Positions 1 through 64,000 of a stretch of 64,000 nt of DNA are shown piece by piece. Position 1 is the first letter of the stretch. The number at the start of each line of letters is the position of its first letter. A model generated the notes under the pieces. The model had not been told where the DNA came from. It did not search any database and worked only from the letters and a program-made list of their open reading frames with translations. The position numbers and the translations under genes were made by a program. The DNA comes from Lacipirellula parvula (GTDB taxonomy: Bacteria; Planctomycetota; Planctomycetia; Pirellulales; Lacipirellulaceae): the NCBI RefSeq assembly GCF_009177095.1, contig NZ_AP021861.1, positions 620,001 through 684,000 of the forward strand, read 5' to 3'.

Positions 1-142
1 TTGTTGATCCGCTGTGCGGGTCATTTTGCTCTCTTATGCGAAGGTCGCTCTCAAGACCTTCCATTGCCCGGCCACTTGCTGGTTTGCACGACGGCGCGGC
101 CGTGCGCTCTATCCATATGATGCGTGCTGGAGAAAAGACGAA

Positions 143-340
143 GTGTCGCAAGGAACGATCAAAAAGTTGACCGACAAGGGTTTTGGATTCATTGAAGGCG
201 AGCGCGGAGACATCTTCTTCCACTCGTCGTCCGTTGCAGGTTCGGGCTACGACAGCCTGTTCGAAGGCCAAGCGGTTTCCTACACCGAAGGCCAAGGACC
301 GAAGGGCAAGCGGGCCGAGAACGTCCAGCCGGTCGCGTAA
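143..340 (+). CDS. Cold-shock domain protein
   Basis: This is a 65-residue single-domain cold-shock protein, a small OB-fold that binds single-stranded nucleic acid and probably acts as an RNA chaperone in the cytoplasm. The RNP1-like motif KGFGFI and the RNP2-like motif DIFFHSS are both visible. The second differs slightly from the usual DVFVHFS. I chose the GTG at 143, which gives VSQGTIKKL as the start and has a purine-rich ribosome site (GGAGAAAAG) just upstream. A longer reading frame begins at 14, but its extra N-terminus does not look like protein. The family is clear; which paralogue it is cannot be said. Confidence 0.9.
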   Translation: MSQGTIKKLTDKGFGFIEGERGDIFFHSSSVAGSGYDSLFEGQAVSYTEGQGPKGKRAENVQPVA

Positions 341-433
341 CCGACGAGCGACTGCGGCAGTCGGTTCGTCGACTGCCGCAGCCTCCATTCGATGCGATCG
401 CCGCCGCGCAGCCACTGGAATCCGGAGGTTCTC

Positions 434-652
434 ATGCTTCAGAAATTCGTCGACGAGTCGTGTAAGAAACCCGCTCCGCTCTACTCGACGCCCGCCGGAA
501 AAGAGTGTCCGGTTTGCGGCAAGCGGTCTTACTCGCTGCGAGGAATCCACCCCCAATGCGCCGTCGTGCAGGCAGACGCCCCGCGACAAGCGGCGCTGGC
601 CGCCGCGAAGCGCGAGCTGGCGCAGACGCAAGCGCCTCGCCGGGCCAAGTAG
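434..652 (+). CDS. Small zinc-ribbon-like protein
   Basis: This is a 72-residue protein of unknown function. It has one CPVCGK knuckle near residue 26 and a later HPQC, a spacing that could bind one zinc ion. The C-terminal third is alanine- and arginine-rich and probably helical. The ATG at 434 follows a strong GGAGG at 424-428, so this start is preferred over an in-frame ATG at 392. It lies 93 bases after the cold-shock gene on the same strand and could be co-transcribed with it. Confidence 0.7.
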   Translation: MLQKFVDESCKKPAPLYSTPAGKECPVCGKRSYSLRGIHPQCAVVQADAPRQAALAAAKRELAQTQAPRRAK

Positions 653-684
653 CTCACCGCCGAACGGCGCCTGAAGGATCGAAA

Positions 685-1416
685 ATGTCAGTCGAAGAAG
701 TCAACCTAAACGGCTCTGCAGCGTCAGAACGGGCGGAATCGCCGCTCGCGCATTTTCTGACAGCTGCTTGGCGCAATGCGCAACTTTCCATCGATCGGCA
801 TCATGAACACTTCGAGGCGTTGGCGGAAATCGACGTGATTTTCAACATCCTCACGGCGTTCAGCGATGAAAGTCGCGAGCGCGTCGCCCGGTCGATGCTG
901 ATTCAGACGCACGGGGCGCTGCGAGCCGCGTCGTTGCTCGCGCTCAGCGGACAAGTCGCTGAATCCTATTCGCTGATGCGCACCGCGCTGCGAGCCGCCA
1001 TGCATGGCGTGTTCATGGCGGGCGACGAGGAGCGGCAACGAATTTGGCTCGCCCGCGTCGATGACGATCGATCAGCCGACTTGAAGCGAACGACGTTCGC
1101 CAATGGGCTGATGGTGCGTCACCTGCGTCAGCTCGACGCGGCGACCGCCGGCATCTACGAACGGCTCCACCATCGAACGATCGACCGCGGCCTGCATGCG
1201 AACTGCCACGGCGGCGGCAGTGAGAACGACGCCGGCTCGTCGGCGGAGTCTGGCTGCGACGACTTCGCGCTCGACGACGAAGTGCAGCGATCGGCGCTCC
1301 GCTCTGTGGCGCAGATCGGAATCTGCACGCTCAGCATGTTTTACTACGTCTACGGCGACCTGTTTCGGAAGCATAAGCTCGACGATCGACTCGCGAAGCT
1401 CCGTCACGGCCACTAG
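685..1416 (+). CDS. Hypothetical helical protein, 243 aa
   Basis: I do not recognise this protein with confidence. It is mostly alpha-helical by composition and has no signal peptide or clear transmembrane segment. The central part carries a run of alternating alanine, leucine and arginine with an SLMRTALRAAMHG segment. That style is reminiscent of DUF5677-type proteins, but this is only a resemblance. A Gly/Ser-rich acidic linker sits near residues 175-190. The ATG at 685 was chosen because the in-frame extension upstream overlaps the preceding gene and reads as non-protein. The gene lies 32 bases after the small zinc protein. Confidence 0.6.
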   Translation: MSVEEVNLNGSAASERAESPLAHFLTAAWRNAQLSIDRHHEHFEALAEIDVIFNILTAFSDESRERVARSMLIQTHGALRAASLLALSGQVAESYSLMRTALRAAMHGVFMAGDEERQRIWLARVDDDRSADLKRTTFANGLMVRHLRQLDAATAGIYERLHHRTIDRGLHANCHGGGSENDAGSSAESGCDDFALDDEVQRSALRSVAQIGICTLSMFYYVYGDLFRKHKLDDRLAKLRHGH

Positions 1417-1472
1417 TCGTATTAACTCCCGTCGTTTGGCGGGCGTTCAACTCTCAAATCAGCGGACCAAGA

Positions 1473-1730
1473 ATGATCGATGCCCTCAAAGAAGAACTGA
1501 TCGTCAACAAAGTCGGCGGTCGCTTCAAGCTTTCGGCCCTCATCCAGAAGCGACTTGCTGCGTTGAATTCAGGCGCCCGCCCGCTCGTCGATCTCAAGAC
1601 GAAGTTTCCGATGGAAATCGTCATTCAAGAGATCTTGCAAGATAAGATCATGCTGAACGCCGACGACAGCGTTCGCATCGTCGAGCAGCGTCGGCAAGGG
1701 CCGATGGACTTCGATCTCTCGCAACTGTAG
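1473..1730 (+). CDS. rpoZ: RNA polymerase omega subunit
   Basis: This 85-residue protein has the core of omega: the GGRFKLSALIQKRL stretch and SGARPLVD match the conserved block that wraps the C-terminus of beta-prime and helps assemble RNA polymerase. The acidic tail (PMDFDLSQL) is short. It converges on lpxA with only 3 bases between the two stop codons, so the two transcripts must overlap or share a terminator region. Omega is poorly conserved and easily missed, but length, motif and planctomycete context agree. Confidence 0.75.
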   Translation: MIDALKEELIVNKVGGRFKLSALIQKRLAALNSGARPLVDLKTKFPMEIVIQEILQDKIMLNADDSVRIVEQRRQGPMDFDLSQL

Positions 1731-1733
1731 GCA

Positions 1734-2528
1734 TCACGCCGCTTGCTGCGGATCGAACAATCTTACCCGCGAACTGCGTGCGGAATCGTGCGCGTAGAAG
1801 CTGAGCAATCGACGGCCAGCTTCCGTTTTGACGGTCGCCTCCAAGTATCGCATCGCCTCGTTTCGCCCGATGCCTTTACGGTAGATGGCCGCGAACGCTG
1901 CCTTCAGCTCGTGTCGTTCATCGACGGTGAAGCCCGCGCGCTTCATGCCGACGCGATTCTCCGCCACGACGGTTCCTTCCTGATCGGTGATGCAAAACGG
2001 GGGAACGTCTTGGGTGATGCGAGCCAAAATCCCCACCAGGGCTAGCTCGCCGATTCGCACATGTTGGTGCACGGCTGCGTTCCCGGAGATGATGGCGTTG
2101 GCGCCGACCTGCACGTGCCCGCCGAGCAAGGCGCCGCTCACCAGGATGACGCCGTCGCTAAGCTGGCAATCGTGCCCTACATGACTATTCGTCATGAGCA
2201 TGCAGCGGCTGCCGATGACGGTCGCAGAGCCAGGCGCCGTGCCGCGATGAACGGTGGCCCCCTCGCGGATCGCCGTCCCTTCGCCGATCCGACAGAAAGA
2301 AACGGCGCCGCCGTATTTGAAGTCTTGCGGAGAGTCGCCGACCGTAGCAAACGAATGAACGCGACAACCGGCGGCAAGCGTGGTGTGCCCCATCACGACC
2401 GAGGAGGGCAACAGTTCGCAGTCGGGGCCGATCTCGACGTTGCCCGAGACAACGGCGTGCGCCCCAATGGATGCACTCGGATGGATTTCCGCTGCACTAT
2501 CGACGACGGCTGTGGGATGGATTGGCAT
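1734..2528 (-). CDS. lpxA: UDP-N-acetylglucosamine acyltransferase (lipid A)
   Basis: LpxA carries out the first step of lipid A synthesis, moving an acyl chain from ACP to the 3-OH of UDP-GlcNAc. At 264 residues it has the expected length. The N-terminal two thirds show the left-handed beta-helix hexapeptide pattern. NSHVGHDC at residues 114-121 contains His119, equivalent to the catalytic His125 of the E. coli enzyme, and GDSPQDFKY at residues 64-72 is also characteristic. The C-terminal helical part follows. The gene supports an LPS-containing outer membrane in this organism. No other lpx gene is next to it, so it is not in the proteobacterial lpxD-fabZ-lpxA arrangement. Confidence 0.93.
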   Translation of the reverse strand: MPIHPTAVVDSAAEIHPSASIGAHAVVSGNVEIGPDCELLPSSVVMGHTTLAAGCRVHSFATVGDSPQDFKYGGAVSFCRIGEGTAIREGATVHRGTAPGSATVIGSRCMLMTNSHVGHDCQLSDGVILVSGALLGGHVQVGANAIISGNAAVHQHVRIGELALVGILARITQDVPPFCITDQEGTVVAENRVGMKRAGFTVDERHELKAAFAAIYRKGIGRNEAMRYLEATVKTEAGRRLLSFYAHDSARSSRVRLFDPQQAA

Positions 2529-2838
2529 TGAGGTGGGCGAGCTTCGCAGAGATAGGGGCGCCGGTCAATTCCAATCGGTGCTTGCTGCTTGTGCTGGCTG
2601 GGCTGGTTTTCTCTCGCAAAGCCGCCAAGGCGCAAAGAAAACGCCGAGCAGAGGAAAGAATGAACATCGCATTATTCCTCTGCGCCTCCGCGCCTCTGCG
2701 AGAAATCTATTCGCCAGAATCAGCCTCTCGCAGAGGCGCAGGGTGCGCAGAGGAATTACACACGCATTCGCATTTCTTTGCGATCGTTAGCGTCTTCGCG
2801 GCTTGGCGAGAGAATACCCGGCAAGCCAACCGGAACGA
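2529..2838. other. Intergenic gap filled by a nested palindrome
   Basis: This 310-base gap contains no credible gene. Its main content is the nested inverted-repeat element at 2609-2814. The gap holds the region 5' of lpxA and the region 3' of the zinc-ribbon membrane protein gene. Confidence 0.7.
2609..2814. repeat. Nested inverted repeat, 'CTCGCAAAGCCGCCAAGG' family
   Basis: The outer arms are 2609-2633 and 2790-2814. They are imperfect reverse complements built on TTCTCTCGC(A/C)AAGCCGC. The inner arms are 2675-2703 (CTCTGCGCCTCCGCGCCTCTG) and 2726-2754. The whole element is about 206 bp with no coding capacity. It is MITE-like or REP-like in form. Confidence 0.85.
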
Positions 2839-4887
2839 CTAAGGCGTGAAGAGATCCGCCGTCGCGCCCGTTTGCGGGGCCACGAAATCTTCCGGCGCGA
2901 AGGCGAAACCCGCGACGACCACTTGCTTTGCATCGCCCGTGTAGCCGGCAATCGCTTGGCTTGGATCGGCGACGATCGCACCGACGACGGCGACTTCATC
3001 GCCGAACTTGAAGTCGATCTTGTCCATCAGCACTTTGTTGACCGACACGGTCGAGCCGAGCGGCGTTTCGATCGTGTATTCGGTCCACTGTCCTTGCGGC
3101 TGCAGATCGGTGACGCGGCCCAGCAGCAGCACGCCCTGGTTGGGGCGGCGGGCATGTTCGAGCCAGCGGCCGGCGATCATCGCTAGATCGTTGCGGCGGG
3201 CCGGATCGCCGACGGCGCCGCGGAAAATCAGCTTCGCGGCCATCTGCTTGGTGACGAGGTCGTTGCCGAAGTCTTTGGGGTCGGTCAGCGTGAACCGCTC
3301 AGCCAGCTTGCAGAGTTCGATGTACGCCTGCCCCATCGCGGCGACGTCTTCCTTACGAGCGAGGTCGCCCGCGAGGAACGTGCGATGGGCGGCGTCGGCG
3401 CTGGCGATGTGATCGCCCAGGTCGGTGACGCTGAAGAGTTTGACGCCTTTCAATTCACCGACGATCGGCGTGGTCGGCCAGTGAATGGCTTCGGCGGCGG
3501 CGGTTGGCATGACGGCCTCGTCGCGGTGGATCGTCGCGGGAGGCGTGAGAGGCTGTGCTTCCGTAGCGGCGGGAGCATCGGCCGCGGCCAGTTCGTCGCC
3601 CGCCGGCGGCTGCGGTTCGTCGGCGAATTCGAGCTTCGACTCGCCAAGTGGCTGCAACGGCGCAGCGGCTTCGGCCAGCGGAGCCGCGTCGACTGGCGCA
3701 GGCGCCGGCAAGCGATCGTCGGCAATGCTCAGCGGCTCTTGCGATGCCGGAGCGGCGGCGCCCGGCAGCATCGAGGCAGGCAGCAACTTCGCGATGCCGA
3801 GCAGGTCGCCGTCGGGGCCTTTGAGCCACAGCAGCGCGTAGCCGGCGAGGAAGATGCCGATGAAGCCGCCGCCGACAACGCCGACCAGCGTCTTCACGAC
3901 CGATGGGCGCTTGCGGCGGATGGGGACCGTGCGTTCGAGTTCGTCGAACTCTTCATCGCTGGTCCACTGCTCGTGTTCTGGATCGGTCTCAGCGCTTGCT
4001 TCGTAGGTGACGTCGTCTTCGCCGTCATCGGTTTGCGTGGCAGCAGCGCTCGCTTGCAGACGCTGCCAACGGTCGTCGAACGACTCGTCGCTGGCATCGC
4101 CGTATTCCGAATCGTCGGCGGCGATCTCCGCGTATTCGGGTTGCTCATGCTGATCTTCGGTCGACTCGTCTGCGTCGAACTCCGCAAAGGTCGGTGAATC
4201 GGCTAGCGAAGGCGCCGTTTCTGCATCCGCCGCGGCTGGCGTCGCCGGGGCGAGCGGCGCCGGCGGCGTCTTCATCAGGTCGGACAGCAATTGGTCGAGA
4301 CGGCTGCCGCCGAGTTTTAGTTCGTCGGCTGCGGACGCGGCGGGGTGTGCGGTTTCTGGATCGGCGTCGCGGTAGGCTGCGTCGAGCGTCGCGCCGAACG
4401 TTTGCCGCGGGGCGTGATCGTTGGGGATGATGCGGTCGTCGATCTCGGCTTCAAATTCCTCGAACGATGCGACTTCCGCCGTCGGTTCGTCGGCCTCTTC
4501 CGCGTCGTCTTGCTCCGCAGCTTCAGGCGCGGACGCGCCCGGCAACTGCCAACTGGAGGTCGATCGCAAGAGTCGCGAGAGTTTGTCGTCGGTCGATTCG
4601 GCGACCGGCTCGTGTTCCGGCTCCGGCGCCATGTCTTCGTCGTCGACGATGATGCCGAGCGGCTCGCGCGTCGGCGTCGCTTCATCCATCAACTCGTCGT
4701 CGTTCTCCGACGACGGATGATGAATGTCTTGCTCAACAAGCCGCACCTTCGGAATGGCGCGGGGGGCGACCGAAGCGAGCAGGAACTCCGCTTCGCAGAT
4801 CGGGCACTCGACGAGCGACGTCGGCGTGAGGCCGGCCGGCAATTCGAGGTGCGATGAACAGCGCGGGCAGAGGGTGATCGACGCCAT
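2839..4887 (-). CDS. Zinc-ribbon single-pass membrane protein, acidic linker
   Basis: This 682-residue protein has a four-cysteine zinc ribbon at the N-terminus (Cys7-Cys10 and Cys28-Cys31, CPRC...CPIC). A long acidic, Ala/Glu/Asp/Pro-rich low-complexity region follows, up to about residue 320. One transmembrane helix lies near residues 327-352 (VVGGGFIGIFLAGYALLWL). After another Pro/Ala-rich linker there is a C-terminal domain of about 200 residues that looks folded. That domain contains GRVTDLQPQGQWTEYTIETP, which suggests a small beta-barrel. I chose the ATG at 4887 so that the protein begins at the ribbon; an in-frame start at 4920 adds 11 residues. The function is unknown. Confidence 0.75.
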   Translation of the reverse strand: MASITLCPRCSSHLELPAGLTPTSLVECPICEAEFLLASVAPRAIPKVRLVEQDIHHPSSENDDELMDEATPTREPLGIIVDDEDMAPEPEHEPVAESTDDKLSRLLRSTSSWQLPGASAPEAAEQDDAEEADEPTAEVASFEEFEAEIDDRIIPNDHAPRQTFGATLDAAYRDADPETAHPAASAADELKLGGSRLDQLLSDLMKTPPAPLAPATPAAADAETAPSLADSPTFAEFDADESTEDQHEQPEYAEIAADDSEYGDASDESFDDRWQRLQASAAATQTDDGEDDVTYEASAETDPEHEQWTSDEEFDELERTVPIRRKRPSVVKTLVGVVGGGFIGIFLAGYALLWLKGPDGDLLGIAKLLPASMLPGAAAPASQEPLSIADDRLPAPAPVDAAPLAEAAAPLQPLGESKLEFADEPQPPAGDELAAADAPAATEAQPLTPPATIHRDEAVMPTAAAEAIHWPTTPIVGELKGVKLFSVTDLGDHIASADAAHRTFLAGDLARKEDVAAMGQAYIELCKLAERFTLTDPKDFGNDLVTKQMAAKLIFRGAVGDPARRNDLAMIAGRWLEHARRPNQGVLLLGRVTDLQPQGQWTEYTIETPLGSTVSVNKVLMDKIDFKFGDEVAVVGAIVADPSQAIAGYTGDAKQVVVAGFAFAPEDFVAPQTGATADLFTP

Positions 4888-5112
4888 GGAATTCCTACGT
4901 TTCGACTCCGTTACACTCATCCCGCATCAGTGCGAGACGCGACACATGCTCCGCCGCCGCGGGTTCTTAGTTTAACAATACGCCGGTTGTTTGTCGGCGG
5001 CAGCGCGAGAATTCTAGCGCCCGTCGGGACGCTAGCTACGCCGCGGGGCGAACTTCGATGTTGCGGGGCGTTTCTTGCAAACGCGGGCAGCGGGCGGTTG
5101 CCGCTGCAATCG

Positions 5113-6645
5113 CTACAGGCCGTAAAGTTCGCCGTACTTCGCGCGCATTTGCTCGATCCACGGGCCGTGGCTCAGCGGCTGTCCAGTGACGTTGAGCGCC
5201 AGTTCGCCGGCCGAGAAGCGTTGGCCGTGGGCGTGGATGTTCTTGCGGAGCCACGCGAGCAGCGGTTGGAACTCGCCCTTGCGGAACGCAGCAGGCAGGT
5301 CGCCGAGCTCCTTGGTCGCTGCCGCGTAGAACTGCCCTGCGTAGAGGTTGCCGAGCGAGTAGGTGGGGAAGTATCCGAACAGCCCCGCGCTCCAGTGGAC
5401 GTCTTGCAGCACGCCGTCGGCGAAGTTCGGCGGGGTGATGCCGAGATACTTTTGGTACTTCTCGTTCCATGCCGCGGGAAGGTCTTTTGCCTGCAGGTCG
5501 TTTTCGATGAGGGCGCGTTCGAGTTCAAAGCGGATGAGCACGTGGAGGTTGTAAGTGACTTCGTCCGCATCAACGCGGATAAGCGACGGGCGAACTTCGT
5601 TGATGGCGCCGTAGAGTTGGTCGAGCGAGACGCCCTTCAGCGCTGCGAACTGCTGCTGTCCCTTGGGCAGAAAGTGTTCCCAGAACGCTCGGCTGCGGCC
5701 GACCTGGTTCTCCCACATCCGCGATTGCGACTCGTGAATCCCGAGCGAACATGCTTCGCCGGTGGGCAAGCCAAACTGGTCGGCCGGCAACCCTTGCTCG
5801 TAAAGACCGTGCCCTGCTTCGTGGAGCGTGCTGAAGAACGCGTCGCTGAAGTCGTTGATGTTGTACCGCGTCGTGATCCGCTGATCGTGCGGACCGGCGC
5901 CGGCGCAGAATGGATGATCGGTCGTATCAAGCCGACCGGCGTTGAAGTCGAACCCAATCGCCGCCGAGGCCGCCTTGCCAAAGGCCTCTTGCGCGTCGAC
6001 GGGGAAGTCGCGCTTCAGCAACTCGGAATCGGGCTTGCGCGAGCTGCCGACAATCTGCTCGACGAGCGGCGTGAGCGCATCGCGCAAACCGCCGAGCGCG
6101 GCGGCGACTTCCGCCGTCGTTGCGCCAGGTTCGTAGTCGTCGAGCAGCGCATCGTACGGCGTGACCTTGTAGCCAATCGCGGCCGCTTCTTGCCGTTTCA
6201 GTTCGATGGTCTTTTCCAGAAGCGGCTGGAACTTCGCAAAGTCATCAGCCTTGCGAGCCTCAACCCACATCTGCTGGCCGAGCACCGAGGTGCGCGACAG
6301 TTCTTCGACGAGCGCCTGCGGCAGCTTCGTCTTTTTGTCGTACTGCCGCTTGAGTTGCCGGATGACCGTCCCCTCAACGCTGTGCGAATCAGCGGCCAGC
6401 GGACTGCCGACGAGTTCGTCGAGCCAACCCGCAATCTGCGGCGTCGTTTGTCGCTTGTGGATCTCGCCGGCGAGGAACGAAATCTGCTCCGCGCGGTACT
6501 CGCCTGCAGCGGTCGGCATCTTCGTCCGCTCGTCCCACTCGAGCAGCCCCATGATGCTGGCGAGCTTGGCCGTTTCGCGGGCGTGGTTGCAGAGGGATTC
6601 GTAGGCGGCAGTTGTGGACATATCAGTCGCTCGAGAGGCAGTCAT
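5113..6645 (-). CDS. M32-family metallocarboxypeptidase
   Basis: This is a zinc- or cobalt-dependent carboxypeptidase of the Taq/Pfu type. It removes C-terminal residues from peptides in the cytoplasm, usually with broad specificity but not for C-terminal proline. The HExxH metal site is HEAGH at residues 275-279, followed by GLYEQGLP. The family signatures GIHESQSRMWENQVGRS and YNLHVLIRFELERALI are also present. At 510 residues the length is normal. An ATG eight codons in (6621, MSTTAAYESL) aligns better with the usual family start, and neither start has a clear ribosome site. The gene stands alone. Confidence 0.93.
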   Translation of the reverse strand: MTASRATDMSTTAAYESLCNHARETAKLASIMGLLEWDERTKMPTAAGEYRAEQISFLAGEIHKRQTTPQIAGWLDELVGSPLAADSHSVEGTVIRQLKRQYDKKTKLPQALVEELSRTSVLGQQMWVEARKADDFAKFQPLLEKTIELKRQEAAAIGYKVTPYDALLDDYEPGATTAEVAAALGGLRDALTPLVEQIVGSSRKPDSELLKRDFPVDAQEAFGKAASAAIGFDFNAGRLDTTDHPFCAGAGPHDQRITTRYNINDFSDAFFSTLHEAGHGLYEQGLPADQFGLPTGEACSLGIHESQSRMWENQVGRSRAFWEHFLPKGQQQFAALKGVSLDQLYGAINEVRPSLIRVDADEVTYNLHVLIRFELERALIENDLQAKDLPAAWNEKYQKYLGITPPNFADGVLQDVHWSAGLFGYFPTYSLGNLYAGQFYAAATKELGDLPAAFRKGEFQPLLAWLRKNIHAHGQRFSAGELALNVTGQPLSHGPWIEQMRAKYGELYGL

Positions 6646-6985
6646 GTGTTGAGTTTAAGGAGGCGTCGATTGGTGAGCCATTGTGGCTGAAGATCAATGG
6701 GGCGTCGATGGATCAGCCCCGGGAGGGGCGATATCATGTAGCCAGGGGCGTGAGCCCCTGGAATTGATCGCCGCGAAGAGGCTGAGCCCCGGAGGGGCGA
6801 CACCAGAAGATGTGACGAGCTCGGCGAAGGGCTCTTGAATGGTGCCGCCCCTCCGGGGCTCAAGCAGCCTTAAACTTTCGAGTCCAGGGGCTCACGCCCC
6901 TGGCTACAACATTTCGCCCCTACCGGGGCTCGTGACCGGATGAATTTCCTTCGCGTTGCAGCAGCGCACACGGTTTAATACGCCC
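6646..6985. other. Intergenic gap between divergent genes
   Basis: This 340-base gap lies between the divergent carboxypeptidase and deacetylase genes. It is mostly occupied by the nested palindrome at 6715-6930. I see no gene in it. Confidence 0.7.
6715..6930. repeat. Nested palindrome, 'AGCCCCGGAGGGGCGA' family, copy 1
   Basis: The element is 216 bp. From the outside inwards it reads AGCCCCGG(G)AGGGGCGA, then GTAGCCAGGGGCGTGAGCC, a spacer, and AGCCCCGGAGGGGCGACA. The complementary series follows in reverse order and ends with CGCCCCTACCGGGGCT. Each arm is itself a small hairpin. A second copy lies at 10446-10644. Confidence 0.9.
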
Positions 6986-7675
6986 ATGCTCGACATCCTC
7001 GTCATCGCCCCGCACCCCGACGACGCCGAACTCGGCATGGGGGGGGCCATCATGAAGTTCATCGCCGAGGGGCGACGCGTGGGGGTGCTCGATCTCACCA
7101 GCGGCGAGCCGACGCCGCACGGGTCGCTGGAGATTCGCGCTCGCGAAACGGCGGCGGCCACCAAGATCATGGGACTCGAGTGGCGTGAGAACCTCGGCCT
7201 GCCGAATCGTAGCCTCGAAGCGACGATCGAAAACCGTGCGAAACTCGCCGCGGTCTTCCGCCGTGAGAAACCGAAGTGGCTCTTCGCCCCCTACTGGATC
7301 GACGCCCATCCCGATCACGTCGCGGCGACCGAACTCGTCGACGCGGCCCGCTTCTGGTCGAAGCTCACCAAAACCGACCTGCCAGGCGAGCCTCATCACC
7401 CGACGCGGATCTACAACTACTACTGCATCCATCTGAAGCAGGCGCTGCAGCCGGCGTTTGTGCTCGACATCACCGCGGAGTGGGACCGCAAAGTGGCGGC
7501 GGTGCGAGCGTTCGAAAGCCAGTTCATCACCGGCCGGCCAACGGTGTCGCCGACGTTCTTCGAACACTTCGAAGCCGAGGCGGCCTACTGGGGCAAAACG
7601 ATCGGCGTCCGCTACGGCGAGCCCTTCACGAGCCGCGAACCGCTCGGGCTGCGGTCGATGGGAGAGTTGGTGTAA
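6986..7675 (+). CDS. bshB1: PIG-L/LmbE-type deacetylase, BshB1-like
   Basis: This 229-residue protein is a PIG-L family metal-dependent N-deacetylase. The N-terminal PHPDDAELGMGG at about residues 9-20 and the later AHPDH form the zinc and catalytic site. Length and the segments IRARETAAATKIMG and TRIYNYYCIH match BshB1, which removes the acetyl group from GlcNAc-malate in bacillithiol synthesis. Neither bshA nor bshC is beside it, so the exact substrate is inferred; another GlcNAc-type amide is possible. The ATG at 6986 gives a start at the first beta strand (MLDILVIAPH). Confidence 0.82.
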   Translation: MLDILVIAPHPDDAELGMGGAIMKFIAEGRRVGVLDLTSGEPTPHGSLEIRARETAAATKIMGLEWRENLGLPNRSLEATIENRAKLAAVFRREKPKWLFAPYWIDAHPDHVAATELVDAARFWSKLTKTDLPGEPHHPTRIYNYYCIHLKQALQPAFVLDITAEWDRKVAAVRAFESQFITGRPTVSPTFFEHFEAEAAYWGKTIGVRYGEPFTSREPLGLRSMGELV

Positions 7676-7761
7676 GGCGGGCGGACAGAAGGCCTGCGAT
7701 CCCGTCAAAAACTCGAAGCGACAACGATGCCAGATTGGTTTAGGCCGGTCGTTTCGCAAGT

Positions 7762-7775
7762 GCTATAATTGAGAC
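7762..7775 (+). promoter_or_regulatory. Extended -10 promoter, probably leaderless
   Basis: TGCTATAAT at 7761-7769 is a perfect extended -10 element. Transcription would start near 7775-7776, at or one base before the ATG at 7776, so the mRNA would have essentially no leader. No good -35 element is seen at normal spacing. Confidence 0.6.
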
Positions 7776-7979
7776 ATGACCGATCGCAGCCACTGGGTAG
7801 TCAAGAAGTCTACACTCGCGGAGCAAGGCTTCGAGGATGACCTCGCTCATCTATCGATGGGCGAATGTATGGCGTTGGTCTGGCCGCTAACAGTTCAAGC
7901 GTGGGCGATAGCCGGTGAACCCGTCACTGAACAAGAATTTCAGAGACATGTTATCCGCGTTGAACGACGCGGAAGTTGA
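7776..7979 (+). CDS. Small protein paired with a nucleotidyltransferase remnant
   Basis: This is a 67-residue soluble protein without a recognised domain. It is rich in charged residues, with a central GECMALVWPLTVQAW stretch. It overlaps the beginning of the nucleotidyltransferase pseudogene by 65 bases in another frame, the tight arrangement of a two-gene cassette. The extended -10 promoter abuts its ATG. With its partner broken, this gene may be a leftover. The toxin-antitoxin-like organisation is suggestive only. GC content is lower than in the flanking genes. Confidence 0.6.
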   Translation: MTDRSHWVVKKSTLAEQGFEDDLAHLSMGECMALVWPLTVQAWAIAGEPVTEQEFQRHVIRVERRGS

Positions 7980-8384
7980 TTACCTCGTCGTTGGCGCTTA
8001 TGCCCTCGCTACCCACGAGCAACGGGCGATCTAGATATTTGGGTGCGTCCAACCAGCGAAAATGCGGATCGGGTTTGGGAAGCGTTGCGTCTCTTCGGAA
8101 TCCCTAGGAGTTGGGTGAAGGAACCGATTGAGCTAACGGACTCGAACGCCGTTTTCAGTTTCGGCGTTCCGCCTGAGCGGATCGATATTCTCACGTCGAT
8201 TACTGCTATTGGTTTCGAGAATGCTTGGGGGAATCGCAGCATCGCAGAATACGACGGCGTCTCCACGCCCGTATTACATTGGCGAGATCTCCTCGCCAAC
8301 AAGCGGGCGACTGGGCGACTCAAGGATGCGGCTGACGCCGAATGGATCGAAGCGGCGATGCGTGGGCGTGGTGAATCGGTATAA
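7915..8384 (+). pseudogene. Frameshifted nucleotidyltransferase-fold gene
   Basis: Two reading frames join into one protein. The first part reads from a GTG at 7915 (VNPSLNKNFRDML) through DYLVVGAYALATHEQ and hits TAG at 8032-8034. The second part resumes in the next frame as DLDIWVRPTSENADRVWEAL and runs to a stop at 8384. The normal family motif has several residues (about PRATG) between the histidine and DLDI. A short deletion near 8015-8028 therefore probably caused the shift and removed part of the active-site segment. The family is the small DUF6036-like or AbiEii-like nucleotidyltransferases that often pair with a small partner. A sequencing error cannot be excluded, but the missing residues make real decay more likely. 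Confidence 0.78.
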
Positions 8385-8510
8385 CTTGCCCAGCTAGCGA
8401 CCAGCGCAGCTTTTCCCTCAAGCGACCCTGCGGATTCTGCCGATCCTACCGACTGACGCGCACCAGCGGCTCGTGCTTGCACTCCGCTCGCCCGTCAAAA
8501 CCGTGCCTTG

Positions 8511-8534
8511 AATGAAAGGGGGGCTCCTTTCATT
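8511..8534. repeat. Short perfect inverted repeat
   Basis: AATGAAAGG and CCTTTCATT are separated by 6 bases. They lie 20 bases upstream of the lipoprotein gene that starts at 8555. This could be an operator or an mRNA hairpin. No T-tract follows, so it is not an obvious terminator. Confidence 0.55.
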
Positions 8535-8554
8535 GCGGTAGGTTCTTCTCGATC

Positions 8555-9880
8555 GTGCTCCGTCACTTGCTACTTCTGCTAGCAGTCTGCTTCGCCATCG
8601 CAACATGCGGCGGTTGCCAGATCATGTTTCCTGAGATCACTCAGGAACCGACGATCCGCAACCCCTTCCCGCAGCTGCGTCGCGTGGCCGTTGCGCCGTT
8701 CTTCAACCAGAGCGATTCGCCCACGGTTGACGGTCGCGAGTTCGCGATGGCTTATTTCACCGAATTGCAGCTGACGCCCGGCTTCGAAGTCGTGCCGCTG
8801 GGGGTCGTCGAAGAAGCGATCATCGCCCATCGGATCGATCTCAACCGTCCCGGGGAAGCCCGCCGGCTGGGGCAACTCTTGGGCGTCGACGCCGTCGCGA
8901 TTGGCGCGGTGATCGACTACGCAGAATACTACCCGCCGCGGATCGGCATGCGCGTCGAATGGTACGCATCGAACCCCGGCTTCCACGAAATCCCCGCGGG
9001 TTACGGCCTACCGTGGGGCACGCCGGAGGAAGAGTTCATTCCCGACTCGCTCGTGTACGAATCGCAAATGGCGCTGTTCCGCGCGGAGATGCAAGGAATC
9101 TCGCCGCAGTGCGACGAAGCCTGCATGCCGTTGCCTGCGCCGCCGACCGGCAATCAGCCGACGGCGCCAGCGCCGCTAGTCGATCCGTCGCTTCGCGAAG
9201 ATCACTCCGAAGACGACGACGGCGATGGCGCAGGCCCTGCGGAGAACAATCCGTTCTTCGATCCGAACGAAACGTCGAGCATTCGCATCGTCGACCAGAA
9301 CGTCCAACGTGCAGACCTTGAAGTCGAGATGCCCGAAACGACCAAGCCGACGCGAGCGCCGTCTGCGAAAGCATCTTCGTTGAAAGCGTCATCGCTGAAA
9401 AAATCGGCGGCGAAATCCCAGCCGAAAACCCCGCAGCGCGTCGCCAGCAATGCCGCCGCTGCGAGCGTCCCGCAAGCTGTCGCAACCGCGCCAGCCGTTG
9501 CAGCCGGCGCTCTCGGCGCCGCCGCTGCAGCCGCTGCAGGTTATCCGTTGCCGCCCGAGGCATGTGCTTGCGGCCCCGACAACAACTTCGGCGGCCTGTA
9601 CGCGATGGGCCCTGGCCGGGCCGCGTGCGTTCCGTTCAACGGCCCAGTGCTCTCCCACTCGGCGATCTACAACGGGGCCGACGACAAGATCACCGAGGCC
9701 CTGGAAGGGTACGTCTTCTTCCGCGACGACCAGCGCTACGGCGGCTGGCAGCCTTATCTGTCGCGCAGCAACGAGTTCATCCGCTTCTGCTGTCACCTGC
9801 ACATCTGCGAGATGCTGTCAGCTCGCGGCGGGGGGAGCGCAAAAATGGATGTGCTGATGCGGTGGCCCGAACGCCGATAA
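8555..9880 (+). CDS. Secreted lipoprotein with LpoB/CsgG-like N-terminal region
   Basis: This 441-residue protein starts with GTG. A hydrophobic signal peptide (LLLLLAVCFAIATCGGC) ends in a cysteine at about residue 21, fitting lipoprotein processing. Residues 40-115 (LRRVAVAPFFNQSDSP, then TELQLTPGFEVVPLG and LGQLLGVDAVAIGAV) resemble the alpha/beta fold of LpoB, CsgG or GNA1162-type lipoproteins. The middle (about 190-310) is acidic and then Lys/Ser/Ala-rich low complexity. The C-terminal 110 residues contain several cysteines (CACGPDN, FCCHLHIC). It probably sits in the outer or inner membrane. The function is unknown. Confidence 0.75.
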   Translation: MLRHLLLLLAVCFAIATCGGCQIMFPEITQEPTIRNPFPQLRRVAVAPFFNQSDSPTVDGREFAMAYFTELQLTPGFEVVPLGVVEEAIIAHRIDLNRPGEARRLGQLLGVDAVAIGAVIDYAEYYPPRIGMRVEWYASNPGFHEIPAGYGLPWGTPEEEFIPDSLVYESQMALFRAEMQGISPQCDEACMPLPAPPTGNQPTAPAPLVDPSLREDHSEDDDGDGAGPAENNPFFDPNETSSIRIVDQNVQRADLEVEMPETTKPTRAPSAKASSLKASSLKKSAAKSQPKTPQRVASNAAAASVPQAVATAPAVAAGALGAAAAAAAGYPLPPEACACGPDNNFGGLYAMGPGRAACVPFNGPVLSHSAIYNGADDKITEALEGYVFFRDDQRYGGWQPYLSRSNEFIRFCCHLHICEMLSARGGGSAKMDVLMRWPERR

Positions 9881-10176
9881 GGCGTAAGGAGCATGGTTCG
9901 GTCAGCGCGAACCGGCGGAACAATCCGCACAATCGCGCAGGCGTCGCCGACGTCCACTTGTGGGCGGAACCAAACTCTCCGCGAGTCAGTTTTCAGGACA
10001 GAGACAGCCAGCAGGTCGAACGCCGAGCGTTCGACGCTGCAGCACCCAGGCCGAGCATCAAGGACGACCGTGTGCGCACAAGGCCCTTCGCCACGGCGGC
10101 CGCCCACCCCCGCAACCGACGCTACCAGCGACGCACGTCGGCTGCCCACTGCTGCCGCTAGGAGGCCCCGCAAGCC

Positions 10177-10428
10177 GTGAACGACGACATTAATGTGCTA
10201 GCGCTCGTCAAGGGACGCGAGCGTTACATCTTCCTCTACGAAGATTCCCAGCGCGCCGAAGCGCTGCGCACGCTTGGCCGTTTCGCCTCGAACCCCGAGC
10301 TGAGCTTCACCTGGTACGACGCCGCCGTGCTGAGCCAAAAGGTTCGCAACAGCGCGTCGGAAAGCGTGCCAGAGATGAAGGCGACGCTACCCCGCCGCAT
10401 GAACCTGCCGCAACCTAGCGATGATTGA
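10177..10428 (+). CDS. Small conserved-looking hypothetical protein
   Basis: This is an 83-residue soluble protein starting at GTG, with GGAGG at 10161-10165. It contains VLALVKGRERYIFLYEDSQR, which looks like a beta-alpha unit, and then a helical stretch. There is no signal peptide and I recognise no family. It lies 296 bases after the lipoprotein on the same strand, and a repeat element begins 17 bases after its stop. Confidence 0.65.
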   Translation: MNDDINVLALVKGRERYIFLYEDSQRAEALRTLGRFASNPELSFTWYDAAVLSQKVRNSASESVPEMKATLPRRMNLPQPSDD

Positions 10429-10445
10429 GGCAGATGCCTCGTTGA

Positions 10446-10644
10446 AGCCCCGGAGGGGCGACATGATGTAGCCAGGGGCGTCAGCCCCTGGTTCGCGGGT
10501 TCGTTCGAAGCTTAAGCCCCGTGAGGGGCGACACTGCCCGCGCTGGACGAATCGTGCCGCCCCTCACGGGGCTAAGATGCCTTCGTATCGTGACGGACCA
10601 GGGGTTCGCGCCCCTGGCTACTCGATATCGCCCCTGCCGGGGCT
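10446..10644. repeat. Nested palindrome, 'AGCCCCGGAGGGGCGA' family, copy 2
   Basis: This 199-bp element has the same order of modules as the copy at 6715-6930: AGCCCCGGAGGGGCGA, GTAGCCAGGGGCGTCAGCC, AGCCCCGTGAGGGGCGACA, then their complements, ending in GCCCCTGCCGGGGCT. The inner hairpin has compensatory changes (CCGTGAGG paired with CCTCACGG), which points to selection for pairing or to copying as a unit. Confidence 0.9.
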
Positions 10645-10716
10645 AAGAGCCGAGGTGAACCACGCGTCGCCGGGCGTTTTCGATCGTGCGCCCGTTTTCC
10701 AACTAGCGCCTACCCC

Positions 10717-11616
10717 ATGCAACGACAGATCGCGCAGTTCCTGACCTACATGCGCGTCGAACGGGGCGCTTCCGACTACACGGTGAAGAGCTACCGCGAA
10801 GATCTCATCGCGGCGACCGATTACTTTGCCGAGGAAGACGGAACCTGCCCCGCGCCCGCGAGCATTACCGCGGTCGAACTGCGCGGCTTCCTGTCGGCGC
10901 TGCATGAAGCAGGCTACGCGAAGACCTCGATCGCGCGGAAGCTCGCGTCGCTGCGCAGCTTTTACCGGTACGGCCAGCGCGAAGGCTGGGCAACGAGCAA
11001 CCCCGCTCGCGCGCTCCGCAACCCGCGCAAGGGACGCTCGCTGCCGCACTTCCTGACGACCGAGGAAATCGGCACGCTGCTGTCGGCGCCGCCGGCCGAG
11101 TCGCCGATGGGGATCCGCGATCGGGCGATTCTCGAAACGATGTACTCGGGCGGCTTGCGCGTCAGCGAAGTCGTCGGCCTCTCCGACGCCGACGTCGACC
11201 TGGCCCAAGAGATTCTGCTCGTCAAAGGCAAGGGCCGCCGCGAACGGCTCTCGCCGCTTGGCTCGTACGCAACGCGCGCGTTGAAAGCATGGCTGCGGCA
11301 GCGCAAGCTGTCGCCCAGCGAGAAGCAAGGCCGCGAGGCCCCAGTCTTCACGAACCGCTTCGGCACGCGGCTCACGACCCGCAGCGTCGGCCGGATGCTG
11401 GAGAAGTACCTCAAAGAAACAGGCCTCGACCTGCGGACGAGCCCCCACACGCTGCGGCACAGCTTCGCAACGCACCTACTCGACCGGGGCGCCGACATCC
11501 GCAGCGTCCAGGAATTGCTCGGCCACAAAAGCCTGGTGACGACGCAAATTTACACGCACGTCAGCACGGCCAACCTGCGGGCGGCGTACGAGAAGGCGCA
11601 TCCGCGGGCCAAATGA
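10717..11616 (+). CDS. xerC: Tyrosine recombinase XerC
   Basis: This 299-residue protein has the XerC/XerD layout: an N-terminal SAM-like DNA-binding domain (1-90) and a C-terminal catalytic domain. The catalytic residues Arg148 (GGLRVSEV), Lys172, His244 and Arg247 ([12 protein letters not shown]), His270 (LLGHKSL) and Tyr279 are all present. It probably resolves chromosome dimers at dif together with a second recombinase. XerC and XerD cannot be told apart firmly from sequence alone. The stop codon (TGA at 11614-11616) lies inside the repeat that starts at 11611. Confidence 0.92.
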
Positions 11617-11687
11617 CGAATGACGAAGCCCGAATGACGAATGAAAAACGCTTGCGTCCCCCATTCGTCATTCGGGCTTCGTCATTT
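11611..11687. repeat. Inverted repeat, 'AATGACGAATGACGAA' family, copy 1
   Basis: The left arm is 11611-11644 (AAATGACGAATGACGAAGCC followed by CGAATGACGAATG). The right arm is 11662-11687 (CATTCGTCATTCGGGCTTCG and so on). The first bases of the element provide the xerC stop codon. Related copies lie at 19429-19507 and 62571-62668. Confidence 0.88.
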
Positions 11688-12315
11688 TCTCCGCTGGCCG
11701 TGTAACGTCCGTCGCCGCTTACCGCTCTAGACCGTGTCGAATCAGCCAACTGACGCTGATCGGCCGCGGTTTCAGTTTATGAGCAGGCAAAGCGGCGTAT
11801 GTTATGCGCCGGCCGCGGTTCGATCGGCGACCCTCCACCGTCGCGGGGCGGTCTGGTCTCTTCCTCTCCCAAGGCCGGGCCGCCCCAGCTTTTTGCGCAA
11901 GCCCCCCTACCTCTTATGCACTTCTGGCTCCCTCCCCCTTGAGGGGAGGGCTGGGGAGGGGGTAACGAACTCTGGTACACGCATCTTCACCCCTCCCTAA
12001 CCCTCCCCTCAAGGGGAGGGGACCAGAAAAGCAATGCAGTGAATCGCGTCGCCCGTATAATCATCACAAACGGCCCGCGCTCTTCGCAACTCCTCAGCAA
12101 CCACGTTGCCCCAACGCATCCTGCGACGTAAATAATTCAACAGGCCATGGCGAAATCTCCCCGCCACCGGCTCGGCGTTGCCATAGGCGACGCCGAAGTC
12201 CGCTGGACGCCCGGCCACGACAAGTTGAATCCCGTGGTGCGCGCCGCCCCTGGCGACGCGTCGGCCGCGTTACGTTCGAGCCGCCTTGCGCGGCTTCAGT
12301 TGGGGGAGTCTGCAT
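11617..12315. other. Long intergenic gap, repeats only
   Basis: This gap of about 700 bases holds the end of the AATGACGAATG repeat and the CCTCCCCTTGAGGGGAGG element at 11922-12028. The remaining sequence has no convincing gene. A TATAAT at 12054-12059 has no gene placed close enough to use it. Confidence 0.6.
11922..12028. repeat. Nested palindrome, 'CTCCCCTTGAGGGGAGG' family, copy 1
   Basis: The arms TTCTGGCTCCCTCCCCCTTG and CAAGGGGAGGGGACCAGAA enclose GGGCTGGGGAGGGGGT and ACCCCTCCCTAACCC. Each outer arm also contains the self-complementary CCCCTTGAGGGG. Related elements lie at 13740-13835 and inside mfd at 31315-31350. Confidence 0.88.
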
Positions 12316-13695
12316 ATGCTTCACGGTTCACTGCTGCTGGTTGACGACGATCGTCAGGTGCTCGATTCGATGGCCGACTGGCTCCGCAGCCACGGCTTGC
12401 AAGTCGACGCAGTGCGCGGCGTCGCCGAAGCGAACGAGCGGCTCGCCCGCAAGTCGTACGATCTGCTGCTCGTAGACGTGAGACTGAAGGATGGCGACGG
12501 CCTCGATCTGCTCGAGCAAGTCCGCCGCTCGCACCCCGAAAGCCAGGTCATCCTCATGACCGGCTATGGCGAACCCGAAGCCGCGGTCGAAGCGTTGCGC
12601 GCCGGCGCCCTCGACTACCTGACGAAGCCGCTCATCGACGACGAACTCCTCGTCTCGATCGAACGCGCTTTCACGCAGCACAAAGTCATCGAAGAGAACA
12701 CGCAGCTCAAGCGCGAACTCGACAAGCGCAAGGGGATGGACAACGTCGTCGGTCACGACGCCCAGATGCGACGGATCTTCGACGTCATCGACAGCGTCGC
12801 CGATACGAAGGCGACCGTCCTGGTGACCGGCGAAAGCGGCACCGGCAAGAGCATGATCGCCCGCGCGATTCATCGCCGCAGCCGTCGCAGCGGCAAGCCG
12901 TTCATCGAAGTCGCCTGCGGCGCGCTGCCTGAAAATTTGCTTGAGAGCGAACTCTTCGGCCACGTTGCTGGTTCGTTCACCGGCGCCACCGGCAACAAGG
13001 TCGGCAAGTTCATGCAAGCCGACGGCGGCACGATCTTCCTCGACGAAATCGGCACCGCCAGCCCGGCGATGCAAGTGAAGTTGCTCCGCGTGCTGCAAGA
13101 ACTGCAGTTCGAGCAAGTCGGCGGCGACAAGACGTTCAAGGTCGACGTGCGGGTCATCCTCGCCACGAACGAAGATCTGTCGAAGGCGGTCGCCGAAGGC
13201 AAGTTCCGCCAAGATCTCTACTACCGCGTCAACGTCATCAACGTCGAACTGCCGCCGCTCCGTGCTCGCCGCAGCGACGTGCTGCTGCTCGCCCAAACGT
13301 TCCTCAACGAGTTGCGCGAAGATACGAATCGCAAAGTGACCGGCTTCACCGAAGAGGCAGTCGCCGCGCTCGAAGCCTACGCTTGGCCCGGCAATATCCG
13401 CGAGTTGCAGAACGTCGTCGAACGAGCCGTGCTGCTCGGCAAGGGGGAACTCATCACCCCGGCCGACTTGCCGCGCGACATCATCGGCGGCTCGGCGATC
13501 CGCGTTACCCGCGGCGGCCACCGCACGCTCAAGGAAGCGCTCGAAGAGCCGGAGCGGCAGATCATTCTTGAGGTGCTCGAAGCGAACGGCTGGAATCGCA
13601 ACGCGACCGCGGACTCGCTCGGCGTCAATCGCACGACGCTCTATAAGAAGATGAAGCGGCTCGGGCTTGAGGACGAGCAACTGGCGGAGCACTAA
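12316..13695 (+). CDS. Sigma-54-dependent response regulator, NtrC family
   Basis: This 459-residue protein has a receiver domain (1-120) with phospho-acceptor Asp54 (LLVDVRL). An AAA+ domain follows, with Walker A GESGTGKS near residues 173-180 and Walker B GGTIFLDEIG near 238. A Fis-type helix-turn-helix lies at about 415-455 (NRNATADSLGVNRTTLYKKM). The sigma-54 contact loop reads GSFTGA instead of the common GAFTGA. It would activate sigma-54 promoters after phosphorylation. No sensor kinase lies next to it, so it is an orphan here. The ATG at 12316 has GGGGGAG just upstream. Confidence 0.93.
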   Translation: MLHGSLLLVDDDRQVLDSMADWLRSHGLQVDAVRGVAEANERLARKSYDLLLVDVRLKDGDGLDLLEQVRRSHPESQVILMTGYGEPEAAVEALRAGALDYLTKPLIDDELLVSIERAFTQHKVIEENTQLKRELDKRKGMDNVVGHDAQMRRIFDVIDSVADTKATVLVTGESGTGKSMIARAIHRRSRRSGKPFIEVACGALPENLLESELFGHVAGSFTGATGNKVGKFMQADGGTIFLDEIGTASPAMQVKLLRVLQELQFEQVGGDKTFKVDVRVILATNEDLSKAVAEGKFRQDLYYRVNVINVELPPLRARRSDVLLLAQTFLNELREDTNRKVTGFTEEAVAALEAYAWPGNIRELQNVVERAVLLGKGELITPADLPRDIIGGSAIRVTRGGHRTLKEALEEPERQIILEVLEANGWNRNATADSLGVNRTTLYKKMKRLGLEDEQLAEH

Positions 13696-14110
13696 AGTCG
13701 TTGTTCAATTCTCAGCTTCAGAGAAAACGAAACGATGAGGTCCCCTCCCCTTGAGGGGGAGGGTTAGGGAGGGGTGAGTGAAGCGGGTACCAGGGTTCCA
13801 CCCCCTCCCCAGCCCTCCCCTCAAGGGGGAGGGAGCCGCAACATTCACATTGGCGGCGCAAGTTGCCGCTACCGGAATCGGATGCTCCCGGAGGCAGGTG
13901 TGCCTCCGACTATCAGGCGTCCGCTCAGCACGGCGCGCGCCCGCAAAACGAGCCCATTTTCGGCCCGGTTGTGACGGTTCTGCCGCCTGCCGAGGCCGTT
14001 GCTTGACACTCTTCGGCAACGCGCCTACCGTGAATTAAGTTCTCGCCGCCGCTCGACTTCGGTTTCCGGCCGGCGAGGCGGTTTTATCTTCGTCTCTTCG
14101 AGATTGATTC
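13696..14110. other. Intergenic gap upstream of the EpsI-like gene
   Basis: This gap of about 415 bases holds the repeat at 13740-13835. The rest (13836-14110) shows short imperfect palindromes such as GGAGGCAGGTGTGCCTCC near 13890, but no gene. Confidence 0.6.
13740..13835. repeat. Nested palindrome, 'CTCCCCTTGAGGGGAGG' family, copy 2
   Basis: CCCCTCCCCTTGAGGGGGAG at the left and CCTCCCCTCAAGGGGGAGGG at the right enclose the inner pair GGTTAGGGAGGGGTGAG and CCCCCTCCCCAGCCC. The element starts about 45 bases after the response-regulator stop codon. Confidence 0.88.
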
Positions 14111-14890
14111 ATGACGCGTTTGTATGTTCCTGTCGCCGTCGCCGTAGTTCTCATTCTGTCGATGACGGCCTGGGAAAGCGTTTACTCCGATCGTTGGAAC
14201 GGCTCCAGCATCAGTGATGAGCAGTTCCACCAAAAGTTCGCGAGTTTGCCTAAGAAGGTGGGCCCCTGGGTTGGCGTCGACAAGCCTGTTCCTGAGGAGA
14301 CGTTGAAAACGGCAGGCGCCGTGAGTCACATTTCGCGACTTTACAAGAACGAAGAGACGGGCGAAGAAGTCGATCTGTGGCTGATCGTCGGTCATGCCCG
14401 CGACATTTCGCGCCACACGCCCGACGTCTGCTATCCAAGCCAAGGCTTTGCGATGGACGGCACGCAGTTGCAGCAGCGCATCAAGGCTGAGGGAACCGGC
14501 AAGGAAGGCGAGTTCCACACCGCGCGGTTCCGCAAGGAAGCCGCTCTCGGCGCCGGCGGGCCGCTGGTTCGCGTCTTCTGGGCGTGGAATCCCAACACCG
14601 GCGACCAAAAGGATTGGGTGGCGCCCGACGCCACTCGCTTGGCCTTCGGCAACAACACGGCGCTCTACAAGATGTACTTCACCGCGCCGATGAAGGAACG
14701 CGACGAGTCGGTCACCGACAACGTCGCCTACAAGTTCGCTCAAGCCATGTTGCCGAAGGTAAATGAGACGCTGTTCGCCGCCCCAGGCGCAACGCCGCTC
14801 GATGCCCCGGCCGAGGGCGCTGAAGGCGCCGCCGACGCTCCGGCTGCGGAAGCACCGGCGACCGAACCGGCCGCTGCTCCCGCTGCCTAA
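14111..14890 (+). CDS. Exosortase-associated EpsI-type protein (DUF3485)
   Basis: This 259-residue protein has one N-terminal membrane anchor (YVPVAVAVVLILSMTAW) and an extracytoplasmic domain with the EpsI pattern. That pattern includes GPWVGVDKPVP, then DLWLIVGHARDISRHTPDVC (residues 91-110) followed by YP. The HxPxxCYP motif is the hallmark. EpsI-type proteins accompany exosortases, which process PEP-CTERM proteins during export, or are fused to them. Three PEP-CTERM proteins are encoded in this window, but no exosortase is. The Ala/Pro-rich tail after about residue 225 is low complexity. The assignment is firm; the precise role is not known. Confidence 0.85.
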   Translation: MTRLYVPVAVAVVLILSMTAWESVYSDRWNGSSISDEQFHQKFASLPKKVGPWVGVDKPVPEETLKTAGAVSHISRLYKNEETGEEVDLWLIVGHARDISRHTPDVCYPSQGFAMDGTQLQQRIKAEGTGKEGEFHTARFRKEAALGAGGPLVRVFWAWNPNTGDQKDWVAPDATRLAFGNNTALYKMYFTAPMKERDESVTDNVAYKFAQAMLPKVNETLFAAPGATPLDAPAEGAEGAADAPAAEAPATEPAAAPAA

Positions 14891-14942
14891 CGCGAGCAGC
14901 GTTCACTGCAGGTGACCACGATTCGCCAAGGATGCTGCGCTC

Positions 14943-15827
14943 GTGTTCATTCAGACCGACTTGCTGTCGAAGCGCTATGGGCAGCTCGCCGCGCTCTCCG
15001 ACTGCACCTTCGGCGTGCCACGCGGCGAGATTCTCGGCCTGCTCGGCCCTAATGGCGCTGGCAAGACGACGCTGCTGCGGTTACTGCTTGGCTACCTGAA
15101 GCCCACCAGCGGCACCGCCCGCATCGACGGGCTCGATTGTTACGCCGAATCGGTCGCCGTCCATAAACAGCTGGCTTACTTGCCGGGCGACGCGCGGCTC
15201 TTCCGCCAGCTGAACGGCCGGCAAACGCTCGCCTTTTTCGCGAAGCTGCGGCATGCTTCGCTGGAGCGCTCGCTCCGGCTCGCCGAGCGGTTGCAACTCG
15301 ATCTCACCCGTCGCGTGCGGCATATGTCGACCGGCATGCGGCAGAAGCTCGCCCTCGCGGTGACGCTCACCCCCAACGTGCCGCTGGTGATTCTCGACGA
15401 GCCGACGGCGAACCTCGATCCCACGGTCCGCCGCGACGTCGTCGAACTCATCCGCGATGCCCGTAACGAAGGGAAGACGGTCCTCTTTTCGTCGCATGTC
15501 CTCTCGGAGGTCGAAGACGTTTGCGATCGCGTGTTGGTGCTGAAAGCGGGCCGCCTTGTCGATGCGGTTCGCGTCATCGACGTGCGGCGACAGCATCGCA
15601 TCCAGGCGGTGATTACAGGGCCCCTTTCCCCTGCTCCGCCGCAGTTGGCCGAGTCGATCGAAATGCACGCCGGCCGCGATCAGGCGGTCTCGATCATCAC
15701 CCGCGGCGAACTCGCCCCGCTGCTCGGCTGGCTCGCCGAACAGCCGCTCGCGCAACTGCAGATTGAGCCGATCGGACTCCGCAGCGTCTACGAACGCCAT
15801 CACCCGGCGATCGGCGGTGACGAATGA
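14943..15827 (+). CDS. ABC transporter ATP-binding protein
   Basis: This 294-residue ATPase of the CcmA/NatA exporter type starts at GTG. Walker A is GPNGAGKTT at about residues 38-46. The signature MSTGMRQKLALA is a variant of LSGGQ. Walker B is LVILDEPTANLDP, and the H-loop is in LFSSHVLSEVEDVC. The last 90 residues form an accessory domain. It overlaps the permease gene by the four bases ATGA, so the two are translationally coupled. The substrate is unknown. Confidence 0.92.
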   Translation: MFIQTDLLSKRYGQLAALSDCTFGVPRGEILGLLGPNGAGKTTLLRLLLGYLKPTSGTARIDGLDCYAESVAVHKQLAYLPGDARLFRQLNGRQTLAFFAKLRHASLERSLRLAERLQLDLTRRVRHMSTGMRQKLALAVTLTPNVPLVILDEPTANLDPTVRRDVVELIRDARNEGKTVLFSSHVLSEVEDVCDRVLVLKAGRLVDAVRVIDVRRQHRIQAVITGPLSPAPPQLAESIEMHAGRDQAVSIITRGELAPLLGWLAEQPLAQLQIEPIGLRSVYERHHPAIGGDE

Positions 15828-16660
15828 ACCGCGTGCTGCTCGGCAGATCGTTCCGCGACAGTTGGCTGCTGATGACGTGCTGCGCGCTACTAGCGCTCGG
15901 CTTCACCTGGCTGCGAGTGTGGGTGGCGTCGCACATCAAGGTCGATGCGTTCATCAAGTTTTTCTCCGAGGGGCTGCAGATCTTCCAAGGCCTGCTGCCG
16001 GTGCCGATCGAAGACCTCGCCTCGCCGCTCGGCCGAGTGGCGTTCAGCTTCGAGGAGTTTGGCCTGCTGATGTTGCTCGGGCTGTGGACCGTCACCCGTT
16101 CGACCGATTGCCTGGCCGGCCGCATCGGCGCCGGCACGATGGAAATGCTGCTCGCTCAACCGGTCCGCCGGCTGACGCTCGTGACGACGCACACCGCCGT
16201 GACGCTGTTCGGCGTGTTGCTGATGGCGGCCGCGAGTTGGCTCGGCGTGAAGCTGGGGCTGGAGTTCAGCAAGTTCGAAGACCCGCCGGCGTGGAACCAG
16301 GTGGCGCCTGCGGCGATCAACTTTGCCTGCCTCGGCGTCTTCATCACCGGCGCCGCGACGCTGATCTCGGCGCTCGTGCGCAGCCGCTCGCAAGCGGTGG
16401 GACTGGTGATCGGATTCTACGTCGTCGAACTGACGCTAATGATCATCGGCCGACTCAACAACCGCTTCGAGTGGATGAATAAACTCACGATTTTGTCGGT
16501 GTACGAACCGACGCTGCTGACGATCGGCATCCATCGCGATCCGGCGGCGTTCTGGCCTCTGTTCTGGCAGTACAACGGCTGCTTGCTGGGGCTTGGCTGC
16601 GGAGCCCTCGCCGCCAGCGCCGCGATTTTCTGCAATCGCGACGTTCCCGCCCCGTTGTAA
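15824..16660 (+). CDS. ABC-2-type permease subunit
   Basis: This 278-residue integral membrane protein has about six hydrophobic segments, for example SWLLMTCCALLALGFTWLRV near the N-terminus and CLLGLGCGALAASAAIF near the C-terminus. The segments TMEMLLAQPVRRLTLVTTH and AIN..CLGVFITGAATL are typical of ABC-2 exporters. It overlaps the ATPase gene by ATGA and forms the exporter with it. Copper- or drug-export permeases of this class look similar, so no substrate can be given. Confidence 0.85.
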   Translation: MNRVLLGRSFRDSWLLMTCCALLALGFTWLRVWVASHIKVDAFIKFFSEGLQIFQGLLPVPIEDLASPLGRVAFSFEEFGLLMLLGLWTVTRSTDCLAGRIGAGTMEMLLAQPVRRLTLVTTHTAVTLFGVLLMAAASWLGVKLGLEFSKFEDPPAWNQVAPAAINFACLGVFITGAATLISALVRSRSQAVGLVIGFYVVELTLMIIGRLNNRFEWMNKLTILSVYEPTLLTIGIHRDPAAFWPLFWQYNGCLLGLGCGALAASAAIFCNRDVPAPL

Positions 16661-16673
16661 TTCGCCGCGCGAA

Positions 16674-16766
16674 TTAGCCCCCGGTTCTTCAAACCGGGGG
16701 GCGTGCGCCGTCACCCCATCGCGCCGCAAACTCAAATCACCCCCGGTTTGAAGAACCGGGGGCTAA
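16674..16766. repeat. Paired hairpin repeat, 'CCCCCGGTTCTTCAAACCGGGGG', copy 1
   Basis: The left unit TTAGCCCCCGGTTCTTCAAA plus CCGGGGGG and the right unit CCCCCGGTTTGAAGAACCGG plus GGGCTAA are each self-complementary and are also inverted copies of one another. The near-identical copy 2 is at 22149-22240. The element begins 14 bases after the permease stop codon. Confidence 0.92.
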
Positions 16767-16775
16767 AACGCTCAA

Positions 16776-17879
16776 CTACGGCAACTCATCGACATAGCGC
16801 TGCAGCTGCGCCGACAACAACGCGAGATCCTTCCCAAACGCCGACGTAAAATCTGCCATCCGCTCCTGCGGCGTGTAATCGCTAAACGCCGGTCGCGCGG
16901 CCACGCGTGCCAAGTAATTGCTGTACTCCTGCGGCCGCGTCTCGCACAAGTAGAACGTCAGCATCCACGCCTCGGCATACGCGCTGACGGCATGGCTCTG
17001 AAACGGCGCATCGCTCGCCACGAGCCGCGTCAGCCAATCGGCCGGGCGGTTTTTCGCGCCGCTGCGGAAGTCGCCGAGGCGTTCTTGATTGATCCGCGCC
17101 GCCTGTTGCTGCAGCGAAGCGTTGTCCCACACGCCGCGGGCTTCGAACATCATCGCCAGCCCTTCCAACAGCCACCGCGGCTGCACGGCAAAGCGACGAT
17201 GCACGCCGACGTTGTAGGCCGTTTGATGCGTCGCTTCGTGGATGATCGTTTCAGCATTCGTCGACCAGTCGGCGTCGCCGTTGTTCTCGGCCGTATCGAA
17301 CAAGAAGACGCGGTTGCTGATCGGCGAGTAGTGCCCCAGCGTGCCGGCCGGCAGCGGCGTGCCGTCGGCGGCGGCGTGGCGGTAATAGTCTTCCTGCGTG
17401 CGGAAGACGACCGCCACCAGCGGCGTCGCCGGTTCGGTGAGTCGAAAGCCGCGGACGCTCATGTAGTGGGTGAACGAACGGTAGAGCGCTTCCAGCCGCT
17501 CGCCCCACTCGCGCCACTCGCCATGCGGATGGACGACCACAAAGTGGGGCGTCATTGAGATCTCGAAGCTGCGGTCGAACTCGTCGCGCAGCTTGTTCTT
17601 CAGCTCTTGAGCACTGTAGCCGACGAAGCCCTTGCCGTAGCGCTTCGCATTCTTGGCGTCGCTTGGCTTGAATTCGTTGAGGGCGCCGTCGCGGCCGAGT
17701 AAATACATCTGCTGGTCGTTCCAAACGAGCGGCTGGCCGTCGACGGGTTTGCCCGCGACCATCGCCTGCATCATGAACGGCGCCGGAATGCTCGCCACTT
17801 GCTCGGCGCCAGCGGCCATGCAGGCCCAGAGGCTGCCGAGAACAATCGCGCCGATTGAGATTCGCCGGGTCGGTTTCAT
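16776..17879 (-). CDS. Secreted DUF1570 protein
   Basis: This 367-residue protein starts at MKPTRRISIGAIV with a signal peptide ending near AAGA (about residue 24). The central part contains IIHEATHQTAYN and then WLLEGLAMMFE. This arrangement of HExxH-like HEATH followed by a downstream Glu is typical of DUF1570 and gluzincin-like putative metallopeptidases. No substrate is known. I rejected a longer in-frame start at 17993 because it would put 38 extra residues in front of the signal peptide. Confidence 0.82.
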   Translation of the reverse strand: MKPTRRISIGAIVLGSLWACMAAGAEQVASIPAPFMMQAMVAGKPVDGQPLVWNDQQMYLLGRDGALNEFKPSDAKNAKRYGKGFVGYSAQELKNKLRDEFDRSFEISMTPHFVVVHPHGEWREWGERLEALYRSFTHYMSVRGFRLTEPATPLVAVVFRTQEDYYRHAAADGTPLPAGTLGHYSPISNRVFLFDTAENNGDADWSTNAETIIHEATHQTAYNVGVHRRFAVQPRWLLEGLAMMFEARGVWDNASLQQQAARINQERLGDFRSGAKNRPADWLTRLVASDAPFQSHAVSAYAEAWMLTFYLCETRPQEYSNYLARVAARPAFSDYTPQERMADFTSAFGKDLALLSAQLQRYVDELP

Positions 17880-18014
17880 GTTCAACTCTAGATCATTTCC
17901 GCCGGGCGGCGTGCGTCCCGGCGGCGATTGACGGTACAATCGGTGCGACCCCACTCGTCGCCGGCCCGCCGCCGGCCCCGTCCCCTTTCGCACCGTTGGG
18001 CCTGCACGACTCCT

Positions 18015-19424
18015 ATGCGATTCGCCACTCCCCTCCCCTGGGCTGCCCTGTTTTGCTCGATCGCGCTGCTGGCCGCGTCGATCTCACGGGCCGATGAACC
18101 CGCCGCTGAGAAGCCAGTTGCCGAAGAGTCTACCGCCGCTGAGAAGAGCGAAGCGGCGCCGGCCGACGACCCGCAGGTCGACAAAGCAGCGGTGGAAAAG
18201 CTCGTCGAGCAACTCGACGCCGCCGACAAAGCCGCTCGCGACGCGGCAGAGCAACAACTAATCGAATTGGGCGCGAAAAACGGCGTCGCTGCCGCGAGCG
18301 AGGCGTTCGTCAACCTGCTCCCCCAGCCCAACGACGAGATGCCGCAAGAAGTCCAAGTGCGGCTCGCGCGGATCGCCAACGAAATACGCCTCCGCATCGC
18401 CCAGCGGGCGATCGAGGGGACGACGCTGACGCTCGACGTCGCCGACGTCCCGTTGGCCGACGTGTTCAAGCAAATCGAAAAACAAACGGGCAACCGCCTG
18501 ATCGACTACCGCGACGAGTTCGGCCAGCCCGACGCGGAGAAGAAGGTCACCTACCGCGGCGCGAAGGAGCCGTTCTGGAAGGCCGTCGATACGATCCTCG
18601 ATAGCGTGCAAATGTCGCCCTACAGCGACGCGGGCGGCGAATCGCTCGCGATCATCGACCGCGATCAGGGCGTGCTCCGCCGCGGCGCCGGGCGGGCCGT
18701 TTACTCAGGCCCCTTCCGCATCGAACCGACTGGCGCCTCGTCGCAACGCGGCATCCGCAATCCCGACCAGAGCGGCCTGTCGATCGATCTCGAAATTTCG
18801 TGGGAGCCGCGGCTGCGGCCGATTGGCCTCTCGATGCGGGCCGAGGATCTCAAAGCGACGTGCGACGATGGCCGCCCCACGCCGGTCGTCTCGGAAGACA
18901 TCGTGTTCGACGTCGAGGTCCAAGCCGAAAGCCGCGCCGTCGACGTCGTCGCCTCGCTGCAGCTGCCGGCCCGCACCTCGCAAAAGCTCGCCACCGTCGA
19001 AGGACGGATGACCGCGCTCGTGCCGGGACGGTTGGCAGAGCTGAAGTTCGACAACCTCGCCACTGCGAAAGACGTCACGAAGCGGGCTGGCGAAGTGGCC
19101 GTGACCATCGAACGCGTCACGAAGAATCAGGCCCTGTGGGAAATCTACATGCGGCTCAAAGTCGAGGGGAGCGACGCCGGCCTCAGCGCCGACGGCGGCT
19201 GGGTCTTTCAGAACACCGCGAAGCTCGTCGACAAGAAAGGCCAATCGCTCGACAACGCCGGATTCGAAACGACGATGCAAACCGAAGACGAAATCTGCTT
19301 CGCGTTCTTCTACGAACTCCCCGAAGGCCGCGAGCTGAAAGACTACGACTGGGTCTACCGCACCCCGGCGTCGGTGGTCTCGGTGCCTGTCGATTTCAAA
19401 CTCGAAAACGTGCCGCTGCCGTAG
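18015..19424 (+). CDS. Secreted protein with STN-like segment
   Basis: This 469-residue protein has a signal peptide (PWAALFCSIALLAASISRA), an acidic Ala/Glu-rich linker with coiled-coil character (residues 25-80), and a segment LDVADVPLADVFKQIEKQTG. That segment has the pattern of the short secretin/TonB N-terminal (STN) fold. The C-terminal half looks like beta-rich domains (SIDLEISWEPRLRPIGLSM). It is probably periplasmic. It diverges from the DUF1570 gene with 135 bases between the starts. Confidence 0.7.
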   Translation: MRFATPLPWAALFCSIALLAASISRADEPAAEKPVAEESTAAEKSEAAPADDPQVDKAAVEKLVEQLDAADKAARDAAEQQLIELGAKNGVAAASEAFVNLLPQPNDEMPQEVQVRLARIANEIRLRIAQRAIEGTTLTLDVADVPLADVFKQIEKQTGNRLIDYRDEFGQPDAEKKVTYRGAKEPFWKAVDTILDSVQMSPYSDAGGESLAIIDRDQGVLRRGAGRAVYSGPFRIEPTGASSQRGIRNPDQSGLSIDLEISWEPRLRPIGLSMRAEDLKATCDDGRPTPVVSEDIVFDVEVQAESRAVDVVASLQLPARTSQKLATVEGRMTALVPGRLAELKFDNLATAKDVTKRAGEVAVTIERVTKNQALWEIYMRLKVEGSDAGLSADGGWVFQNTAKLVDKKGQSLDNAGFETTMQTEDEICFAFFYELPEGRELKDYDWVYRTPASVVSVPVDFKLENVPLP

Positions 19425-19428
19425 TCAG

Positions 19429-19507
19429 AAATGACGAATGCTTAAATGACGAATGAAGGACGCAAGCGTATTGCATTCGTCATTCGTCATTCGTCATTCG
19501 ATCATTA
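19429..19507. repeat. Inverted repeat, 'AATGACGAATGACGAA' family, copy 2
   Basis: The left part is AATGACGAATGCTTAAATGA plus CGAATG. The right part holds three tandem CATTCGT units (19474-19500). The element spans the space between the convergent genes 18015-19424 and 19480-20076, and it supplies the last codons and the stop of the latter. Confidence 0.85.
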
Positions 19508-20076
19508 CCTGCTTGCGGCAGAATGAGCCCGCCAAGTTCCACGATCGGCGCCCCCGCCGTGCGGATTTCGTCGATCCACCCGCCGAGGCCAAGCGGATCG
19601 CTCGGGTCGCAGCGGAGCAGGTGTTCGATCACCTCAAGCGCCATGTCGCGCTTGCCAAGTTCCGCGAGGCACCACGCCAACCCGCGGCCGGCGTCGAAGA
19701 AGGGGCGATTCGCCGGATGGAGCGCCGGCACCGGCGTCGGGTGCTTCGCCTTCGCAAGGACGCGCTGCCCCACCTGATAGCCAAATCCAAAGTGCCCGCG
19801 GCCGAGGGCCACGTCGCCCATCGATTCGACGGCGAGCTTGCCCAGTAGGTAATGGGCCTCGATCATCTCGGGGCACGTTTCGACCAGCCAGCGGAGTTCG
19901 TCGACCGCCACGTCGGCTTCCCCGACGGCGATCATCTCGCGAACTTCTTCGAGATCTTCGGCGCACTCCATCACGTCGCGCGGATGGACGAGCACATACC
20001 CCTGCCCGCTGCGCATCCGTTCAACGGAAACGTGCGAGCTAGAGCGTGAAGATTTCCCTGAACGGCGTTTCGCCAT
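19480..20076 (-). CDS. TPR-like protein with repeat-derived C-terminus
   Basis: This 198-residue protein has a basic N-terminus (MAKRRSGKSSRSSSH) and two or three tetratricopeptide-like helix pairs (VDELRWLVETCPEMIEAHYL, CLAELGKRDMALEVIEHLL). Such proteins serve as scaffolds. The final residues GNDRMTNDE and the stop codon are encoded by the AATGACGAATG repeat, so the native end was probably different. An in-frame TTG lies one codon further upstream. Confidence 0.72.
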   Translation of the reverse strand: MAKRRSGKSSRSSSHVSVERMRSGQGYVLVHPRDVMECAEDLEEVREMIAVGEADVAVDELRWLVETCPEMIEAHYLLGKLAVESMGDVALGRGHFGFGYQVGQRVLAKAKHPTPVPALHPANRPFFDAGRGLAWCLAELGKRDMALEVIEHLLRCDPSDPLGLGGWIDEIRTAGAPIVELGGLILPQAGNDRMTNDE

Positions 20077-20079
20077 CAA

Positions 20080-20317
20080 TAACTGGTTCCCATGTCCCTC
20101 GAATCAAATGTGGCGAGGGGTTAAATGCGTTGCCCGCGAATGACGCGAATGTACGCTAATGAATTGAACTCAAATACTTTCAACACAGAGGACACAGAGA
20201 TCACGGAGAAGTGCACCGAACTTAACGCCGCAAGTCTTCTCCGAGTCCTCTGTGCTCTCTGTGTTAAATCTCCCCCGCATTTCTTTCGCGACCATTCGCG
20301 TCATTCGCGGGCTATTC
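20080..20317. other. Intergenic gap with nested palindrome
   Basis: The space between the TPR gene and the mtdB stop codon is mostly the repeat element at 20133-20311. No gene is seen. Confidence 0.6.
20133..20311. repeat. Nested inverted repeat, 'CCCGCGAATGACGCGAATG' family
   Basis: The outer arms are CCCGCGAATGACGCGAATG at 20133 and CATTCGCGTCATTCGCGGG ending at 20311. The inner arms are AACACAGAGGACACAGAG (20182-20199, continuing to 20210) and CTCTGTGCTCTCTGTGTT (20248-20265). The architecture matches the element at 2609-2814 although the sequences are unrelated. It ends 6 bases from the mtdB stop codon. Confidence 0.9.
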
Positions 20318-21181
20318 CTAAAGCTCTTTCCCAATCGCATAAATCTCATCCGCATCGAGCACCAGGTCGTTGCGGGTAAACAGCTTCGCGATCGCCGCTT
20401 TGTGAATCTTCATTTTCGTCCCGCCGACGCCGAGGGCGCCGTAGCAGACGATGGCGCCATGGTGCGTCGCCTTATCGGTTGGCGCCACGTCGCCCAGGCC
20501 GTGGGCCGGCACGGCGTTCAAGTCGATCGCCGCCTGCAGGCCCGCCGCTTGGGCGAGGTAGCCCTTCGGCAGCAGCTCCACCCCGGGCGGGCCGCAGGCG
20601 ATCACCGCCTGGGCGCCTTCCACCGCCGTCGCCGCGGCCATCGCGTTTTCGTTCGTCCATGCCGTGAGATCGGCGCCCGGCACGATCCGGCTGATCTTGT
20701 CGCACGTCCCCTCGGCATGCGTCAACTTGCGAGAAGCCACCCGCACGCGAGCCCCTTCGCTCGCCAGCAGCCGCACCACTCGCCGACCGACGGCGCCCGT
20801 CCCAGCCAGCACGGTGACGATCGCTCCCGAGAGCGGCACATGCCGCCGCGCCGCAAGCACCGCCGCGGCCGCCGTCGTGTTCGCCCCGTTGGCGTCGAGC
20901 ATCACCGACACCCGCATCGGCCCGAAGAACGCCTCGGTCGCCGCCTTGAGCAGCCCTTCGGCCACTGTTACGTCCGACCCGCCAATAAACACGGCCGTAT
21001 TCTTCAGCTCCTGCGGCCCGCGCGTGAACATGGCGCCGTACACCAAGTCGCGCACCTGAGCCGCCGCCACGCCGCCATGGCGAAACAAAAAGTCGACGCC
21101 CGAATCAACCGCCACCACGCCGTCAAACACGCTCGGCTGCGGATCAGCGTCGAGGCAGACCAGAATCTTTTTGAGAGACAT
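20318..21181 (-). CDS. mtdB: NAD(P)-dependent methylene-H4MPT dehydrogenase
   Basis: This 287-residue enzyme oxidises methylene-tetrahydromethanopterin to methenyl-H4MPT in cytoplasmic formaldehyde oxidation. The N-terminus (MSLKKILVCLDADPQPSVFD), FFGPMRVSVMLDANGANTTA and the Rossmann motif VLAGTGAVGRRV match MtdB of Methylorubrum. The C-terminal GALGVGGTKMKIHKA and FTRNDLVLDADEIYAIGKEL also match. I started at 21181 because the in-frame extension runs through a repeat. fae lies 230 bases upstream on the same strand but is separated by a terminator and repeats. Confidence 0.92.
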   Translation of the reverse strand: MSLKKILVCLDADPQPSVFDGVVAVDSGVDFLFRHGGVAAAQVRDLVYGAMFTRGPQELKNTAVFIGGSDVTVAEGLLKAATEAFFGPMRVSVMLDANGANTTAAAAVLAARRHVPLSGAIVTVLAGTGAVGRRVVRLLASEGARVRVASRKLTHAEGTCDKISRIVPGADLTAWTNENAMAAATAVEGAQAVIACGPPGVELLPKGYLAQAAGLQAAIDLNAVPAHGLGDVAPTDKATHHGAIVCYGALGVGGTKMKIHKAAIAKLFTRNDLVLDADEIYAIGKEL

Positions 21182-21209
21182 AGATGTGAGTGACTGGTAA
21201 CTAGTGACT

Positions 21210-21316
21210 GGTAGCCGCGGGTCAACGACCCGCCGGAGCGACTTCAAATGGGGAATGTCGAATGTGGAATGGGGAGCAGCATCCCCTCCCCCATTCCACA
21301 TTCAGCATTCCCCACT
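21210..21316. repeat. Repeat, 'GTAGCCGCGG' outer arm plus 'GAATGTGGAATGGGG' inner pair
   Basis: The left outer arm GTAGCCGCGGGTCAACGACC (21211 on) continues as CGCCGGAGCGA. The inner pair is GGGGAATGTCGAATGTGGAA (21250 on) and TTCCACATTCAGCATTCCCC (ending at 21313). No right outer arm is present, so this is a partial element. It lies in the mtdB leader. Confidence 0.85.
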
Positions 21317-21320
21317 AAAT

Positions 21321-21359
21321 AAAAAAGCCACGCGCCGCGCCCAGCGCGACGCGTGGCCC
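21321..21359 (-). terminator. Intrinsic terminator of fae
   Basis: On the minus strand, GGGCCACGCGTCGCGC and GCGCGGCGCGTGGC form a strong GC hairpin followed by TTTTTT. It lies about 55 bases after the fae stop codon and before mtdB, so fae can be transcribed as a single gene. Confidence 0.85.
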
Positions 21360-21411
21360 ATTCTCATTTCCAAGCAGCTGACTGCTGAACGCTGACAGCT
21401 GATCGCTTGAT

Positions 21412-21909
21412 TTAGAACCCACGGAACGGATGCGCCGCCGCATCCTTCCCAGCGAGCATTTCGTCGACGTTCGGCTTCCCTTCCATGGCGTTCTTGATCG
21501 CCATGACGGTCGCTTCGTAGTTGTAGTCGTAAATCTTCTTGTCGTCGGCCGCTTCCCAGTGGATGAACACGCCGCAGACGATCACCAGGTTCTCGACGTC
21601 GCCCTTCTTGATCACGCCGTTGGCGACCGAGTCGGCCACGGCCTTGGCAACGGCGGCTTGGGCCGGGCCGAACATTTGCACGGCTTGCTTGGCGCCCTTG
21701 ATTGTCACCTTGGTGATCATCACGGTCGCGGGCTTCACAGCCAGGTTCGGCGTGAGCACGGCCAGCAGGTTGCTGTGACCTTCGCTCTGACGGGCCAAGG
21801 CGTTGGCGAACGCCACGCCGACCGGACCGGCCTTGTCGCCGATCAGCAGGTCGATATGGGCAATTTCATTTCCTTCGCCAGCCAGTGCCTCTCCGATGAA
21901 CATCGACAT
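21412..21909 (-). CDS. fae: Formaldehyde-activating enzyme
   Basis: Fae speeds the condensation of formaldehyde with tetrahydromethanopterin to give methylene-H4MPT, the substrate of MtdB. This protein has 165 residues, the normal length. EIAHIDLLIG contains the catalytic histidine (His18 here, His17 in the reference enzyme). The signatures SLLAVLTPNL-like NLLAVLTPNL, AVQMFGPAQAAVA and VFIHWEAADDKKIYDYNYEA are near-diagnostic. An alternative ATG lies two codons downstream. A terminator follows the gene. Confidence 0.95.
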   Translation of the reverse strand: MSMFIGEALAGEGNEIAHIDLLIGDKAGPVGVAFANALARQSEGHSNLLAVLTPNLAVKPATVMITKVTIKGAKQAVQMFGPAQAAVAKAVADSVANGVIKKGDVENLVIVCGVFIHWEAADDKKIYDYNYEATVMAIKNAMEGKPNVDEMLAGKDAAAHPFRGF

Positions 21910-22148
21910 TCCTAGATTCTCCCACGCGAAAGGTAAGTTCGTTGATCGGCGAGCCGGCGATCGGCTCCCGGCTTCTGCCAGAGCGTCGCGGCCAGTCCCC
22001 GAGTCATTCGCCGGGGTAGCCTCCAGAGCCTCCGCCGCATCGCGGCGAGCCTAGCAGGATACCAGGGCCTGCGGGCGGTGTTAAGGATGCCGGTATTGGC
22101 GGCATTTTCGGCAAGGTTTCACGAAACGCCGCCCCGCCGCAACGGTTT

Positions 22149-22240
22149 TTAGCCCCCGGTTATTCAAACCGGGGGCGTGCGCGACTGCCCGATCGCGCCG
22201 GTGGCCCAAATCACCCCCGGTTTGAAGAACCGGGGGCTAA
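22149..22240. repeat. Paired hairpin repeat, 'CCCCCGGTTCTTCAAACCGGGGG', copy 2
   Basis: TTAGCCCCCGGTTATTCAAA plus CCGGGGG, then a spacer with GATCGCGCCG, then CCCCCGGTTTGAAGAACCGG plus GGGCTAA. It is nearly the same length and sequence as the copy at 16674-16766. Even parts of the spacer (GGCGTGCGC, ATCGCGCCG, CAAATCA) are shared. Confidence 0.92.
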
Positions 22241-22326
22241 TCCCCAATCGACGCCACGCTCCAATCGCGTCGCGCTCCCTCCGAACGATTCGCCCCCTTA
22301 ATTTCCCGCCACTTATCCAAATAAAG

Positions 22327-22356
22327 TTGACGCGCAACGCCGATCTGTGAAATACT
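22327..22356 (+). promoter_or_regulatory. Sigma-70-type promoter of the first DUF1559 gene
   Basis: TTGACG (22327-22332) and AATACT (22351-22356) are separated by 18 bases. The predicted leader is about 100 bases. Confidence 0.55.
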
Positions 22357-22461
22357 CCCGCCAGCAAGCGTCCGATCGGCTGGTAATTCTTTGGACAGAG
22401 GCCCAGCCGCGACGCGCTCGCGCCACATTCTTATCTCTCCAACGGAACAGGGAGTACAAAC

Positions 22462-23496
22462 ATGGCACATCGTGTCCGGGGGCGCCGCTGCGCCTTCACC
22501 TTGGTAGAACTGCTGGTGGTGATCGCCATCATCGGCACGCTCATGGGCTTATTGCTGCCCGCCGTGCAGAACGCTCGCGAGTCTGGACGCTCGAACGCTT
22601 GCCGATCGAACTTGGCGAACATTCAAAAAGCGATGACGACCTACGAGGTCGCCAACAAAGAGTATCCCGGTTACATCAATCCCATCGGAATCATGGGCGA
22701 CGGCCGAGCCAGTTGGGGGGCGATGATGCTGCCCTATATCGAGCAAACGCAATTGTGGGACGAACTGGTCGCGGGCCGACAGGCGGCCGCCCCAATCGAC
22801 GTTTACATTTGTCCCAGCAACCCGCCTCGCACCGAGGGCGGGCCCGCGATGTCCTATCTGGCCAATACGGGGTCGATTCAGGATGAGAAAATCAAAGATG
22901 AAAACGACGATTGCAGTATCGTCGAGAACCCCGGCAACGGGCTCTTCTTCGATCGAACCCGCAGCATCGGCCCGCCAGATGTCCGCGATCTGGAGCCAGA
23001 CTGTCAGAAGCCCCAACGCGATCCGATCATTCGCATGACGGCCGCCAGCGTTCAGGCGCAGGGCGACGGCTCAACCCACACGCTGATGTTCTCCGAAGGG
23101 ATCAACGCCCTCGCGTGGACCGGGCTCGCCCAGTCCGATAAAGCTTGGCACTACGGCTTTTGCTGGGAAGATCCGCTGACGATCAAAAACGCCACGACCA
23201 ACGGCGTTAGTTCGCCCGAACTCGTCGCCGATGCAAGCTACCGCGTGATCAACGGCGTCAAGGAGATCCTGCCGGAGTATCAAGGCGATAAGGCGCCAAA
23301 CACGGGCGTCGCCTCAAGTTTTCACCCAGGCGGCGTCAACGTCGCCTTCGTCGGCGGAGCCGTCCTGTTCCTGAGCGACCGGATCAGCCCGATCGTCTAC
23401 GCCCAACTGATGACGTCGAACCGGAAACTCTCGGACCTGGCCTACGGCGGTAAGCACGACCGCGATATGCCGACTCCGGGGCCGGACGACTACTGA
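22462..23496 (+). CDS. DUF1559 prepilin-like protein 1
   Basis: This 344-residue protein has a type IV prepilin-like N-terminus: a basic leader, then FTLVELLVVIAIIGTLMGLL, with cleavage expected before the Phe. The rest is the planctomycete-expanded DUF1559 domain, with CPSNPP, NGLFFDRTR, and a C-terminal SSFHPGGVNVAFVGG related to the H-x9-DG motif. These proteins are secreted or assembled through type II/pseudopilin-like machinery, but their function is not established. The ATG follows GGGAG in the leader. The paralogue at 23736 lies directly downstream. Confidence 0.92.
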   Translation: MAHRVRGRRCAFTLVELLVVIAIIGTLMGLLLPAVQNARESGRSNACRSNLANIQKAMTTYEVANKEYPGYINPIGIMGDGRASWGAMMLPYIEQTQLWDELVAGRQAAAPIDVYICPSNPPRTEGGPAMSYLANTGSIQDEKIKDENDDCSIVENPGNGLFFDRTRSIGPPDVRDLEPDCQKPQRDPIIRMTAASVQAQGDGSTHTLMFSEGINALAWTGLAQSDKAWHYGFCWEDPLTIKNATTNGVSSPELVADASYRVINGVKEILPEYQGDKAPNTGVASSFHPGGVNVAFVGGAVLFLSDRISPIVYAQLMTSNRKLSDLAYGGKHDRDMPTPGPDDY

Positions 23497-23735
23497 TCTG
23501 CCGCGTTTTGGGCCTCGGCGGCTTGCCTCGCCGCCAGGCGATCTCCAGATTCCCGCAAAGCCGCGGCTGACTTCTCCGTCAGCTGCGGATTTGCTGGACT
23601 TTCCCCCCGCTATTTGCGACAATTTGGAATGCAGGGTCGCGCACCCGGTGCGCCATTATTTCTCGTGTATCCTCGACCTGCGCGACCCAGGCCAGGGGCA
23701 CTCGTCATTCGGACAGAACAGGGAGAATCGCAGAG

Positions 23736-24824
23736 ATGAGGCTATCTAACCGTAAAGCATTTACGCTCGTCGAGCTACTGGTGGTGATCGCCATCATCGG
23801 CACCCTCGTCGGCTTGCTGCTCCCCGCTGTCCAAGCGGCCCGCGAAGCAGCTCGCCGTAACACCTGCGCGGCGAATCTGACGCAGCTGTCGAAGGCGCTG
23901 GCGATTCGCGAGACGTCGACCAAGGATCTGCCCGGCTACATCAATACGCTGGGGATCAAAGGCAGCACGAAGATGGTTCGCGCCCCGTGGTACGTCACTA
24001 TCTTCCCGCAGCTCGAGCAGAATCAGCTCTACCAGAACTGGAGTTCTGGAAACATGAGCTTCGACTTGGTGGAAGGCGGCAATTTCGCTGCACTGGAAAT
24101 TCTCAATTGCCCGAGCAACCCGCCCGTGATGCAAGGTCAGCCGCTCACGTCGTACGTAGCCAATACCGGTTGGCGTAATAAAGAGGGCTTCACCGGAAAG
24201 TCGGGCCACGTGAATCTTGAGAACGCCGCCAACGGCTTATTCTTCGACCGTACTCGGACGAGTGATTTGAAGAACCAGACGCCAACTCCGAACTGGGTGA
24301 CCTCGCAGGATTACCGCGACTCGAACGGCGCCCCGAAGGTGACCATGTCTTTCGCCTACGTACAGGGCAAGGGCGACGGCAGCACGAAGACGTTGATGCT
24401 CTCGGAAAGCTTGGCGTCGCTCTACTGGGCGTATGCCAATAGCAACGATTACACCACGGTCCAGGATCAGCCCTACCATTTCGGTTTCGGTTGGGAGCGT
24501 CCGGATTACATCGCCACCGACTTGAAGTCGCGAATCAACGGGTCGCGTGATCCAATTGCTTACGACAGCTACGCGCAGTCGTCTCAAGGGATGGATCAAA
24601 TGTTTAATACCGCCCCGTCAACGGGGGATTTGAATCCTCGTCCCGGCACAGCGTCGAGTAACCACCCCGGCGGCGTGAATGTCGCGTTCATGGCCGGCCA
24701 GGTCGAACTGCTCACCGATCAGATCGACCCGTTCGTCTTCGGCCAGCTGATGACGTCGAATCATAAGCAGTCAGATTTGCCGACGGACGCTGTCTCCGTC
24801 GAACCGAGCGACGACGCCTTCTAA
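23736..24824 (+). CDS. DUF1559 prepilin-like protein 2
   Basis: This 362-residue paralogue of the preceding gene shares LVELLVVIAIIGTLVGLLLP at the N-terminus, PGYINTLGIKG, ILNCPSNPP, the NGLFFDRTR block, VQGKGDGSTKTLMLSE, and SSNHPGGVNVAFMAG-Q near the C-terminus. It probably arose by tandem duplication. Both genes have the leader sequence GAACAGGGAG before the start. A strong terminator follows. Confidence 0.92.
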   Translation: MRLSNRKAFTLVELLVVIAIIGTLVGLLLPAVQAAREAARRNTCAANLTQLSKALAIRETSTKDLPGYINTLGIKGSTKMVRAPWYVTIFPQLEQNQLYQNWSSGNMSFDLVEGGNFAALEILNCPSNPPVMQGQPLTSYVANTGWRNKEGFTGKSGHVNLENAANGLFFDRTRTSDLKNQTPTPNWVTSQDYRDSNGAPKVTMSFAYVQGKGDGSTKTLMLSESLASLYWAYANSNDYTTVQDQPYHFGFGWERPDYIATDLKSRINGSRDPIAYDSYAQSSQGMDQMFNTAPSTGDLNPRPGTASSNHPGGVNVAFMAGQVELLTDQIDPFVFGQLMTSNHKQSDLPTDAVSVEPSDDAF

Positions 24825-24855
24825 GACGTCGCCGCGTTGCAGATCAACCAACGAC

Positions 24856-24890
24856 CCACGGGGCGCCCACTCGGCGCCCCGTGGTTTTTT
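24856..24890 (+). terminator. Intrinsic terminator after the DUF1559 pair
   Basis: CCACGGGGCGCC and GGCGCCCCGTGG form a perfect 12-bp stem with a 5-base loop, followed by TTTTTT. Confidence 0.93.
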
Positions 24891-24921
24891 GTGCGCCCTA
24901 ACGACCGCACGCGTCATTCCC

Positions 24922-25016
24922 TAGCCCGGGGCTCTGCCCGAGGGACGGCACCCATTCCGACAGGCCTCACTGCGCGCAAAAGCCATCCCCGGGCAAAGCC
25001 CGGGGCTATTTTTTTC
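24922..25016. repeat. Inverted repeat, 'TAGCCCGGGGCT' type, terminator-like right end
   Basis: The left unit is TAGCCCGGGGCTCTGCCCGA. The right unit is CCCCGGGCAAAGCCCGGGGC plus TA, followed by eight T residues. The right hairpin could also end transcription on the plus strand. Confidence 0.75.
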
Positions 25017-25075
25017 GGCCCACTTTTGTGTTGAAACTGGGCCACCCATTTCGCTAGCCTGAATTAACGCTCTCG

Positions 25076-25298
25076 CCTCGTTCCCACGCTCCGCGTGGGA
25101 ACGACCTGTCCGACGCTCCGCGTCGCGGGCCGAAGCCGGGCAGAGAGAGGCCCAAAGGGCGCCATGTCGTCGCGCAGCGTCGACATGCGAACGATCGTTG
25201 GATGTCGAGGCGCAGAGGGGCGACTGCGGCTCCCGCTCAGGCAGGACGCGACGCAGCGCGTCGACTCAAACGTTCCCACGCGGAGCGTGGGAACGAGC
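25076..25298. repeat. Nested palindrome, 'CGTTCCCACGCTCCGCGTGG' family, copy 1
   Basis: The outer arms are CTCGTTCCCACGCTCCGCG (to 25103) and CGCGGAGCGTGGGAACGAG (to 25298). The inner arms are CGACGCTCCGCGTCG and CGACGCAGCGCGTCG. Every arm is also self-complementary. Confidence 0.85.
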
Positions 25299-25670
25299 AG
25301 CCAGACGGCTCTTTGACAACCGATTCGCCGCTGTCGCCGGCCCCCCCCGAACGGAGGGTAAAAGCGACACGACACGCGACACTAAACTCGCAAAGCGAGC
25401 ACGGGGAAGAACTTACCGCGAGCGCTTAGTGTCGCCTAAAATACGTTTTTCGCACGGACGCGACGCGACACGACATCAACGCGGCCCGCGACGCAGCTCC
25501 GCACCCCCGTCGCCATCGGCCTGAGTCGCTTCAGCGACTAGGCGGCGCCACGCCGCGCGCAGCCTCATGCTCACGCCGGAGTACCGCCGAGAGCATACCA
25601 CCCGGCCGTCGAGGACGCCCCACCGCCCTATGAGAGCGTTTGGCGAACCATCCCGCTAACCGCGAACATG

Positions 25671-25871
25671 AACGCTGAAAGCGTTCCAGCATCCAGCCCG
25701 GGGTTGATTGCGCAGCAATCTACCCCGGGACAGCGGCGCCCCGGATACCAACCCTGAAAGGGTTGCAGAAGCTTCAACCCTTACAGGGTTGTGCGGCTCG
25801 TTGGGCAACGTCCCCGGGGTAGATCGCACCGCGATCAACCCCGGGCTGGGTGATGAAACGCTTACAGCGTT
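25671..25871. repeat. Three-tier nested palindrome
   Basis: The outer pair is AACGCTGAAAGCGTT (25671-25685) and AACGCTTACAGCGTT (25857-25871). The middle pair is CAGCCCGGGGTTGATTGCGC (25694 on) and GCGATCAACCCCGGGCTG (ending at 25848). The inner pair is AACCCTGAAAGGGTTG (25750-25765) and CAACCCTTACAGGGTTG (25775-25791). All six units are hairpins, and the left and right members differ only as reverse complements. Confidence 0.92.
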
Positions 25872-25918
25872 GAAGAAGCAGCCAGACTGACCAGGCCGCC
25901 TCTTGGGGGGGACAGCAC

Positions 25919-25968
25919 GCGACGCAGAGCGTCGCTCACGACGTTCCCACGCAGAGCGTGGGAACGAG
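25919..25968. repeat. Half element of the 'CGTTCCCACGC' family
   Basis: GACGCAGAGCGTC is followed by CGTTCCCACGCAGAGCGTGG plus GAACGAGG. It matches the right half of the element at 25076-25298. Confidence 0.75.
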
Positions 25969-26012
25969 GCGACAAGGCATTTCCTGAACCCCGAACCCTC
26001 GCCCCTGAACCC

Positions 26013-26034
26013 TGCCGACCGCTTTAGCGGTCGG
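26013..26034 (-). terminator. Hairpin at the end of gltA
   Basis: GCCGACCGC and GCGGTCGGC form a 9-bp stem with a 4-base loop. The left arm on the minus strand encodes the last residues of gltA, and the stop codon TAA lies in the loop. There is no T-tract, so termination is possible but not certain. Confidence 0.45.
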
Positions 26035-27313
26035 CAATCGCTGGAATCGGCCGTTCGGTCGGCCCGGTGTATACCTGCCGCGGACGGCAGATCTTCTTCG
26101 CCGGGTTGGCGTGCATCTCGACCCAGTGAGCAATCCACCCCGGCAGCCGGCCGATGGCGAACAGTACGGTGAACATCTGCTCCGGAATGCCGATGGCGCG
26201 ATAGACCACGCCCGAGTAGAAGTCGACGTTCGGGTAGAGCTTCCGCTCGATGAAGTAGGGGTCGTTGAGGGCGACCTGCTCGAGCTCCAACGCAATGTCG
26301 AAGATCGGATCCTTGATCGCCTGCTTCTTGAGGATCCGGTGGCAGGCCGCCTTAATGATCGTCGCCCGCGGGTCGAAGTTCTTGTAAACGCGGTGGCCGA
26401 AGCCCATCAGGCGGAAGTTGTTGTTCTTGTCCTTCGCCATGTCGACGTACTTCTTGACGTTCGAGCCGTCGCGGCGGATCTGTTCGAGCATCTGGACGCA
26501 GGCCTCGTTCGCCCCGCCGTGCAGCGGGCCCCACAAGGCGCTGATGCCGGCCGAAATCGAGGCGAACAGGTTGGCGTTCGACGAGCCGACCATCCGCACC
26601 GTCGAGGTGCTGCAGTTCTGCTCGTGGTCGGCGTGGACGATCAGCAGCAGGTTGAGGGCGTCGACGAAGTCCTGGTCGACCTCGTAGTTTTCGCTCGGCA
26701 CGGCGAACATCATCCGCAAGAAGTTCGCACAGTAGTCGAGCGAATTCTGCGGGTACATTTGCGGCTGGCCGACCGACTTCTTGTAGGCAAAGGCGGCGAT
26801 CGTCGGCAGCTTCGCGACGAGGCGAACGATCGAGGCGTCGACTTGTTCCGGATCGTGCGGGTCGAGCGAATCTTGGTAGAAGGTCGACATCGCCCCGACA
26901 ACCGAGCCAAGGATCGCCATCGGGTGGGCGTCGCGGGGGAAGCCGTTGTAGAACAGGCTCATGTCCTCGTGCAGCATCGTGTGCCGCGAGAGGGTGTCCC
27001 GGAAGTGGTCGAGTTTGGCCTGCGTCGGCAGTTCGCCGTAGATCAGCAGGTAGGCGACCTCGATGAAGGTGCACTTGGCGGCGAGTTCTTCGATCGGATA
27101 GCCGCGGTACCGCAGGATCCCCTTCTCGCCGTCGAGAAAGGTGATCGCGCTCGTCGTGGCGCCCGTGTTGACGTAGCCCTCGTCGAGGGTGATATACCCG
27201 GTCGAGCCGAGGAGCTTGCTGATGTCGACCGCCCGCTCTTGCTCGGTACCGACGACGACGGGGAGCTCGAGTTGCTTGCCGTCGGGGGTAGAGAGCTTGG
27301 CAACCTCAGACAT
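26024..27313 (-). CDS. gltA: Citrate synthase, type II
   Basis: Citrate synthase condenses oxaloacetate and acetyl-CoA at the entry of the TCA cycle. It has 429 residues, close to the E. coli type II enzyme. The active-site segments HEQNCSTSTVR, GPLHGGANEAC and MGFGHRVYKNFDPRA are present, as is the N-terminal beta-domain (DGKQLELPVVVGTEQERAVD). I chose the ATG at 27313, preceded by AAGGA. An upstream in-frame extension to 27448 is not supported. It stands alone between two repeat-rich gaps. Confidence 0.96.
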   Translation of the reverse strand: MSEVAKLSTPDGKQLELPVVVGTEQERAVDISKLLGSTGYITLDEGYVNTGATTSAITFLDGEKGILRYRGYPIEELAAKCTFIEVAYLLIYGELPTQAKLDHFRDTLSRHTMLHEDMSLFYNGFPRDAHPMAILGSVVGAMSTFYQDSLDPHDPEQVDASIVRLVAKLPTIAAFAYKKSVGQPQMYPQNSLDYCANFLRMMFAVPSENYEVDQDFVDALNLLLIVHADHEQNCSTSTVRMVGSSNANLFASISAGISALWGPLHGGANEACVQMLEQIRRDGSNVKKYVDMAKDKNNNFRLMGFGHRVYKNFDPRATIIKAACHRILKKQAIKDPIFDIALELEQVALNDPYFIERKLYPNVDFYSGVVYRAIGIPEQMFTVLFAIGRLPGWIAHWVEMHANPAKKICRPRQVYTGPTERPIPAIADR

Positions 27314-27736
27314 CGGACGATCCTTTCGGCGAACACGGCGGGCTAGACAGGCAGATGGGAGTTCCGCAGAAGAACCGTTGCCTGGAGAGGCGAAACGGGG
27401 CGAAATTGCGGAGCTATGAAGTTTACCGGCCCTACGGAGCCGGTTCAATCCGCGACGAAAGGGTTCAGGCGGGAGGGTTCAGGGTTCAGGAAATACGGCT
27501 TGTACCTCGCCAACGGCCTCGTTCCCACGCTCCGCGTAGGAACGGACTATTCGACGCTCCGCGTCATTTTCCTGCTACCTGACGACGTTGTAATCCAGCC
27601 ATCCGGATGGCCGCAGAGCGGCGGGGGCGGCGTTCCCACGCGGAGCGTGGGAACGAGGGGAGCGTGGAGAACCCGCATAGGAGCAAGGGTTCAGCTGTCC
27701 TCCCCGAACCCTGAACCCCGATAACTGAACCCTCGC
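27314..27736. other. Intergenic gap with composite repeat
   Basis: This 423-base gap between gltA and the PPIase gene is largely the composite element at 27461-27733. No gene is seen. Confidence 0.65.
27461..27733. repeat. Composite element: 'GGGTTCAGG' outer arms around a 'CGTTCCCACGC' pair
   Basis: The outer left arm is GGGTTCAGG repeated (27461-27490) and the outer right arm is CCCGAACCCTGAACCCC plus CTGAACCCT (ending at 27733). Inside are CGTTCCCACGCTCCGCGTAG (27520 on) and CGTTCCCACGCGGAGCGTGG (27631 on). It shows that modules from different families combine. Confidence 0.82.
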
Positions 27737-29062
27737 TCAACGCCTCACCGGCTTGTTGTCGAGCAGTTCGGTTAACCGCGGCCCGTTGAGATCGCCGTGG
27801 AAGATCGTCCAGACGCGGGCGTTCTTGCGGAGCTTAACCAGTTCCTCGGCAACGAGGACTTCCTTCTGCTCCGCTTCGAGGAGTTCGCGAATCTTGGCCT
27901 GAGCCTCGGTAAACGGCGTCCGCCCCGGCGGCTTGCGATCCAGCACGCGCACAATGTGGAAGCCTTGCGCGCTTTCGATCGGGTTGCTCATCCGGCCTAG
28001 TTCAAGCGTTTCGAGCGCCGAGTTCAGCTCCTCGCACATCAGCGAGCCGGGGGAAGTTTCCTGCAGACCCCCTTCGGCGGCCGTGAATCCTTGCGACTTT
28101 GCCTTCGCCACGTTGGCGAAGACGGGGCCTCGCAAACCGGGGGTGATCTTCACGATCGCCCAAACTTCATTCCCCATGCCGGCGAGCTGTTGCCAGGCCT
28201 GATCGCGATCGCCGCCGCAGCGGTCGAAGCGAACCATCAGCTCTTCCCACTTGATGCTGCCGGGGTATTCGTACTCTTTCAGATGATCCTGGTAGTAGGC
28301 GACCATTTCCTCTTGAGTGACGACTTTGAGCTTCGGCATCCGCTGCCGCAGCCATTCGCCGGCGACTTGCTTCTCGACGTACTGCCGCTGAACGTCTTTG
28401 AGCGACGAACCATGAACGGCAAGCGCCGCGTCCAGTTGCACGCGGTCCTTCACGCCGTAGACTTCGTAAAGCTTCGGGAGTTCGTTCGCTTCAAACGGCT
28501 CGGCCAGCGTCTTTTCGACGTGGGCGAGATTTTCCGGCGGCAACGTCCGGCGGAAATCGGCGAACAGCAGCTTGGTGTCGATCAGGTTCGTCACCATCTT
28601 TTCGAGGTAGAGCCGCTCGACCTGGGCCCGCTGCTCGGGCGGCACCTTCATGTTCTTCGACTTCTCGGCCGAGTCGATCAGGCGGTGGACTTGCCACAGC
28701 ACGTCGCTGGCGAGAATCACTTGGTCTTCAACGCGGGCGACGATCTCGCTGCCGGTGATCGGTTGAGCGTCGGTCGGGACGATCGGCGGACCGAGCGGTT
28801 CGGTCGCCGCCACTGACGCTTGGCTCGGGGCGACGAAGGTTGCAGCTGGGGCGCCCGCGGCGCCGGCGGGCATTGCCGGGCTCTTCATCGGATCGACGTT
28901 GTCTTGCACGCCGCGAACGGCCGAGGCGCTCGGCGACGACGGGCCCGCCGCCATCGAACTAGGCACCGGCGGCGGTTCAAACGACGACTGTCCGCGCGCA
29001 GCAAGCGGCAATAGCGCTGCCGCTAACCAACCGCCGATCAAGATGAGAGTTCGTCGCAGCAC
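27737..29062 (-). CDS. Parvulin-type peptidyl-prolyl isomerase, SurA-like
   Basis: This 441-residue secreted protein starts at GTG. Its signal peptide is LILIGGWLAAALLPLAARG. It has a Pro/Ala-rich linker, a SurA-like helical N-domain (VEDQVILASDVLWQVHRL, DTKLLFADFRR) and a C-terminal parvulin region (GSLMCEELNSALETLELGRM, then SAQGFHIVRVLDRK, residues about 340-395). It probably helps fold outer-membrane or secreted proteins. The parvulin active-site spacing appears somewhat shortened, so activity is uncertain. mfd follows upstream on the same strand after about 120 bases. Confidence 0.85.
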   Translation of the reverse strand: MLRRTLILIGGWLAAALLPLAARGQSSFEPPPVPSSMAAGPSSPSASAVRGVQDNVDPMKSPAMPAGAAGAPAATFVAPSQASVAATEPLGPPIVPTDAQPITGSEIVARVEDQVILASDVLWQVHRLIDSAEKSKNMKVPPEQRAQVERLYLEKMVTNLIDTKLLFADFRRTLPPENLAHVEKTLAEPFEANELPKLYEVYGVKDRVQLDAALAVHGSSLKDVQRQYVEKQVAGEWLRQRMPKLKVVTQEEMVAYYQDHLKEYEYPGSIKWEELMVRFDRCGGDRDQAWQQLAGMGNEVWAIVKITPGLRGPVFANVAKAKSQGFTAAEGGLQETSPGSLMCEELNSALETLELGRMSNPIESAQGFHIVRVLDRKPPGRTPFTEAQAKIRELLEAEQKEVLVAEELVKLRKNARVWTIFHGDLNGPRLTELLDNKPVRR

Positions 29063-29180
29063 GAAGCTGTTCTCAGTTCAAACAATGGACGACAAGCCGC
29101 GAACGCCGCCGGAACAGGCGGCGATGATCGCGCGCAGGATCGCTGAAAGACTCCGCCGGGGAGCCCAAGGCGGCGGGATT

Positions 29181-32100
29181 CTAGGGAGCGACCCCCTCTG
29201 GCCGCAAGAGAGATTTCAGCCGCGATAGCACCCGCTCCGGCTCGTCGGCGTCGGGGCCCAGCACGAGGTACGCCGAACGGGCGTCCGCGACCCGCAACAT
29301 CCCGCCGCTCCGCTCCACCAGTCGGCTCAGCGGGCCGCGATTCGTGTAGGTGAGGACGGCGTACTTCCCTTCGAGGTGGATCGCCTCAAGCAGGTTCTGG
29401 TGAGCCCAAATTCGCAGGCGGGCCAGTTCCACCAGTTGCTCGACCGGCGGCGGCACTTCGCCGAAGCGGTCGGCCAGTTCGGCGTGCAGGTCGTCGAGGT
29501 CGCCTTCCGAACCGATCCGCGCCAGGCGGCGGTAGAGATCGATCTTCGTCCGCATGTCGGGAAGATACCGCTCCGGGAAGTAAGCGGCGACTGGCAGATC
29601 GATCGAAACATCGACCGAATCCTTCGGCGGCAGCTTCTTCAGTTCGCGGACCGCCTTCTCCAGCAGCGCGCAGTAAAGCTCATAGCCCACGGCCGCGATG
29701 TGGCCGCTCTGCTGGGTGCCGAGCAAATTGCCGGCGCCGCGGAGTTCAAGGTCCCGCATGGCGAGCGCGAAGCCGGCGCCCATTTGGCTGAACTCCTCAA
29801 TCGCCCGCAGCCGCCGCGCCGCCTCCGGCGAGAGGTGCTTCTTCTGGTCGACCAGCAGGTAGCAGTAGGCCCGATGCTTGTACCGCCCCACCCTGCCCCG
29901 CAGCTGGTGCAAGTCGGCCAAACCGTAGCGGTCGGCGTCGTCGATGAAGATCGTGTTCGCGTTGGGAATGTCGAGGCCGCTCTCGACGATCGTCGTGGCG
30001 AGCAGGATGTCGAACTCGTGCCGCACGAAGCCGAGCATCACCTCCTCAAGCTCGGTTTCGTGCATCTGGCCGTGCCCGATGCCGATGGTCGCTTCGGGGA
30101 CGATCCGCTGGAGCTCGTGAGCGACCTTCTGGATATCGTGAATCCGGTTGTGAACGAAGTAGGCTTGCCCGCCGCGATTCAGCTCCCGCAAGATCGCGTG
30201 GCGGATCAGCGTATCGTCGAAGCGGGCGATCCGCGTTTCGACGGCGAGGCGATCCTTCGGCGCCGTCTCGAGGTTCGAGATGCTTCGCACACCAAGGAGC
30301 GACATGTGGAGCGTTCGCGGGATTGGCGTGGCGGTCATCGTCAGCACGTCGACGCTCGCGCGGAGGGCTTTCAATCGTTCCTTCACCGCGACGCCGAAGC
30401 GTTGCTCTTCGTCGATGATCACGAGCCCCAGATTCTGGAACTGCACGTCGGCCGACGCGAGGCGGTGGGTGCCGATCAGCAGATCGATCGTGCCGTCTGC
30501 TGTCTTCTTGAGAATCTCGCGTTCTTCTTTCGCGGTGCAGAACCGCGAGACGGCGCCGATCTGGAACGGGAACTCGGCCATCCGCTGCGTGAACGTGCGG
30601 CGATGCTGCTCGGCGAGGATCGTCGTCGGCACGAGCACGGCCACCTGGTAGCCAGCGTCGATGGCTTTGAAGGCGGCGCGGATCGCCATCTCGGTTTTGC
30701 CGAAGCCGACGTCGCCGCACAGGAGGCGGTCCATCGGCTTAGCGAGCTGCATGTCTTGCTTGATCGCCGCGATCGCGGTGAGTTGGTCGGGCGTTTCCTG
30801 GTAGGGAAACGCGGCGTCGAATTCTTGCTGCCACGGCGTATCGGCGGGAAACGAAATGCCGGGCCGTGCTTCGCGGGCCGCCTGCACCTGCAGCATGTCG
30901 ACGGCGAGGTCTTCGACCGCCCGCTCTGCCGCCTTCTTGTGCCGCAGCCACGCCGTGCCGCCGATCTTGGCGAGCATCGGCTTCGCCTTGCGGCCGCCGA
31001 CGTACTTCTGCACGAGCTCGATCTTGCTCGTGGGGACGAAGATCCGCGTCCCTTCGGCGTATTCGAGTTCGAGATGCTCCTCAGCGCCCGCCTCTTTGTC
31101 GAGCAGCTTCAGCCCGCGATAGCGGCCGATGCCGTGGGCGAGATGGACGACGAGGTCGCCCTCGCGGAGTTGCAGGAAGCTGTCGATCGCGCGGCCGGTG
31201 GGCCGCTGCGAGGGACGCGAGAGTTCGGTGCGATGGAAGAGCTCGGCGGCACTGACGAGGATCAGGCCTGTTTGATTTGCAACACGCTCTGAGTTGATGG
31301 CCGCATCCGCTTCTGCCCCCCTCCCCAACCCTCCCCTCGAGGGGGAGGGAGCCTCAGGGTTCACGCTGATCACACGAAAGCCATGGCTCAGCCGTCCCCG
31401 CGCGAAGTGGAGCCGGCCCTCTTGCGCGAGCCGCGTCTCGCGGAAAACCTCGCCGAGGCGTTCGACCTCGGCGTCGGTATCGCACACGAGGTAAACGTGC
31501 TGGCCGACCGAGGCCGATTCGAGTTCGCCGCGGACGCGGGCGACGTCGCCGCTGAATTGCTCGACCGATTCGAACTGCAAGTGGGCCGTTGTTTCGTAGG
31601 AACCGGCCGGCACGCCCGCGGCAGTCACCGACGGGAACTTTAGCATCTCGGTCATCGCCACCGACGTGGCGAAGTACTCCTCGGGATGCTCAAGCCGGCG
31701 ATGGTAATGCTTGCCCTCTTCGTCGAGGTCGGTCGGCTCGACGAGCATGAACCAGCTTCCTTCGGGCAGGTAGCTGGCATAGTGCGTGCGGAGTTTGACG
31801 TCGGCCGTCAGCACGGTGACGTCGGCGGTCGGCAGGCTGGCGAGACTCCGCTGCGTCGCAACGTCGAACGTGCGGATCGATTCGACCTCTTCGTCGAACA
31901 GCTCGATCCGCAGCGGATCGGTGGCGTCGGGCGGAAAGACGTCGAGGATGCCGCCGCGGAGGGAGAACTCGCCCGGCAGTTCGACGGCGGTCGTTCCCTG
32001 GCAGCCTCGCTCGGCGAGCCAATGGGTGAACGCATTGAGGTCGAGCCGCTGCCCGACGGCGATGCGGTGGTTGGCCGCGTCGAGTTGCTCCTCGCTCGGC

Positions 32101-32528
32101 AGCGGCTGCAGCAGCGACTGAATCGAGGTGACCACGATCGACGGCGCGTTGGCGGCAGCGAGCCGTTTGATGAGCCGTTGCCGCTGGCCGAAGTTCTCGT
32201 CCTGCACGATCCGATTGCCGGCGTCGGCTTCAGTGGCGGGAAAGGCTTCCGCGGCAGCGTCGGTAAAGACGGCGAGGTCGTCGATGAGTTGATCAACGTC
32301 GGCCGCGTGAGGCAGGACGACCGTGAGCGTCCGCGGACAGCGGCGGGAGAGCGCCGCGGCGACCAGCGCGCGAGAAGACCCCCAGACTCCGCCGAGCGTC
32401 CCCGCCTGGCCGTTGGCCAAGCTCGTCAGGACTTCGGAAAAGTCGGGATGCGTCTCAAGTTGAGCGGGCAACCCCCGCAACGCCGCTGCGGCGTCGGCGA
32501 GTTCCCCCGCGGCAGTTTCCATCGCCAC
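29181..32528 (-). CDS. mfd: Transcription-repair coupling factor
   Basis: Mfd removes stalled RNA polymerase and recruits the UvrA/UvrB excision machinery. This protein has 1,115 residues. It has a UvrB-like N-region (GSSRALVAAALSRRCPRTLT), an RNAP-interaction domain after DSFLQLREGDLVVHLAHGIG, Walker A GDVGFGKTEMA near residue 604, DEEQ near 704, TATPIPRTLHMSL, and a C-terminal TRCF domain. Residues about 385-420 contain an insert (with EAPSPSRGGLGRGA) coded by a half-copy of the CTCCCC repeat. The start is GTG at 32528; an ATG two codons in is equally possible. Confidence 0.95.
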   Translation of the reverse strand: MAMETAAGELADAAAALRGLPAQLETHPDFSEVLTSLANGQAGTLGGVWGSSRALVAAALSRRCPRTLTVVLPHAADVDQLIDDLAVFTDAAAEAFPATEADAGNRIVQDENFGQRQRLIKRLAAANAPSIVVTSIQSLLQPLPSEEQLDAANHRIAVGQRLDLNAFTHWLAERGCQGTTAVELPGEFSLRGGILDVFPPDATDPLRIELFDEEVESIRTFDVATQRSLASLPTADVTVLTADVKLRTHYASYLPEGSWFMLVEPTDLDEEGKHYHRRLEHPEEYFATSVAMTEMLKFPSVTAAGVPAGSYETTAHLQFESVEQFSGDVARVRGELESASVGQHVYLVCDTDAEVERLGEVFRETRLAQEGRLHFARGRLSHGFRVISVNPEAPSPSRGGLGRGAEADAAINSERVANQTGLILVSAAELFHRTELSRPSQRPTGRAIDSFLQLREGDLVVHLAHGIGRYRGLKLLDKEAGAEEHLELEYAEGTRIFVPTSKIELVQKYVGGRKAKPMLAKIGGTAWLRHKKAAERAVEDLAVDMLQVQAAREARPGISFPADTPWQQEFDAAFPYQETPDQLTAIAAIKQDMQLAKPMDRLLCGDVGFGKTEMAIRAAFKAIDAGYQVAVLVPTTILAEQHRRTFTQRMAEFPFQIGAVSRFCTAKEEREILKKTADGTIDLLIGTHRLASADVQFQNLGLVIIDEEQRFGVAVKERLKALRASVDVLTMTATPIPRTLHMSLLGVRSISNLETAPKDRLAVETRIARFDDTLIRHAILRELNRGGQAYFVHNRIHDIQKVAHELQRIVPEATIGIGHGQMHETELEEVMLGFVRHEFDILLATTIVESGLDIPNANTIFIDDADRYGLADLHQLRGRVGRYKHRAYCYLLVDQKKHLSPEAARRLRAIEEFSQMGAGFALAMRDLELRGAGNLLGTQQSGHIAAVGYELYCALLEKAVRELKKLPPKDSVDVSIDLPVAAYFPERYLPDMRTKIDLYRRLARIGSEGDLDDLHAELADRFGEVPPPVEQLVELARLRIWAHQNLLEAIHLEGKYAVLTYTNRGPLSRLVERSGGMLRVADARSAYLVLGPDADEPERVLSRLKSLLRPEGVAP
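31315..31350. repeat. Half copy of the 'CTCCCCTTGAGGGGAGG' repeat inside mfd
   Basis: CCCCCTCCCCAACCCTCCCC followed by TCGAGGGGGAGGG matches one half of the elements at 11922 and 13740. It lies within the mfd coding sequence and keeps the frame open. Confidence 0.85.
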
Positions 32529-32560
32529 GGAGGTGATTGTAGGCGGCTACGCGCGAGATG

Positions 32561-32734
32561 AGTAGCCGCGGCTCAACGAGCCGCCGGAGCGAACTCGAAT
32601 GGGGAATGCGGAATGTGGAATGGGGAGTTGGATAGCTACCGCAACGATGGAGTGGAGAGCAACGCTCGCCCCATTCCACATTCAGCATTCGCCATTTACT
32701 CAGCACCGCTCCGGCGGGGCGTTGACCCGCGGCT
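32561..32734. repeat. Complete composite element, 'GTAGCCGCGG' outer and 'GAATG' inner arms
   Basis: The outer left arm is GTAGCCGCGGCTCAACGAGC plus CGCCGGAGCG (32562-32591) and the outer right arm is GCTCCGGCGGGGCGTTGACC plus CGCGGC (32708-32733). The inner pair is GGGGAATGCGGAATGTGGAA (32601 on) and TTCCACATTCAGCATTCGCC (ending at 32693). It fills the gap between mfd and the glycosyltransferase and touches the latter's stop codon. Confidence 0.92.
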
Positions 32735-33549
32735 CACGCGGCGCGGCGTTCGGCTTTGGCGATCGCTTCGGGTTCGACGTCCTTTTGCTGCAGACCGTGG
32801 TGGAGTTCCCACAGGCGAGCCTGCTTCATAAATGTGTAGAACGCGCTCATCCACGAGATCTGCAGCCCCACCATGCCGTCGAGGCAGCCGCGGTGGAGGA
32901 TGTAGTCGCGGAAGAATCGTAGCGGCGGCGAGAATAGCATGCGGGCGTAGCTTGGCCGGCGGCCACGAGCATACCATTGCTCCGCTTGCACGCGGGTGTA
33001 GCGATCGAACTTGTGAAGATAGGTCGCCCACGACCAGAGCGTGTAGTGATCGAGCAATGCGGTGAGCGAGCCGCAGCGTTCGCTCCGCACTTTCACATTG
33101 CCGTGATCGCTGGGGCCTTCGTAGCGGCCCTGATCGCGGCGGAAGAGCCGCACGAGTTGATCGCGAGCCCAGTCGGTGTAGTGGACGCGGTGACCCATGA
33201 GGTGGTTGGCTCGGCCGAGCCAATAACCATCGCAGTCGGGATTGCTGTCGATGGCTTTACGGATCTCGGCGGCCAGCGCTGGCGAGACGCGCTCGTCGGC
33301 GTCGATGATGAGCACCCACTCGCAGCTGGCTTGGGGAATCGCCCAGTTTTTGAAATCGCCGGCCGTGATGTATTCGCGCTCGATGACGCGGCAGTCGGGT
33401 CGGCTGCGGGCATACTCCAGCGTGCCGTCCGTCGAGCCCGAGTCGGCCACCAGAATCTCGTCGGCCAGTCCAGCGACGCTATCGAGGCAGGGGCCGATGT
33501 TCGACCGTTCATCCTTGCAGGTGAGTAGAACGGTTAGCTTGGCTGGCAT
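32734..33549 (-). CDS. Family 2 glycosyltransferase, WaaE/KdtX-like
   Basis: This 271-residue GT-A enzyme probably adds a sugar to an LPS core or similar glycan at the inner membrane face. The N-terminal LTVLLTCKDERSNIGPCLDS, ILVADSGSTDGT and the metal-binding IDADERVS (DxD-type) are clear. The later YEGPSDHGNVKV and TYLHKFDRYTRVQAEQW segments resemble WaaE. A C-terminal amphipathic, aromatic-rich segment (SPPLRFFRDYILHRGCLDGM) suggests membrane association. Its stop codon abuts the right arm of the repeat at 32561-32734. Confidence 0.9.
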   Translation of the reverse strand: MPAKLTVLLTCKDERSNIGPCLDSVAGLADEILVADSGSTDGTLEYARSRPDCRVIEREYITAGDFKNWAIPQASCEWVLIIDADERVSPALAAEIRKAIDSNPDCDGYWLGRANHLMGHRVHYTDWARDQLVRLFRRDQGRYEGPSDHGNVKVRSERCGSLTALLDHYTLWSWATYLHKFDRYTRVQAEQWYARGRRPSYARMLFSPPLRFFRDYILHRGCLDGMVGLQISWMSAFYTFMKQARLWELHHGLQQKDVEPEAIAKAERRAA

Positions 33550-33829
33550 GCGCCGGTCTCGCGAGGAGGGAGGACGAGGGAGTTCGAGGCGTCGCGATGC
33601 TACCGATTGTCTACTGGCGGCTCAATATGAGCTGGCCGGCAATTGGTTGCCGGACAATCGGCACAGGTGGCGTAAGCGGTTTGGGAGGGTCAAGAACTCG
33701 TTGGGGAGGCGGGCGGCCTGGGTTCAGGACGCTAGCACTCCCTTCCGATATCAATTGATGGAAGCCGCGGATCTAGGACCCCCTTTGGTCCCGCCGGCGG
33801 CCCCTCCCCTCGGCATGGAGTCCCGACCA

Positions 33830-34048
33830 ATGTTTCGCTCAATGTTTCTGGCGCTCGGCGTTTACAGCTGCCTGCTGGGAGTCGAGGCGTTGGCTGTCGA
33901 ACGAGCCGTTCTGAAGAAGCCCGAAGGCGTCCCGTCGGCCGAGCAGAAAGTGGTCGTGCCGCCCGATTGGGCGCCCTGGAGCCTGATGGGCGGCGGAGCG
34001 GTGGTCGTCCTCTACTCCTTCACGATTCCCCGTCGGGTTAACGGCTAG
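33830..34048 (+). CDS. Small secreted or membrane protein
   Basis: This 72-residue protein has an N-terminal hydrophobic stretch (FRSMFLALGVYSCLLGVEAL), a polar middle, and a second hydrophobic segment (PWSLMGGGAVVVLYSFTIP) near the C-terminus. It looks like a small bitopic membrane protein of unknown role, of a kind common in planctomycetes. An ATG at 33815 in the same frame adds five residues. Confidence 0.65.
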   Translation: MFRSMFLALGVYSCLLGVEALAVERAVLKKPEGVPSAEQKVVVPPDWAPWSLMGGGAVVVLYSFTIPRRVNG

Positions 34049-34308
34049 CCCCTGCCGGGCCGCACTGGCTCCCCTGCCCCGAACCTTCTGCCGGCGGCCC
34101 GCCTCCCTCTCCGTACCGCCGAAAAGTCCCGTGGTGCGGGATTTTCCGGCCCCGGCATCCCCCGAGTTGCCGCTAGCCGCCAGGGCTGGAAGGTTGTTTC
34201 CGGCCACCCATCCGTTTACCATAAACAGGTTTACGGAGCACTTTGCCGCGGCTACTGCCGCCGTCGCTCCCCGTCCTATCCCGTTTTCGAAGACCTGAGG
34301 CGCCTCCT

Positions 34309-36087
34309 ATGGCAACGATCGAGAAACCCCGCGTGAAAGAAGAATTAGTCAGTGGCGCCGATATCTTGGTGCAATCGCTGGTTAATCACGGGGTAGAGAC
34401 GATCTTCGCGTACCCTGGCGGCTGCAGCATGCCGCTGCATCAGGCCCTCACTCGCTTTGGCGATAAGCTGCGGACGATCCTCCCTCGCCACGAACAAGGC
34501 GGCGCGTTCGCCGCGCAAGGTTGGGCGCGCAGCACCGGCCAAGTCGGCGTTTGTATGGCGACCAGCGGTCCTGGCGCGACGAACCTCGTCACCGCGATCG
34601 CCGACGCGAAGCTCGATAGCATTCCGCTCATCGCGATCACCGGCCAAGTCCCGACCGCCGTCATCGGCACCGATGCGTTCCAAGAGACGCCGATCGTCGA
34701 AGTCTGCCGCGGTATCACGAAGCATCACTACTTGGTGACCGATGTGAACGATCTCGCCCGCGTCGTGCGCGAGGCGTTCATCATCGCCACCACCGGCCGT
34801 CCTGGCCCGGTGTTGATCGACATGCCGAAGAACGTCCAGATGGACTCGTGCGTGCCGAACTACCACGAGCCGCTGAACCTCCCCGGCTACAAGGTCGAAT
34901 CGCCGAAAGCTCGCCCTGAACAGATCAACCAAATGGCGGCCGCGATCAAGCGGGCCCGTCGGCCGATCATCTACGCCGGCGGCGGCATCGTCACTGCCGA
35001 GGCGAAAGAGGCGCTCCGCAAGCTCGTCGCCAAGACCGGCATTCCGATCACCACGACGGTGATGGGGCTCGGCATCTACCCGTCGACCGATCCGCTCTGC
35101 CTCGACATGCTCGGCATGCACGGGTCGATCTACGCGAACTACGCCGTCGATCAGGCCGACCTGTTGATCGCGCTCGGCGTCCGCTTCGACGACCGCGTTA
35201 CCGGCAAGGTCGAAGAGTTCTGCAAGCATGGCAAGATCATCCACGTCGACATCGACGCGTCGGAACTCAACAAGAACAAGCCGGCTCACATTCCGGTCTG
35301 CAGCGACGTGAAGTTCGCCCTCGACGAACTGAACAAGATCGTCGAAGCCCCGGAAGATATCTCTGAGTGGGTCGACCAGTGCATGCGTTGGAAGAACGAC
35401 GAGCCGTTCAAGTACAACGAGCAGTACCCCGGCATTCTCCAGCAGCACGCGATTCGCACGCTGTGGGAAATGACGATCGAAAAGGATCCGGTCATTGCCG
35501 TGGGCGTCGGCCAGCATCAGATGTGGGCCGCACAGTTTTACAAGTTCCTCGAACCGCGTCGTTGGCTCTGCAGCAGCGGCCTCGGCACGATGGGCTTCGG
35601 CCTGCCCGCCGCGATGGGCGCTCAGGCTGCGAACCCCGGCCGCCTTTGCTTCGACATCGACGGCGACGGCAGCTTCCTGATGAACATCCAAGAACTCGCC
35701 ACCTGCGTTTGCGAAAAGCTGCCAGTGAAGGTGCTGCTGCTCAACAACCAGCACCTCGGCATGGTGGTGCAGTGGGAAGACCGGTTCATGCAGGGCAACC
35801 GCGCCCACACCTACCTCGGTCCGATCGATAACCCCGAATGGTCGGGCCAAGGCGACGGCATCGGTTCGCTGAACCACGCCGAGCGCTATCCGAACTTCGT
35901 CGGCATCGCCAAAGGCTTCGGCTGCGGCGCCGCGTACGTCGACAAGAAGTCCGACCTGCCGGCGGCGATCGAAGAGATGATTGCCTATGACGGGCCGTAC
36001 GTCCTCGACGTGGCTGCTCCTTATCAAGAGCACGTGCTGCCGATGATCCCTGGCGGGAAGACGGTGCGGGATCTCATTAAAGAATAA
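34309..36087 (+). CDS. ilvB: Acetolactate synthase, catalytic subunit
   Basis: This ThDP enzyme makes acetolactate or acetohydroxybutyrate for branched-chain amino acids. It has 592 residues. The catalytic Glu62 is in [17 protein letters not shown], the FAD region is present, and the ThDP/Mg motif starts [15 protein letters not shown] near residue 451 and ends in [10 protein letters not shown] chose the ATG at 34309. No regulatory subunit gene (ilvN) or ilvC follows, so the complex must be completed from elsewhere. A terminator directly follows. Confidence 0.95.
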
Positions 36088-36111
36088 TTTTCCTCACGTA
36101 TAGCGTACTAA

Positions 36112-36149
36112 AACGGCTCGCTGCGATTCGATCGCGGCGAGCCGTTTTT
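36112..36149 (+). terminator. Intrinsic terminator after ilvB
   Basis: AACGGCTCGCTGCGAT and ATCGCGGCGAGCCGTT form a long stem with a 3-base loop, followed by TTT. It begins 25 bases after the stop codon. Confidence 0.9.
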
Positions 36150-36314
36150 CGTTTCACGAGATTCACAGCGATGAGCTCCGGGTGCGCACGCTCGCATTCG
36201 ATGATCGCATTTGCTTGAGCGGATCTTAGAATCACAGACCGCCGTGGGGAGAAAATCATGTAGACTACTGGTCATCTGCCACCGCTAATGCATGCCGTAG
36301 GAAGGAAACCGACC

Positions 36315-38159
36315 ATGCCCGCCGCCGTCAATCAGCCGCAAACGAAGAATCGCGAACTCCTTGCCTGGGTCGACGAGTTTGCCGCTCTCTGCCAGCCCGA
36401 AAAGATTTACTGGTGCGATGGTTCGCAGGCTGAATACGACCGCCTGTGCGAGGAGATGGTCGCCAGCGGGACGATGATTCGGCTGAACCCGAAGCTGCGG
36501 CCCAAGAGTTTTCTCGCCCGCAGCCATCCGAGCGACGTGGCTCGCGTCGAGGATCGCACGTACATCTGCTCAGTGCATCAAGGCGACGCGGGGCCGACGA
36601 ATAACTGGATGGCGCCGCCGGAGATGAAGGCGCTGCTAACGCCAAAGTTCGCCGGCTGCATGCGCGGGCGGACGATGTACGTCATTCCGTTCAGCATGGG
36701 GCCGGTCGGTTCGCCGATCGCGCACATCGGCGTGCAGCTGACCGATTCGCCGTATGTCGTGGCGAACATGCGGATCATGACTCGCATGGGCGGGCGCGTG
36801 CTGGAGGTGCTGGGCGACGGGGAGTTCGTGAAATGCCTCCACTCGGTCGGAGCGCCGTTGCAACCAGGCGATACGGATGTCGCGTGGCCTTGCCAGGCCG
36901 ATCCGAAGAACAAGTACATCGTTCATTTTCCTGAAGAGCGATCGATCTGGAGCTACGGATCCGGCTACGGCGGCAACGCCCTGCTTGGCAAGAAGTGCTT
37001 TGCACTGCGGATTGCCTCAGTGATGGCTCGCGACGAGGGGTGGCTTGCCGAGCATATGCTGATCTCGGGCGTGAAGAGCCCCGACGGCGAGAAGAGCTAC
37101 GTCGCCGCCGCGTTCCCCAGCGCCTGCGGCAAAACGAACTTCGCGATGCTCATTCCGCCCAAGCACTTCAAACAAGAAGGCTGGGAGGTGACCACCGTCG
37201 GCGACGACATTGCGTGGATCAAACCGGGAAAAGACGGCCGGCTCTATGCGATCAATCCGGAGGCGGGTTTCTTCGGAGTCGCTCCGGGGACGAATGAAGA
37301 GACCAATCCCAACGCGATGGCTTCGATTCGCGAGAACACGATCTTCACCAACGTCGCGCTTACCGACGACGGCGATGTCTGGTGGGAGGGAATGACCGCG
37401 GAACCGCCGGCGCATCTCATCGACTGGCAAGGGCACGATTGGACGCCGGCAAGCGAAGGGAAGTCGTCGCATCCGAACTCGCGGTTCACGGCGCCGTTCG
37501 ACCAATGCCCTTCGGCCGACCCCGCCCACAACGACCCGGCTGGCGTGCCGATCACGGCGTTCATCTTCGGCGGTCGCCGGCAGACGACGCAGCCGCTGAT
37601 CACGCAGTCGTTCAATTGGCAGTTCGGCGTGTACGGCGCCGCGACGATCGGTTCCGAGCAAACGGCCGCTGCCTTCGGCAAGATCGGCCAAGTGCGTCGC
37701 GATCCGTTCGCAATGCTGCCGTTCTGCGGCTATCACATGGCCGACTATTTCAGCCACTGGCTCAGCTTTGGCCAACAGCTGCAGAACCCGCCGCGGATTT
37801 TCATCGTCAACTGGTTTCGCAAAGACGCCGAGGGGAATTACCTGTGGCCAGGCTTTGGCGACAACATGCGGATTCTGCAGTGGATCGTTCGCCGCGCGAA
37901 AGGCCAAGCGCGGGCGTTCGAAGGTCCGCTCGGCTGGACGCCGAAGTATAGCGATATCGACTGGCGCGGCCTCGACTACACGAAGGCGCAGTTCGACGAA
38001 GCGATGCATGTGAACCGCGACGAGTGGTTTCAGGAGATCGCGTCGCACAACGAGCTGTTCTTCAAGCTGTACGATCGCCTGCCGCGCGATCTGACGGCGA
38101 TTCGAGATTTGCTGCTCGCGTCGCTCTGCCGCATTCCGGAGAAGTGGGCGAAGGGCTGA
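36315..38159 (+). CDS. pckG: Phosphoenolpyruvate carboxykinase, GTP type
   Basis: PckG converts oxaloacetate and GTP to PEP, CO2 and GDP in gluconeogenesis. It has 614 residues, as expected for the GTP class. The kinase-1a loop [13 protein letters not shown] at about residues 265-277 carries the reactive cysteine. Other signatures are the metal and GTP-site segment [21 protein letters not shown] and [13 protein letters not shown]. The ATG at 36315 is preceded by GGAAGGAAA. copA follows after 20 bases, so read-through transcription is likely. Confidence 0.96.
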
Positions 38160-38179
38160 GCTTCGTCTGATCGAACACG

Positions 38180-40579
38180 ATGGATCATCAACTCCACGAC
38201 ATCGCGCTGCCGGGAGCGAGCGAGCCGCCGCAGGTCCTCGACCCGGTCTGCGGCATGACCGTCAATCCGGCGACGGCAAAGCTGCATGCTGAGCACGCGG
38301 GGCAGACTTATTACTTTTGCAGTCGCGGTTGTTTGGAGAAGTTCACCGCTGATCCGGCGAAGTATCTCGATCCATCGCGAGCAAAGACGGAAGCGGGCCA
38401 CGGCAGTTGCTGCCACGGCGGCGAGTCGAAGCGCATGCCGAAGCCGGCCGGCGGGCATGCCGCGTCGGGACAGTACACCTGCCCGATGCATCCCGAGATT
38501 GTGAACGACGGCCCCGGCGACTGCCCGCTCTGCGGCATGGCGCTGGAGCCGATGATGGTCGCCGCGAGCGACGAGCCAAATGCCGAACTCGTCGACATGA
38601 TGCGGCGGTTCTGGATTTGTGCGGCGCTCACGGTGCCGCTGGTTGCGCTCGCCATGGCGCGGATGTTTTTCGTAGAGCAGTTCCACGCGTGGTTTCCAGG
38701 CCGTGCGTTGCCGCTGGTGGAACTTGCCCTCGCGACGCCGGTCGTGCTGTGGGGCGGCTGGCCGTTCTTCGTGCGGGCATGGCGATCAATCGAGAATCGC
38801 GCGCTCAATATGTTCACGCTCATCGGCGTCGGCACGGGAACGGCGTACGTTTACAGCGTCTTCGCTGCGTTGGCGCCGCAGTGGTTTCCTGAATCGTTCC
38901 ACATGCACGGCGAGGCGGCCCTCTATTTTGAAGCGGCCGCGACGATCGTCACGCTCGTGCTGCTGGGGCAAGTGCTGGAGCTACGGGCGCGCCATCAAAC
39001 GGGCGCTGCGATTCGTGCGTTGCTCGACTTGGCGCCGAAGCAGGCTCGCCGCATCGGCGCTGACGGTCGTGAAGAGGATGTGCCGCTCGACGAAGTGGCC
39101 GCTGGCGACCGGCTGCGTGTTCGGCCGGGCGAGAAAGTGCCGGTCGACGGGCAAGTTGTCTACGGTTCGAGCTATGTCGACGAATCGATGATCACCGGCG
39201 AGCCGATTCCTGTGGAGAAAGCTATCGGCGCCCGCGTCATCGGCGGTACGGTCAATGGGACCGGTTCGCTGGTGATGACGGCTGAGCGCGTCGGCAGCGA
39301 AACGATGCTGGCGCAGATCATTCAAATGGTCGGCCAAGCGCAGCGGAGCCGGGCCCCGATTCAACGGCTGGCCGATCAAGTGGCAGCCTACTTCGTGCCG
39401 GCGGTGCTCGCCGTGGCGGTCGTCACGTTCATCGCGTGGGCGACGATTGGTCCGCAGCCTCGGTTGGCGTATGCATTGGTGAACGCGGTGGCCGTGTTGA
39501 TTATCGCCTGCCCTTGTGCGCTCGGACTTGCCACGCCGATGTCGATCATGGTGGCTGTGGGCCGCGGCGCCCGCGCCGGGGTGCTGGTTCGTGACGCCGA
39601 GGCGTTGCAGACGCTGGAGCGAGTCGACGCTCTCGTCGTCGATAAGACAGGGACGCTGACCGAAGGAAAACCGCGGCTTGTGGCGGTAACTCCAAGCGAA
39701 GGTTGGAATGAAGCGGATCTGCTGCGGCTCGCCGCCAGCGTCGAGCGGAGCAGCGAACACCCGGTCGCAGCGGCGATCGTTCACGGCGCCGAGGAACGCG
39801 GTCTCGAGGCGCCCGCAGCGAGCGACTTCCAATCAACCACCGGCCGCGGCGTGGTCGCCGTTGTCGACGGTCTCCGCGTTGCCGTCGGCAATGCGTCGTT
39901 GATGACTGCGGAGCACGCTGCGATCGATGCCGTGCAGGAACTTGCCGAGCGTGGCCGCCGCGAGGGGCAGACGGTGATGTTTGTTGCCGTCGATGGCCAG
40001 TTGGCGGGGCTGCTCGGCGTTGCCGATCCAGTGAAGGAATCGACGGTCGAGGCCCTGCGGATGCTTCGCGAGGAAGGGATTGAGATCGTGATGCTTACGG
40101 GGGATAGTCGCGGGACCGCTGAAGCGGTCGCCGCCAAGCTGGGGATCACGCGGGTTGAAGCAGAGGTGCTGCCCGAGCAAAAAGTTGACGCGGTGCGGCG
40201 TCTCAAGAGCGAAGGTCGCACGGTGGCGATGGCAGGCGACGGCGTCAACGACGCCCCTGCCCTGGCGGCCGCCGCCGTCGGTATCGCGATGGGAACCGGC
40301 ACCGACGTCGCCATGGAGAGCGCCGGCGTCACGCTCGTGAAAGGCGACCTTCGCGGCATCGTCCGCGCCCGCCGACTGAGCGAACATACGATGAGCAACA
40401 TTCGCCAGAACCTGTTCTTCGCGTTCGTTTACAACGGCCTCGGCGTCCCGCTCGCCGCCGGCGTGCTGTACCCGGTTTTCGGCTGGCTGCTGAGCCCGAT
40501 GATCGCCGCTGCGGCAATGAGCCTTAGTTCCGTGTCGGTGATTGCGAACGCCCTCAGACTGCGGCGAATCGACCTGTAA
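38180..40579 (+). CDS. copA: Cu+-exporting P1B-type ATPase with YHS domain
   Basis: This 799-residue copper-export pump has no classical HMA domain. It begins with a YHS domain ([10 protein letters not shown], residues 21-30, to about 58), then a His/Cys-rich linker and a second metal-binding segment (YTCPMHPEI...CPLCGM, about 95-115). The transmembrane metal site is [13 protein letters not shown] (about 440-452), the phosphorylation loop is DKTGTLTEG (near 488) and the hinge is [17 protein letters not shown] and [15 protein letters not shown] in the last two helices are the Cu+ signature of P1B-1 pumps. It probably detoxifies copper. Confidence 0.93.
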
Positions 40580-40710
40580 TCAGAGGGCGAGCAGTAGCTC
40601 TCGATCGTTTAACTGCCGTTTTCGTCGCTAGCCGGCTCGATTAGATTGATCTCCGTGGCGGAGGGCCGTTTCGTTCCGACGCCCAGCATTTCACCAGGGA
40701 GGGAGCAGCA

Positions 40711-41376
40711 ATGAAACGATCTTCTTATTGCCTCATAGCGAGCATTCTGGCAGTGAGCGTCGCAGCCATTGGCGGCGATACCATCGCTCAGGTGGTCGTC
40801 GAAACCCCTGCGGTCGTTGAGGCGCCGGTCGTCGTGGAAGCGCCGACCGTGGTTGAAACGCCGGTTGTTGCCGCTCCCGCAGTGATCGAGCCAGTAGTCG
40901 TCTCGCCGACGTACATTCCGGTTCCAGCGCCGCAGCAGGAAGTGATTACTCCGGCGCCTTCGACGGGCGGCGTCTGGGTGGCGGGGCATTGGGATCGTAC
41001 GCCGGATCAATGGGTCTGGAATCAAGGCGCCTGGGTGGAGCCGCCGTTCAGCAATGCGTATTGGACGCCGGGATACTGGCAACATCAAAATGGCCAGTAC
41101 GTGTGGGAGGACGCTCACTGGGCCGCGGCGAATCAAGGCGTCGTCGTGGCGAAGCCGGTGGCCGTTCCCGAAGCGTACGAGGAAGTTGTGCCGGCGGCTC
41201 CCGCAGCGTCGACCGCGATGACCTGGCAGCCTGGCCATTGGGAATGGCGCGGCACCTGGGTGTGGATCCCCGGCGCCTACGTGGCGACTGCCGTGCCGGC
41301 CACGACTTGGGTGAACGGCGCCTGGGTCGAGGGCGTCGACGGCTGGCATTGGATGCCGGGGCATTGGCAGGAGTAG
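40711..41376 (+). CDS. YXWGXW-type repeat protein, secreted
   Basis: This 221-residue protein has a signal peptide (CLIASILAVSVAAIGGDTIA) and a low-complexity Val/Pro/Glu stretch (residues 28-75). A series of Trp-rich repeats follows, such as GVWVAGHWDRTPDQWVWNQG, YWTPGYWQH and WQPGHWEWRGTWVWIPGAY. The pattern fits the YXWGXW repeat family of unknown function in the periplasm or cell surface. The ATG has GGGAGG upstream. Confidence 0.88.
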   Translation: MKRSSYCLIASILAVSVAAIGGDTIAQVVVETPAVVEAPVVVEAPTVVETPVVAAPAVIEPVVVSPTYIPVPAPQQEVITPAPSTGGVWVAGHWDRTPDQWVWNQGAWVEPPFSNAYWTPGYWQHQNGQYVWEDAHWAAANQGVVVAKPVAVPEAYEEVVPAAPAASTAMTWQPGHWEWRGTWVWIPGAYVATAVPATTWVNGAWVEGVDGWHWMPGHWQE

Positions 41377-41584
41377 GCCGGCCGGATTGCTCCAACCGCA
41401 GGTCAATCAATCCGCGAATCGCTTGACGGCTGATTGCCGGCACGATCCACGGTAGGCTGAATTCGGATGCACAACCAATAAAGTCGATTTATACTGCGTG
41501 CCGCAGTCGGCTAGAGTTAGCGCTGCGATCGGCGATTCGTCGAAAGCCCCCTGGCCTCGCAAGGCAAATCGAAGGTGCGTGCAA

Positions 41585-42313
41585 ATGAGCCTTGAGTCAT
41601 CCCTCGCAAGAGCCATCGTTCGCCTGATTTACGAGCAGCACGGCGAGAAGGTCGCCGCTGGGTGGATGTCGTCTGCATGTGAGATCTGCGGACGGCAGCG
41701 ACCGTGCGAAGCTGAAGAGTACACTGGGTACACGCGATGGCTGTGGAACCGAACTGAGCGTCGCTGGGTATTTCTGCATTGCGATTTCTGCGGAAAGAAG
41801 TTCAAGCTGATTCCGGAAGGGCCTGTTTCGCTTGAGCGGAATTGGACTTCGCGCGGGGAGACCGCGGCCCAGTTCGCATCGCGGACGCAGCCGCCAGGCC
41901 TCGTGAATAGCGGGCCTGAAACCAACGCCGTTCTTTTGTCGGCGCTTAAGCAAGCCGGGAAGAATAAAGATCGTTGGAAGGGAACAATTCAGCTTAGCTG
42001 GATCGGAGCGGGGGTGGGATTGGTATTGGGCGTTGGCGTCTCGCTCGCCATCCACTTTACTGGGCTAGATAAGTTGTGGCAGTTTGAGGATGAGAGCGGC
42101 AGTCCGCTGCATTTCCTCATTCTCCCTGGATTTGTCATCGCTGGAATGCTGATGGGCGCCAAAGACGTCGGGCCCACAATTCAGCGAGAAAAGTTAGAAT
42201 CTCTCATCAAGAGATATGATCTTGATACGACGAGATTGCTGGACTTAGCGAAGCAGCATGGGCTGTCCGGCGCGGAAAAAGTGCTTAGGGAACTTCGCCA
42301 GCGACAATCGTAG
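41585..42313 (+). CDS. Membrane protein with zinc-knuckle, low-GC gene
   Basis: This 242-residue protein has two CxxC-type knuckles (CEICGRQRPC and CDFCGKKF, residues 32-80) that could bind zinc. Two transmembrane helices follow (WIGAGVGLVLGVGVSLAI and FLILPGFVIAGMLMG), then a C-terminal helical tail (LLDLAKQHGLSGAEKVLREL). I do not recognise the family. Codon use is visibly richer in A and T (AGA, TTA, GAT) than in its neighbours, so it may be acquired. Confidence 0.72.
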   Translation: MSLESSLARAIVRLIYEQHGEKVAAGWMSSACEICGRQRPCEAEEYTGYTRWLWNRTERRWVFLHCDFCGKKFKLIPEGPVSLERNWTSRGETAAQFASRTQPPGLVNSGPETNAVLLSALKQAGKNKDRWKGTIQLSWIGAGVGLVLGVGVSLAIHFTGLDKLWQFEDESGSPLHFLILPGFVIAGMLMGAKDVGPTIQREKLESLIKRYDLDTTRLLDLAKQHGLSGAEKVLRELRQRQS

Positions 42314-42396
42314 GAACCTGTTCAATCGGCGATGAGTCGACGCCGTCGCATCGCTAACGCGGAGCGGTCATCGTACTTTTTTGCGGCCTTTTTTGC

Positions 42397-43428
42397 ATGG
42401 AACACAGACGCCTCCGCAAAGAGCAAGTTTGGCTGGCCGTCGGGTCGTTGATGATCCTGGCCACCGTCGCCCTGGCGTTTGCGCTTGCTTACACGCGCGA
42501 CGTGATGATTCCGTTCGTGCTGGCGATCTTCATCACGACGGTAGTGGCGCCTTTTTTTGACTACCAGGTGACGCGGCTGCGCTTTCCGCGATGGATCGCG
42601 GTGGTGACGACGCTCTTGGTGGTCGCTGCGTTGATATCGCTGCTCAGTCTGGCGTTCGTCGCCGCGTTTCAAGCGATGGTCGCCGTTGCCAGCGACTACG
42701 GGCAGCAGGTCGGCGATCTGAGCGAACGGCTGTTCGACAGTTTGCAGTCGCGGCACATTCAAATCGATCAGGCGAAGGTCGTCTCGCTGATCGAGGAGCG
42801 CGTGCCGCAGTACGTCACGCAAAGCGCCGGTCTGCTGATGGGGGTGATCTCGCACACGCTGCTGGTGATTATCTTCGTCGTGTTCCTCCTGTTCGGGCGC
42901 GATTCCCATAAGCGCCGCACGGGCATCATGGCCGACATCGAGCGGACGTTTCGCGAATATCTGGTCGAAATGACCATCATCTCCACGCTCACGGCGACGC
43001 TGGTCGGTTGCGTGCTGTGGATGCTGGGCCTGCCGATGGCGTGGCTCTTTGCGTTTCTGGTGTTCATCCTCACGTATATTCCGAACATCGGCGGGATCGT
43101 CTCGACGCTCTTGCCGATTCCGATCGCCTTCGCGGCGTTCAACAACCCGTGGCTGATCGTCGCCGTCGTGGCCATTCCCGCGGCAATTCACGTCGTCATT
43201 GGGAGCTTCGTGGCGCCTCGGTTGATGTCGCACGGCCTGGAACTTCACCCGGTAACGATCCTGCTGTCGCTCGCGTTCTGGGGGTTGCTGTGGGGGATCG
43301 TCGGCATGTTCTTGGCGGTGCCGATCATGGCGATGCTCCGCATCGTGCTGGCGGAGTTCGAGACGACGCGGCCGCTCGCGGAACTGCTGAGCGGGCGATT
43401 GCCGGGGCGAGATGCAGCGCGCCGTTAA
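42397..43428 (+). CDS. AI-2E family transporter (PerM-like)
   Basis: This 343-residue integral membrane protein with about seven or eight helices has the family segments IPFVLAIFITTVVAPFFDY, LTYIPNIGGIVSTLLPIP and HPVTILLSLAFWGLLWGIVG. Members include permeases and Na+/H+ antiporters. The AI-2 link in the name is historical and does not prove quorum sensing here. It converges with the GH8 gene, and the two stop codons share the bases TTAA (43425-43428). Confidence 0.88.
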   Translation: MEHRRLRKEQVWLAVGSLMILATVALAFALAYTRDVMIPFVLAIFITTVVAPFFDYQVTRLRFPRWIAVVTTLLVVAALISLLSLAFVAAFQAMVAVASDYGQQVGDLSERLFDSLQSRHIQIDQAKVVSLIEERVPQYVTQSAGLLMGVISHTLLVIIFVVFLLFGRDSHKRRTGIMADIERTFREYLVEMTIISTLTATLVGCVLWMLGLPMAWLFAFLVFILTYIPNIGGIVSTLLPIPIAFAAFNNPWLIVAVVAIPAAIHVVIGSFVAPRLMSHGLELHPVTILLSLAFWGLLWGIVGMFLAVPIMAMLRIVLAEFETTRPLAELLSGRLPGRDAARR

Positions 43429-44993
43429 CCGGCGCGTCGGCGGATGCTTGAACCCATGGCCGCTGCAACCAACCAGCAAGCGAGGCACGCAGCGCTCGGT
43501 TCGGGGACTGCAGTCGTCGTAGCGGAGCCGGTTCGCGCGACGCTGGACGCTGGCTGATAGTTCCGCTGCCAAACTAAAAAGTCGGCCCCGTCCGTATCGC
43601 CGTCGCCGTCTGCGTCAGCCTGATTGCCAACGCCAAAGTTAGTCTTCCAGCGGGTGAGGTCGTCGCCGTCGACGTCGCCGTCATGATCGAAGTCGCCGGG
43701 CGTCGCCGTGCTGAGCACCGCCATCGGATCCCAAAAATTGCCGGTCACGGCGAGCAGCGATTGCAGCGTCACGGCGTCGCCGTAGTAGTCGCCCGTATTG
43801 TGCGATTGGTAAACGCGACTGTAGAGGCTGTTGAGCCACTGCTGATCGACGGCGCCCTCGCCGGTCATCGCGGCCACGGCCAGCGGGGCGATGAAGAAGA
43901 TGTCTTGCCAGCTGTTGAGCGGCGTGCCGTCGAGCTTATACCCGCCGCGAACTTTGTTGGGGTCGCCGCCGGTGCTCGTGCGAGCCCAGTCGGAGATCTT
44001 TTGCACTTGCGCCAGCGTGACGGGATCGTTGTTGAGGATGGCGTCGACGCCGAGCCGCCACGGATCTCGACCGGCGTTGTACCAGTAGTTGCCGTCGTTG
44101 GCGCCTTCGAGCAAGTTCGGCGCGGGTTGCGGATCGCGCGAGGCGCCGACGAGCTTGATGAAGTCGGGGAGCAGGCCGGTGTTGGCCGACTCGTTCGACT
44201 GGATGTCGGTGACGACGTTTTGCGTCGCGGTGACGACGCTGTTCCAGAACGCGGGATCGCCGGTGGCCTCGCCATACGCGCGGAAATGGCCCGGCATGAA
44301 GTCGGACGATCGCGTGGTCCACTGGCTGTAGGTCGAACCGTTCGGACTGACCCAATCGCCGAGCATTGGCAGCCGGCTTTGCGGGCCGATGGTCGAGGCG
44401 CGGATGCCGGCGATCACATTTCTCGCGGCAGCGAGATAATCAATAGCGCCGCTGCTGCCCCATTGGGCGTGGGCCATCAGCAGGCCGTAAGCGATGTCGG
44501 CGTCGCCGTCGAAGGCGCTGTCGTTGCCGTCCGGATTGGGGACTTCCCAGTCCATGAGGCGACTGTCGATTGTACTGGGGTGCGCGAGCCGGAACTTCCA
44601 CAGGCCGTCGAAGATCGTTTTGGCTTGCGGATCGTGCCCGGCCATCGCGGCGACGATCACCATGCCGTATCCCTGTCCTTCGGAGACGGTGCGGCCTGAG
44701 GAGTCGGACTTCACGCGCCAGCCGCTGCTGGCAGAATCGGCGGCGAGCCAGCGGCCCTTCCAGACGTCGTAATAGTTGGCGACCTGTTGGTTGAGCTGCG
44801 TGCGCGTGAAGTTGGTGGGGGTGAGAGTTCCCGGGCGGTAGGCTTGATGCTGCGTTCCGAAAGGAAACTGCTGAGCGTGAGCGCTCATTGCTAACAAGGG
44901 AATCGAGCAGAACAGAATGGCGAACAACAGAGCGCGCTGCAGACGAGCGCGCACAGCCCCCGTGAGCGGGGCGAGACGTGGCGACGATGGCAT
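43425..44993 (-). CDS. GH8 endoglucanase with dockerin-like repeats and PEP-CTERM
   Basis: This 522-residue secreted glycosidase has a signal peptide (LFAILFCSIPLLAMSAHA). The family 8 domain (about 45-425) contains SEGQGYGMV with the catalytic acid Glu105, AFDGDADIAYGL, and RDPWRLGVDAIL. It would hydrolyse beta-1,4-glucan or a similar polymer. Two dockerin-like calcium repeats (DFDHDGDVDGDDLTRWKTNF and DADGDGDTDGADFLVWQRNY) follow near residues 430-480. The C-terminus is PEP (VPEPSA), a hydrophobic segment and RRR, a PEP-CTERM sorting tail. I chose the ATG at 44993 with AGGA upstream. Confidence 0.92.
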   Translation of the reverse strand: MPSSPRLAPLTGAVRARLQRALLFAILFCSIPLLAMSAHAQQFPFGTQHQAYRPGTLTPTNFTRTQLNQQVANYYDVWKGRWLAADSASSGWRVKSDSSGRTVSEGQGYGMVIVAAMAGHDPQAKTIFDGLWKFRLAHPSTIDSRLMDWEVPNPDGNDSAFDGDADIAYGLLMAHAQWGSSGAIDYLAAARNVIAGIRASTIGPQSRLPMLGDWVSPNGSTYSQWTTRSSDFMPGHFRAYGEATGDPAFWNSVVTATQNVVTDIQSNESANTGLLPDFIKLVGASRDPQPAPNLLEGANDGNYWYNAGRDPWRLGVDAILNNDPVTLAQVQKISDWARTSTGGDPNKVRGGYKLDGTPLNSWQDIFFIAPLAVAAMTGEGAVDQQWLNSLYSRVYQSHNTGDYYGDAVTLQSLLAVTGNFWDPMAVLSTATPGDFDHDGDVDGDDLTRWKTNFGVGNQADADGDGDTDGADFLVWQRNYQPASSVARTGSATTTAVPEPSAACLACWLVAAAMGSSIRRRAG

Positions 44994-45002
44994 GACGAGC
45001 AA

Positions 45003-45311
45003 TCCTAGATGGGTCGGCGATTGCGCGGTTTGCCGAATTGAGGAGACGAGGAGTTTTGGAACGGTTTTCCAGTATAGCTAGCCTGGAGACGGGGGTGTGA
45101 ACGACGAATTTCGTCGAGAAAATCGCCTCCATTGGGAGGCTTCATCAAGTTTGACGCGCAATTTCTCGCAAATGCGCATTCGCGGGAAAGTAAATTTGAC
45201 AGGAGCGCGTTATGTCGAGAGGATGCGTCGCGACGGCTCGGCTTCGGCGGCCACGACGAGCGATTCGGTTGTGCAGATTTCATTCCTCACGGCTTTCTTG
45301 CGAGTTGGCAC
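45003..45311. other. Divergent intergenic region
   Basis: Nothing certain is visible in this roughly 310-base stretch between the GH8 and PEP-CTERM genes. TTGACA at 45196 lacks a -10 element at correct spacing. Promoters for both genes must lie here. Confidence 0.5.
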
Positions 45312-46556
45312 ATGAAGATTTCTCCGCTGCGCGTTTGCATCTGTCTCGCCGCGTTAACGCTTGGGGCAGCTAGTGCCAGGGCACAAGTTCTGTTCAGCGA
45401 CAACTTCAACGTCAATTCGAGCGCTTCGTGGACAATCAACGCCGGGCCGGCGGCGAGCATCCCGAAGCAATCGGCGACGTTCGCGTTTGACTACAGCGCA
45501 CTCGGTATTCCGGCGGCCCCGGGATCGGGCGATACGCTCGGCCTACGGTTGCGGGCGAACATACCCGGCACGCCTGAAGCTCCGGTGACGACGCGGCCGA
45601 CTGGTACGATTTCGGGCCTCTCGTTGTCGCCGACTGGGAAGAGCTTTGGGACGAGCTACAAGTTGGAGTTTTATGCCTGGGCCAACTACTTTGGCTACAA
45701 CGGCAACCTCGGCGATAACGTCAATTCCCAGGGCGGGACAAACAACGTCTATTTCGGCGTAGGAACTGCGGGGGCTACCCCGACGGTTTTCGGTCAGCCA
45801 GGGGCAATAGCTACGGGAACCACCGATGGCGTCGCATTCGCGACGACAGGCGACGGCGGCATTGCCGATGACTATCGCGCATTTTTGCCAGGCGTGACGG
45901 CGCCAATCGCTGGAACAACGGCGGGCGTCTACGCGGCAGGCGCCGCTGCAGATGCTCTGAAAAGCGACAGTGCATTCTATACGAACCTGTTCCCTCCGGT
46001 CTCAGCTCCGGCGGTGCAGCAGACCATTGCTGCGAATGAGTACACGGAACCTACCACGCCGACCCCGATCGCCAACCCAATGATTGGGAATTCTGCAGCT
46101 GGTTCGATCGGCTTTGCCTGGCAGAAGATCACGGTGACCAAGGATGGCAATACCGTCACCTGGACGATCAATGATAATTTGATCGCCACGGTGGATGCGG
46201 CAAGCGTCACGCTCGGTGGTCAGAACATTCTGATTGGCGCTTCCGACGTGAACACCAGCACCGCTCGTTACCCATCGTTGGTCTTCACGTTGTTCGATAA
46301 CCTGACCGTTACCAGTCTAGCGCCTCCTGGACTGGCTGGCGATTTCAACAGCGACAACAAGGTGGACGGCGCCGACTTCCTCGTCTGGCAGCGCGGCGGC
46401 TCGCCGACGCCGACCAGCCCCGCCGATCTAGCGACGTGGAAGGCGAACTTTGGCCAAACCGCGCCGCCGGTGGCCGCAGTGCCGGAGCCGGGAACCATCG
46501 GCCTCAGCCTACTCGGCGTCGCTGCTCTTAGGCTGGCCGCTCGTCGGCGGAGCTAG
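45312..46556 (+). CDS. Secreted PEP-CTERM protein, beta-rich
   Basis: This 414-residue protein has a signal peptide (VCICLAALTLGAASARA) and then a large Ser/Thr/Gly-rich region that looks like an all-beta lectin or concanavalin-type fold (FSDNFNVNSSASWTI, DNLTVTSLAPPG). One dockerin-like repeat (DFNSDNKVDGADFLVWQRGG) and a C-terminal VPEPGTIGLSLLGVAALRLA plus ARRRS anchor follow. It would be exported and processed by an exosortase. The substrate or ligand is unknown. Confidence 0.88.
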   Translation: MKISPLRVCICLAALTLGAASARAQVLFSDNFNVNSSASWTINAGPAASIPKQSATFAFDYSALGIPAAPGSGDTLGLRLRANIPGTPEAPVTTRPTGTISGLSLSPTGKSFGTSYKLEFYAWANYFGYNGNLGDNVNSQGGTNNVYFGVGTAGATPTVFGQPGAIATGTTDGVAFATTGDGGIADDYRAFLPGVTAPIAGTTAGVYAAGAAADALKSDSAFYTNLFPPVSAPAVQQTIAANEYTEPTTPTPIANPMIGNSAAGSIGFAWQKITVTKDGNTVTWTINDNLIATVDAASVTLGGQNILIGASDVNTSTARYPSLVFTLFDNLTVTSLAPPGLAGDFNSDNKVDGADFLVWQRGGSPTPTSPADLATWKANFGQTAPPVAAVPEPGTIGLSLLGVAALRLAARRRS

Positions 46557-46694
46557 TCGCTGAGCAAGCTCTCGTTGGATAAGTTCTGGTTGCGCGCGTC
46601 GCGGGCGTTTGGGGAACGCCCGCGACGCGACCAGGCTTCTCGCAAGATCGCTGCGTCGCATTCTGCTCAACGCAGCGAATGAGTGAAGCGAGTT

Positions 46695-48278
46695 CTAAGC
46701 TCGCTCGGCTCCCGGGCGACCTGCGGCAACGGCGAACGTCGCCAACTTCTCGACTTTGCTATCGGCCTGCGTGACGTCGTCGACCACGAAGTAGTCGCTT
46801 CGCCACTCGTCGGCGTTGAGCTCGCAGGCAACGTAGCCGCGTTGGCGGTCGTGGAACTTCACGCAGGCGTTCTCGCGCTGCAGTTGCTCCATCGCCTTCG
46901 AGTCCTTCGGGCCGTTGCCGCCGCTGGAGATCGACGTGCCGACGAATTCAGTCGCCACGACGGGGGCGCCGGCGTCGAAGTCGTCAACGCGCAGATCGTT
47001 CACCCAGTTCGAGTGAATGTCGCCGGTAATGACGACGGGGTTCGGGACGCGCCGCTCGGCGAGGAACGACATCAGGCCGTTTCGCTCGTGGAGGTAGCCG
47101 GCCCACTGGTCCATCGCGAACTCTTGCTTTTCGCCTTTTTGATGGTCGACGGTTCCCATCATCACCTGTTGAGCCAGGACGTTCCATGTTGACTGCGACT
47201 GCAGCAGCGATGACTCGAGCCATTGGCGTTGTGATTGGCCGAGCATCGTCGCGTCGGGCGACCGGCAATCGTCGTTGATCGCGTGGCCGCGATCGTCGTT
47301 AGGTTGGTCGCTGCGATACTGCCGCGTGTCGAGGACTAGCATGTCGGCGAGATTGCCGAACGACAGCTTGCGATAGAGCCGCATGTCGGGGCCGGTGGGC
47401 AATGAACGCCGCCGCAGCGGCATCGCTTCGTAGTAGGCTTGGTAGGAGTTCGCGCGGCGAATCAAAAATTCGATTGGATCGACGCCGTGCTTCTCTGAGA
47501 TCGCTCCGGCGTAGTTGTTGTCGAACTCGTGATCGTCCCAAGTAACCATCCACGGGCACTGCTGATGCATCGCCTGCAGCAGCGGATCGCTGCGATAGAG
47601 GGCGTGCCGGATGCGGTAGTCGTCAAGCGATTCAATTTCCTTGCCGACGTGGCGCCGGACGCCGTCGTTGCCGGCCTTGCCTTCGTAGATGTAGTCGCCG
47701 AGGTGGACCACCATGTCGAGATCTTGCTCGGCCATGTGGCGATAGGCGGCGTAGTGGCCCGATTCGTAATGTTGGCACGAGGCGAAGGCGAACTTGAAGC
47801 GGTCGGGAGTCACGTGAGCCGCCGGCGTAGTGCGCGTGCGACCGACGGGGCTCACCTCGTCGCCGACCATGAAGCGGTAGTGGTACCAACGATCGGGCTG
47901 CAGCCCGTCGGCGGCGACGTGGACCGAGTGGCCGAGTTGCGGCGTCGCGGTGACGCGGCCTTTGTTGACGACCTTGGCGAACTTATCGTCCTCGGCGATC
48001 TCCCAGCGAACTTGCACGGGCTCGGGCTTCATTCCGCCAGCGGGCTTGAGCGGCTGCGGCGCGAGTCGCGTCCAGAGCAGCACGCTGCTGGCGTCGGGAT
48101 CCCCCGAGGCGACGCCGAGCTGAAACGGATTGTCGCCAAGCGGGGAACGAGAGCCAATTAAATCGGCCGCTCGCACGAGGGGCGCGGCGGTGAGGCTGCC
48201 GACGAAGGCCATGAACAGACGACGGTCGACGCCGCCTGAGCGGCGAGCGTGGCGGCGAAAATCTTCAGCGGAAAGCAT
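46695..48278 (-). CDS. phoD: PhoD-type alkaline phosphatase
   Basis: PhoD is a secreted Fe/Ca-dependent phosphatase or phosphodiesterase. This protein has 527 residues. An N-terminal DRRLFMAFVGSLTAAP looks like a Tat signal (RR then hydrophobic core). FQLGVASGDPDASSVLLWTR, FAFASCQHYESGHY, HLGDYIYE, TWDDHEFDNNY and ITGDIHSNW are all PhoD motifs. I used the ATG at 48278; an in-frame GTG at 48317 would add 13 residues. It would release phosphate from organic esters outside the cytoplasm. Confidence 0.93.
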   Translation of the reverse strand: MLSAEDFRRHARRSGGVDRRLFMAFVGSLTAAPLVRAADLIGSRSPLGDNPFQLGVASGDPDASSVLLWTRLAPQPLKPAGGMKPEPVQVRWEIAEDDKFAKVVNKGRVTATPQLGHSVHVAADGLQPDRWYHYRFMVGDEVSPVGRTRTTPAAHVTPDRFKFAFASCQHYESGHYAAYRHMAEQDLDMVVHLGDYIYEGKAGNDGVRRHVGKEIESLDDYRIRHALYRSDPLLQAMHQQCPWMVTWDDHEFDNNYAGAISEKHGVDPIEFLIRRANSYQAYYEAMPLRRRSLPTGPDMRLYRKLSFGNLADMLVLDTRQYRSDQPNDDRGHAINDDCRSPDATMLGQSQRQWLESSLLQSQSTWNVLAQQVMMGTVDHQKGEKQEFAMDQWAGYLHERNGLMSFLAERRVPNPVVITGDIHSNWVNDLRVDDFDAGAPVVATEFVGTSISSGGNGPKDSKAMEQLQRENACVKFHDRQRGYVACELNADEWRSDYFVVDDVTQADSKVEKLATFAVAAGRPGAERA

Positions 48279-48388
48279 CTTGCGATCAGCCTGGGGCGAC
48301 GAAGTGGTGAAGAACACTTCTCAGCCTAGCCGGGCAAGATGAAGAGAATGCGAACGTGGCGCGAAGGACGTTCGTCGCTTAGCCCGCT

Positions 48389-49060
48389 TCACGCATCGGC
48401 GGCCCGTTGTTGCTGGGCGTCGAGATAATCCTGGCCGTGAGCGTAGCGCGTGTTCACCGGAACGCCCGCTCGACACAGGGGGCATTCGGCCGCAGTCCAA
48501 TCGGGAATGTCATATTCCATGAGGTAGCGGTACTCTGGCACGCTAAGCCCCGCCGCGTCGACGTTGCCGCGATGGACGAGCGCCGCTGCTGCCACGACCT
48601 CGCCGCCGGCGGCTTGCACGGCGGCGACGGTTTGTCGAACGGAGAGCCCCGTGTTGACGACGTCGTCGACGACGAGCACGCGGCGCCCCGTTACGAGGCG
48701 ATCGTAGCCGCGGTGGAACGTAAACTCGCCGCGCAGCTGCTGCGAGGTGCGCGGTTGCGTGTGCTCGGCAAAGACGGCGGGCAGGCCAAGTTCGTAAGCC
48801 GTCCACTGCGCGACGATCAAGCCGCCGGTCGCCGGGCCGCAGAGGATCTCAGTCTTGAGGTCGCGGACGGCGGCGGCTAGTAACTGCGTGAGCTGCCGGA
48901 CTCGCTGTAAGTCGACGAAGATCGCGTCTTTGTCGACCCAGCCGCTGCCGTGATCGCCGGAGATGTACACGAAGTGATCGTCGGCGAGCAGCGCTCGGCA
49001 CTCGACGAGCATCTGTTGCGTTTCAGCGGCGGCCTGCGCGGCGTCTGATTGATCTGGCAT
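48389..49060 (-). CDS. pyrE: Orotate phosphoribosyltransferase
   Basis: PyrE joins orotate and PRPP to form OMP in pyrimidine synthesis. It has 223 residues. The PRPP-binding motif VLVVDDVVNTGLSV near residues 127-140 and the N-terminal GDHGSGWVDKDAIFVDL segment are typical. The C-terminal extension with CPLCRAGVPVNTRYAHG is a two-cysteine feature seen in some PyrE-like proteins. It stands apart from other pyr genes. Confidence 0.88.
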   Translation of the reverse strand: MPDQSDAAQAAAETQQMLVECRALLADDHFVYISGDHGSGWVDKDAIFVDLQRVRQLTQLLAAAVRDLKTEILCGPATGGLIVAQWTAYELGLPAVFAEHTQPRTSQQLRGEFTFHRGYDRLVTGRRVLVVDDVVNTGLSVRQTVAAVQAAGGEVVAAAALVHRGNVDAAGLSVPEYRYLMEYDIPDWTAAECPLCRAGVPVNTRYAHGQDYLDAQQQRAADA

Positions 49061-49139
49061 GAAAAGCTCGAAGAGTGCGTGGAGTGATTGAAGGTCATTC
49101 TAACAAGCGAGAGCCTGCCCGTTTCCAAGCCGGCGCCGG

Positions 49140-49775
49140 CTACTTCCAGCGCCGGCGAACGAGCGCGGCAATCGCCAGCGGTACCGCAATGCTCGCGGCA
49201 AGTGCGATAGGGAGCCAGCCTCCCGAAGCGGCTTGAACGCCAAGGACCGAGTACCCCGCGGCGATCGCGATATTGCTGACGACGACCGGCGGCAGGAAGG
49301 TTCGCCACGACATTTGCAGCGCTCCGAGTACCAAGGCCGCCGCTTCGGCGATGATCGGCAGCGGTCGCGTGAATGCGAGTACCCACGGGCCGTGCTCCTG
49401 GCACGCGCGATCGGCGTCGGCGAGGGCTGCCGGCGAGGCGAAGCGCTCCGCCAGCGGTCTGCCCCAACGTCGCGCGAGGGCGAAGGCAATCGCGGCGCCG
49501 AGCGTCATGCCAAGCGCCGATGCCGCCGTCCCCAGCGCGAAGCCGAGTTGGCTCCCCGCGAGCGTGCTCACCGGGCCTGAGGGAATCGGCAGCAGGACGT
49601 CGCTGGCGAGGATGGCGACGACGGCCAGGGCGAGCATCGGCCGCGGCGGGGGATCGTCCCGCCATTTCTGCAGAGCGTCGGCGTACGCCTCGCCGTGAAA
49701 CGCGAGGATCGCCAGCGGCAGAACCAGCACGACCGTCACGAGCAGCAGCGGTTTCAGCAGAGAGCGGTCGATCAT
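49140..49775 (-). CDS. DedA/VTT-domain membrane protein
   Basis: This 211-residue polytopic protein has about five hydrophobic segments. The core LAVVAILASDVLLPIPSG, then SQLGFALGTAASALGMTLGA and FTRPLPIIAEAAALVLGALQ, matches the SNARE-associated (VTT, PF09335) family. Such proteins include lipid scramblases and flippases for undecaprenyl phosphate or phospholipids. I chose the ATG at 49775. The longer frame to 49988 runs into the divergent promoter region. Confidence 0.85.
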   Translation of the reverse strand: MIDRSLLKPLLLVTVVLVLPLAILAFHGEAYADALQKWRDDPPPRPMLALAVVAILASDVLLPIPSGPVSTLAGSQLGFALGTAASALGMTLGAAIAFALARRWGRPLAERFASPAALADADRACQEHGPWVLAFTRPLPIIAEAAALVLGALQMSWRTFLPPVVVSNIAIAAGYSVLGVQAASGGWLPIALAASIAVPLAIAALVRRRWK

Positions 49776-50009
49776 GCGCGGCAGGCGGCGTCGGTTTTTG
49801 ACTTGGGTTGGCGAGGTTCTAACTTTGTGCAACTGCGAGCAACGAGTGGCGATGCGCACCGATCGTCGGTCGGTGCGTGCGGATGTTGCCCGCGGTATTA
49901 ATTTGAGCGGAAAGTGCGGGGACGGAAATCCCCAATCTGTCTCGCGCACGAGCGGGAGCGGGCAAGGAAACGCGGCGAGGATGGCCAATCAGCGATGGCG
50001 AGGGCAACA

Positions 50010-51365
50010 ATGAGTGAGAGAATGACGACGATTGTGAGCGCCTTGGTGGCGCTCGGAATCTTGGGCCTAGGCGTGACGGCGCAGCCGACTGGCGAGGGAG
50101 ACGGCGTCCGCGTCGAATCGCTCGCGTCGGACGTGCGGTTCCAGATCGAAATGTCGTGGCGACACGATGGGCGGACGCGGACGGCGCGGCAAGCTGAGTT
50201 GGAACAGACGCTCGCAGCCTTCGCGAAGTCGCCGCAGTCGCCGGCCGATGCGCAGCTGCTAGAGCAGTGGCTGCGGGCCGCGGTTGTAGCCTCGTTGCCG
50301 GGCGAGAGCGGGAAGTTTCCCGCGACGCCGGCGTTCGGCAAGCCAGTCGTCGTTGCTGAGCTGCCTGCGACCGACTCTCCTGTCCCGGCGCCTCCGACAG
50401 CTGCAGCAGCGAAGGCGCCCGCTGCGCAGCCAGCACAACCTCCGCGCGACGTTACCCTGAAACCGAATCAAGCGTACACGCCGCCGCGAGCGAAAGAGAT
50501 TCGTTTGACGCCGCGATCGCACCAGGCGGAAGCGTCTGCTCAGCCGGAGGCGCCGCCAAAGCGCATCGTCGCGGCGAAGCCGGTCGTTCCTGCACCGGCG
50601 CCAACTTCCCCTCCGACTTCAGCTCCAGCGGAAAAGCCACGAGTCGCGCTTGCTAAGGAGACTCCGCGCCAAGCCCCCCCTGCCCCGACGCCGCCGGTGG
50701 TTGCTGCCGCACCGCAGCAGCGCGCGAGCGAGAACGCGCAGCCGCTCGAACAACCGCCGGTGATGAAACCTGCCGCCCCCGCACCGGCTGCCGTGGCAGA
50801 ACGGTCGACGCCCGCAGCAGCGCCCGCCGAGACGCAGCTGAACGAACTCACTGCTCCAGCGAAGACCGTCGTCGAAGCGACGCCAACGCCGACGACCCCG
50901 GTCACGCCCAAGGTTGCCGCGAAGCCGCCAGTCGTCCCGCCAGCTCCAGCGGAGCCGGTGACCGTCAACTTGGCCGAGCTCAACGCCCAGATCCGCGGCT
51001 ATCACGAAGGTCTCAATGAAATCGACGCCACGATCGTCGCCCGTCGCGGCCAGCTGAGCGAAGGCGAGATCGCACGATTCGTCGAGCAACTCGAACAGCT
51101 GGCGGCGCACCGCTCGTTCGTGCGGCTTTACTACGACGGGCTCAGCAAGAGCGAACGCCGTTTCGTCGCCGCGCCGCGAGCACTGCACGAGACGGTCGAG
51201 CTCGTGCGGAACGAACTTGCCGCTATCAATGCCGAGGAAGAGGATTTTTTGACGTCGCTCGAAGGGGCGGCCGAAGAGGATGAGCTCACCCGGCGGTTGG
51301 ATGCGCTCACGAAGGACGCCGACCAGGAAGATAACGAAGCGCCGGCCGCGAAGGGCGAGCGCTAG
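50010..51365 (+). CDS. Secreted Pro/Ala-rich protein with C-terminal helical domain
   Basis: This 451-residue protein has a signal peptide (MTTIVSALVALGILGLGVTA), a small helical domain, a long Pro/Ala/Val/Glu low-complexity linker (about 120-310), and a C-terminal helical domain (EIDATIVARRGQLSEGEIAR, LAAHRSFVRLYYDGLSKSER). It may span or reach across the periplasm. I recognise no family. The ATG at 50010 follows GAGGG at proper spacing. A further in-frame ATG lies at 49995. Confidence 0.65.
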   Translation: MSERMTTIVSALVALGILGLGVTAQPTGEGDGVRVESLASDVRFQIEMSWRHDGRTRTARQAELEQTLAAFAKSPQSPADAQLLEQWLRAAVVASLPGESGKFPATPAFGKPVVVAELPATDSPVPAPPTAAAAKAPAAQPAQPPRDVTLKPNQAYTPPRAKEIRLTPRSHQAEASAQPEAPPKRIVAAKPVVPAPAPTSPPTSAPAEKPRVALAKETPRQAPPAPTPPVVAAAPQQRASENAQPLEQPPVMKPAAPAPAAVAERSTPAAAPAETQLNELTAPAKTVVEATPTPTTPVTPKVAAKPPVVPPAPAEPVTVNLAELNAQIRGYHEGLNEIDATIVARRGQLSEGEIARFVEQLEQLAAHRSFVRLYYDGLSKSERRFVAAPRALHETVELVRNELAAINAEEEDFLTSLEGAAEEDELTRRLDALTKDADQEDNEAPAAKGER

Positions 51366-51454
51366 CGGTCGGAGTCGCAGGACGCGGCGATTGCCGCGGG
51401 CGAACGCCGGTGGCTTTTCATCGCCAGGAGGGTGGAGTAGACTTGGATAGTCTT

Positions 51455-51525
51455 GCGGGTGTAGTTCAATGGTAGAACGAAAGCTTCCCAAGCTTTAGGC
51501 GAGGGTTCGATTCCCTTCACCCGCT
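51455..51525 (+). tRNA. tRNA-Gly (anticodon CCC)
   Basis: The 71-base cloverleaf has the acceptor stem GCGGGTG/CACCCGC, a D-arm with GTTC...GAAC and a GG-containing loop, and the anticodon loop TTCCCAA on the stem AAAGC/GCTTT. The T-loop is TTCGATT. The CCA end is not encoded. It decodes GGG glycine codons. Confidence 0.95.
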
Positions 51526-51562
51526 CTTGGCCGCTTGATGATTCGGGGTTAGATGGCCGCGA

Positions 51563-52882
51563 TCAAATGCCCGCGATCGACGATCGCGGCTTTTTTATGC
51601 GCGGATGGATCGCGGCTATTGCGATGATGGCCAGCGTGGCGGCGACGGGTTCGGGGATTGGTTGAACCGCTGACGCCGCCGCCCCGCCGAACGCGGCCTT
51701 CCAGATGTTGAGATCCGCCGCATCGATCTTGCCGTCGAGATTCGCGTCGCCCTCTTGATGCGTCGCATTCGCGGCGAGCCCTGCACCCCGCTGCCACTGC
51801 AAGAAATCGGCGCCGTCGATCGCTCCGTCGGCGTTGAAGTCTGCCGAGGGAACGAGGTGCGCCGTGAACGCGACGAGCGTGTTGCCGCTGGAACCATCGC
51901 CGTTGTCGACGACGCCGATGAGCGACCAGTCGCCGTTAGGGAGTCGCGGGCCGAGCGTCAGCCCTTCCATGTTTTGGCCGAGGCCGGCGTCGATGGCGCC
52001 CGACCAGAGCAGCGACTTGCCGACGGCAGTGAACGATTTTCCTGAGAGCCCCGCATCGTAGGGAGCAACGCTGACGTCGGTAACGCCGGTGAAATCGACT
52101 TCGTAAATTCGATCGCGGTAGATTGGCGTCGTCACGGCGACCGAGCGTTCGAGCGCGAGCAGCGTGCCGTCGGGCATGAGCGTCAGGTCGGAGAGTCCGC
52201 TCTGCGGCGAGCCGAGCGTTGACGTCCCGTGAATCGGATCAACCTGGTAAGCGAATTGCGAGCTGGGCGTCACGGCGTTGCCGTCGACATTCAGCTTCAA
52301 GAGTCGCACCGTCGTTCCAGCCGCGGCGGTCGCCGTCGGGCCGTCGACCGTGAGGGCTTGCTCGTTGGCGGTCCACATCGCTCGGCCGTCGGCGGCACGG
52401 GTGAGCGATTCAAAGCTCAGATTCGCCCGGGCGTTGGCGAATACTGCGGGGAGCGTGACGTTCTGCAGATTGGCGCCGGTCGCAAGGCTGACTTCGCGGA
52501 GGCCGACGCCATTCTCCGAGGCGAGGAAGACGCTGTTGCGAGCCGGGTTCGTGTACGCGATCCCCTCAAAATCGTTTGTGGCGACGAGATCGATCGGCGT
52601 GATGTTCGTAACGCTGGCGATGCCGCCCGCAGCGTTGAACGCGAGATCGAACTGGATGAGTTCGCCCTTCGTTTCTTCAGCGGCGATGAATCGGGAGAGG
52701 CCGTCGACCTCGCCGACGTAAGTGACGCCGCTCATCTCGGCGACGGTGACGCCAGTCGGCGGCGTGAGCAGCGTGTGATTGACGCGGGTGACCGCCCAAT
52801 TGGCGGCGTGACCGAGCTCCGCGCACGCGGCGGTCAGCAGCAGAGCGAGAGTCGAGCAGGTGGTGAAGCGAGCCGCTGGCAT
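51563..52882 (-). CDS. Phytase-like esterase domain protein with dockerin repeats and PEP-CTERM
   Basis: This 439-residue secreted protein has a signal peptide (LALLLTAACAELGHA). A beta-propeller-like region (about 30-350) with NDFEGIAYTN, FESLTRAADGRAMWTANEQA and LTLMPDGTLLALER fits the esterase-like-activity-of-phytase family (PF13449). Two dockerin-like calcium repeats (DFNADGAIDGADFLQWQRG and DANLDGKIDAADLNIWKAAF) and a PEP-CTERM tail (IPEPVAATLAIIAIAAI, then basic residues) follow. It would be anchored or processed by an exosortase. Catalytic activity is unproven. Confidence 0.85.
   Translation of the reverse strand: MPAARFTTCSTLALLLTAACAELGHAANWAVTRVNHTLLTPPTGVTVAEMSGVTYVGEVDGLSRFIAAEETKGELIQFDLAFNAAGGIASVTNITPIDLVATNDFEGIAYTNPARNSVFLASENGVGLREVSLATGANLQNVTLPAVFANARANLSFESLTRAADGRAMWTANEQALTVDGPTATAAAGTTVRLLKLNVDGNAVTPSSQFAYQVDPIHGTSTLGSPQSGLSDLTLMPDGTLLALERSVAVTTPIYRDRIYEVDFTGVTDVSVAPYDAGLSGKSFTAVGKSLLWSGAIDAGLGQNMEGLTLGPRLPNGDWSLIGVVDNGDGSSGNTLVAFTAHLVPSADFNADGAIDGADFLQWQRGAGLAANATHQEGDANLDGKIDAADLNIWKAAFGGAAASAVQPIPEPVAATLAIIAIAAIHPRIKKPRSSIAGI
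51570..51596 (+). terminator. Probable tRNA-Gly terminator, inside the next gene
   Basis: CCCGCGATCG and CGATCGCGG form a near-perfect hairpin followed by six T residues, 45 bases after the tRNA. On the opposite strand the same bases encode the basic C-terminal tail (RIKKPRSSIAG) of the PEP-CTERM protein. Confidence 0.85.
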
Positions 52883-52939
52883 GGTTTGATTCTAGCTGAA
52901 GCGAACCATTCCGGCTGCCAGCGAGCACGCAGCTGAGAG

Positions 52940-55900
52940 TTACTTCGGCTCTTCCAGCGGCGGGAGACTTCCTGGCCCCGGTTTGCCTTCCGGTTTCGGC
53001 GTTGCTGGCGGCGGGGTCGGAGCTTCCCCTTCCTTGGGCGGCAGCGGCGTTGGCTTTATTGGGACGGGAGCTGGAGCCGGGAGGGGCGCCGTGGGATCGG
53101 CCTCTTTCATCGGCTGATCGGGGACGGCGCCGGGAGCGGTCGGCGACGGCGGGGCCGGCGCGCTGGGCTGAGCGGGCGCCGCGCCGGCCGCAGGCGCGCC
53201 GGCGGCTGGTTGCCCTGCTGCCGCCGCTGCGGCAGGATCGATCGCGGGATCTTCTTGCTCCACCGGTCGCCAGCCGGCGTCGACGACCAAGTAGCCCGCC
53301 CAGAAGAAGGGGTGCTTGGCGGTGAACTCGACTGGTTCCTTACCCTCCTTCACTCGCAATTCCGCGGCGGGGTCGACGGGCGTTTCACGGATGAGTTGCA
53401 CGCTCCGTTGCCAGGCGCTCGCCGCGGCGTTGTGGGGTAGATCTTGGATAAACTCGCGCACTAAATCGAGCGTCGTTTGCCCGCCGACGCGCCAGCGGCT
53501 GAGCAGCAGCGTATCGGCTCCGGCCGACATCAGTCCGCAACTCGCGAAGAACAACTCGTCGCCGGGGGCCACGGCGTCGTCGCCGCCGCGGCGCCGACGC
53601 GACGCTTTGCCGCCGCGCTCAGCGGCTGTGTGCATCCCTGGCAGCAGGATGCGTTGCGGTCCGTCGCCGGGAATCGCCATCCACTGATCGAGAAAACCTT
53701 GTTGCGCCACGCGGTCGATTGGCAGCGGCGACCAAGAAAGCGGATCAGCGCCAAGTGCGTCGATTTCATCGAGCACGACGAGCGCATCGAGCAACGTCGC
53801 CAACAGCGGCGTGGCGGCGGGCGCTGGCGTTGTAAGCGGCATCGGGCCCGGAATCGCCTCCTGCAGTGCGGCAAGCGCCTCTTTCTCTTGCTCAGGTTCG
53901 TCGCCCGGAATCATGGCGCCGGCGACGAGACCGGTGCGCTGGATCCGCCGCCACGAGCCGTCGAAGCTGAACGCCAGCGCCGCGGTGGGGGCGTAACGAA
54001 TCGTCGCGATCTCCGACAGCAGCTTCGGTTGCGAGTCGACCTTCGCGATGAGCGCTTCAAATGGCACATACCACAGAACGCCGTCGGGGATAACGATCAA
54101 CTCTTTGAGCGCCGCCGGATCAATTGAGGCGCCGGTGAAGATTGCTTTGTAGAGTTCGGCGCTGCTCGCCTGCCATTTGTCGGAGGCGAGCTCTTCAACG
54201 GGAACCTCGTGATTCGCGTCGACGTTGCCGATCGCGCGGAGGAATTCCGATACCTGACCTCCGAGTCGACTCGAGGGGCCGAGGTTCCAATTCGTGACCG
54301 CCTTGTTCGTGAGCAGGATGGCGAGCATACCGTCTGGCGTATCGTGGAAGACGAGTAGCGCCTTGCCGGGTTGGAGATTCGACTGGAAATCGATCGGAGC
54401 CATTGTCGGCGGGAAGGAGACGTCAGCCGGCATGCGAGCCAAGCCCACGTTGGCGATAATATCTTCGCGGCGGGCGACGGCGTCGCCGTAGTCGCTCCAA
54501 AGGCGCGGCAGACGCTTCATGGCGGCCTCGTCGGCGCCGGGGGTCCAGGCAGCGCTCAACTGCTGCTGCAGGCGGGCCGCTTCGGCGGCCGCATCGGCCA
54601 GCGCTGGGTACCGTGCAAATATCTCGGTTTGCTGCTGGTGCTGTTGCGGAGTCAGGCGATTGACGGGAGCCAGCGCCACGTCGCGGAGCGCAGCGAGCCG
54701 GCCTCCCCAAGCGAGATTGCTGTGGAAGCGGCGGCGCTTGGCGAAGTCTGTGACCTCTAAAACGGCGGCGATGTTCTTGCGATCAATGGCTGCCAAAATC
54801 CACCGGTCGAAGGCCTGCGGTTGCGCCGTCGCCGCGGCAGCGATCGTTTCGATCGGCCGCGTCATGACGTCGATCGGCCGTGGATCGGAGAGCAGGACTT
54901 CGTAGATCGACGACGCCGAACGCATCGGGAGAGTTTGGTCGTCGAACATCCGGTTCGCGAGACCAATCTGAAAGAGCTGATGCGAGATCTTCTGCTGGCC
55001 GGTGATCGCCGTGGCCATGGCCGCATCGGCCGAGCCGCGACCCTGGGCGAACTGCAGGCGCGCGTCGAGATACTGAGCGTAATTGCCAAGAATGCCGGTG
55101 CGGGCGTCGCGCAGCAGCGCCACGCCGGCGGTGAGTGCGACCGCCGCATTTTTGACGTCCCCGGCCGTCAGCAGTTCGTCGGCCATCGAGAGACTGAGCC
55201 GCGCCGAGATCAAGTCGTAGCGTTCTCGCCGCGCCCAAGCGGCGGCGTTGACGAGCGGTTGGTTCGGATCGACGACGCCCGCCGCGAAGCGCGCGAGCTC
55301 TCTGTTGCGCAGAGCGTCGTCGACGAGGCCGACGTCGCGAAATAGGTACGCGGAGTAACTGGCTTCCGTGAAGAAGTCGGCCGCTGCCGCGGCGTCGCCT
55401 TGATCGAGCGCCAGCCGTCCTTGTTCCAGGAGCGCCACGCATGTGAGCGGGTGATCGAATTGGCCAGCCACGAGCATGCCGCGTTCGAGGCGCTGCTGCG
55501 CTTGCTCGCGATCGCCGACGCCGACCAGCGCGATGCCGTAGAGAACGTCGGTCCAAGCGCCCGACCAATGGTTGGGCGGATGCCCGCCGCGGGCGAGCGC
55601 GGCCGCCACGTTTTTCGAGATGGCGTCATGCGGTCCGAGCGGTCCCAGGATCTCGTTGCGGCGACGCAGAGCGAGCGCCGTGCAGCGAACGACCTCGACG
55701 ACGTCGACGGGCCACAACTGAGGCGCCTGAACGACGCCGCCCTGTTGGATCTGCTGACTGGCATCGACTTGTCCCTGCGAGATCGGGAGCGTTGTCGGAT
55801 ACTTGCCCGGGACGAACCGGCGCTGGGGAACGCCCCAAGGAATGACGACCCGCGTCAGCGACGCATCGGCATTGATTTGTGGATTGAATTGCACCCGCAT

Positions 55901-56260
55901 CATCCACCGCGGGTATTGCAGGAAGAGCGTGCAGGCTTGGTCGAACTGCTGCAGAGCCAGCTGCGGTTGCCCCCAGTGATAGAGGGTTTCGCCGAGCATC
56001 GCGTGATAGCAGATCGCGTCGATCCAACGAATCGTGCCCGTCGGACCGAGCGTCTTCACGCTTCCGGTGAACGATCGGGTGAAGGTGCGCTGCGCATCGC
56101 GCAGGTTGCCGCGGTAGAGCTCGTCGATGCCGTTGTAGTACGCGCGCGACGGTATCGTGTCGCCAAGCTGAGCCTGCGCCGTGCGGGAACTGGCGGCGAT
56201 CATTATCGCCGCCAGGACTGTCCAAGGCGCGAGCTTCAGCCCGCTAGCTGATGCTTGCAT
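52940..56260 (-). CDS. Large TPR/CHAT-like secreted protein
   Basis: This 1,106-residue protein has a signal peptide (PWTVLAAIMIAASSRTAQA) and a helical, TPR-like N-terminal two thirds (DELYRGNLRDAQRTFTRSF and onwards). Its C-terminal region reads like a CHAT domain: GKALLVFHDTPDGMLAILLT, IVIPDGVLWYVPFEALI, ATIRYAPTAALAF, SAGADTLLLSRWRVGG. At the places where the caspase-like His and Cys would be, I see DALVVLDEI and ILLPGMHTAAE instead. The peptidase centre therefore seems lost. The Pro-rich tail (about 1040-1106) is low complexity. Confidence 0.82.
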   Translation of the reverse strand: MQASASGLKLAPWTVLAAIMIAASSRTAQAQLGDTIPSRAYYNGIDELYRGNLRDAQRTFTRSFTGSVKTLGPTGTIRWIDAICYHAMLGETLYHWGQPQLALQQFDQACTLFLQYPRWMMRVQFNPQINADASLTRVVIPWGVPQRRFVPGKYPTTLPISQGQVDASQQIQQGGVVQAPQLWPVDVVEVVRCTALALRRRNEILGPLGPHDAISKNVAAALARGGHPPNHWSGAWTDVLYGIALVGVGDREQAQQRLERGMLVAGQFDHPLTCVALLEQGRLALDQGDAAAAADFFTEASYSAYLFRDVGLVDDALRNRELARFAAGVVDPNQPLVNAAAWARRERYDLISARLSLSMADELLTAGDVKNAAVALTAGVALLRDARTGILGNYAQYLDARLQFAQGRGSADAAMATAITGQQKISHQLFQIGLANRMFDDQTLPMRSASSIYEVLLSDPRPIDVMTRPIETIAAAATAQPQAFDRWILAAIDRKNIAAVLEVTDFAKRRRFHSNLAWGGRLAALRDVALAPVNRLTPQQHQQQTEIFARYPALADAAAEAARLQQQLSAAWTPGADEAAMKRLPRLWSDYGDAVARREDIIANVGLARMPADVSFPPTMAPIDFQSNLQPGKALLVFHDTPDGMLAILLTNKAVTNWNLGPSSRLGGQVSEFLRAIGNVDANHEVPVEELASDKWQASSAELYKAIFTGASIDPAALKELIVIPDGVLWYVPFEALIAKVDSQPKLLSEIATIRYAPTAALAFSFDGSWRRIQRTGLVAGAMIPGDEPEQEKEALAALQEAIPGPMPLTTPAPAATPLLATLLDALVVLDEIDALGADPLSWSPLPIDRVAQQGFLDQWMAIPGDGPQRILLPGMHTAAERGGKASRRRRGGDDAVAPGDELFFASCGLMSAGADTLLLSRWRVGGQTTLDLVREFIQDLPHNAAASAWQRSVQLIRETPVDPAAELRVKEGKEPVEFTAKHPFFWAGYLVVDAGWRPVEQEDPAIDPAAAAAAGQPAAGAPAAGAAPAQPSAPAPPSPTAPGAVPDQPMKEADPTAPLPAPAPVPIKPTPLPPKEGEAPTPPPATPKPEGKPGPGSLPPLEEPK

Positions 56261-56667
56261 GATTGTTTTCTCTGTTCCGGGGCCGAGGCGGCCCGCTTCC
56301 ATCAAGTCGGCGAAGGAGCGGAGGCGTCAGCAATGGCGCCAAGGCGAATGCGGGGAGCGCTTGGCACTGGCTTTCATTCTAGCAATCCGCCGTAGAAATG
56401 CTTGCAATTAGGGCTTAATAGAGGGATTCAAGCGGGTGAATCAGCATGCTGGCTGCGGGTGATTCGGAACCGTCATTGACGAGCGATGGTTGGCCTGAGG
56501 GCTGGGCGTCACGGCCAAGAAGCAAAAATTATGGCGGAAGTGAAAGTTTGCGGGTCGTGCCGCCGATAACGGTTGTAAGGTTTGTCGTCGCCACGCTGGC
56601 GCCGCGAGCTACGGGGCACGCCGGAAGCGGCGACCGTGATAGAACAGACTCCTGTTGGGAGCCCATC
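56261..56667. other. Intergenic region between divergent genes
   Basis: Nothing clear is visible in this 407-base gap between the CHAT-like gene and the lipoprotein. It must carry both promoters. Confidence 0.5.
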
Positions 56668-56922
56668 GTGAACATTTCGACTTCCAATCGCTCGGGGCGG
56701 TTTCAAATGCTGGCAGGCGGCTTGCTGCTGCTAGCGTGCGGCATGTCGACCGGGTGTCAGATCGACGTGGCGGGGCAAACGCTCCCCAGCCCCTACCATC
56801 TGACTGATGACGTGCAGTACTACGCTCCTGGTCCTGAGTTCAAACTCGCGAACGAGGCGGCGGCCTTGTCCGAGGCGCGGGCTCAGGAAATGAGCGAACC
56901 GCAGGCGGCGCAGAAGCCGTAA
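56668..56922 (+). CDS. Small lipoprotein
   Basis: This 84-residue protein starts at GTG and has GGGAG upstream. The signal peptide MLAGGLLLLACGMSTGC (within the first 31 residues) ends in a cysteine suited to lipidation. The rest is short, acidic and contains YHLTDDVQYYAPGPEFKLAN. It probably sits on a membrane. The function is unknown. Confidence 0.72.
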   Translation: MNISTSNRSGRFQMLAGGLLLLACGMSTGCQIDVAGQTLPSPYHLTDDVQYYAPGPEFKLANEAAALSEARAQEMSEPQAAQKP

Positions 56923-57429
56923 CGTCGCAATCGTGCGGCACGCTTCTCGCAGCATTCAATTCACGCCCCTTAAGCCGCGGAGTTCGCTCCGCGCGCCAGC
57001 CGTCATCGCTCGGCCCGTGGGTGCACAATGTTCGTTGCAGGCAGGTCGGAACCGGTACGGTTCCGTTTTGGTGGGTTCAACGCCAGTCGCCAGTGGTTGC
57101 GCACGCCTGCGCGGCCGTTGGCGACAACTCGGGGGGGTGGCGCCTAGCGTGGCAGGCGTCTGAGGGGTCGTAGCGCTGGAAACAGCGCGGCGCCCCTCAG
57201 GCGTCTTTGCCCGCGGGGCCAGCAGAGGGTTCAGCCGTCGGGGTTCAGGGTTCAGGAAGGAACTCTGAGCGAGCCGGGGCGTCCTCGCCCCCGGCCATGT
57301 CCCAGGTCGCGACGCTGCCCCAACCCGCAGATCGCACTGCCCGCATCTTGAGCCTTCCGGCCGTAGCGTTCATGCTGAACGCACTCTTTGGCCCCTCCCC
57401 TACCCTTCGTTGCTGATTGGATCTCAATC
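56923..57429. other. Intergenic gap with hairpin and repeat fragment
   Basis: This 507-base gap contains a large imperfect hairpin at 57146-57205 (GGCGTCTGAGGGG and CCCCTCAGGCGTC around GCGCTGGAAACAGCGC). It also contains a GGGTTCAGG-type arm at 57226-57257. No gene is seen. Confidence 0.6.
57226..57257. repeat. Solo 'GGGTTCAGG' arm
   Basis: GGGTTCAGCCGTC is followed by GGGGTTCAGGGTTCAGG. It matches the outer arms of the element at 27461-27733, but no partner arm is found nearby. Confidence 0.7.
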
Positions 57430-58635
57430 GTGGCAACTGTTCCCGACGATTCCGCGGTAGCTTGGCCTGCCGTTGCCGCGCAAATTCATGCGAGCGGCCG
57501 GCAAATGGTGCTCGCCGTGACCGGCGGCGGCACGGGCGCCGTGAGCGCCTTGCTCCAAACGCCGGGAGCGTCGCGCACAATGCTTGAGGCGGTGGTTCCG
57601 TATGCCCATGCGGCGCTCGTCGACTGGATCGGCGCCATGCCCGAGCAAGCCTGCAGCGCGGCCACCGCGCGAGCGATGGCGATGGCGTCGTTCATGCGGG
57701 CGCGCGAACTCGCTCCCACGGCCGATCAGCGTTTGCTGCTGGGAGTCGGGGCGACGGCGAGTCTTGCGACCGATCGGCCGAAGTTGGGTGGCCGGCGGAT
57801 TCACGTCGCTTGGCAAAGCGCGGAGCAGACGTGGGTCGAGTCTTACTGCCTGGCGGACATTGCGCCGAATCGCGCCGACGACGAACGCGCGTCAACGAGT
57901 TTCCTGTTGTGGATTATCGCCGGAGCCTGCGGCGTCAAAGACGCCAAGCTCTACCAATCGCTGCCGACGAGCCGCCAAGACGAACTTCTGCAGGTAAGCG
58001 GCGGCCGCGGCGAATTGCCACAGCAAGAACTGTTGATGGGGAAGCGGCGGCTCGCCGTATTGAAGGCGGAATCGTCGTTCAACTACTTCCCGGAGTCGGA
58101 GAGTCCCGCGGTGGGCATCGTCTTTCCGGGGGCATTCAATCCTCCGCACGCCGGGCATCTGCGGATGATGGAAATTGCCGAGCAGCGCGTGAAAGCGCCG
58201 GCTGCTTGGGAGCTTTCGATCACGAACGTCGACAAGTTGCCGCTCGATTTCATGTCGATGAAGGAACGCATCACCGCGATTCGGGCGAGCGACGACAAAC
58301 GGCTGGTCGCGTTGACGCGCGCCCCCACGTTCCGAGAGAAGTCGGAGTTGTTTCCGCGAGCGACGTTTGTCGTCGGCATCGACACGCTCGCGCGGATCGC
58401 GGAGCCGCGCTACTACGACGGCGACGAAGTCCGCCGCGACGCGGCGATCGCGGAGATCGCCGCGCATGGCTGCCGGTTCCTGGCGTTTGGCCGGATGATT
58501 GAGGGTAAGTTCACGGTGCTCAGCGACCTAGAACTGCCGCCGGCGCTCACCGCGATTTGCGATGAAGTTTCTGCCGGCGAGTTTCGCGAGGACGTTTCCT
58601 CAAGTGAATTACGCTCAATGTCTGCCGATGCGTAA
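57430..58635 (+). CDS. Fusion of CinA/PncC-like and NadD-like domains
   Basis: This 401-residue protein combines two domains. Residues about 1-165 resemble the CinA C-terminal (NMN deamidase, PncC) fold: MVLAVTGGGTGAVSALLQTP, then GASRTMLEAVVPYAHAALVD, then LLLGVGATASLATDRPK. The usual SCTGG is altered to TGGGTG. Residues about 225-400 form a nucleotidyltransferase with VGIVFPGAFNPPHAGHLRMM (GxFxPxHxGH) and SSSELRS near the end, as in NadD. Together they suggest a role in NAD or NMN recycling, but substrate identity is inferred. The GTG at 57430 is the likely start. Confidence 0.82.
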   Translation: MATVPDDSAVAWPAVAAQIHASGRQMVLAVTGGGTGAVSALLQTPGASRTMLEAVVPYAHAALVDWIGAMPEQACSAATARAMAMASFMRARELAPTADQRLLLGVGATASLATDRPKLGGRRIHVAWQSAEQTWVESYCLADIAPNRADDERASTSFLLWIIAGACGVKDAKLYQSLPTSRQDELLQVSGGRGELPQQELLMGKRRLAVLKAESSFNYFPESESPAVGIVFPGAFNPPHAGHLRMMEIAEQRVKAPAAWELSITNVDKLPLDFMSMKERITAIRASDDKRLVALTRAPTFREKSELFPRATFVVGIDTLARIAEPRYYDGDEVRRDAAIAEIAAHGCRFLAFGRMIEGKFTVLSDLELPPALTAICDEVSAGEFREDVSSSELRSMSADA

Positions 58636-58834
58636 CGCCCGTTTAGCCCCGCCGCTCGCGGCGGGTTCGCGGTCTGTCGCCCGCGGCTAAATGGCGTTGG
58701 CGGGATGGAGCGCTGGTTACCACTCTGCCCCTGGTCCCAGCCGGTGTATTGCGTGACGGGCCGCCGCCGCGGCGATAGAATGGGTGGCTGTTCTCCACAG
58801 CGTTCTCCCTCGGCTTTCGTGCCCGGAGTCTCTG

Positions 58835-60118
58835 ATGCGATTCGCACTCGTCACGCTCGTTGCCCTTGGTTGGCAGTCCTCAGTCGTCGCTGGTGACAAC
58901 TGGCCGCAGTGGCGCGGGCCGAATGCCGCGGGGGTTGCCGACAAAGGCAACTACCCTGTCGAGTTTTCCGGTGACGATGGCGTCGTATGGAAAATCGACG
59001 TGCCGGGCGTGGGCAGCTCCTCGCCTGTAGTATGGGACGACGCGATCTTCCTCACCACGAGCGACGGCGGGCAGGACGTTCTGCTGTGCTACGGCTTCGA
59101 CGGCAAGGAGCGTTGGTCGAAGACGCTCGGCCCTGGCGACGAGGGCAAGCATCCGAAGGGGAGCGGCGCCAATTCCTCGCCCCTCACCGACGGTAAGATC
59201 GTCGTCACCTACTTCAAGGGTGGCCGCGTCGCTTGCCACGATCTTGCGGGCAACGAGAAGTGGCAGTTCAACCTGCAGGAACGCTATGGCGAAGACACGC
59301 TGTGGTGGGACCTCGGCACGTCGCCGATCTTTGCGGCGGGGAACATCGTCATCGCGGTCATTCAAGCGGGCGACTCATATCTCGTCGCGTTCGATCCGAA
59401 GAACGGCGAGGAAGTTTGGAAGGTGAAGCGGCAGTATGAACGGCCTGAGGAGTCGGATCAGGCGTACACGACGCCGCAGGTGGCGAACATCGGCGGCCGC
59501 GAAGTGATCGTCACATGGGGCGCCGACCATCTCACTGGCCACGACGCGAAGACGGGCGAACTGATTTGGGAGAGCGCAGGTTTCAACCCGAAGGACGAAG
59601 GGATGTGGCGCGTGATCGCCTCCCACGCGATGAACGACAAGGTCGCCGTCGTGCCGTTTGGCCGCGGCAAGTTCCTGGCGGGCGTCAAGCTCGACGGTTC
59701 AGGCGACGTTACCGAATCGAACCGCTTGTGGGAAGAAGAAGTCGAAGGCCCCGACGTGCCGACGCCGATCATTGCCAACGAAAAAGTCTACACACTTTCG
59801 GACAAAGGCAGGCTGGAGTGCCGCGACGTCAACACGGGTGAGGAATTGTGGTCTGGCGCGCTGCCCAAGGGAGGCGACAAGTATTTCGCCTCGCCGGTGC
59901 TGGCCGGCGAGATTCTCTACTGCGTGCGGGAGGATGGGACGGCGTTCGTCGTCGACGTGAGCGATGGCTTCAAGCTGCTGACCGACAAGAAAGGAAATGA
60001 ACTCGGCGAGCGCGTCGTGGCGACCCCGGTGCCGGTGCGAGATCGCTTGCTCATCCGCGGCGATGATCACCTCTTCTGCTTTGGCGCCGACGAAGACGGC
60101 CCCGCCGCCAGCAAGTAG
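58835..60118 (+). CDS. Secreted PQQ-type beta-propeller protein
   Basis: This 427-residue protein has a signal peptide (LVTLVALGWQSSVVAG). It then has WPQWRGPNAAGV, which opens many planctomycete PQQ-like repeat proteins, and several propeller blades (KIDVPGVGSSSPVVWDDAIF, SSPLTDGKIVVTY, YLVAFDPKNGEEVWKVK). It probably folds as an eight-blade propeller without obvious PQQ ligands. The function is unknown; BamB-like scaffolding is one option. The ATG at 58835 has GGAG upstream. Confidence 0.85.
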   Translation: MRFALVTLVALGWQSSVVAGDNWPQWRGPNAAGVADKGNYPVEFSGDDGVVWKIDVPGVGSSSPVVWDDAIFLTTSDGGQDVLLCYGFDGKERWSKTLGPGDEGKHPKGSGANSSPLTDGKIVVTYFKGGRVACHDLAGNEKWQFNLQERYGEDTLWWDLGTSPIFAAGNIVIAVIQAGDSYLVAFDPKNGEEVWKVKRQYERPEESDQAYTTPQVANIGGREVIVTWGADHLTGHDAKTGELIWESAGFNPKDEGMWRVIASHAMNDKVAVVPFGRGKFLAGVKLDGSGDVTESNRLWEEEVEGPDVPTPIIANEKVYTLSDKGRLECRDVNTGEELWSGALPKGGDKYFASPVLAGEILYCVREDGTAFVVDVSDGFKLLTDKKGNELGERVVATPVPVRDRLLIRGDDHLFCFGADEDGPAASK

Positions 60119-60128
60119 CCGCGCCCAT

Positions 60129-60277
60129 GTAGCCGCTGGTCAACGACCGGCCGGAGCGGGAGACGAATGCTGAATGGTGAGGAAACTCGCGGCTTACAGC
60201 GACTCTTTTCCCCATTCCCCATTCAGCATTCGACATTTCTTTACCACTGCTCCGGCGGCTCGTTGAGCCGCGGCTAC
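60129..60277. repeat. Complete composite element, 'GTAGCCGCGG' and 'GAATG' arms, copy 2
   Basis: The outer arms are GTAGCCGCTGGTCAACGACC plus GGCCGGAGC and GCTCCGGCGGCTCGTTGAGC plus CGCGGCTAC. The inner pair is GAATGCTGAATGGTGAGG and CCCCATTCAGCATTC. It lies between the PQQ gene and the protease gene and ends 2 bases before the protease stop codon. Confidence 0.9.
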
Positions 60278-60279
60278 AG

Positions 60280-61296
60280 TCACGATGCGATCGCCAGTTC
60301 TCGCAGCTGTTCGTCGCGGATGACCGACAGCTCTAACGGCTCGCCTGCCGGGGCGAGCGACACGATCCGCGTGAGGTCGTCGACAGTCATCGTCACGCGT
60401 CCCGCGGCGGCGACGATCAGATCGCCCGCTTGCAACCCCGCGCGGGCGGCGGGGCCGTTGGGATCAACGCTGAGCACTTCGATCGCTTCATCGGCCAGTA
60501 GATCGAGTTCGCGGACCAGACTTCGCGGCAAGCCAACCGTCGTCCCCGCGATGCCAAGCCAGCGCCGGCGGACCTCGCCATGAGCGAGCAATTCGCCGAC
60601 CACCCAGTGCGCAGTATTCGACGGCACCGAGAACCCGAGCCCTTGGGCCATCGCGATGATCGCCGTGTTGACGCCAACGACGCGGCCGCGGGTATCAACG
60701 AGCGGACCGCCCGAGTTGCCAGGGTTCAATGGCGCGGTGTGCTGAATCACGTTCTCAATCAGCCGTCCACCGACGCCGCGCATCGCCCGGCCTGTGGCAC
60801 TGACGACGCCGGTCGAAACGGTCGAGCGAAAGCCGAGCGGATTGCCCATCGCGATCACGAGTTGGCCGACGCGCAAGCCGTCGCTGTCGCCGAGTTCCGC
60901 GAACGGCAGATCGCGAGCGGCGAGTCGCACCAGCGCTAAGTCGGTGAGCGGATCGTCGCCAACCAGTTCGGCGTCGAGGCGGTCCCCTTCTTCGGTCACG
61001 GCGGTAAGTTTGCTCCGCCCGTTCGCGACGTGGCTGTTCGTGAGGGCGTAGCCGTCGGGAGTCAGCAGCACGCCCGAGCCGCTGCCGCCGCGGGTATCGC
61101 CGCGCGGGCCTTCGATGCAAAGCACGGTCGGGCCGAGGCCCTCGACGACGCCAATCACGGCGCGAGAGTAGGCGTCGAGCAGGTCGAGATCGCTAGCAGC
61201 GGCGGCGTCCCCTTCGGGACGAGCCGGCTGCGGACGGTCGGCAGAGGGCGAATCGCCGGCGGCGAATTGCCAATTGGGGGAGATGGGGCGGGGCAT
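60280..61296 (-). CDS. HtrA/DegP-like S1C serine protease without signal peptide
   Basis: This 338-residue protein contains a trypsin-like domain with the triad His (LTNSHVANG, about residue 83), Asp (DPLTDLALVRL, about 113) and Ser (NPGNSGGPLVD, about 190), plus one C-terminal PDZ domain (about 240-335, GPAARAGLQAGDLIV). The N-terminus (MPRPISPNWQFAAGDSPSAD) has no signal peptide or membrane anchor, so it would act in the cytoplasm. It resembles bacterial S1C proteins. An in-frame start at 61356 does not add a signal peptide. Confidence 0.9.
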   Translation of the reverse strand: MPRPISPNWQFAAGDSPSADRPQPARPEGDAAAASDLDLLDAYSRAVIGVVEGLGPTVLCIEGPRGDTRGGSGSGVLLTPDGYALTNSHVANGRSKLTAVTEEGDRLDAELVGDDPLTDLALVRLAARDLPFAELGDSDGLRVGQLVIAMGNPLGFRSTVSTGVVSATGRAMRGVGGRLIENVIQHTAPLNPGNSGGPLVDTRGRVVGVNTAIIAMAQGLGFSVPSNTAHWVVGELLAHGEVRRRWLGIAGTTVGLPRSLVRELDLLADEAIEVLSVDPNGPAARAGLQAGDLIVAAAGRVTMTVDDLTRIVSLAPAGEPLELSVIRDEQLRELAIAS

Positions 61297-61388
61297 GGCG
61301 GGGGTCCAAAGGCGGGTGTACGAATGTTTAACTGGGGAATTGTACGGAGCAGTCAAGCCAAAGGTGCGGCGAAGCAGCCGCCGGTCAC

Positions 61389-61416
61389 CGCTCCGGCGGG
61401 TCGTTGACCCGCGGCT
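61389..61416. repeat. Solo 'GTAGCCGCGG' outer arm
   Basis: CGCTCCGGCGGGTCGTTGACC plus CGCGGCT is the same as the right outer arm of the elements at 32561 and 60129. No inner pair is found beside it. It lies just before the ROK kinase promoter. Confidence 0.8.
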
Positions 61417-61427
61417 CCACGCTCGAA

Positions 61428-61456
61428 TTGCGGGTCTGCCACCCCCCCCGTATACT
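61428..61456 (+). promoter_or_regulatory. Sigma-70-type promoter of the ROK kinase gene
   Basis: TTGCGG (61428-61433) and TATACT (61451-61456) have the optimal 17-base spacing. Transcription should start near 61463, giving a leader of about 58 bases. Confidence 0.65.
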
Positions 61457-61520
61457 GGCTGGCTTGCTCGAATTCCCTTGATTGACAGTAGTTGCGGCGA
61501 TTTCCTCTCCCGGGCTTGCG

Positions 61521-62564
61521 ATGGCTGACACCTCTCAATTTCTCACCGCGGCGGCTGCTCGGCGGCCTCTGCTGGTTGGCGTCGACGTCGGCGGCACGAA
61601 CATCAAGATTGGGATCGTCGACGATGGCGGCCGGCCGGTCGCTTATCGGTCGATCCCGACTCACGAAGAGCGCGGTCCGGCCGACGCGGCCGATCGCATC
61701 GGCGCCGCCGTCCGGTCGTTGGTGGACGAGTCAGGCCTGCATCAAGGCGACGTCGCGCGGGTCGGGCTCGCCACGCCTGGGCCGATGGACCTCAAGGCCG
61801 GCATGCTGCTGGGCCCTGGCAACTTGCCCCATTGGCACAACTCGCCGATCCGCGATCTGGTGAGCCGCGCCTGCGGTTATCCGGTTACCTACGTGAACGA
61901 CGCCAACGCCGCCGCCTACGGCGAGTACTGGGCCGGCGCCGGGCGCGAGTATCGCAGCATGGTACTGTTCACGATGGGCACCGGCATCGGCGGCGGCATC
62001 ATCGTCGAAGAAATGCTGGTTGAAGGCGTCCACAGCTGCGGCGGCGAACTGGGCCACATCATCATCGACTGCCACCCCGAGGCGCCGATCAACTCGCTCG
62101 GCATCCGCGGCACGCTCGAAGGCTACTGCGGGGCATACGCGTTCATCCGCCGGGCGGAGGAAGCCCTGTCGCACGGCACGCCGAGTGCGTTGCGGGCCCG
62201 CATTGAACGCGGCGAAGAGCTCACGCCGAAGATGATTGCCGAGGAAGGCGAGCGCGGCGACCAGCTCTGCCTCGACCTGATCATGGAGACGGCCCGCTAC
62301 ATGGCGATTGGTCTCGTCACGGCTGTCCACTCGATCGATCCGGAAAGCGTCGTCATTGGCGGGGCGATGACCTTCGGCGGCGACGGCAATCCGCTGGGCG
62401 AACGGTTCATGTCGCGTCTTCGCGAAGAGGCGACTTCGCGGATGATCCACAGCCTGCGCGGTAATATTCACATCGACTTCGCCCACCTCGGCGGCGACGC
62501 CGGGTACATCGGCGCGGCGGGCTGGGCTGGGCGGGAGTACCTGCTAGCAGCAACGGCGAGGTAG
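61521..62564 (+). CDS. ROK-family sugar kinase (glucokinase-like)
   Basis: This 347-residue kinase has the ASKHA fold: VGVDVGGTNIKIG (phosphate 1, about residues 19-31), VNDANAAAYGEYWAGAG with the catalytic Asp, MGTGIGGGII (phosphate 2), and GGELGHIIID. The usual ROK zinc site CxCGxxGCxE is replaced by NSLGIRGTLE, so three of its cysteines are gone. Glucose is the likely substrate but other hexoses are possible. The ATG at 61521 was chosen over an upstream in-frame start. Confidence 0.88.
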   Translation: MADTSQFLTAAAARRPLLVGVDVGGTNIKIGIVDDGGRPVAYRSIPTHEERGPADAADRIGAAVRSLVDESGLHQGDVARVGLATPGPMDLKAGMLLGPGNLPHWHNSPIRDLVSRACGYPVTYVNDANAAAYGEYWAGAGREYRSMVLFTMGTGIGGGIIVEEMLVEGVHSCGGELGHIIIDCHPEAPINSLGIRGTLEGYCGAYAFIRRAEEALSHGTPSALRARIERGEELTPKMIAEEGERGDQLCLDLIMETARYMAIGLVTAVHSIDPESVVIGGAMTFGGDGNPLGERFMSRLREEATSRMIHSLRGNIHIDFAHLGGDAGYIGAAGWAGREYLLAATAR

Positions 62565-62570
62565 GAAGGA

Positions 62571-62709
62571 AAATGACGAATGACGAAATCCGAATGACGA
62601 ATGAAGCGCTCATCGCGCCGAGTTGCCTTCGTCTCCCATTCGTCATTCGTCATTCTGGTTTCGTCATTAAATCGTAATCGCTCCGGCGGCTCGTTGAGCC
62701 GCGGCTACT
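62571..62709. repeat. Composite: 'AATGACGAATG' inner pair plus 'GTAGCCGCGG' right arm
   Basis: The inner pair is AAATGACGAATGACGAAATC (62571 on, with CGAATGACGAATG) and CATTCGTCATTCGTCATTC (62637 on) with TTTCGTCATT ending at 62668. The right outer arm is GCTCCGGCGGCTCGTTGAGC plus CGCGGCTAC, ending at 62708. The left outer arm is missing. It combines modules of two families and lies about 14 bases before the lepA start. Confidence 0.88.
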
Positions 62710-62722
62710 ATATCGACGTTAT

Positions 62723-64000
62723 ATGATTGATCCAAAGTTCATTCGCAATTTCTCGATCGTCGCTCACATCGACCACGGCAAGAGTACGCTTGCCGATCGG
62801 TTAATGGAGATCACCGGCGCGGTGAGCAAGCGTGAGTCGAAGGAGCAGATGCTCGACGACATGGCGATCGAGCGGCAGCGCGGCATCACGATCAAGGCCC
62901 GCGCCGTCACGATGCACTACACGTACAACGGCCAGAAGTACGAGCTGAACCTGATCGACACGCCAGGCCACGTCGACTTCCACTACGAAGTCTCGCGGTC
63001 GCTTGCCTGCTGCGAGGGCGCGGTGCTGCTCGTCGATGCCTTCCAAGGGGTCGAAGCCCAGACGGTCGCCAACGCCTTCGCGGCGATGGAGCATGATCTC
63101 ACCATCGTCCCGGCGATGAACAAGATCGACCTGAACCACGCGCGGCCCGATCAGGTCCGCGAGGAAATGGTGCAGACGCTCGGCCTCGACGCCGACGAAG
63201 TGCTCGGCTGCAGCGGCAAGACGGGGCTTGGCTGCGAGGACGTCATCAAGGCAGTAATCGATCGCGTCCCGGCGCCGACGGGCGATCCGAAGGCGACGCT
63301 TCAGGCGATGGTCTTCGACGCCCACTACGACGAATTCCGCGGCGCCATCACCTACGTTCGCGTCATGAACGGCACGGTGAAGAAGGGCCAAAAGATCAAG
63401 TTCATTCAGCAGGGAACCACTCACGAAGTCGTCGAACTGGGCCACTTCGCGCCGCAGCGCAAGGCCGCCAACCAACTGAGCGCCGGCCAGGTGGGCTACC
63501 TGGTCTGCAACATCAAGTCGCTCGGCAACGTGCAAATCGGCGACACCGTGACGGTTCCCGGCGATCACCCGGCGGAAGCCCTCCCCGGCTACGAAGAGCC
63601 GAAGCGGATGGTCTTTTGCGGCCTCTATCCGTCCGATGGCCAGGACTTCAAGCAACTCCGCGAAGCGCTCGAAAAGCTGCAGATCAACGATCCCAGCTTC
63701 GACTTCGAACCGGAAACGAGTGACGCGCTCGGCTTCGGCTTCCGCTGCGGCTTTCTCGGCCTACTGCATATGGAAATCGTGCAGCAACGGCTTGAAGAGG
63801 AAGCCGACATCGACCTCGTGCAGACGGCGCCGAACGTCACCTACGAGATCCTCACCAAGGCAGGCGAGACGCTTGAAGTCCACACGCCGCAACGCGTGCC
63901 TGAGCACGGCGACATTGAAGAGTTCCGCCAGCCGATCGTGCGCGTGAACTTCATTCTGCCGACCGAGTATATCGGCGGCATCATGAAAATCTGCGCCGAT
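62723..64000 (+). CDS. lepA: Elongation factor 4, partial (runs off the window)
   Basis: LepA is a ribosomal GTPase that back-translocates or remodels stalled ribosomes. The first 426 codons are present and the C-terminal part lies beyond the window end. The G1 motif AHIDHGKST is at about residues 13-21. G2 (RGITIKA), G3 (DTPGHVDF) and G4 (NKID) are clear, and domain 2 follows. GFRCGFLGLLHMEIVQQRL is highly specific to LepA. The ATG at 62723 has no visible Shine-Dalgarno sequence; a repeat arm lies in that place. Confidence 0.96.
   Translation, partial: MIDPKFIRNFSIVAHIDHGKSTLADRLMEITGAVSKRESKEQMLDDMAIERQRGITIKARAVTMHYTYNGQKYELNLIDTPGHVDFHYEVSRSLACCEGAVLLVDAFQGVEAQTVANAFAAMEHDLTIVPAMNKIDLNHARPDQVREEMVQTLGLDADEVLGCSGKTGLGCEDVIKAVIDRVPAPTGDPKATLQAMVFDAHYDEFRGAITYVRVMNGTVKKGQKIKFIQQGTTHEVVELGHFAPQRKAANQLSAGQVGYLVCNIKSLGNVQIGDTVTVPGDHPAEALPGYEEPKRMVFCGLYPSDGQDFKQLREALEKLQINDPSFDFEPETSDALGFGFRCGFLGLLHMEIVQQRLEEEADIDLVQTAPNVTYEILTKAGETLEVHTPQRVPEHGDIEEFRQPIVRVNFILPTEYIGGIMKICAD

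Follow-up and report, generated by a model that had tools for sequence, protein, structure and literature searches.

What are the short inverted repeats that crowd the gaps between genes in this part of the Lacipirellula parvula genome, and what put them there? The initial annotation described the window (the whole 64,000-nucleotide stretch analysed, positions 620,001 to 684,000 of NZ_AP021861.1) as holding about 20 nested palindromic elements. We scored inverted pairs in 464 kb of Lacipirellula-like genome and found 69 scoring at least 20, versus none in three dinucleotide-type shuffles made with a custom script; a threshold of 16 gave 108 pairs in 464 kb of the own genome. The window contained 15 merged elements scoring at least 20, all of them (15/15) between called genes, and a weaker one at 13741-13834, making 16 elements rather than about 20. 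The arms proved to be multicopy: the one at 25077 matched 47 sites genome-wide at three or fewer mismatches, and a backward-pattern control matched none. Doubtful reading frames around the elements were ruled out, as Pfam matches fell in the called frame and never in its rival in seven out of seven competing frame pairs. A literature search with the arm words found no paper mentioning them. The observation of dense nested hairpin repeats was confirmed in part, and the short mobile DNA of the window, none of it coding, is probably of more than two kinds: REPINs, derivatives of transposons with a three-hairpin end (a-b-a') and units with periodic arms.

The evidence for movement is turnover between species. 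For 25 element-bearing gaps with an ortholog in the sister species G003, the ortholog carried the same family in two cases, one homologous arm in two, another family in five and no element in 16. Because 21 out of 25 gaps were empty or held another family, the elements are not identical at all loci, and the proposed mobility withstood the comparison, although it yielded neither a base-exact empty site nor an excision product. An alternative is that the pairs are bidirectional terminators or selected RNA elements of gene 3' ends. Indeed, the elements lie close behind stop codons, the upstream stop being nearer in 34 out of 46 tandem gaps with an element (median 19 versus 89 bp, P = 0.002), and they favor convergent gaps, occupying 19 out of 41 of at least 60 bp versus 13 out of 51 divergent ones (P = 0.048). 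However, because those 13 divergent gaps hold elements, including 6715-6930 and 22149-22240, we set the terminator reading aside; the loss or replacement of families at most orthologous gaps of sister species also counts against it, and we judge it quite improbable.

We then typed the arms. With a hairpin test of our own, applied to 98 left arms from pairs scoring at least 17 (a few of them overlapping), 48 arms were hairpin-positive, 25 were periodic (z > 3, periods of 7-11 nt) and 25 were neither, this last set including short hairpins and weakly periodic arms. The earlier claim that each arm is itself a hairpin therefore does not hold, and no single hairpin plan covers all families: three-hairpin elements go with an IS200-like enzyme bearing the motif Y---Q--HH and not with a RAYT, and periodic arms have no hairpins. 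Hairpin repeats, whose movers can be tested singly, are now separated from periodic-arm repeats, for which the mover becomes a well-defined search.

The hairpin families consist of two inverted hairpin REPs present in many copies between genes, as REPINs do. A search for RAYT-type genes (RAYT, REP-associated tyrosine transposase) flanked by the same arms succeeded for eight of these families, four in the own genome (L003, L236, L264 and L265, all outside the window) and four more in congeners (the congener loci being L238 in G003; L240, L241 and L270 in G004; and L269 in G002); for several other hairpin families no such gene was found. One gene of the own genome scored 120 bits against the NCBIfam cut-off of 80 for REP-associated tyrosine transposases and sits inside an inverted pair of a dispersed family, and L264, which is RAYT-like and belongs to the CCCCCGG family, is interrupted by an in-frame stop. 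The initial annotation's view of REP/BIME-like elements moved by RAYTs thus stands for many hairpin families and is not supported for the three-hairpin and periodic ones. The hairpin-armed pairs would be REPINs copied in trans by small RAYT-type HUH-Y1 single-strand transposases, and the movers of those in the window presumably are, or formerly were, encoded in other parts of the genome.

Two window elements, 16674-16766 and 22149-22240, are REPINs of the TTAGCCCCCGGTTCTTCAAACCGGGGG family, which frames L264 and the congener gene L241. Among the loci examined, we found no transposase for the CGTTCCCACG, CCCTCCCC, GCCACTGGC and GCCACCGG families and no mover for the CCCTCCCC-CTTGAGGGG inverted pair at 11929-12022, of which 13741-13834 is a weaker relative (75% complementary), or for the CGTTCCCACGCTCCGCGTGGGAACG inverted pair at 25077-25297. 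REPs are already known from Planctomycetes (PMC3116915, PMC3733652), and the REPINs and the GTAG and CGTC REPs of these reports likewise form inverted hairpin doublets, in many copies between genes, with families paired with a Y1 transposase. Compared with REPINs as these reports present them, the families here are many, side by side in one genome, and include composite forms carrying heptamer arms inside.

The a-b-a' elements point to a different enzyme. This layout consists of three hairpins at one transposon end, inverted at the other, and in the own genome such ends frame a Y---Q--HH gene (L001; motifs DHVHL, WQ and YIRNQAAHH). In the window, three elements resemble copies of a transposon with these ends from which the gene is missing. 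The first, 6715-6930 (inner pair 6783-6805/6840-6862), has Rfam matches at both ends and the same layout as the ends framing L001. The second, 10446-10641, has inverted pairs, a single-stranded DNA fold and an Rfam match of 55.4 bits at its left end. The third, 25671-25871, has other stems (AACGCTGAAAGCGTT ... CAACCCTGAAAGGGTTG; z -5.4); its outer hairpin is the same as that beside an acidobacterial Y1 gene (L331), and its b hairpin is similar to the one there. The Rfam family is Acido-Lenti-1 (RF01687), matched in sequence and structure at three window sites (55.4, 44.5 and 42.3 bits; gathering cut-off 37).

An inverted pair scoring at least 18 flanked 15 out of 18 Y---Q--HH loci, 13 of the 18 having two or more; no pair spanned the gene at L191 or L195, and the one at L192 scored only 15.5. 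Such a pair was found at 2 out of 13 other Y---Q loci, both being one G010 locus fetched twice, and the classical IS200 contrast loci include several near-identical copies of one genome. Motif typing left 20 out of 51 loci unclassified; these were dropped from the flank comparison, and 11 of the 20 have a pair of at least 18. In its entries on TnpA-Y1 subclass 1.2, a survey (PMC6006769) gives "no" for REP, describes members as generally without terminal structures and places them mostly in Cyanobacteria and Bacteroidetes. L001 and its relatives share the DH[VI]H, WQ and Y---Q--HH signature, a fit by motif only, yet here the ends are mostly inverted and hairpin-bearing, gene-less copies are many and the phyla are others. 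A subclass described as lacking IS properties would thereby gain a candidate substrate, the three-hairpin end.

Out of 17 Y1 loci, 11 had RF01687 in their flanks, and 9 of the 17 had it on both sides of the gene in inverted orientation, with a threshold of E <= 0.01 that admits some matches below the gathering score and with loci chosen out of 31, mostly for being framed by inverted pairs. Two Y---Q--HH loci (L195 and L192) had it on one side only, and in the same search the two RAYT loci and the single classical IS200 locus included gave no match. No match was found at 13 Y1 loci tested from acidobacterial, puniceicoccal or hydrogenedentote genomes; the eight acidobacterial Y1 loci tested do not carry RF01687, though it is abundant in Acidobacteria. 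The a-b-a' layout with other stems could be read by eye at 8 out of these 13 loci, which come from three other phyla, and among 12 ends, 8 out of 13 stem pairs had changed in both partners and could still pair; the layout thus recurs in four phyla while the stems change together. Rfam lists RF01687 as an sRNA, and its source paper gives it as a probable RNA, which would suit a true small RNA at gene ends. By contrast, the family here matches a transposon end and frames Y1 genes in inverted orientation. An Rfam RNA family may therefore represent a transposon end, and genome annotations would then need correcting. Arms common to dispersed elements and transposase flanks were observed directly, as were copy number, covariation and sister-species turnover.

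On this evidence, the nested a-b-a' elements would be gene-less derivatives of transposons whose enzyme bears the subclass 1.2 signature. Their hairpins may fold on the lagging-strand template, the transposase would cut at a TAG-type foot adjoining the b hairpin, and the excised single strand would be joined elsewhere between genes; we infer the chemistry, cut site and present activity of the transposases. Published TIRYTs, with double palindromic TIRs (PMC3733652), likewise have a Y1 gene set between inverted ends that are hairpins joined together, have dispersed TIR families, and also include Acidobacteria, but 20 out of 26 published ones belong to subclass 2.1 with C-terminal domains in the survey's account (PMC6006769). 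A further group with the motif TYGTWLPGD resembles, by motif only, TnpA-Y1 class 3, for which the relevant part of the survey gives Planctomycetes, Acidobacteria, Y----Q and many atypical hairpins (PMC6006769).

The periodic arms do not fold as hairpins in the way REPIN arms do, and no transposase for these families was found among the loci examined. In the window, 2595-2828 is a nested element with outer CGCAAAG-type arms (2595-2636/2787-2828) and a related CGCAGAG-type inner pair, read by eye; a search of the own genome with its word pattern gave 89/88 sites, versus none for the control. At 20132-20312, GCGAATGACGCGAATG arms enclose a ACACAGAGGACACAGAG pair (20179-20211/20236-20268), an element shared with G003, whereas G004 has another family there. 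An AATGACG heptamer pair without arm hairpins lies at 11619-11686, and a GGGTTCA-repeat outer pair at 27460-27733 (27460-27500/27693-27733) encloses a CGTTCCCACG pair (27517-27544/27631-27658).

Such arms could be local products of polymerase slippage and of palindrome repair, with no movement involved, and published discussion does tie heptamer repeats to slippage (PMC4692102). However, two periodic words recur in the own genome, with 60 and 177 exact sites, and also occur in an acidobacterium. In two periodic families, arms were barely more alike within a pair than between loci (identity 0.914 versus 0.893, 4 pairs; 0.911 versus 0.904, 16 pairs), the TCAGTTG type differing (0.932 versus 0.882, 3 pairs). 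Local arm homogenization was rejected as well, within-pair identity being clearly the higher in few families only. In a family-level relative, one nested periodic element of ~300 bp lies at ~40 places, and it is missing from one of two congeners searched; homologous copies of ~300 bp exist in G007. We therefore give local origin little credence. As for a possible MITE of a DDE transposon, which would have terminal inverted repeats with a target-site duplication, 10 out of 20 G007 copies stop at one common right-hand base and left ends fall at two main places; no related full transposon was seen and no long gene-bearing copy was recognized, the pieces measuring ~0.4-1.1 kb and the right end not being found in several of the 20.

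Periodic-arm elements are probably also dispersed as units, by a putative enzyme. We tentatively suggest, as a reading that is possible but still doubtful, that they are their own kind of mobile DNA, with inverted, often nested arms of iterated 7-11 nt words in place of hairpins or simple terminal repeats, common to Planctomycetota and Acidobacteria, moved as units by a putative word-reading enzyme and exchanged for RAYT-moved elements, or these for them, in the same gaps between genes. Intergenic heptamer arms are also described in two Xanthomonas, as GGGAATC inverted pairs (70 and 75 convergent pairs; PMC4692102), and in Beggiatoaceae, as TAACTGA repeats (PMC4679880); relative to these accounts, as far as their descriptions of the repeats go, the present elements use several words of 7-11 nt, are nested and include one heptamer that lies inside a REPIN.

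Nesting itself is real yet exceeds random placement only moderately, with 11 out of 97 intergenic pairs lying in the spacer of another (6.0 expected, P = 0.037). Elements inserting independently into the spacers of others could alone account for the nesting. In the gap at 641182, the G004 pair differs where the own genome and G003 carry heptamers, with the K arm and right flank the same, and the G007 copy L290 contains an extra insert. However, 5 of the 11 nested pairs are composite elements with a built-in layout, and the G007 element shows homology through both spacers in most of 12 aligned copies. We found two sources of nesting, the a-b-a' transposon ends and a REP family (K) that recurrently carries heptamer arms. 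The K-heptamer pattern had 80 matches in the own genome versus 4 for the control, and likewise exceeded it in G003 (27 versus 4), G004 (11 versus 2) and G002 (12 versus 1). Independent insertion is therefore rather unlikely as the sole source overall, and for the a-b-a' and K-heptamer forms the present data already make it improbable.

No heptamers were found at the K loci that have a transposase. Window examples of the composite include K REPINs enclosing a GGGAATG heptamer pair at 32564-32734 (32598-32625/32669-32696) and heptamer arms at 60128-60278. A single K arm (GTAGCCGCGG..CCGGAGCG) accompanies a GGGAATG pair (21249-21274/21289-21314) at 21211-21314. At 62572-62709, an AATGACG heptamer pair is followed by a K arm (62679-62709), an arrangement that is the same in G003, whereas G004 has another family there.

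We scanned 464 kb of Lacipirellula parvula (the window, 160 kb around it and twelve scattered 20-kb pieces) for inverted repeats; the window represents bases 620001-684000 of a single-contig genome of 6.92 Mb. The scan returned 69 pairs with a score of ≥20 and 108 at ≥16, compared with none at either cut-off in three shuffles of the same pieces, and 135 pairs at ≥14 versus a mean of 2.7 in three shuffles. Merging at a score of ≥16 gave 84 elements, roughly one per 5.5 kb, only 2 of which lay within genes; in the window, all 15 elements with a score of ≥20 were intergenic. Genes were called with our own codon-usage caller, with which Pfam agreed in 7 out of 7 competing-frame pairs tested. Convergent gaps were richest in elements (19/41), followed by tandem (43/160) and divergent (13/51) gaps, and in tandem gaps 34 out of 46 elements were closer to the upstream stop, a positional bias similar to that published for REPs (PMC3733652). 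One 20-kb piece (L020, G000:C1:4500001-4520000) was excluded from the gap statistics; it had just five called genes and was 12.6% coding under a codon model trained on the other pieces; either its composition is unusual or the region is highly atypical.

The initial annotation described each arm as itself a hairpin. Among 98 left arms from pairs with a score of ≥17, a few of them overlapping, 48 passed a hairpin test, 25 were periodic at z>3 (period 7, n=12; 8, n=6; 9, n=5; 10, n=1; 11, n=1) and 25 passed neither test; none of the 48 hairpin arms was periodic. Folding of example arms as single-strand DNA was consistent with this division: the arm at 16674 had a z of -5.0 and the heptamer arm at 11619 a z of -1.1. 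The description is therefore wrong for much of the set.

One hairpin layout accompanied a Y1 transposase gene. Locus L001 of L. parvula encodes a 149-aa Y1 protein (IS200 model, 79.9 bits; cut-off 55) flanked by hairpins a, b and a' on the left and by their inverse on the right, and the same hairpin order occurs without a gene at 6715-6930 and 10446-10641. Hairpin b plus a is the region matched by the Rfam family Acido-Lenti-1 (RF01687), for which we found no report of a tie to a transposon in the open-access literature searched. With 138 candidates scored per genome, matches at E≤0.001 numbered at least 86 in L. parvula, at least 74 and 28 in the congeners G004 and G003, and at least 44, 38 and 20, respectively, in three genomes of Acidobacteria; there were none in 14 control genomes. 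Across 12 matched ends, 8 out of 13 base pairs had changed on both sides. RF01687 lay beside 11 of 17 Y1 loci (E≤0.01, some below the gathering score), on both sides and opposite strands in 9 of them, these 17 having been selected from 31 mostly for being framed by inverted pairs. In a selection-free test of 51 loci typed by motif, a flanking pair with a score of ≥18 was present at 15 out of 18 Y---Q--HH loci and at 2 out of 13 other Y---Q loci. The two positives in the latter group represent a single G010 locus, fetched twice, and several of its 13 loci are near-identical G015 copies; the remaining 20 loci were untypable, and 11 of these had a pair. A published Y1 survey gives TnpA-Y1 subclass 1.2 the Y---Q--HH motif and 'no' for REP structures (PMC6006769); judged by motif only, the Y---Q--HH genes here would fall in that subclass.

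By reading of flanks, the a-b-a' layout with other stems accompanied Y1 genes at 8 out of 13 loci from three groups: Acidobacteria (L325, L330, L331, L336 and L338), Puniceicoccaceae (L328) and Hydrogenedentota (L332 and L335, in one genome). The outer hairpin AACGCTGAAAGCGTT was common to L331 and the gene-less element at 25671-25871. RF01687 did not match at the acidobacterial, Puniceicoccaceae and Hydrogenedentota Y1 loci examined, and thus no transposase for the acidobacterial RF01687 copies was found among them.

RAYT transposases had been proposed as movers of the elements. Overlapping sets of four, five and six genes were found in L. parvula with PF01797, the RAYT model NF047646 and a profile from divergent members, respectively, and an inverted pair was listed at 36 out of 44 RAYT-type loci scanned and at none of the other 8, some loci having been fetched twice. 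In L. parvula, genes were framed by TGTGGGAGGCGTCTCCGACGCCGAT at L003 (NF047646, 120 bits; cut-off 80), GAGCCGCGGGGCTTGTCCCCGCGG at L236, AGCGAGCCGGGTCGTC at L265 and, at L264, the CCCCCGG family seen at 16674 and 22149; the L264 gene (~1282-1752) has an in-frame TGA, with an open counterpart in G004. In congeners, the frames were CTAGCCCCGGGCTCCG (L238), CACGCCCTGCGGAGTACC (L240) and GTCGGGGACCTTTTGCCACT (L241, which also has an open CCCCCGG-family gene), and the K hairpin-arm family of 32564-32734 and 60128-60278 framed genes at L269 and L270. Gene-less pairs are also known for every one of these families. The proposal is supported for families that frame genes in L. parvula or its congeners; for several other hairpin families no RAYT-type gene was found among the loci examined. 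At L253 (genome G009), a RAYT gene lies beside hairpins whose core, CCACGCTCCGCGTGG, is identical to that of the family at 25077, and a transposase of this type is a possible mover of that family.

K arms also occurred with heptamers. GCCGGAGCG followed by GAATG 2-24 nt on was found 80 times in L. parvula versus 4 for a backward control, and 27 versus 4, 11 versus 2 and 12 versus 1 times in G003, G004 and the congener G002, respectively (overlapping matches counted). A K arm adjoined all four listed GGGAATG pairs and two weaker ones; the arrangement is a recurrent composite rather than chance nesting. Heptamers were absent at both K loci bearing a gene.

For the periodic families, no transposase was found among the loci examined. 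ACCACGAANNACACGAA had 29/31 sites in L. parvula and 21/15 in the acidobacterium G076, and was present in 10 out of 31 genomes searched, with a sole control match in G062. TCNCGCAAAGNCGCNAAG had 89/88 sites in L. parvula, 55/47 in the family-level relative G007 and 19/20 in G076, and was present in 9 out of 10 genomes, with one control match, in G005. In G007, TCNCGCAAAGNCGCNAAG-type arms form part of an element of ~300 bp. Of 16 loci fetched, 12 look-alikes were aligned, most of them homologous through spacers and flanks, and 4 had the arms alone in common. A 125-bp piece of the element had 48 matches in G007 (41 of ≥70 bp, at ~40 places), none in the congener G020, four short ones (24-44 bp) in the congener G026 and arm-only matches in L. 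parvula. Among 20 further G007 copies, 10 ended at the identical right base and 4 could be aligned without a break as far as base 408 or beyond. One copy (L290, G007:C8:63080-63800) carries an additional inverted element in its spacer. In G076, close pairs of the word CACGAA (five, spaced by at most 200 bp) point outward (- then +); those in L. parvula point inward (+ then -).

Element-free or other-family gaps were found at orthologous positions. Degenerate copies below a score of 15 were scored as absent. Among 69 gaps shared with G003, placed in the same genus, 39 had an element in neither genome, 16 in L. parvula only and 5 in G003 only; 5 held different families (one, at 588616, borderline with related outer arms), 2 the same family and 2 a pair versus a single homologous arm. 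Among 39 gaps shared with G004, the counts were 17 (neither), 4 (L. parvula only), 7 (G004 only), 10 (different family) and 1 (same family). The same gaps tend to be occupied across species: co-occupancy was 11/15 versus 7/24 for G004 (P=0.01) and 7/25 versus 5/44 for G003 (P=0.10), with gap length uncontrolled.

In the window, the gene at 29181-32522 showed 88% protein identity to Lacipirellula limnantheis I41, the best-scoring named relative in the search. An inverted pair at 30257-30559 (score 17.5, spacer 263), within the mfd/TRCF gene, is probably due to chance. Two neighbouring genes at 20318-21909, one for a methylene-tetrahydromethanopterin dehydrogenase N-domain and one for a formaldehyde-activating enzyme, are both flanked and separated by elements.
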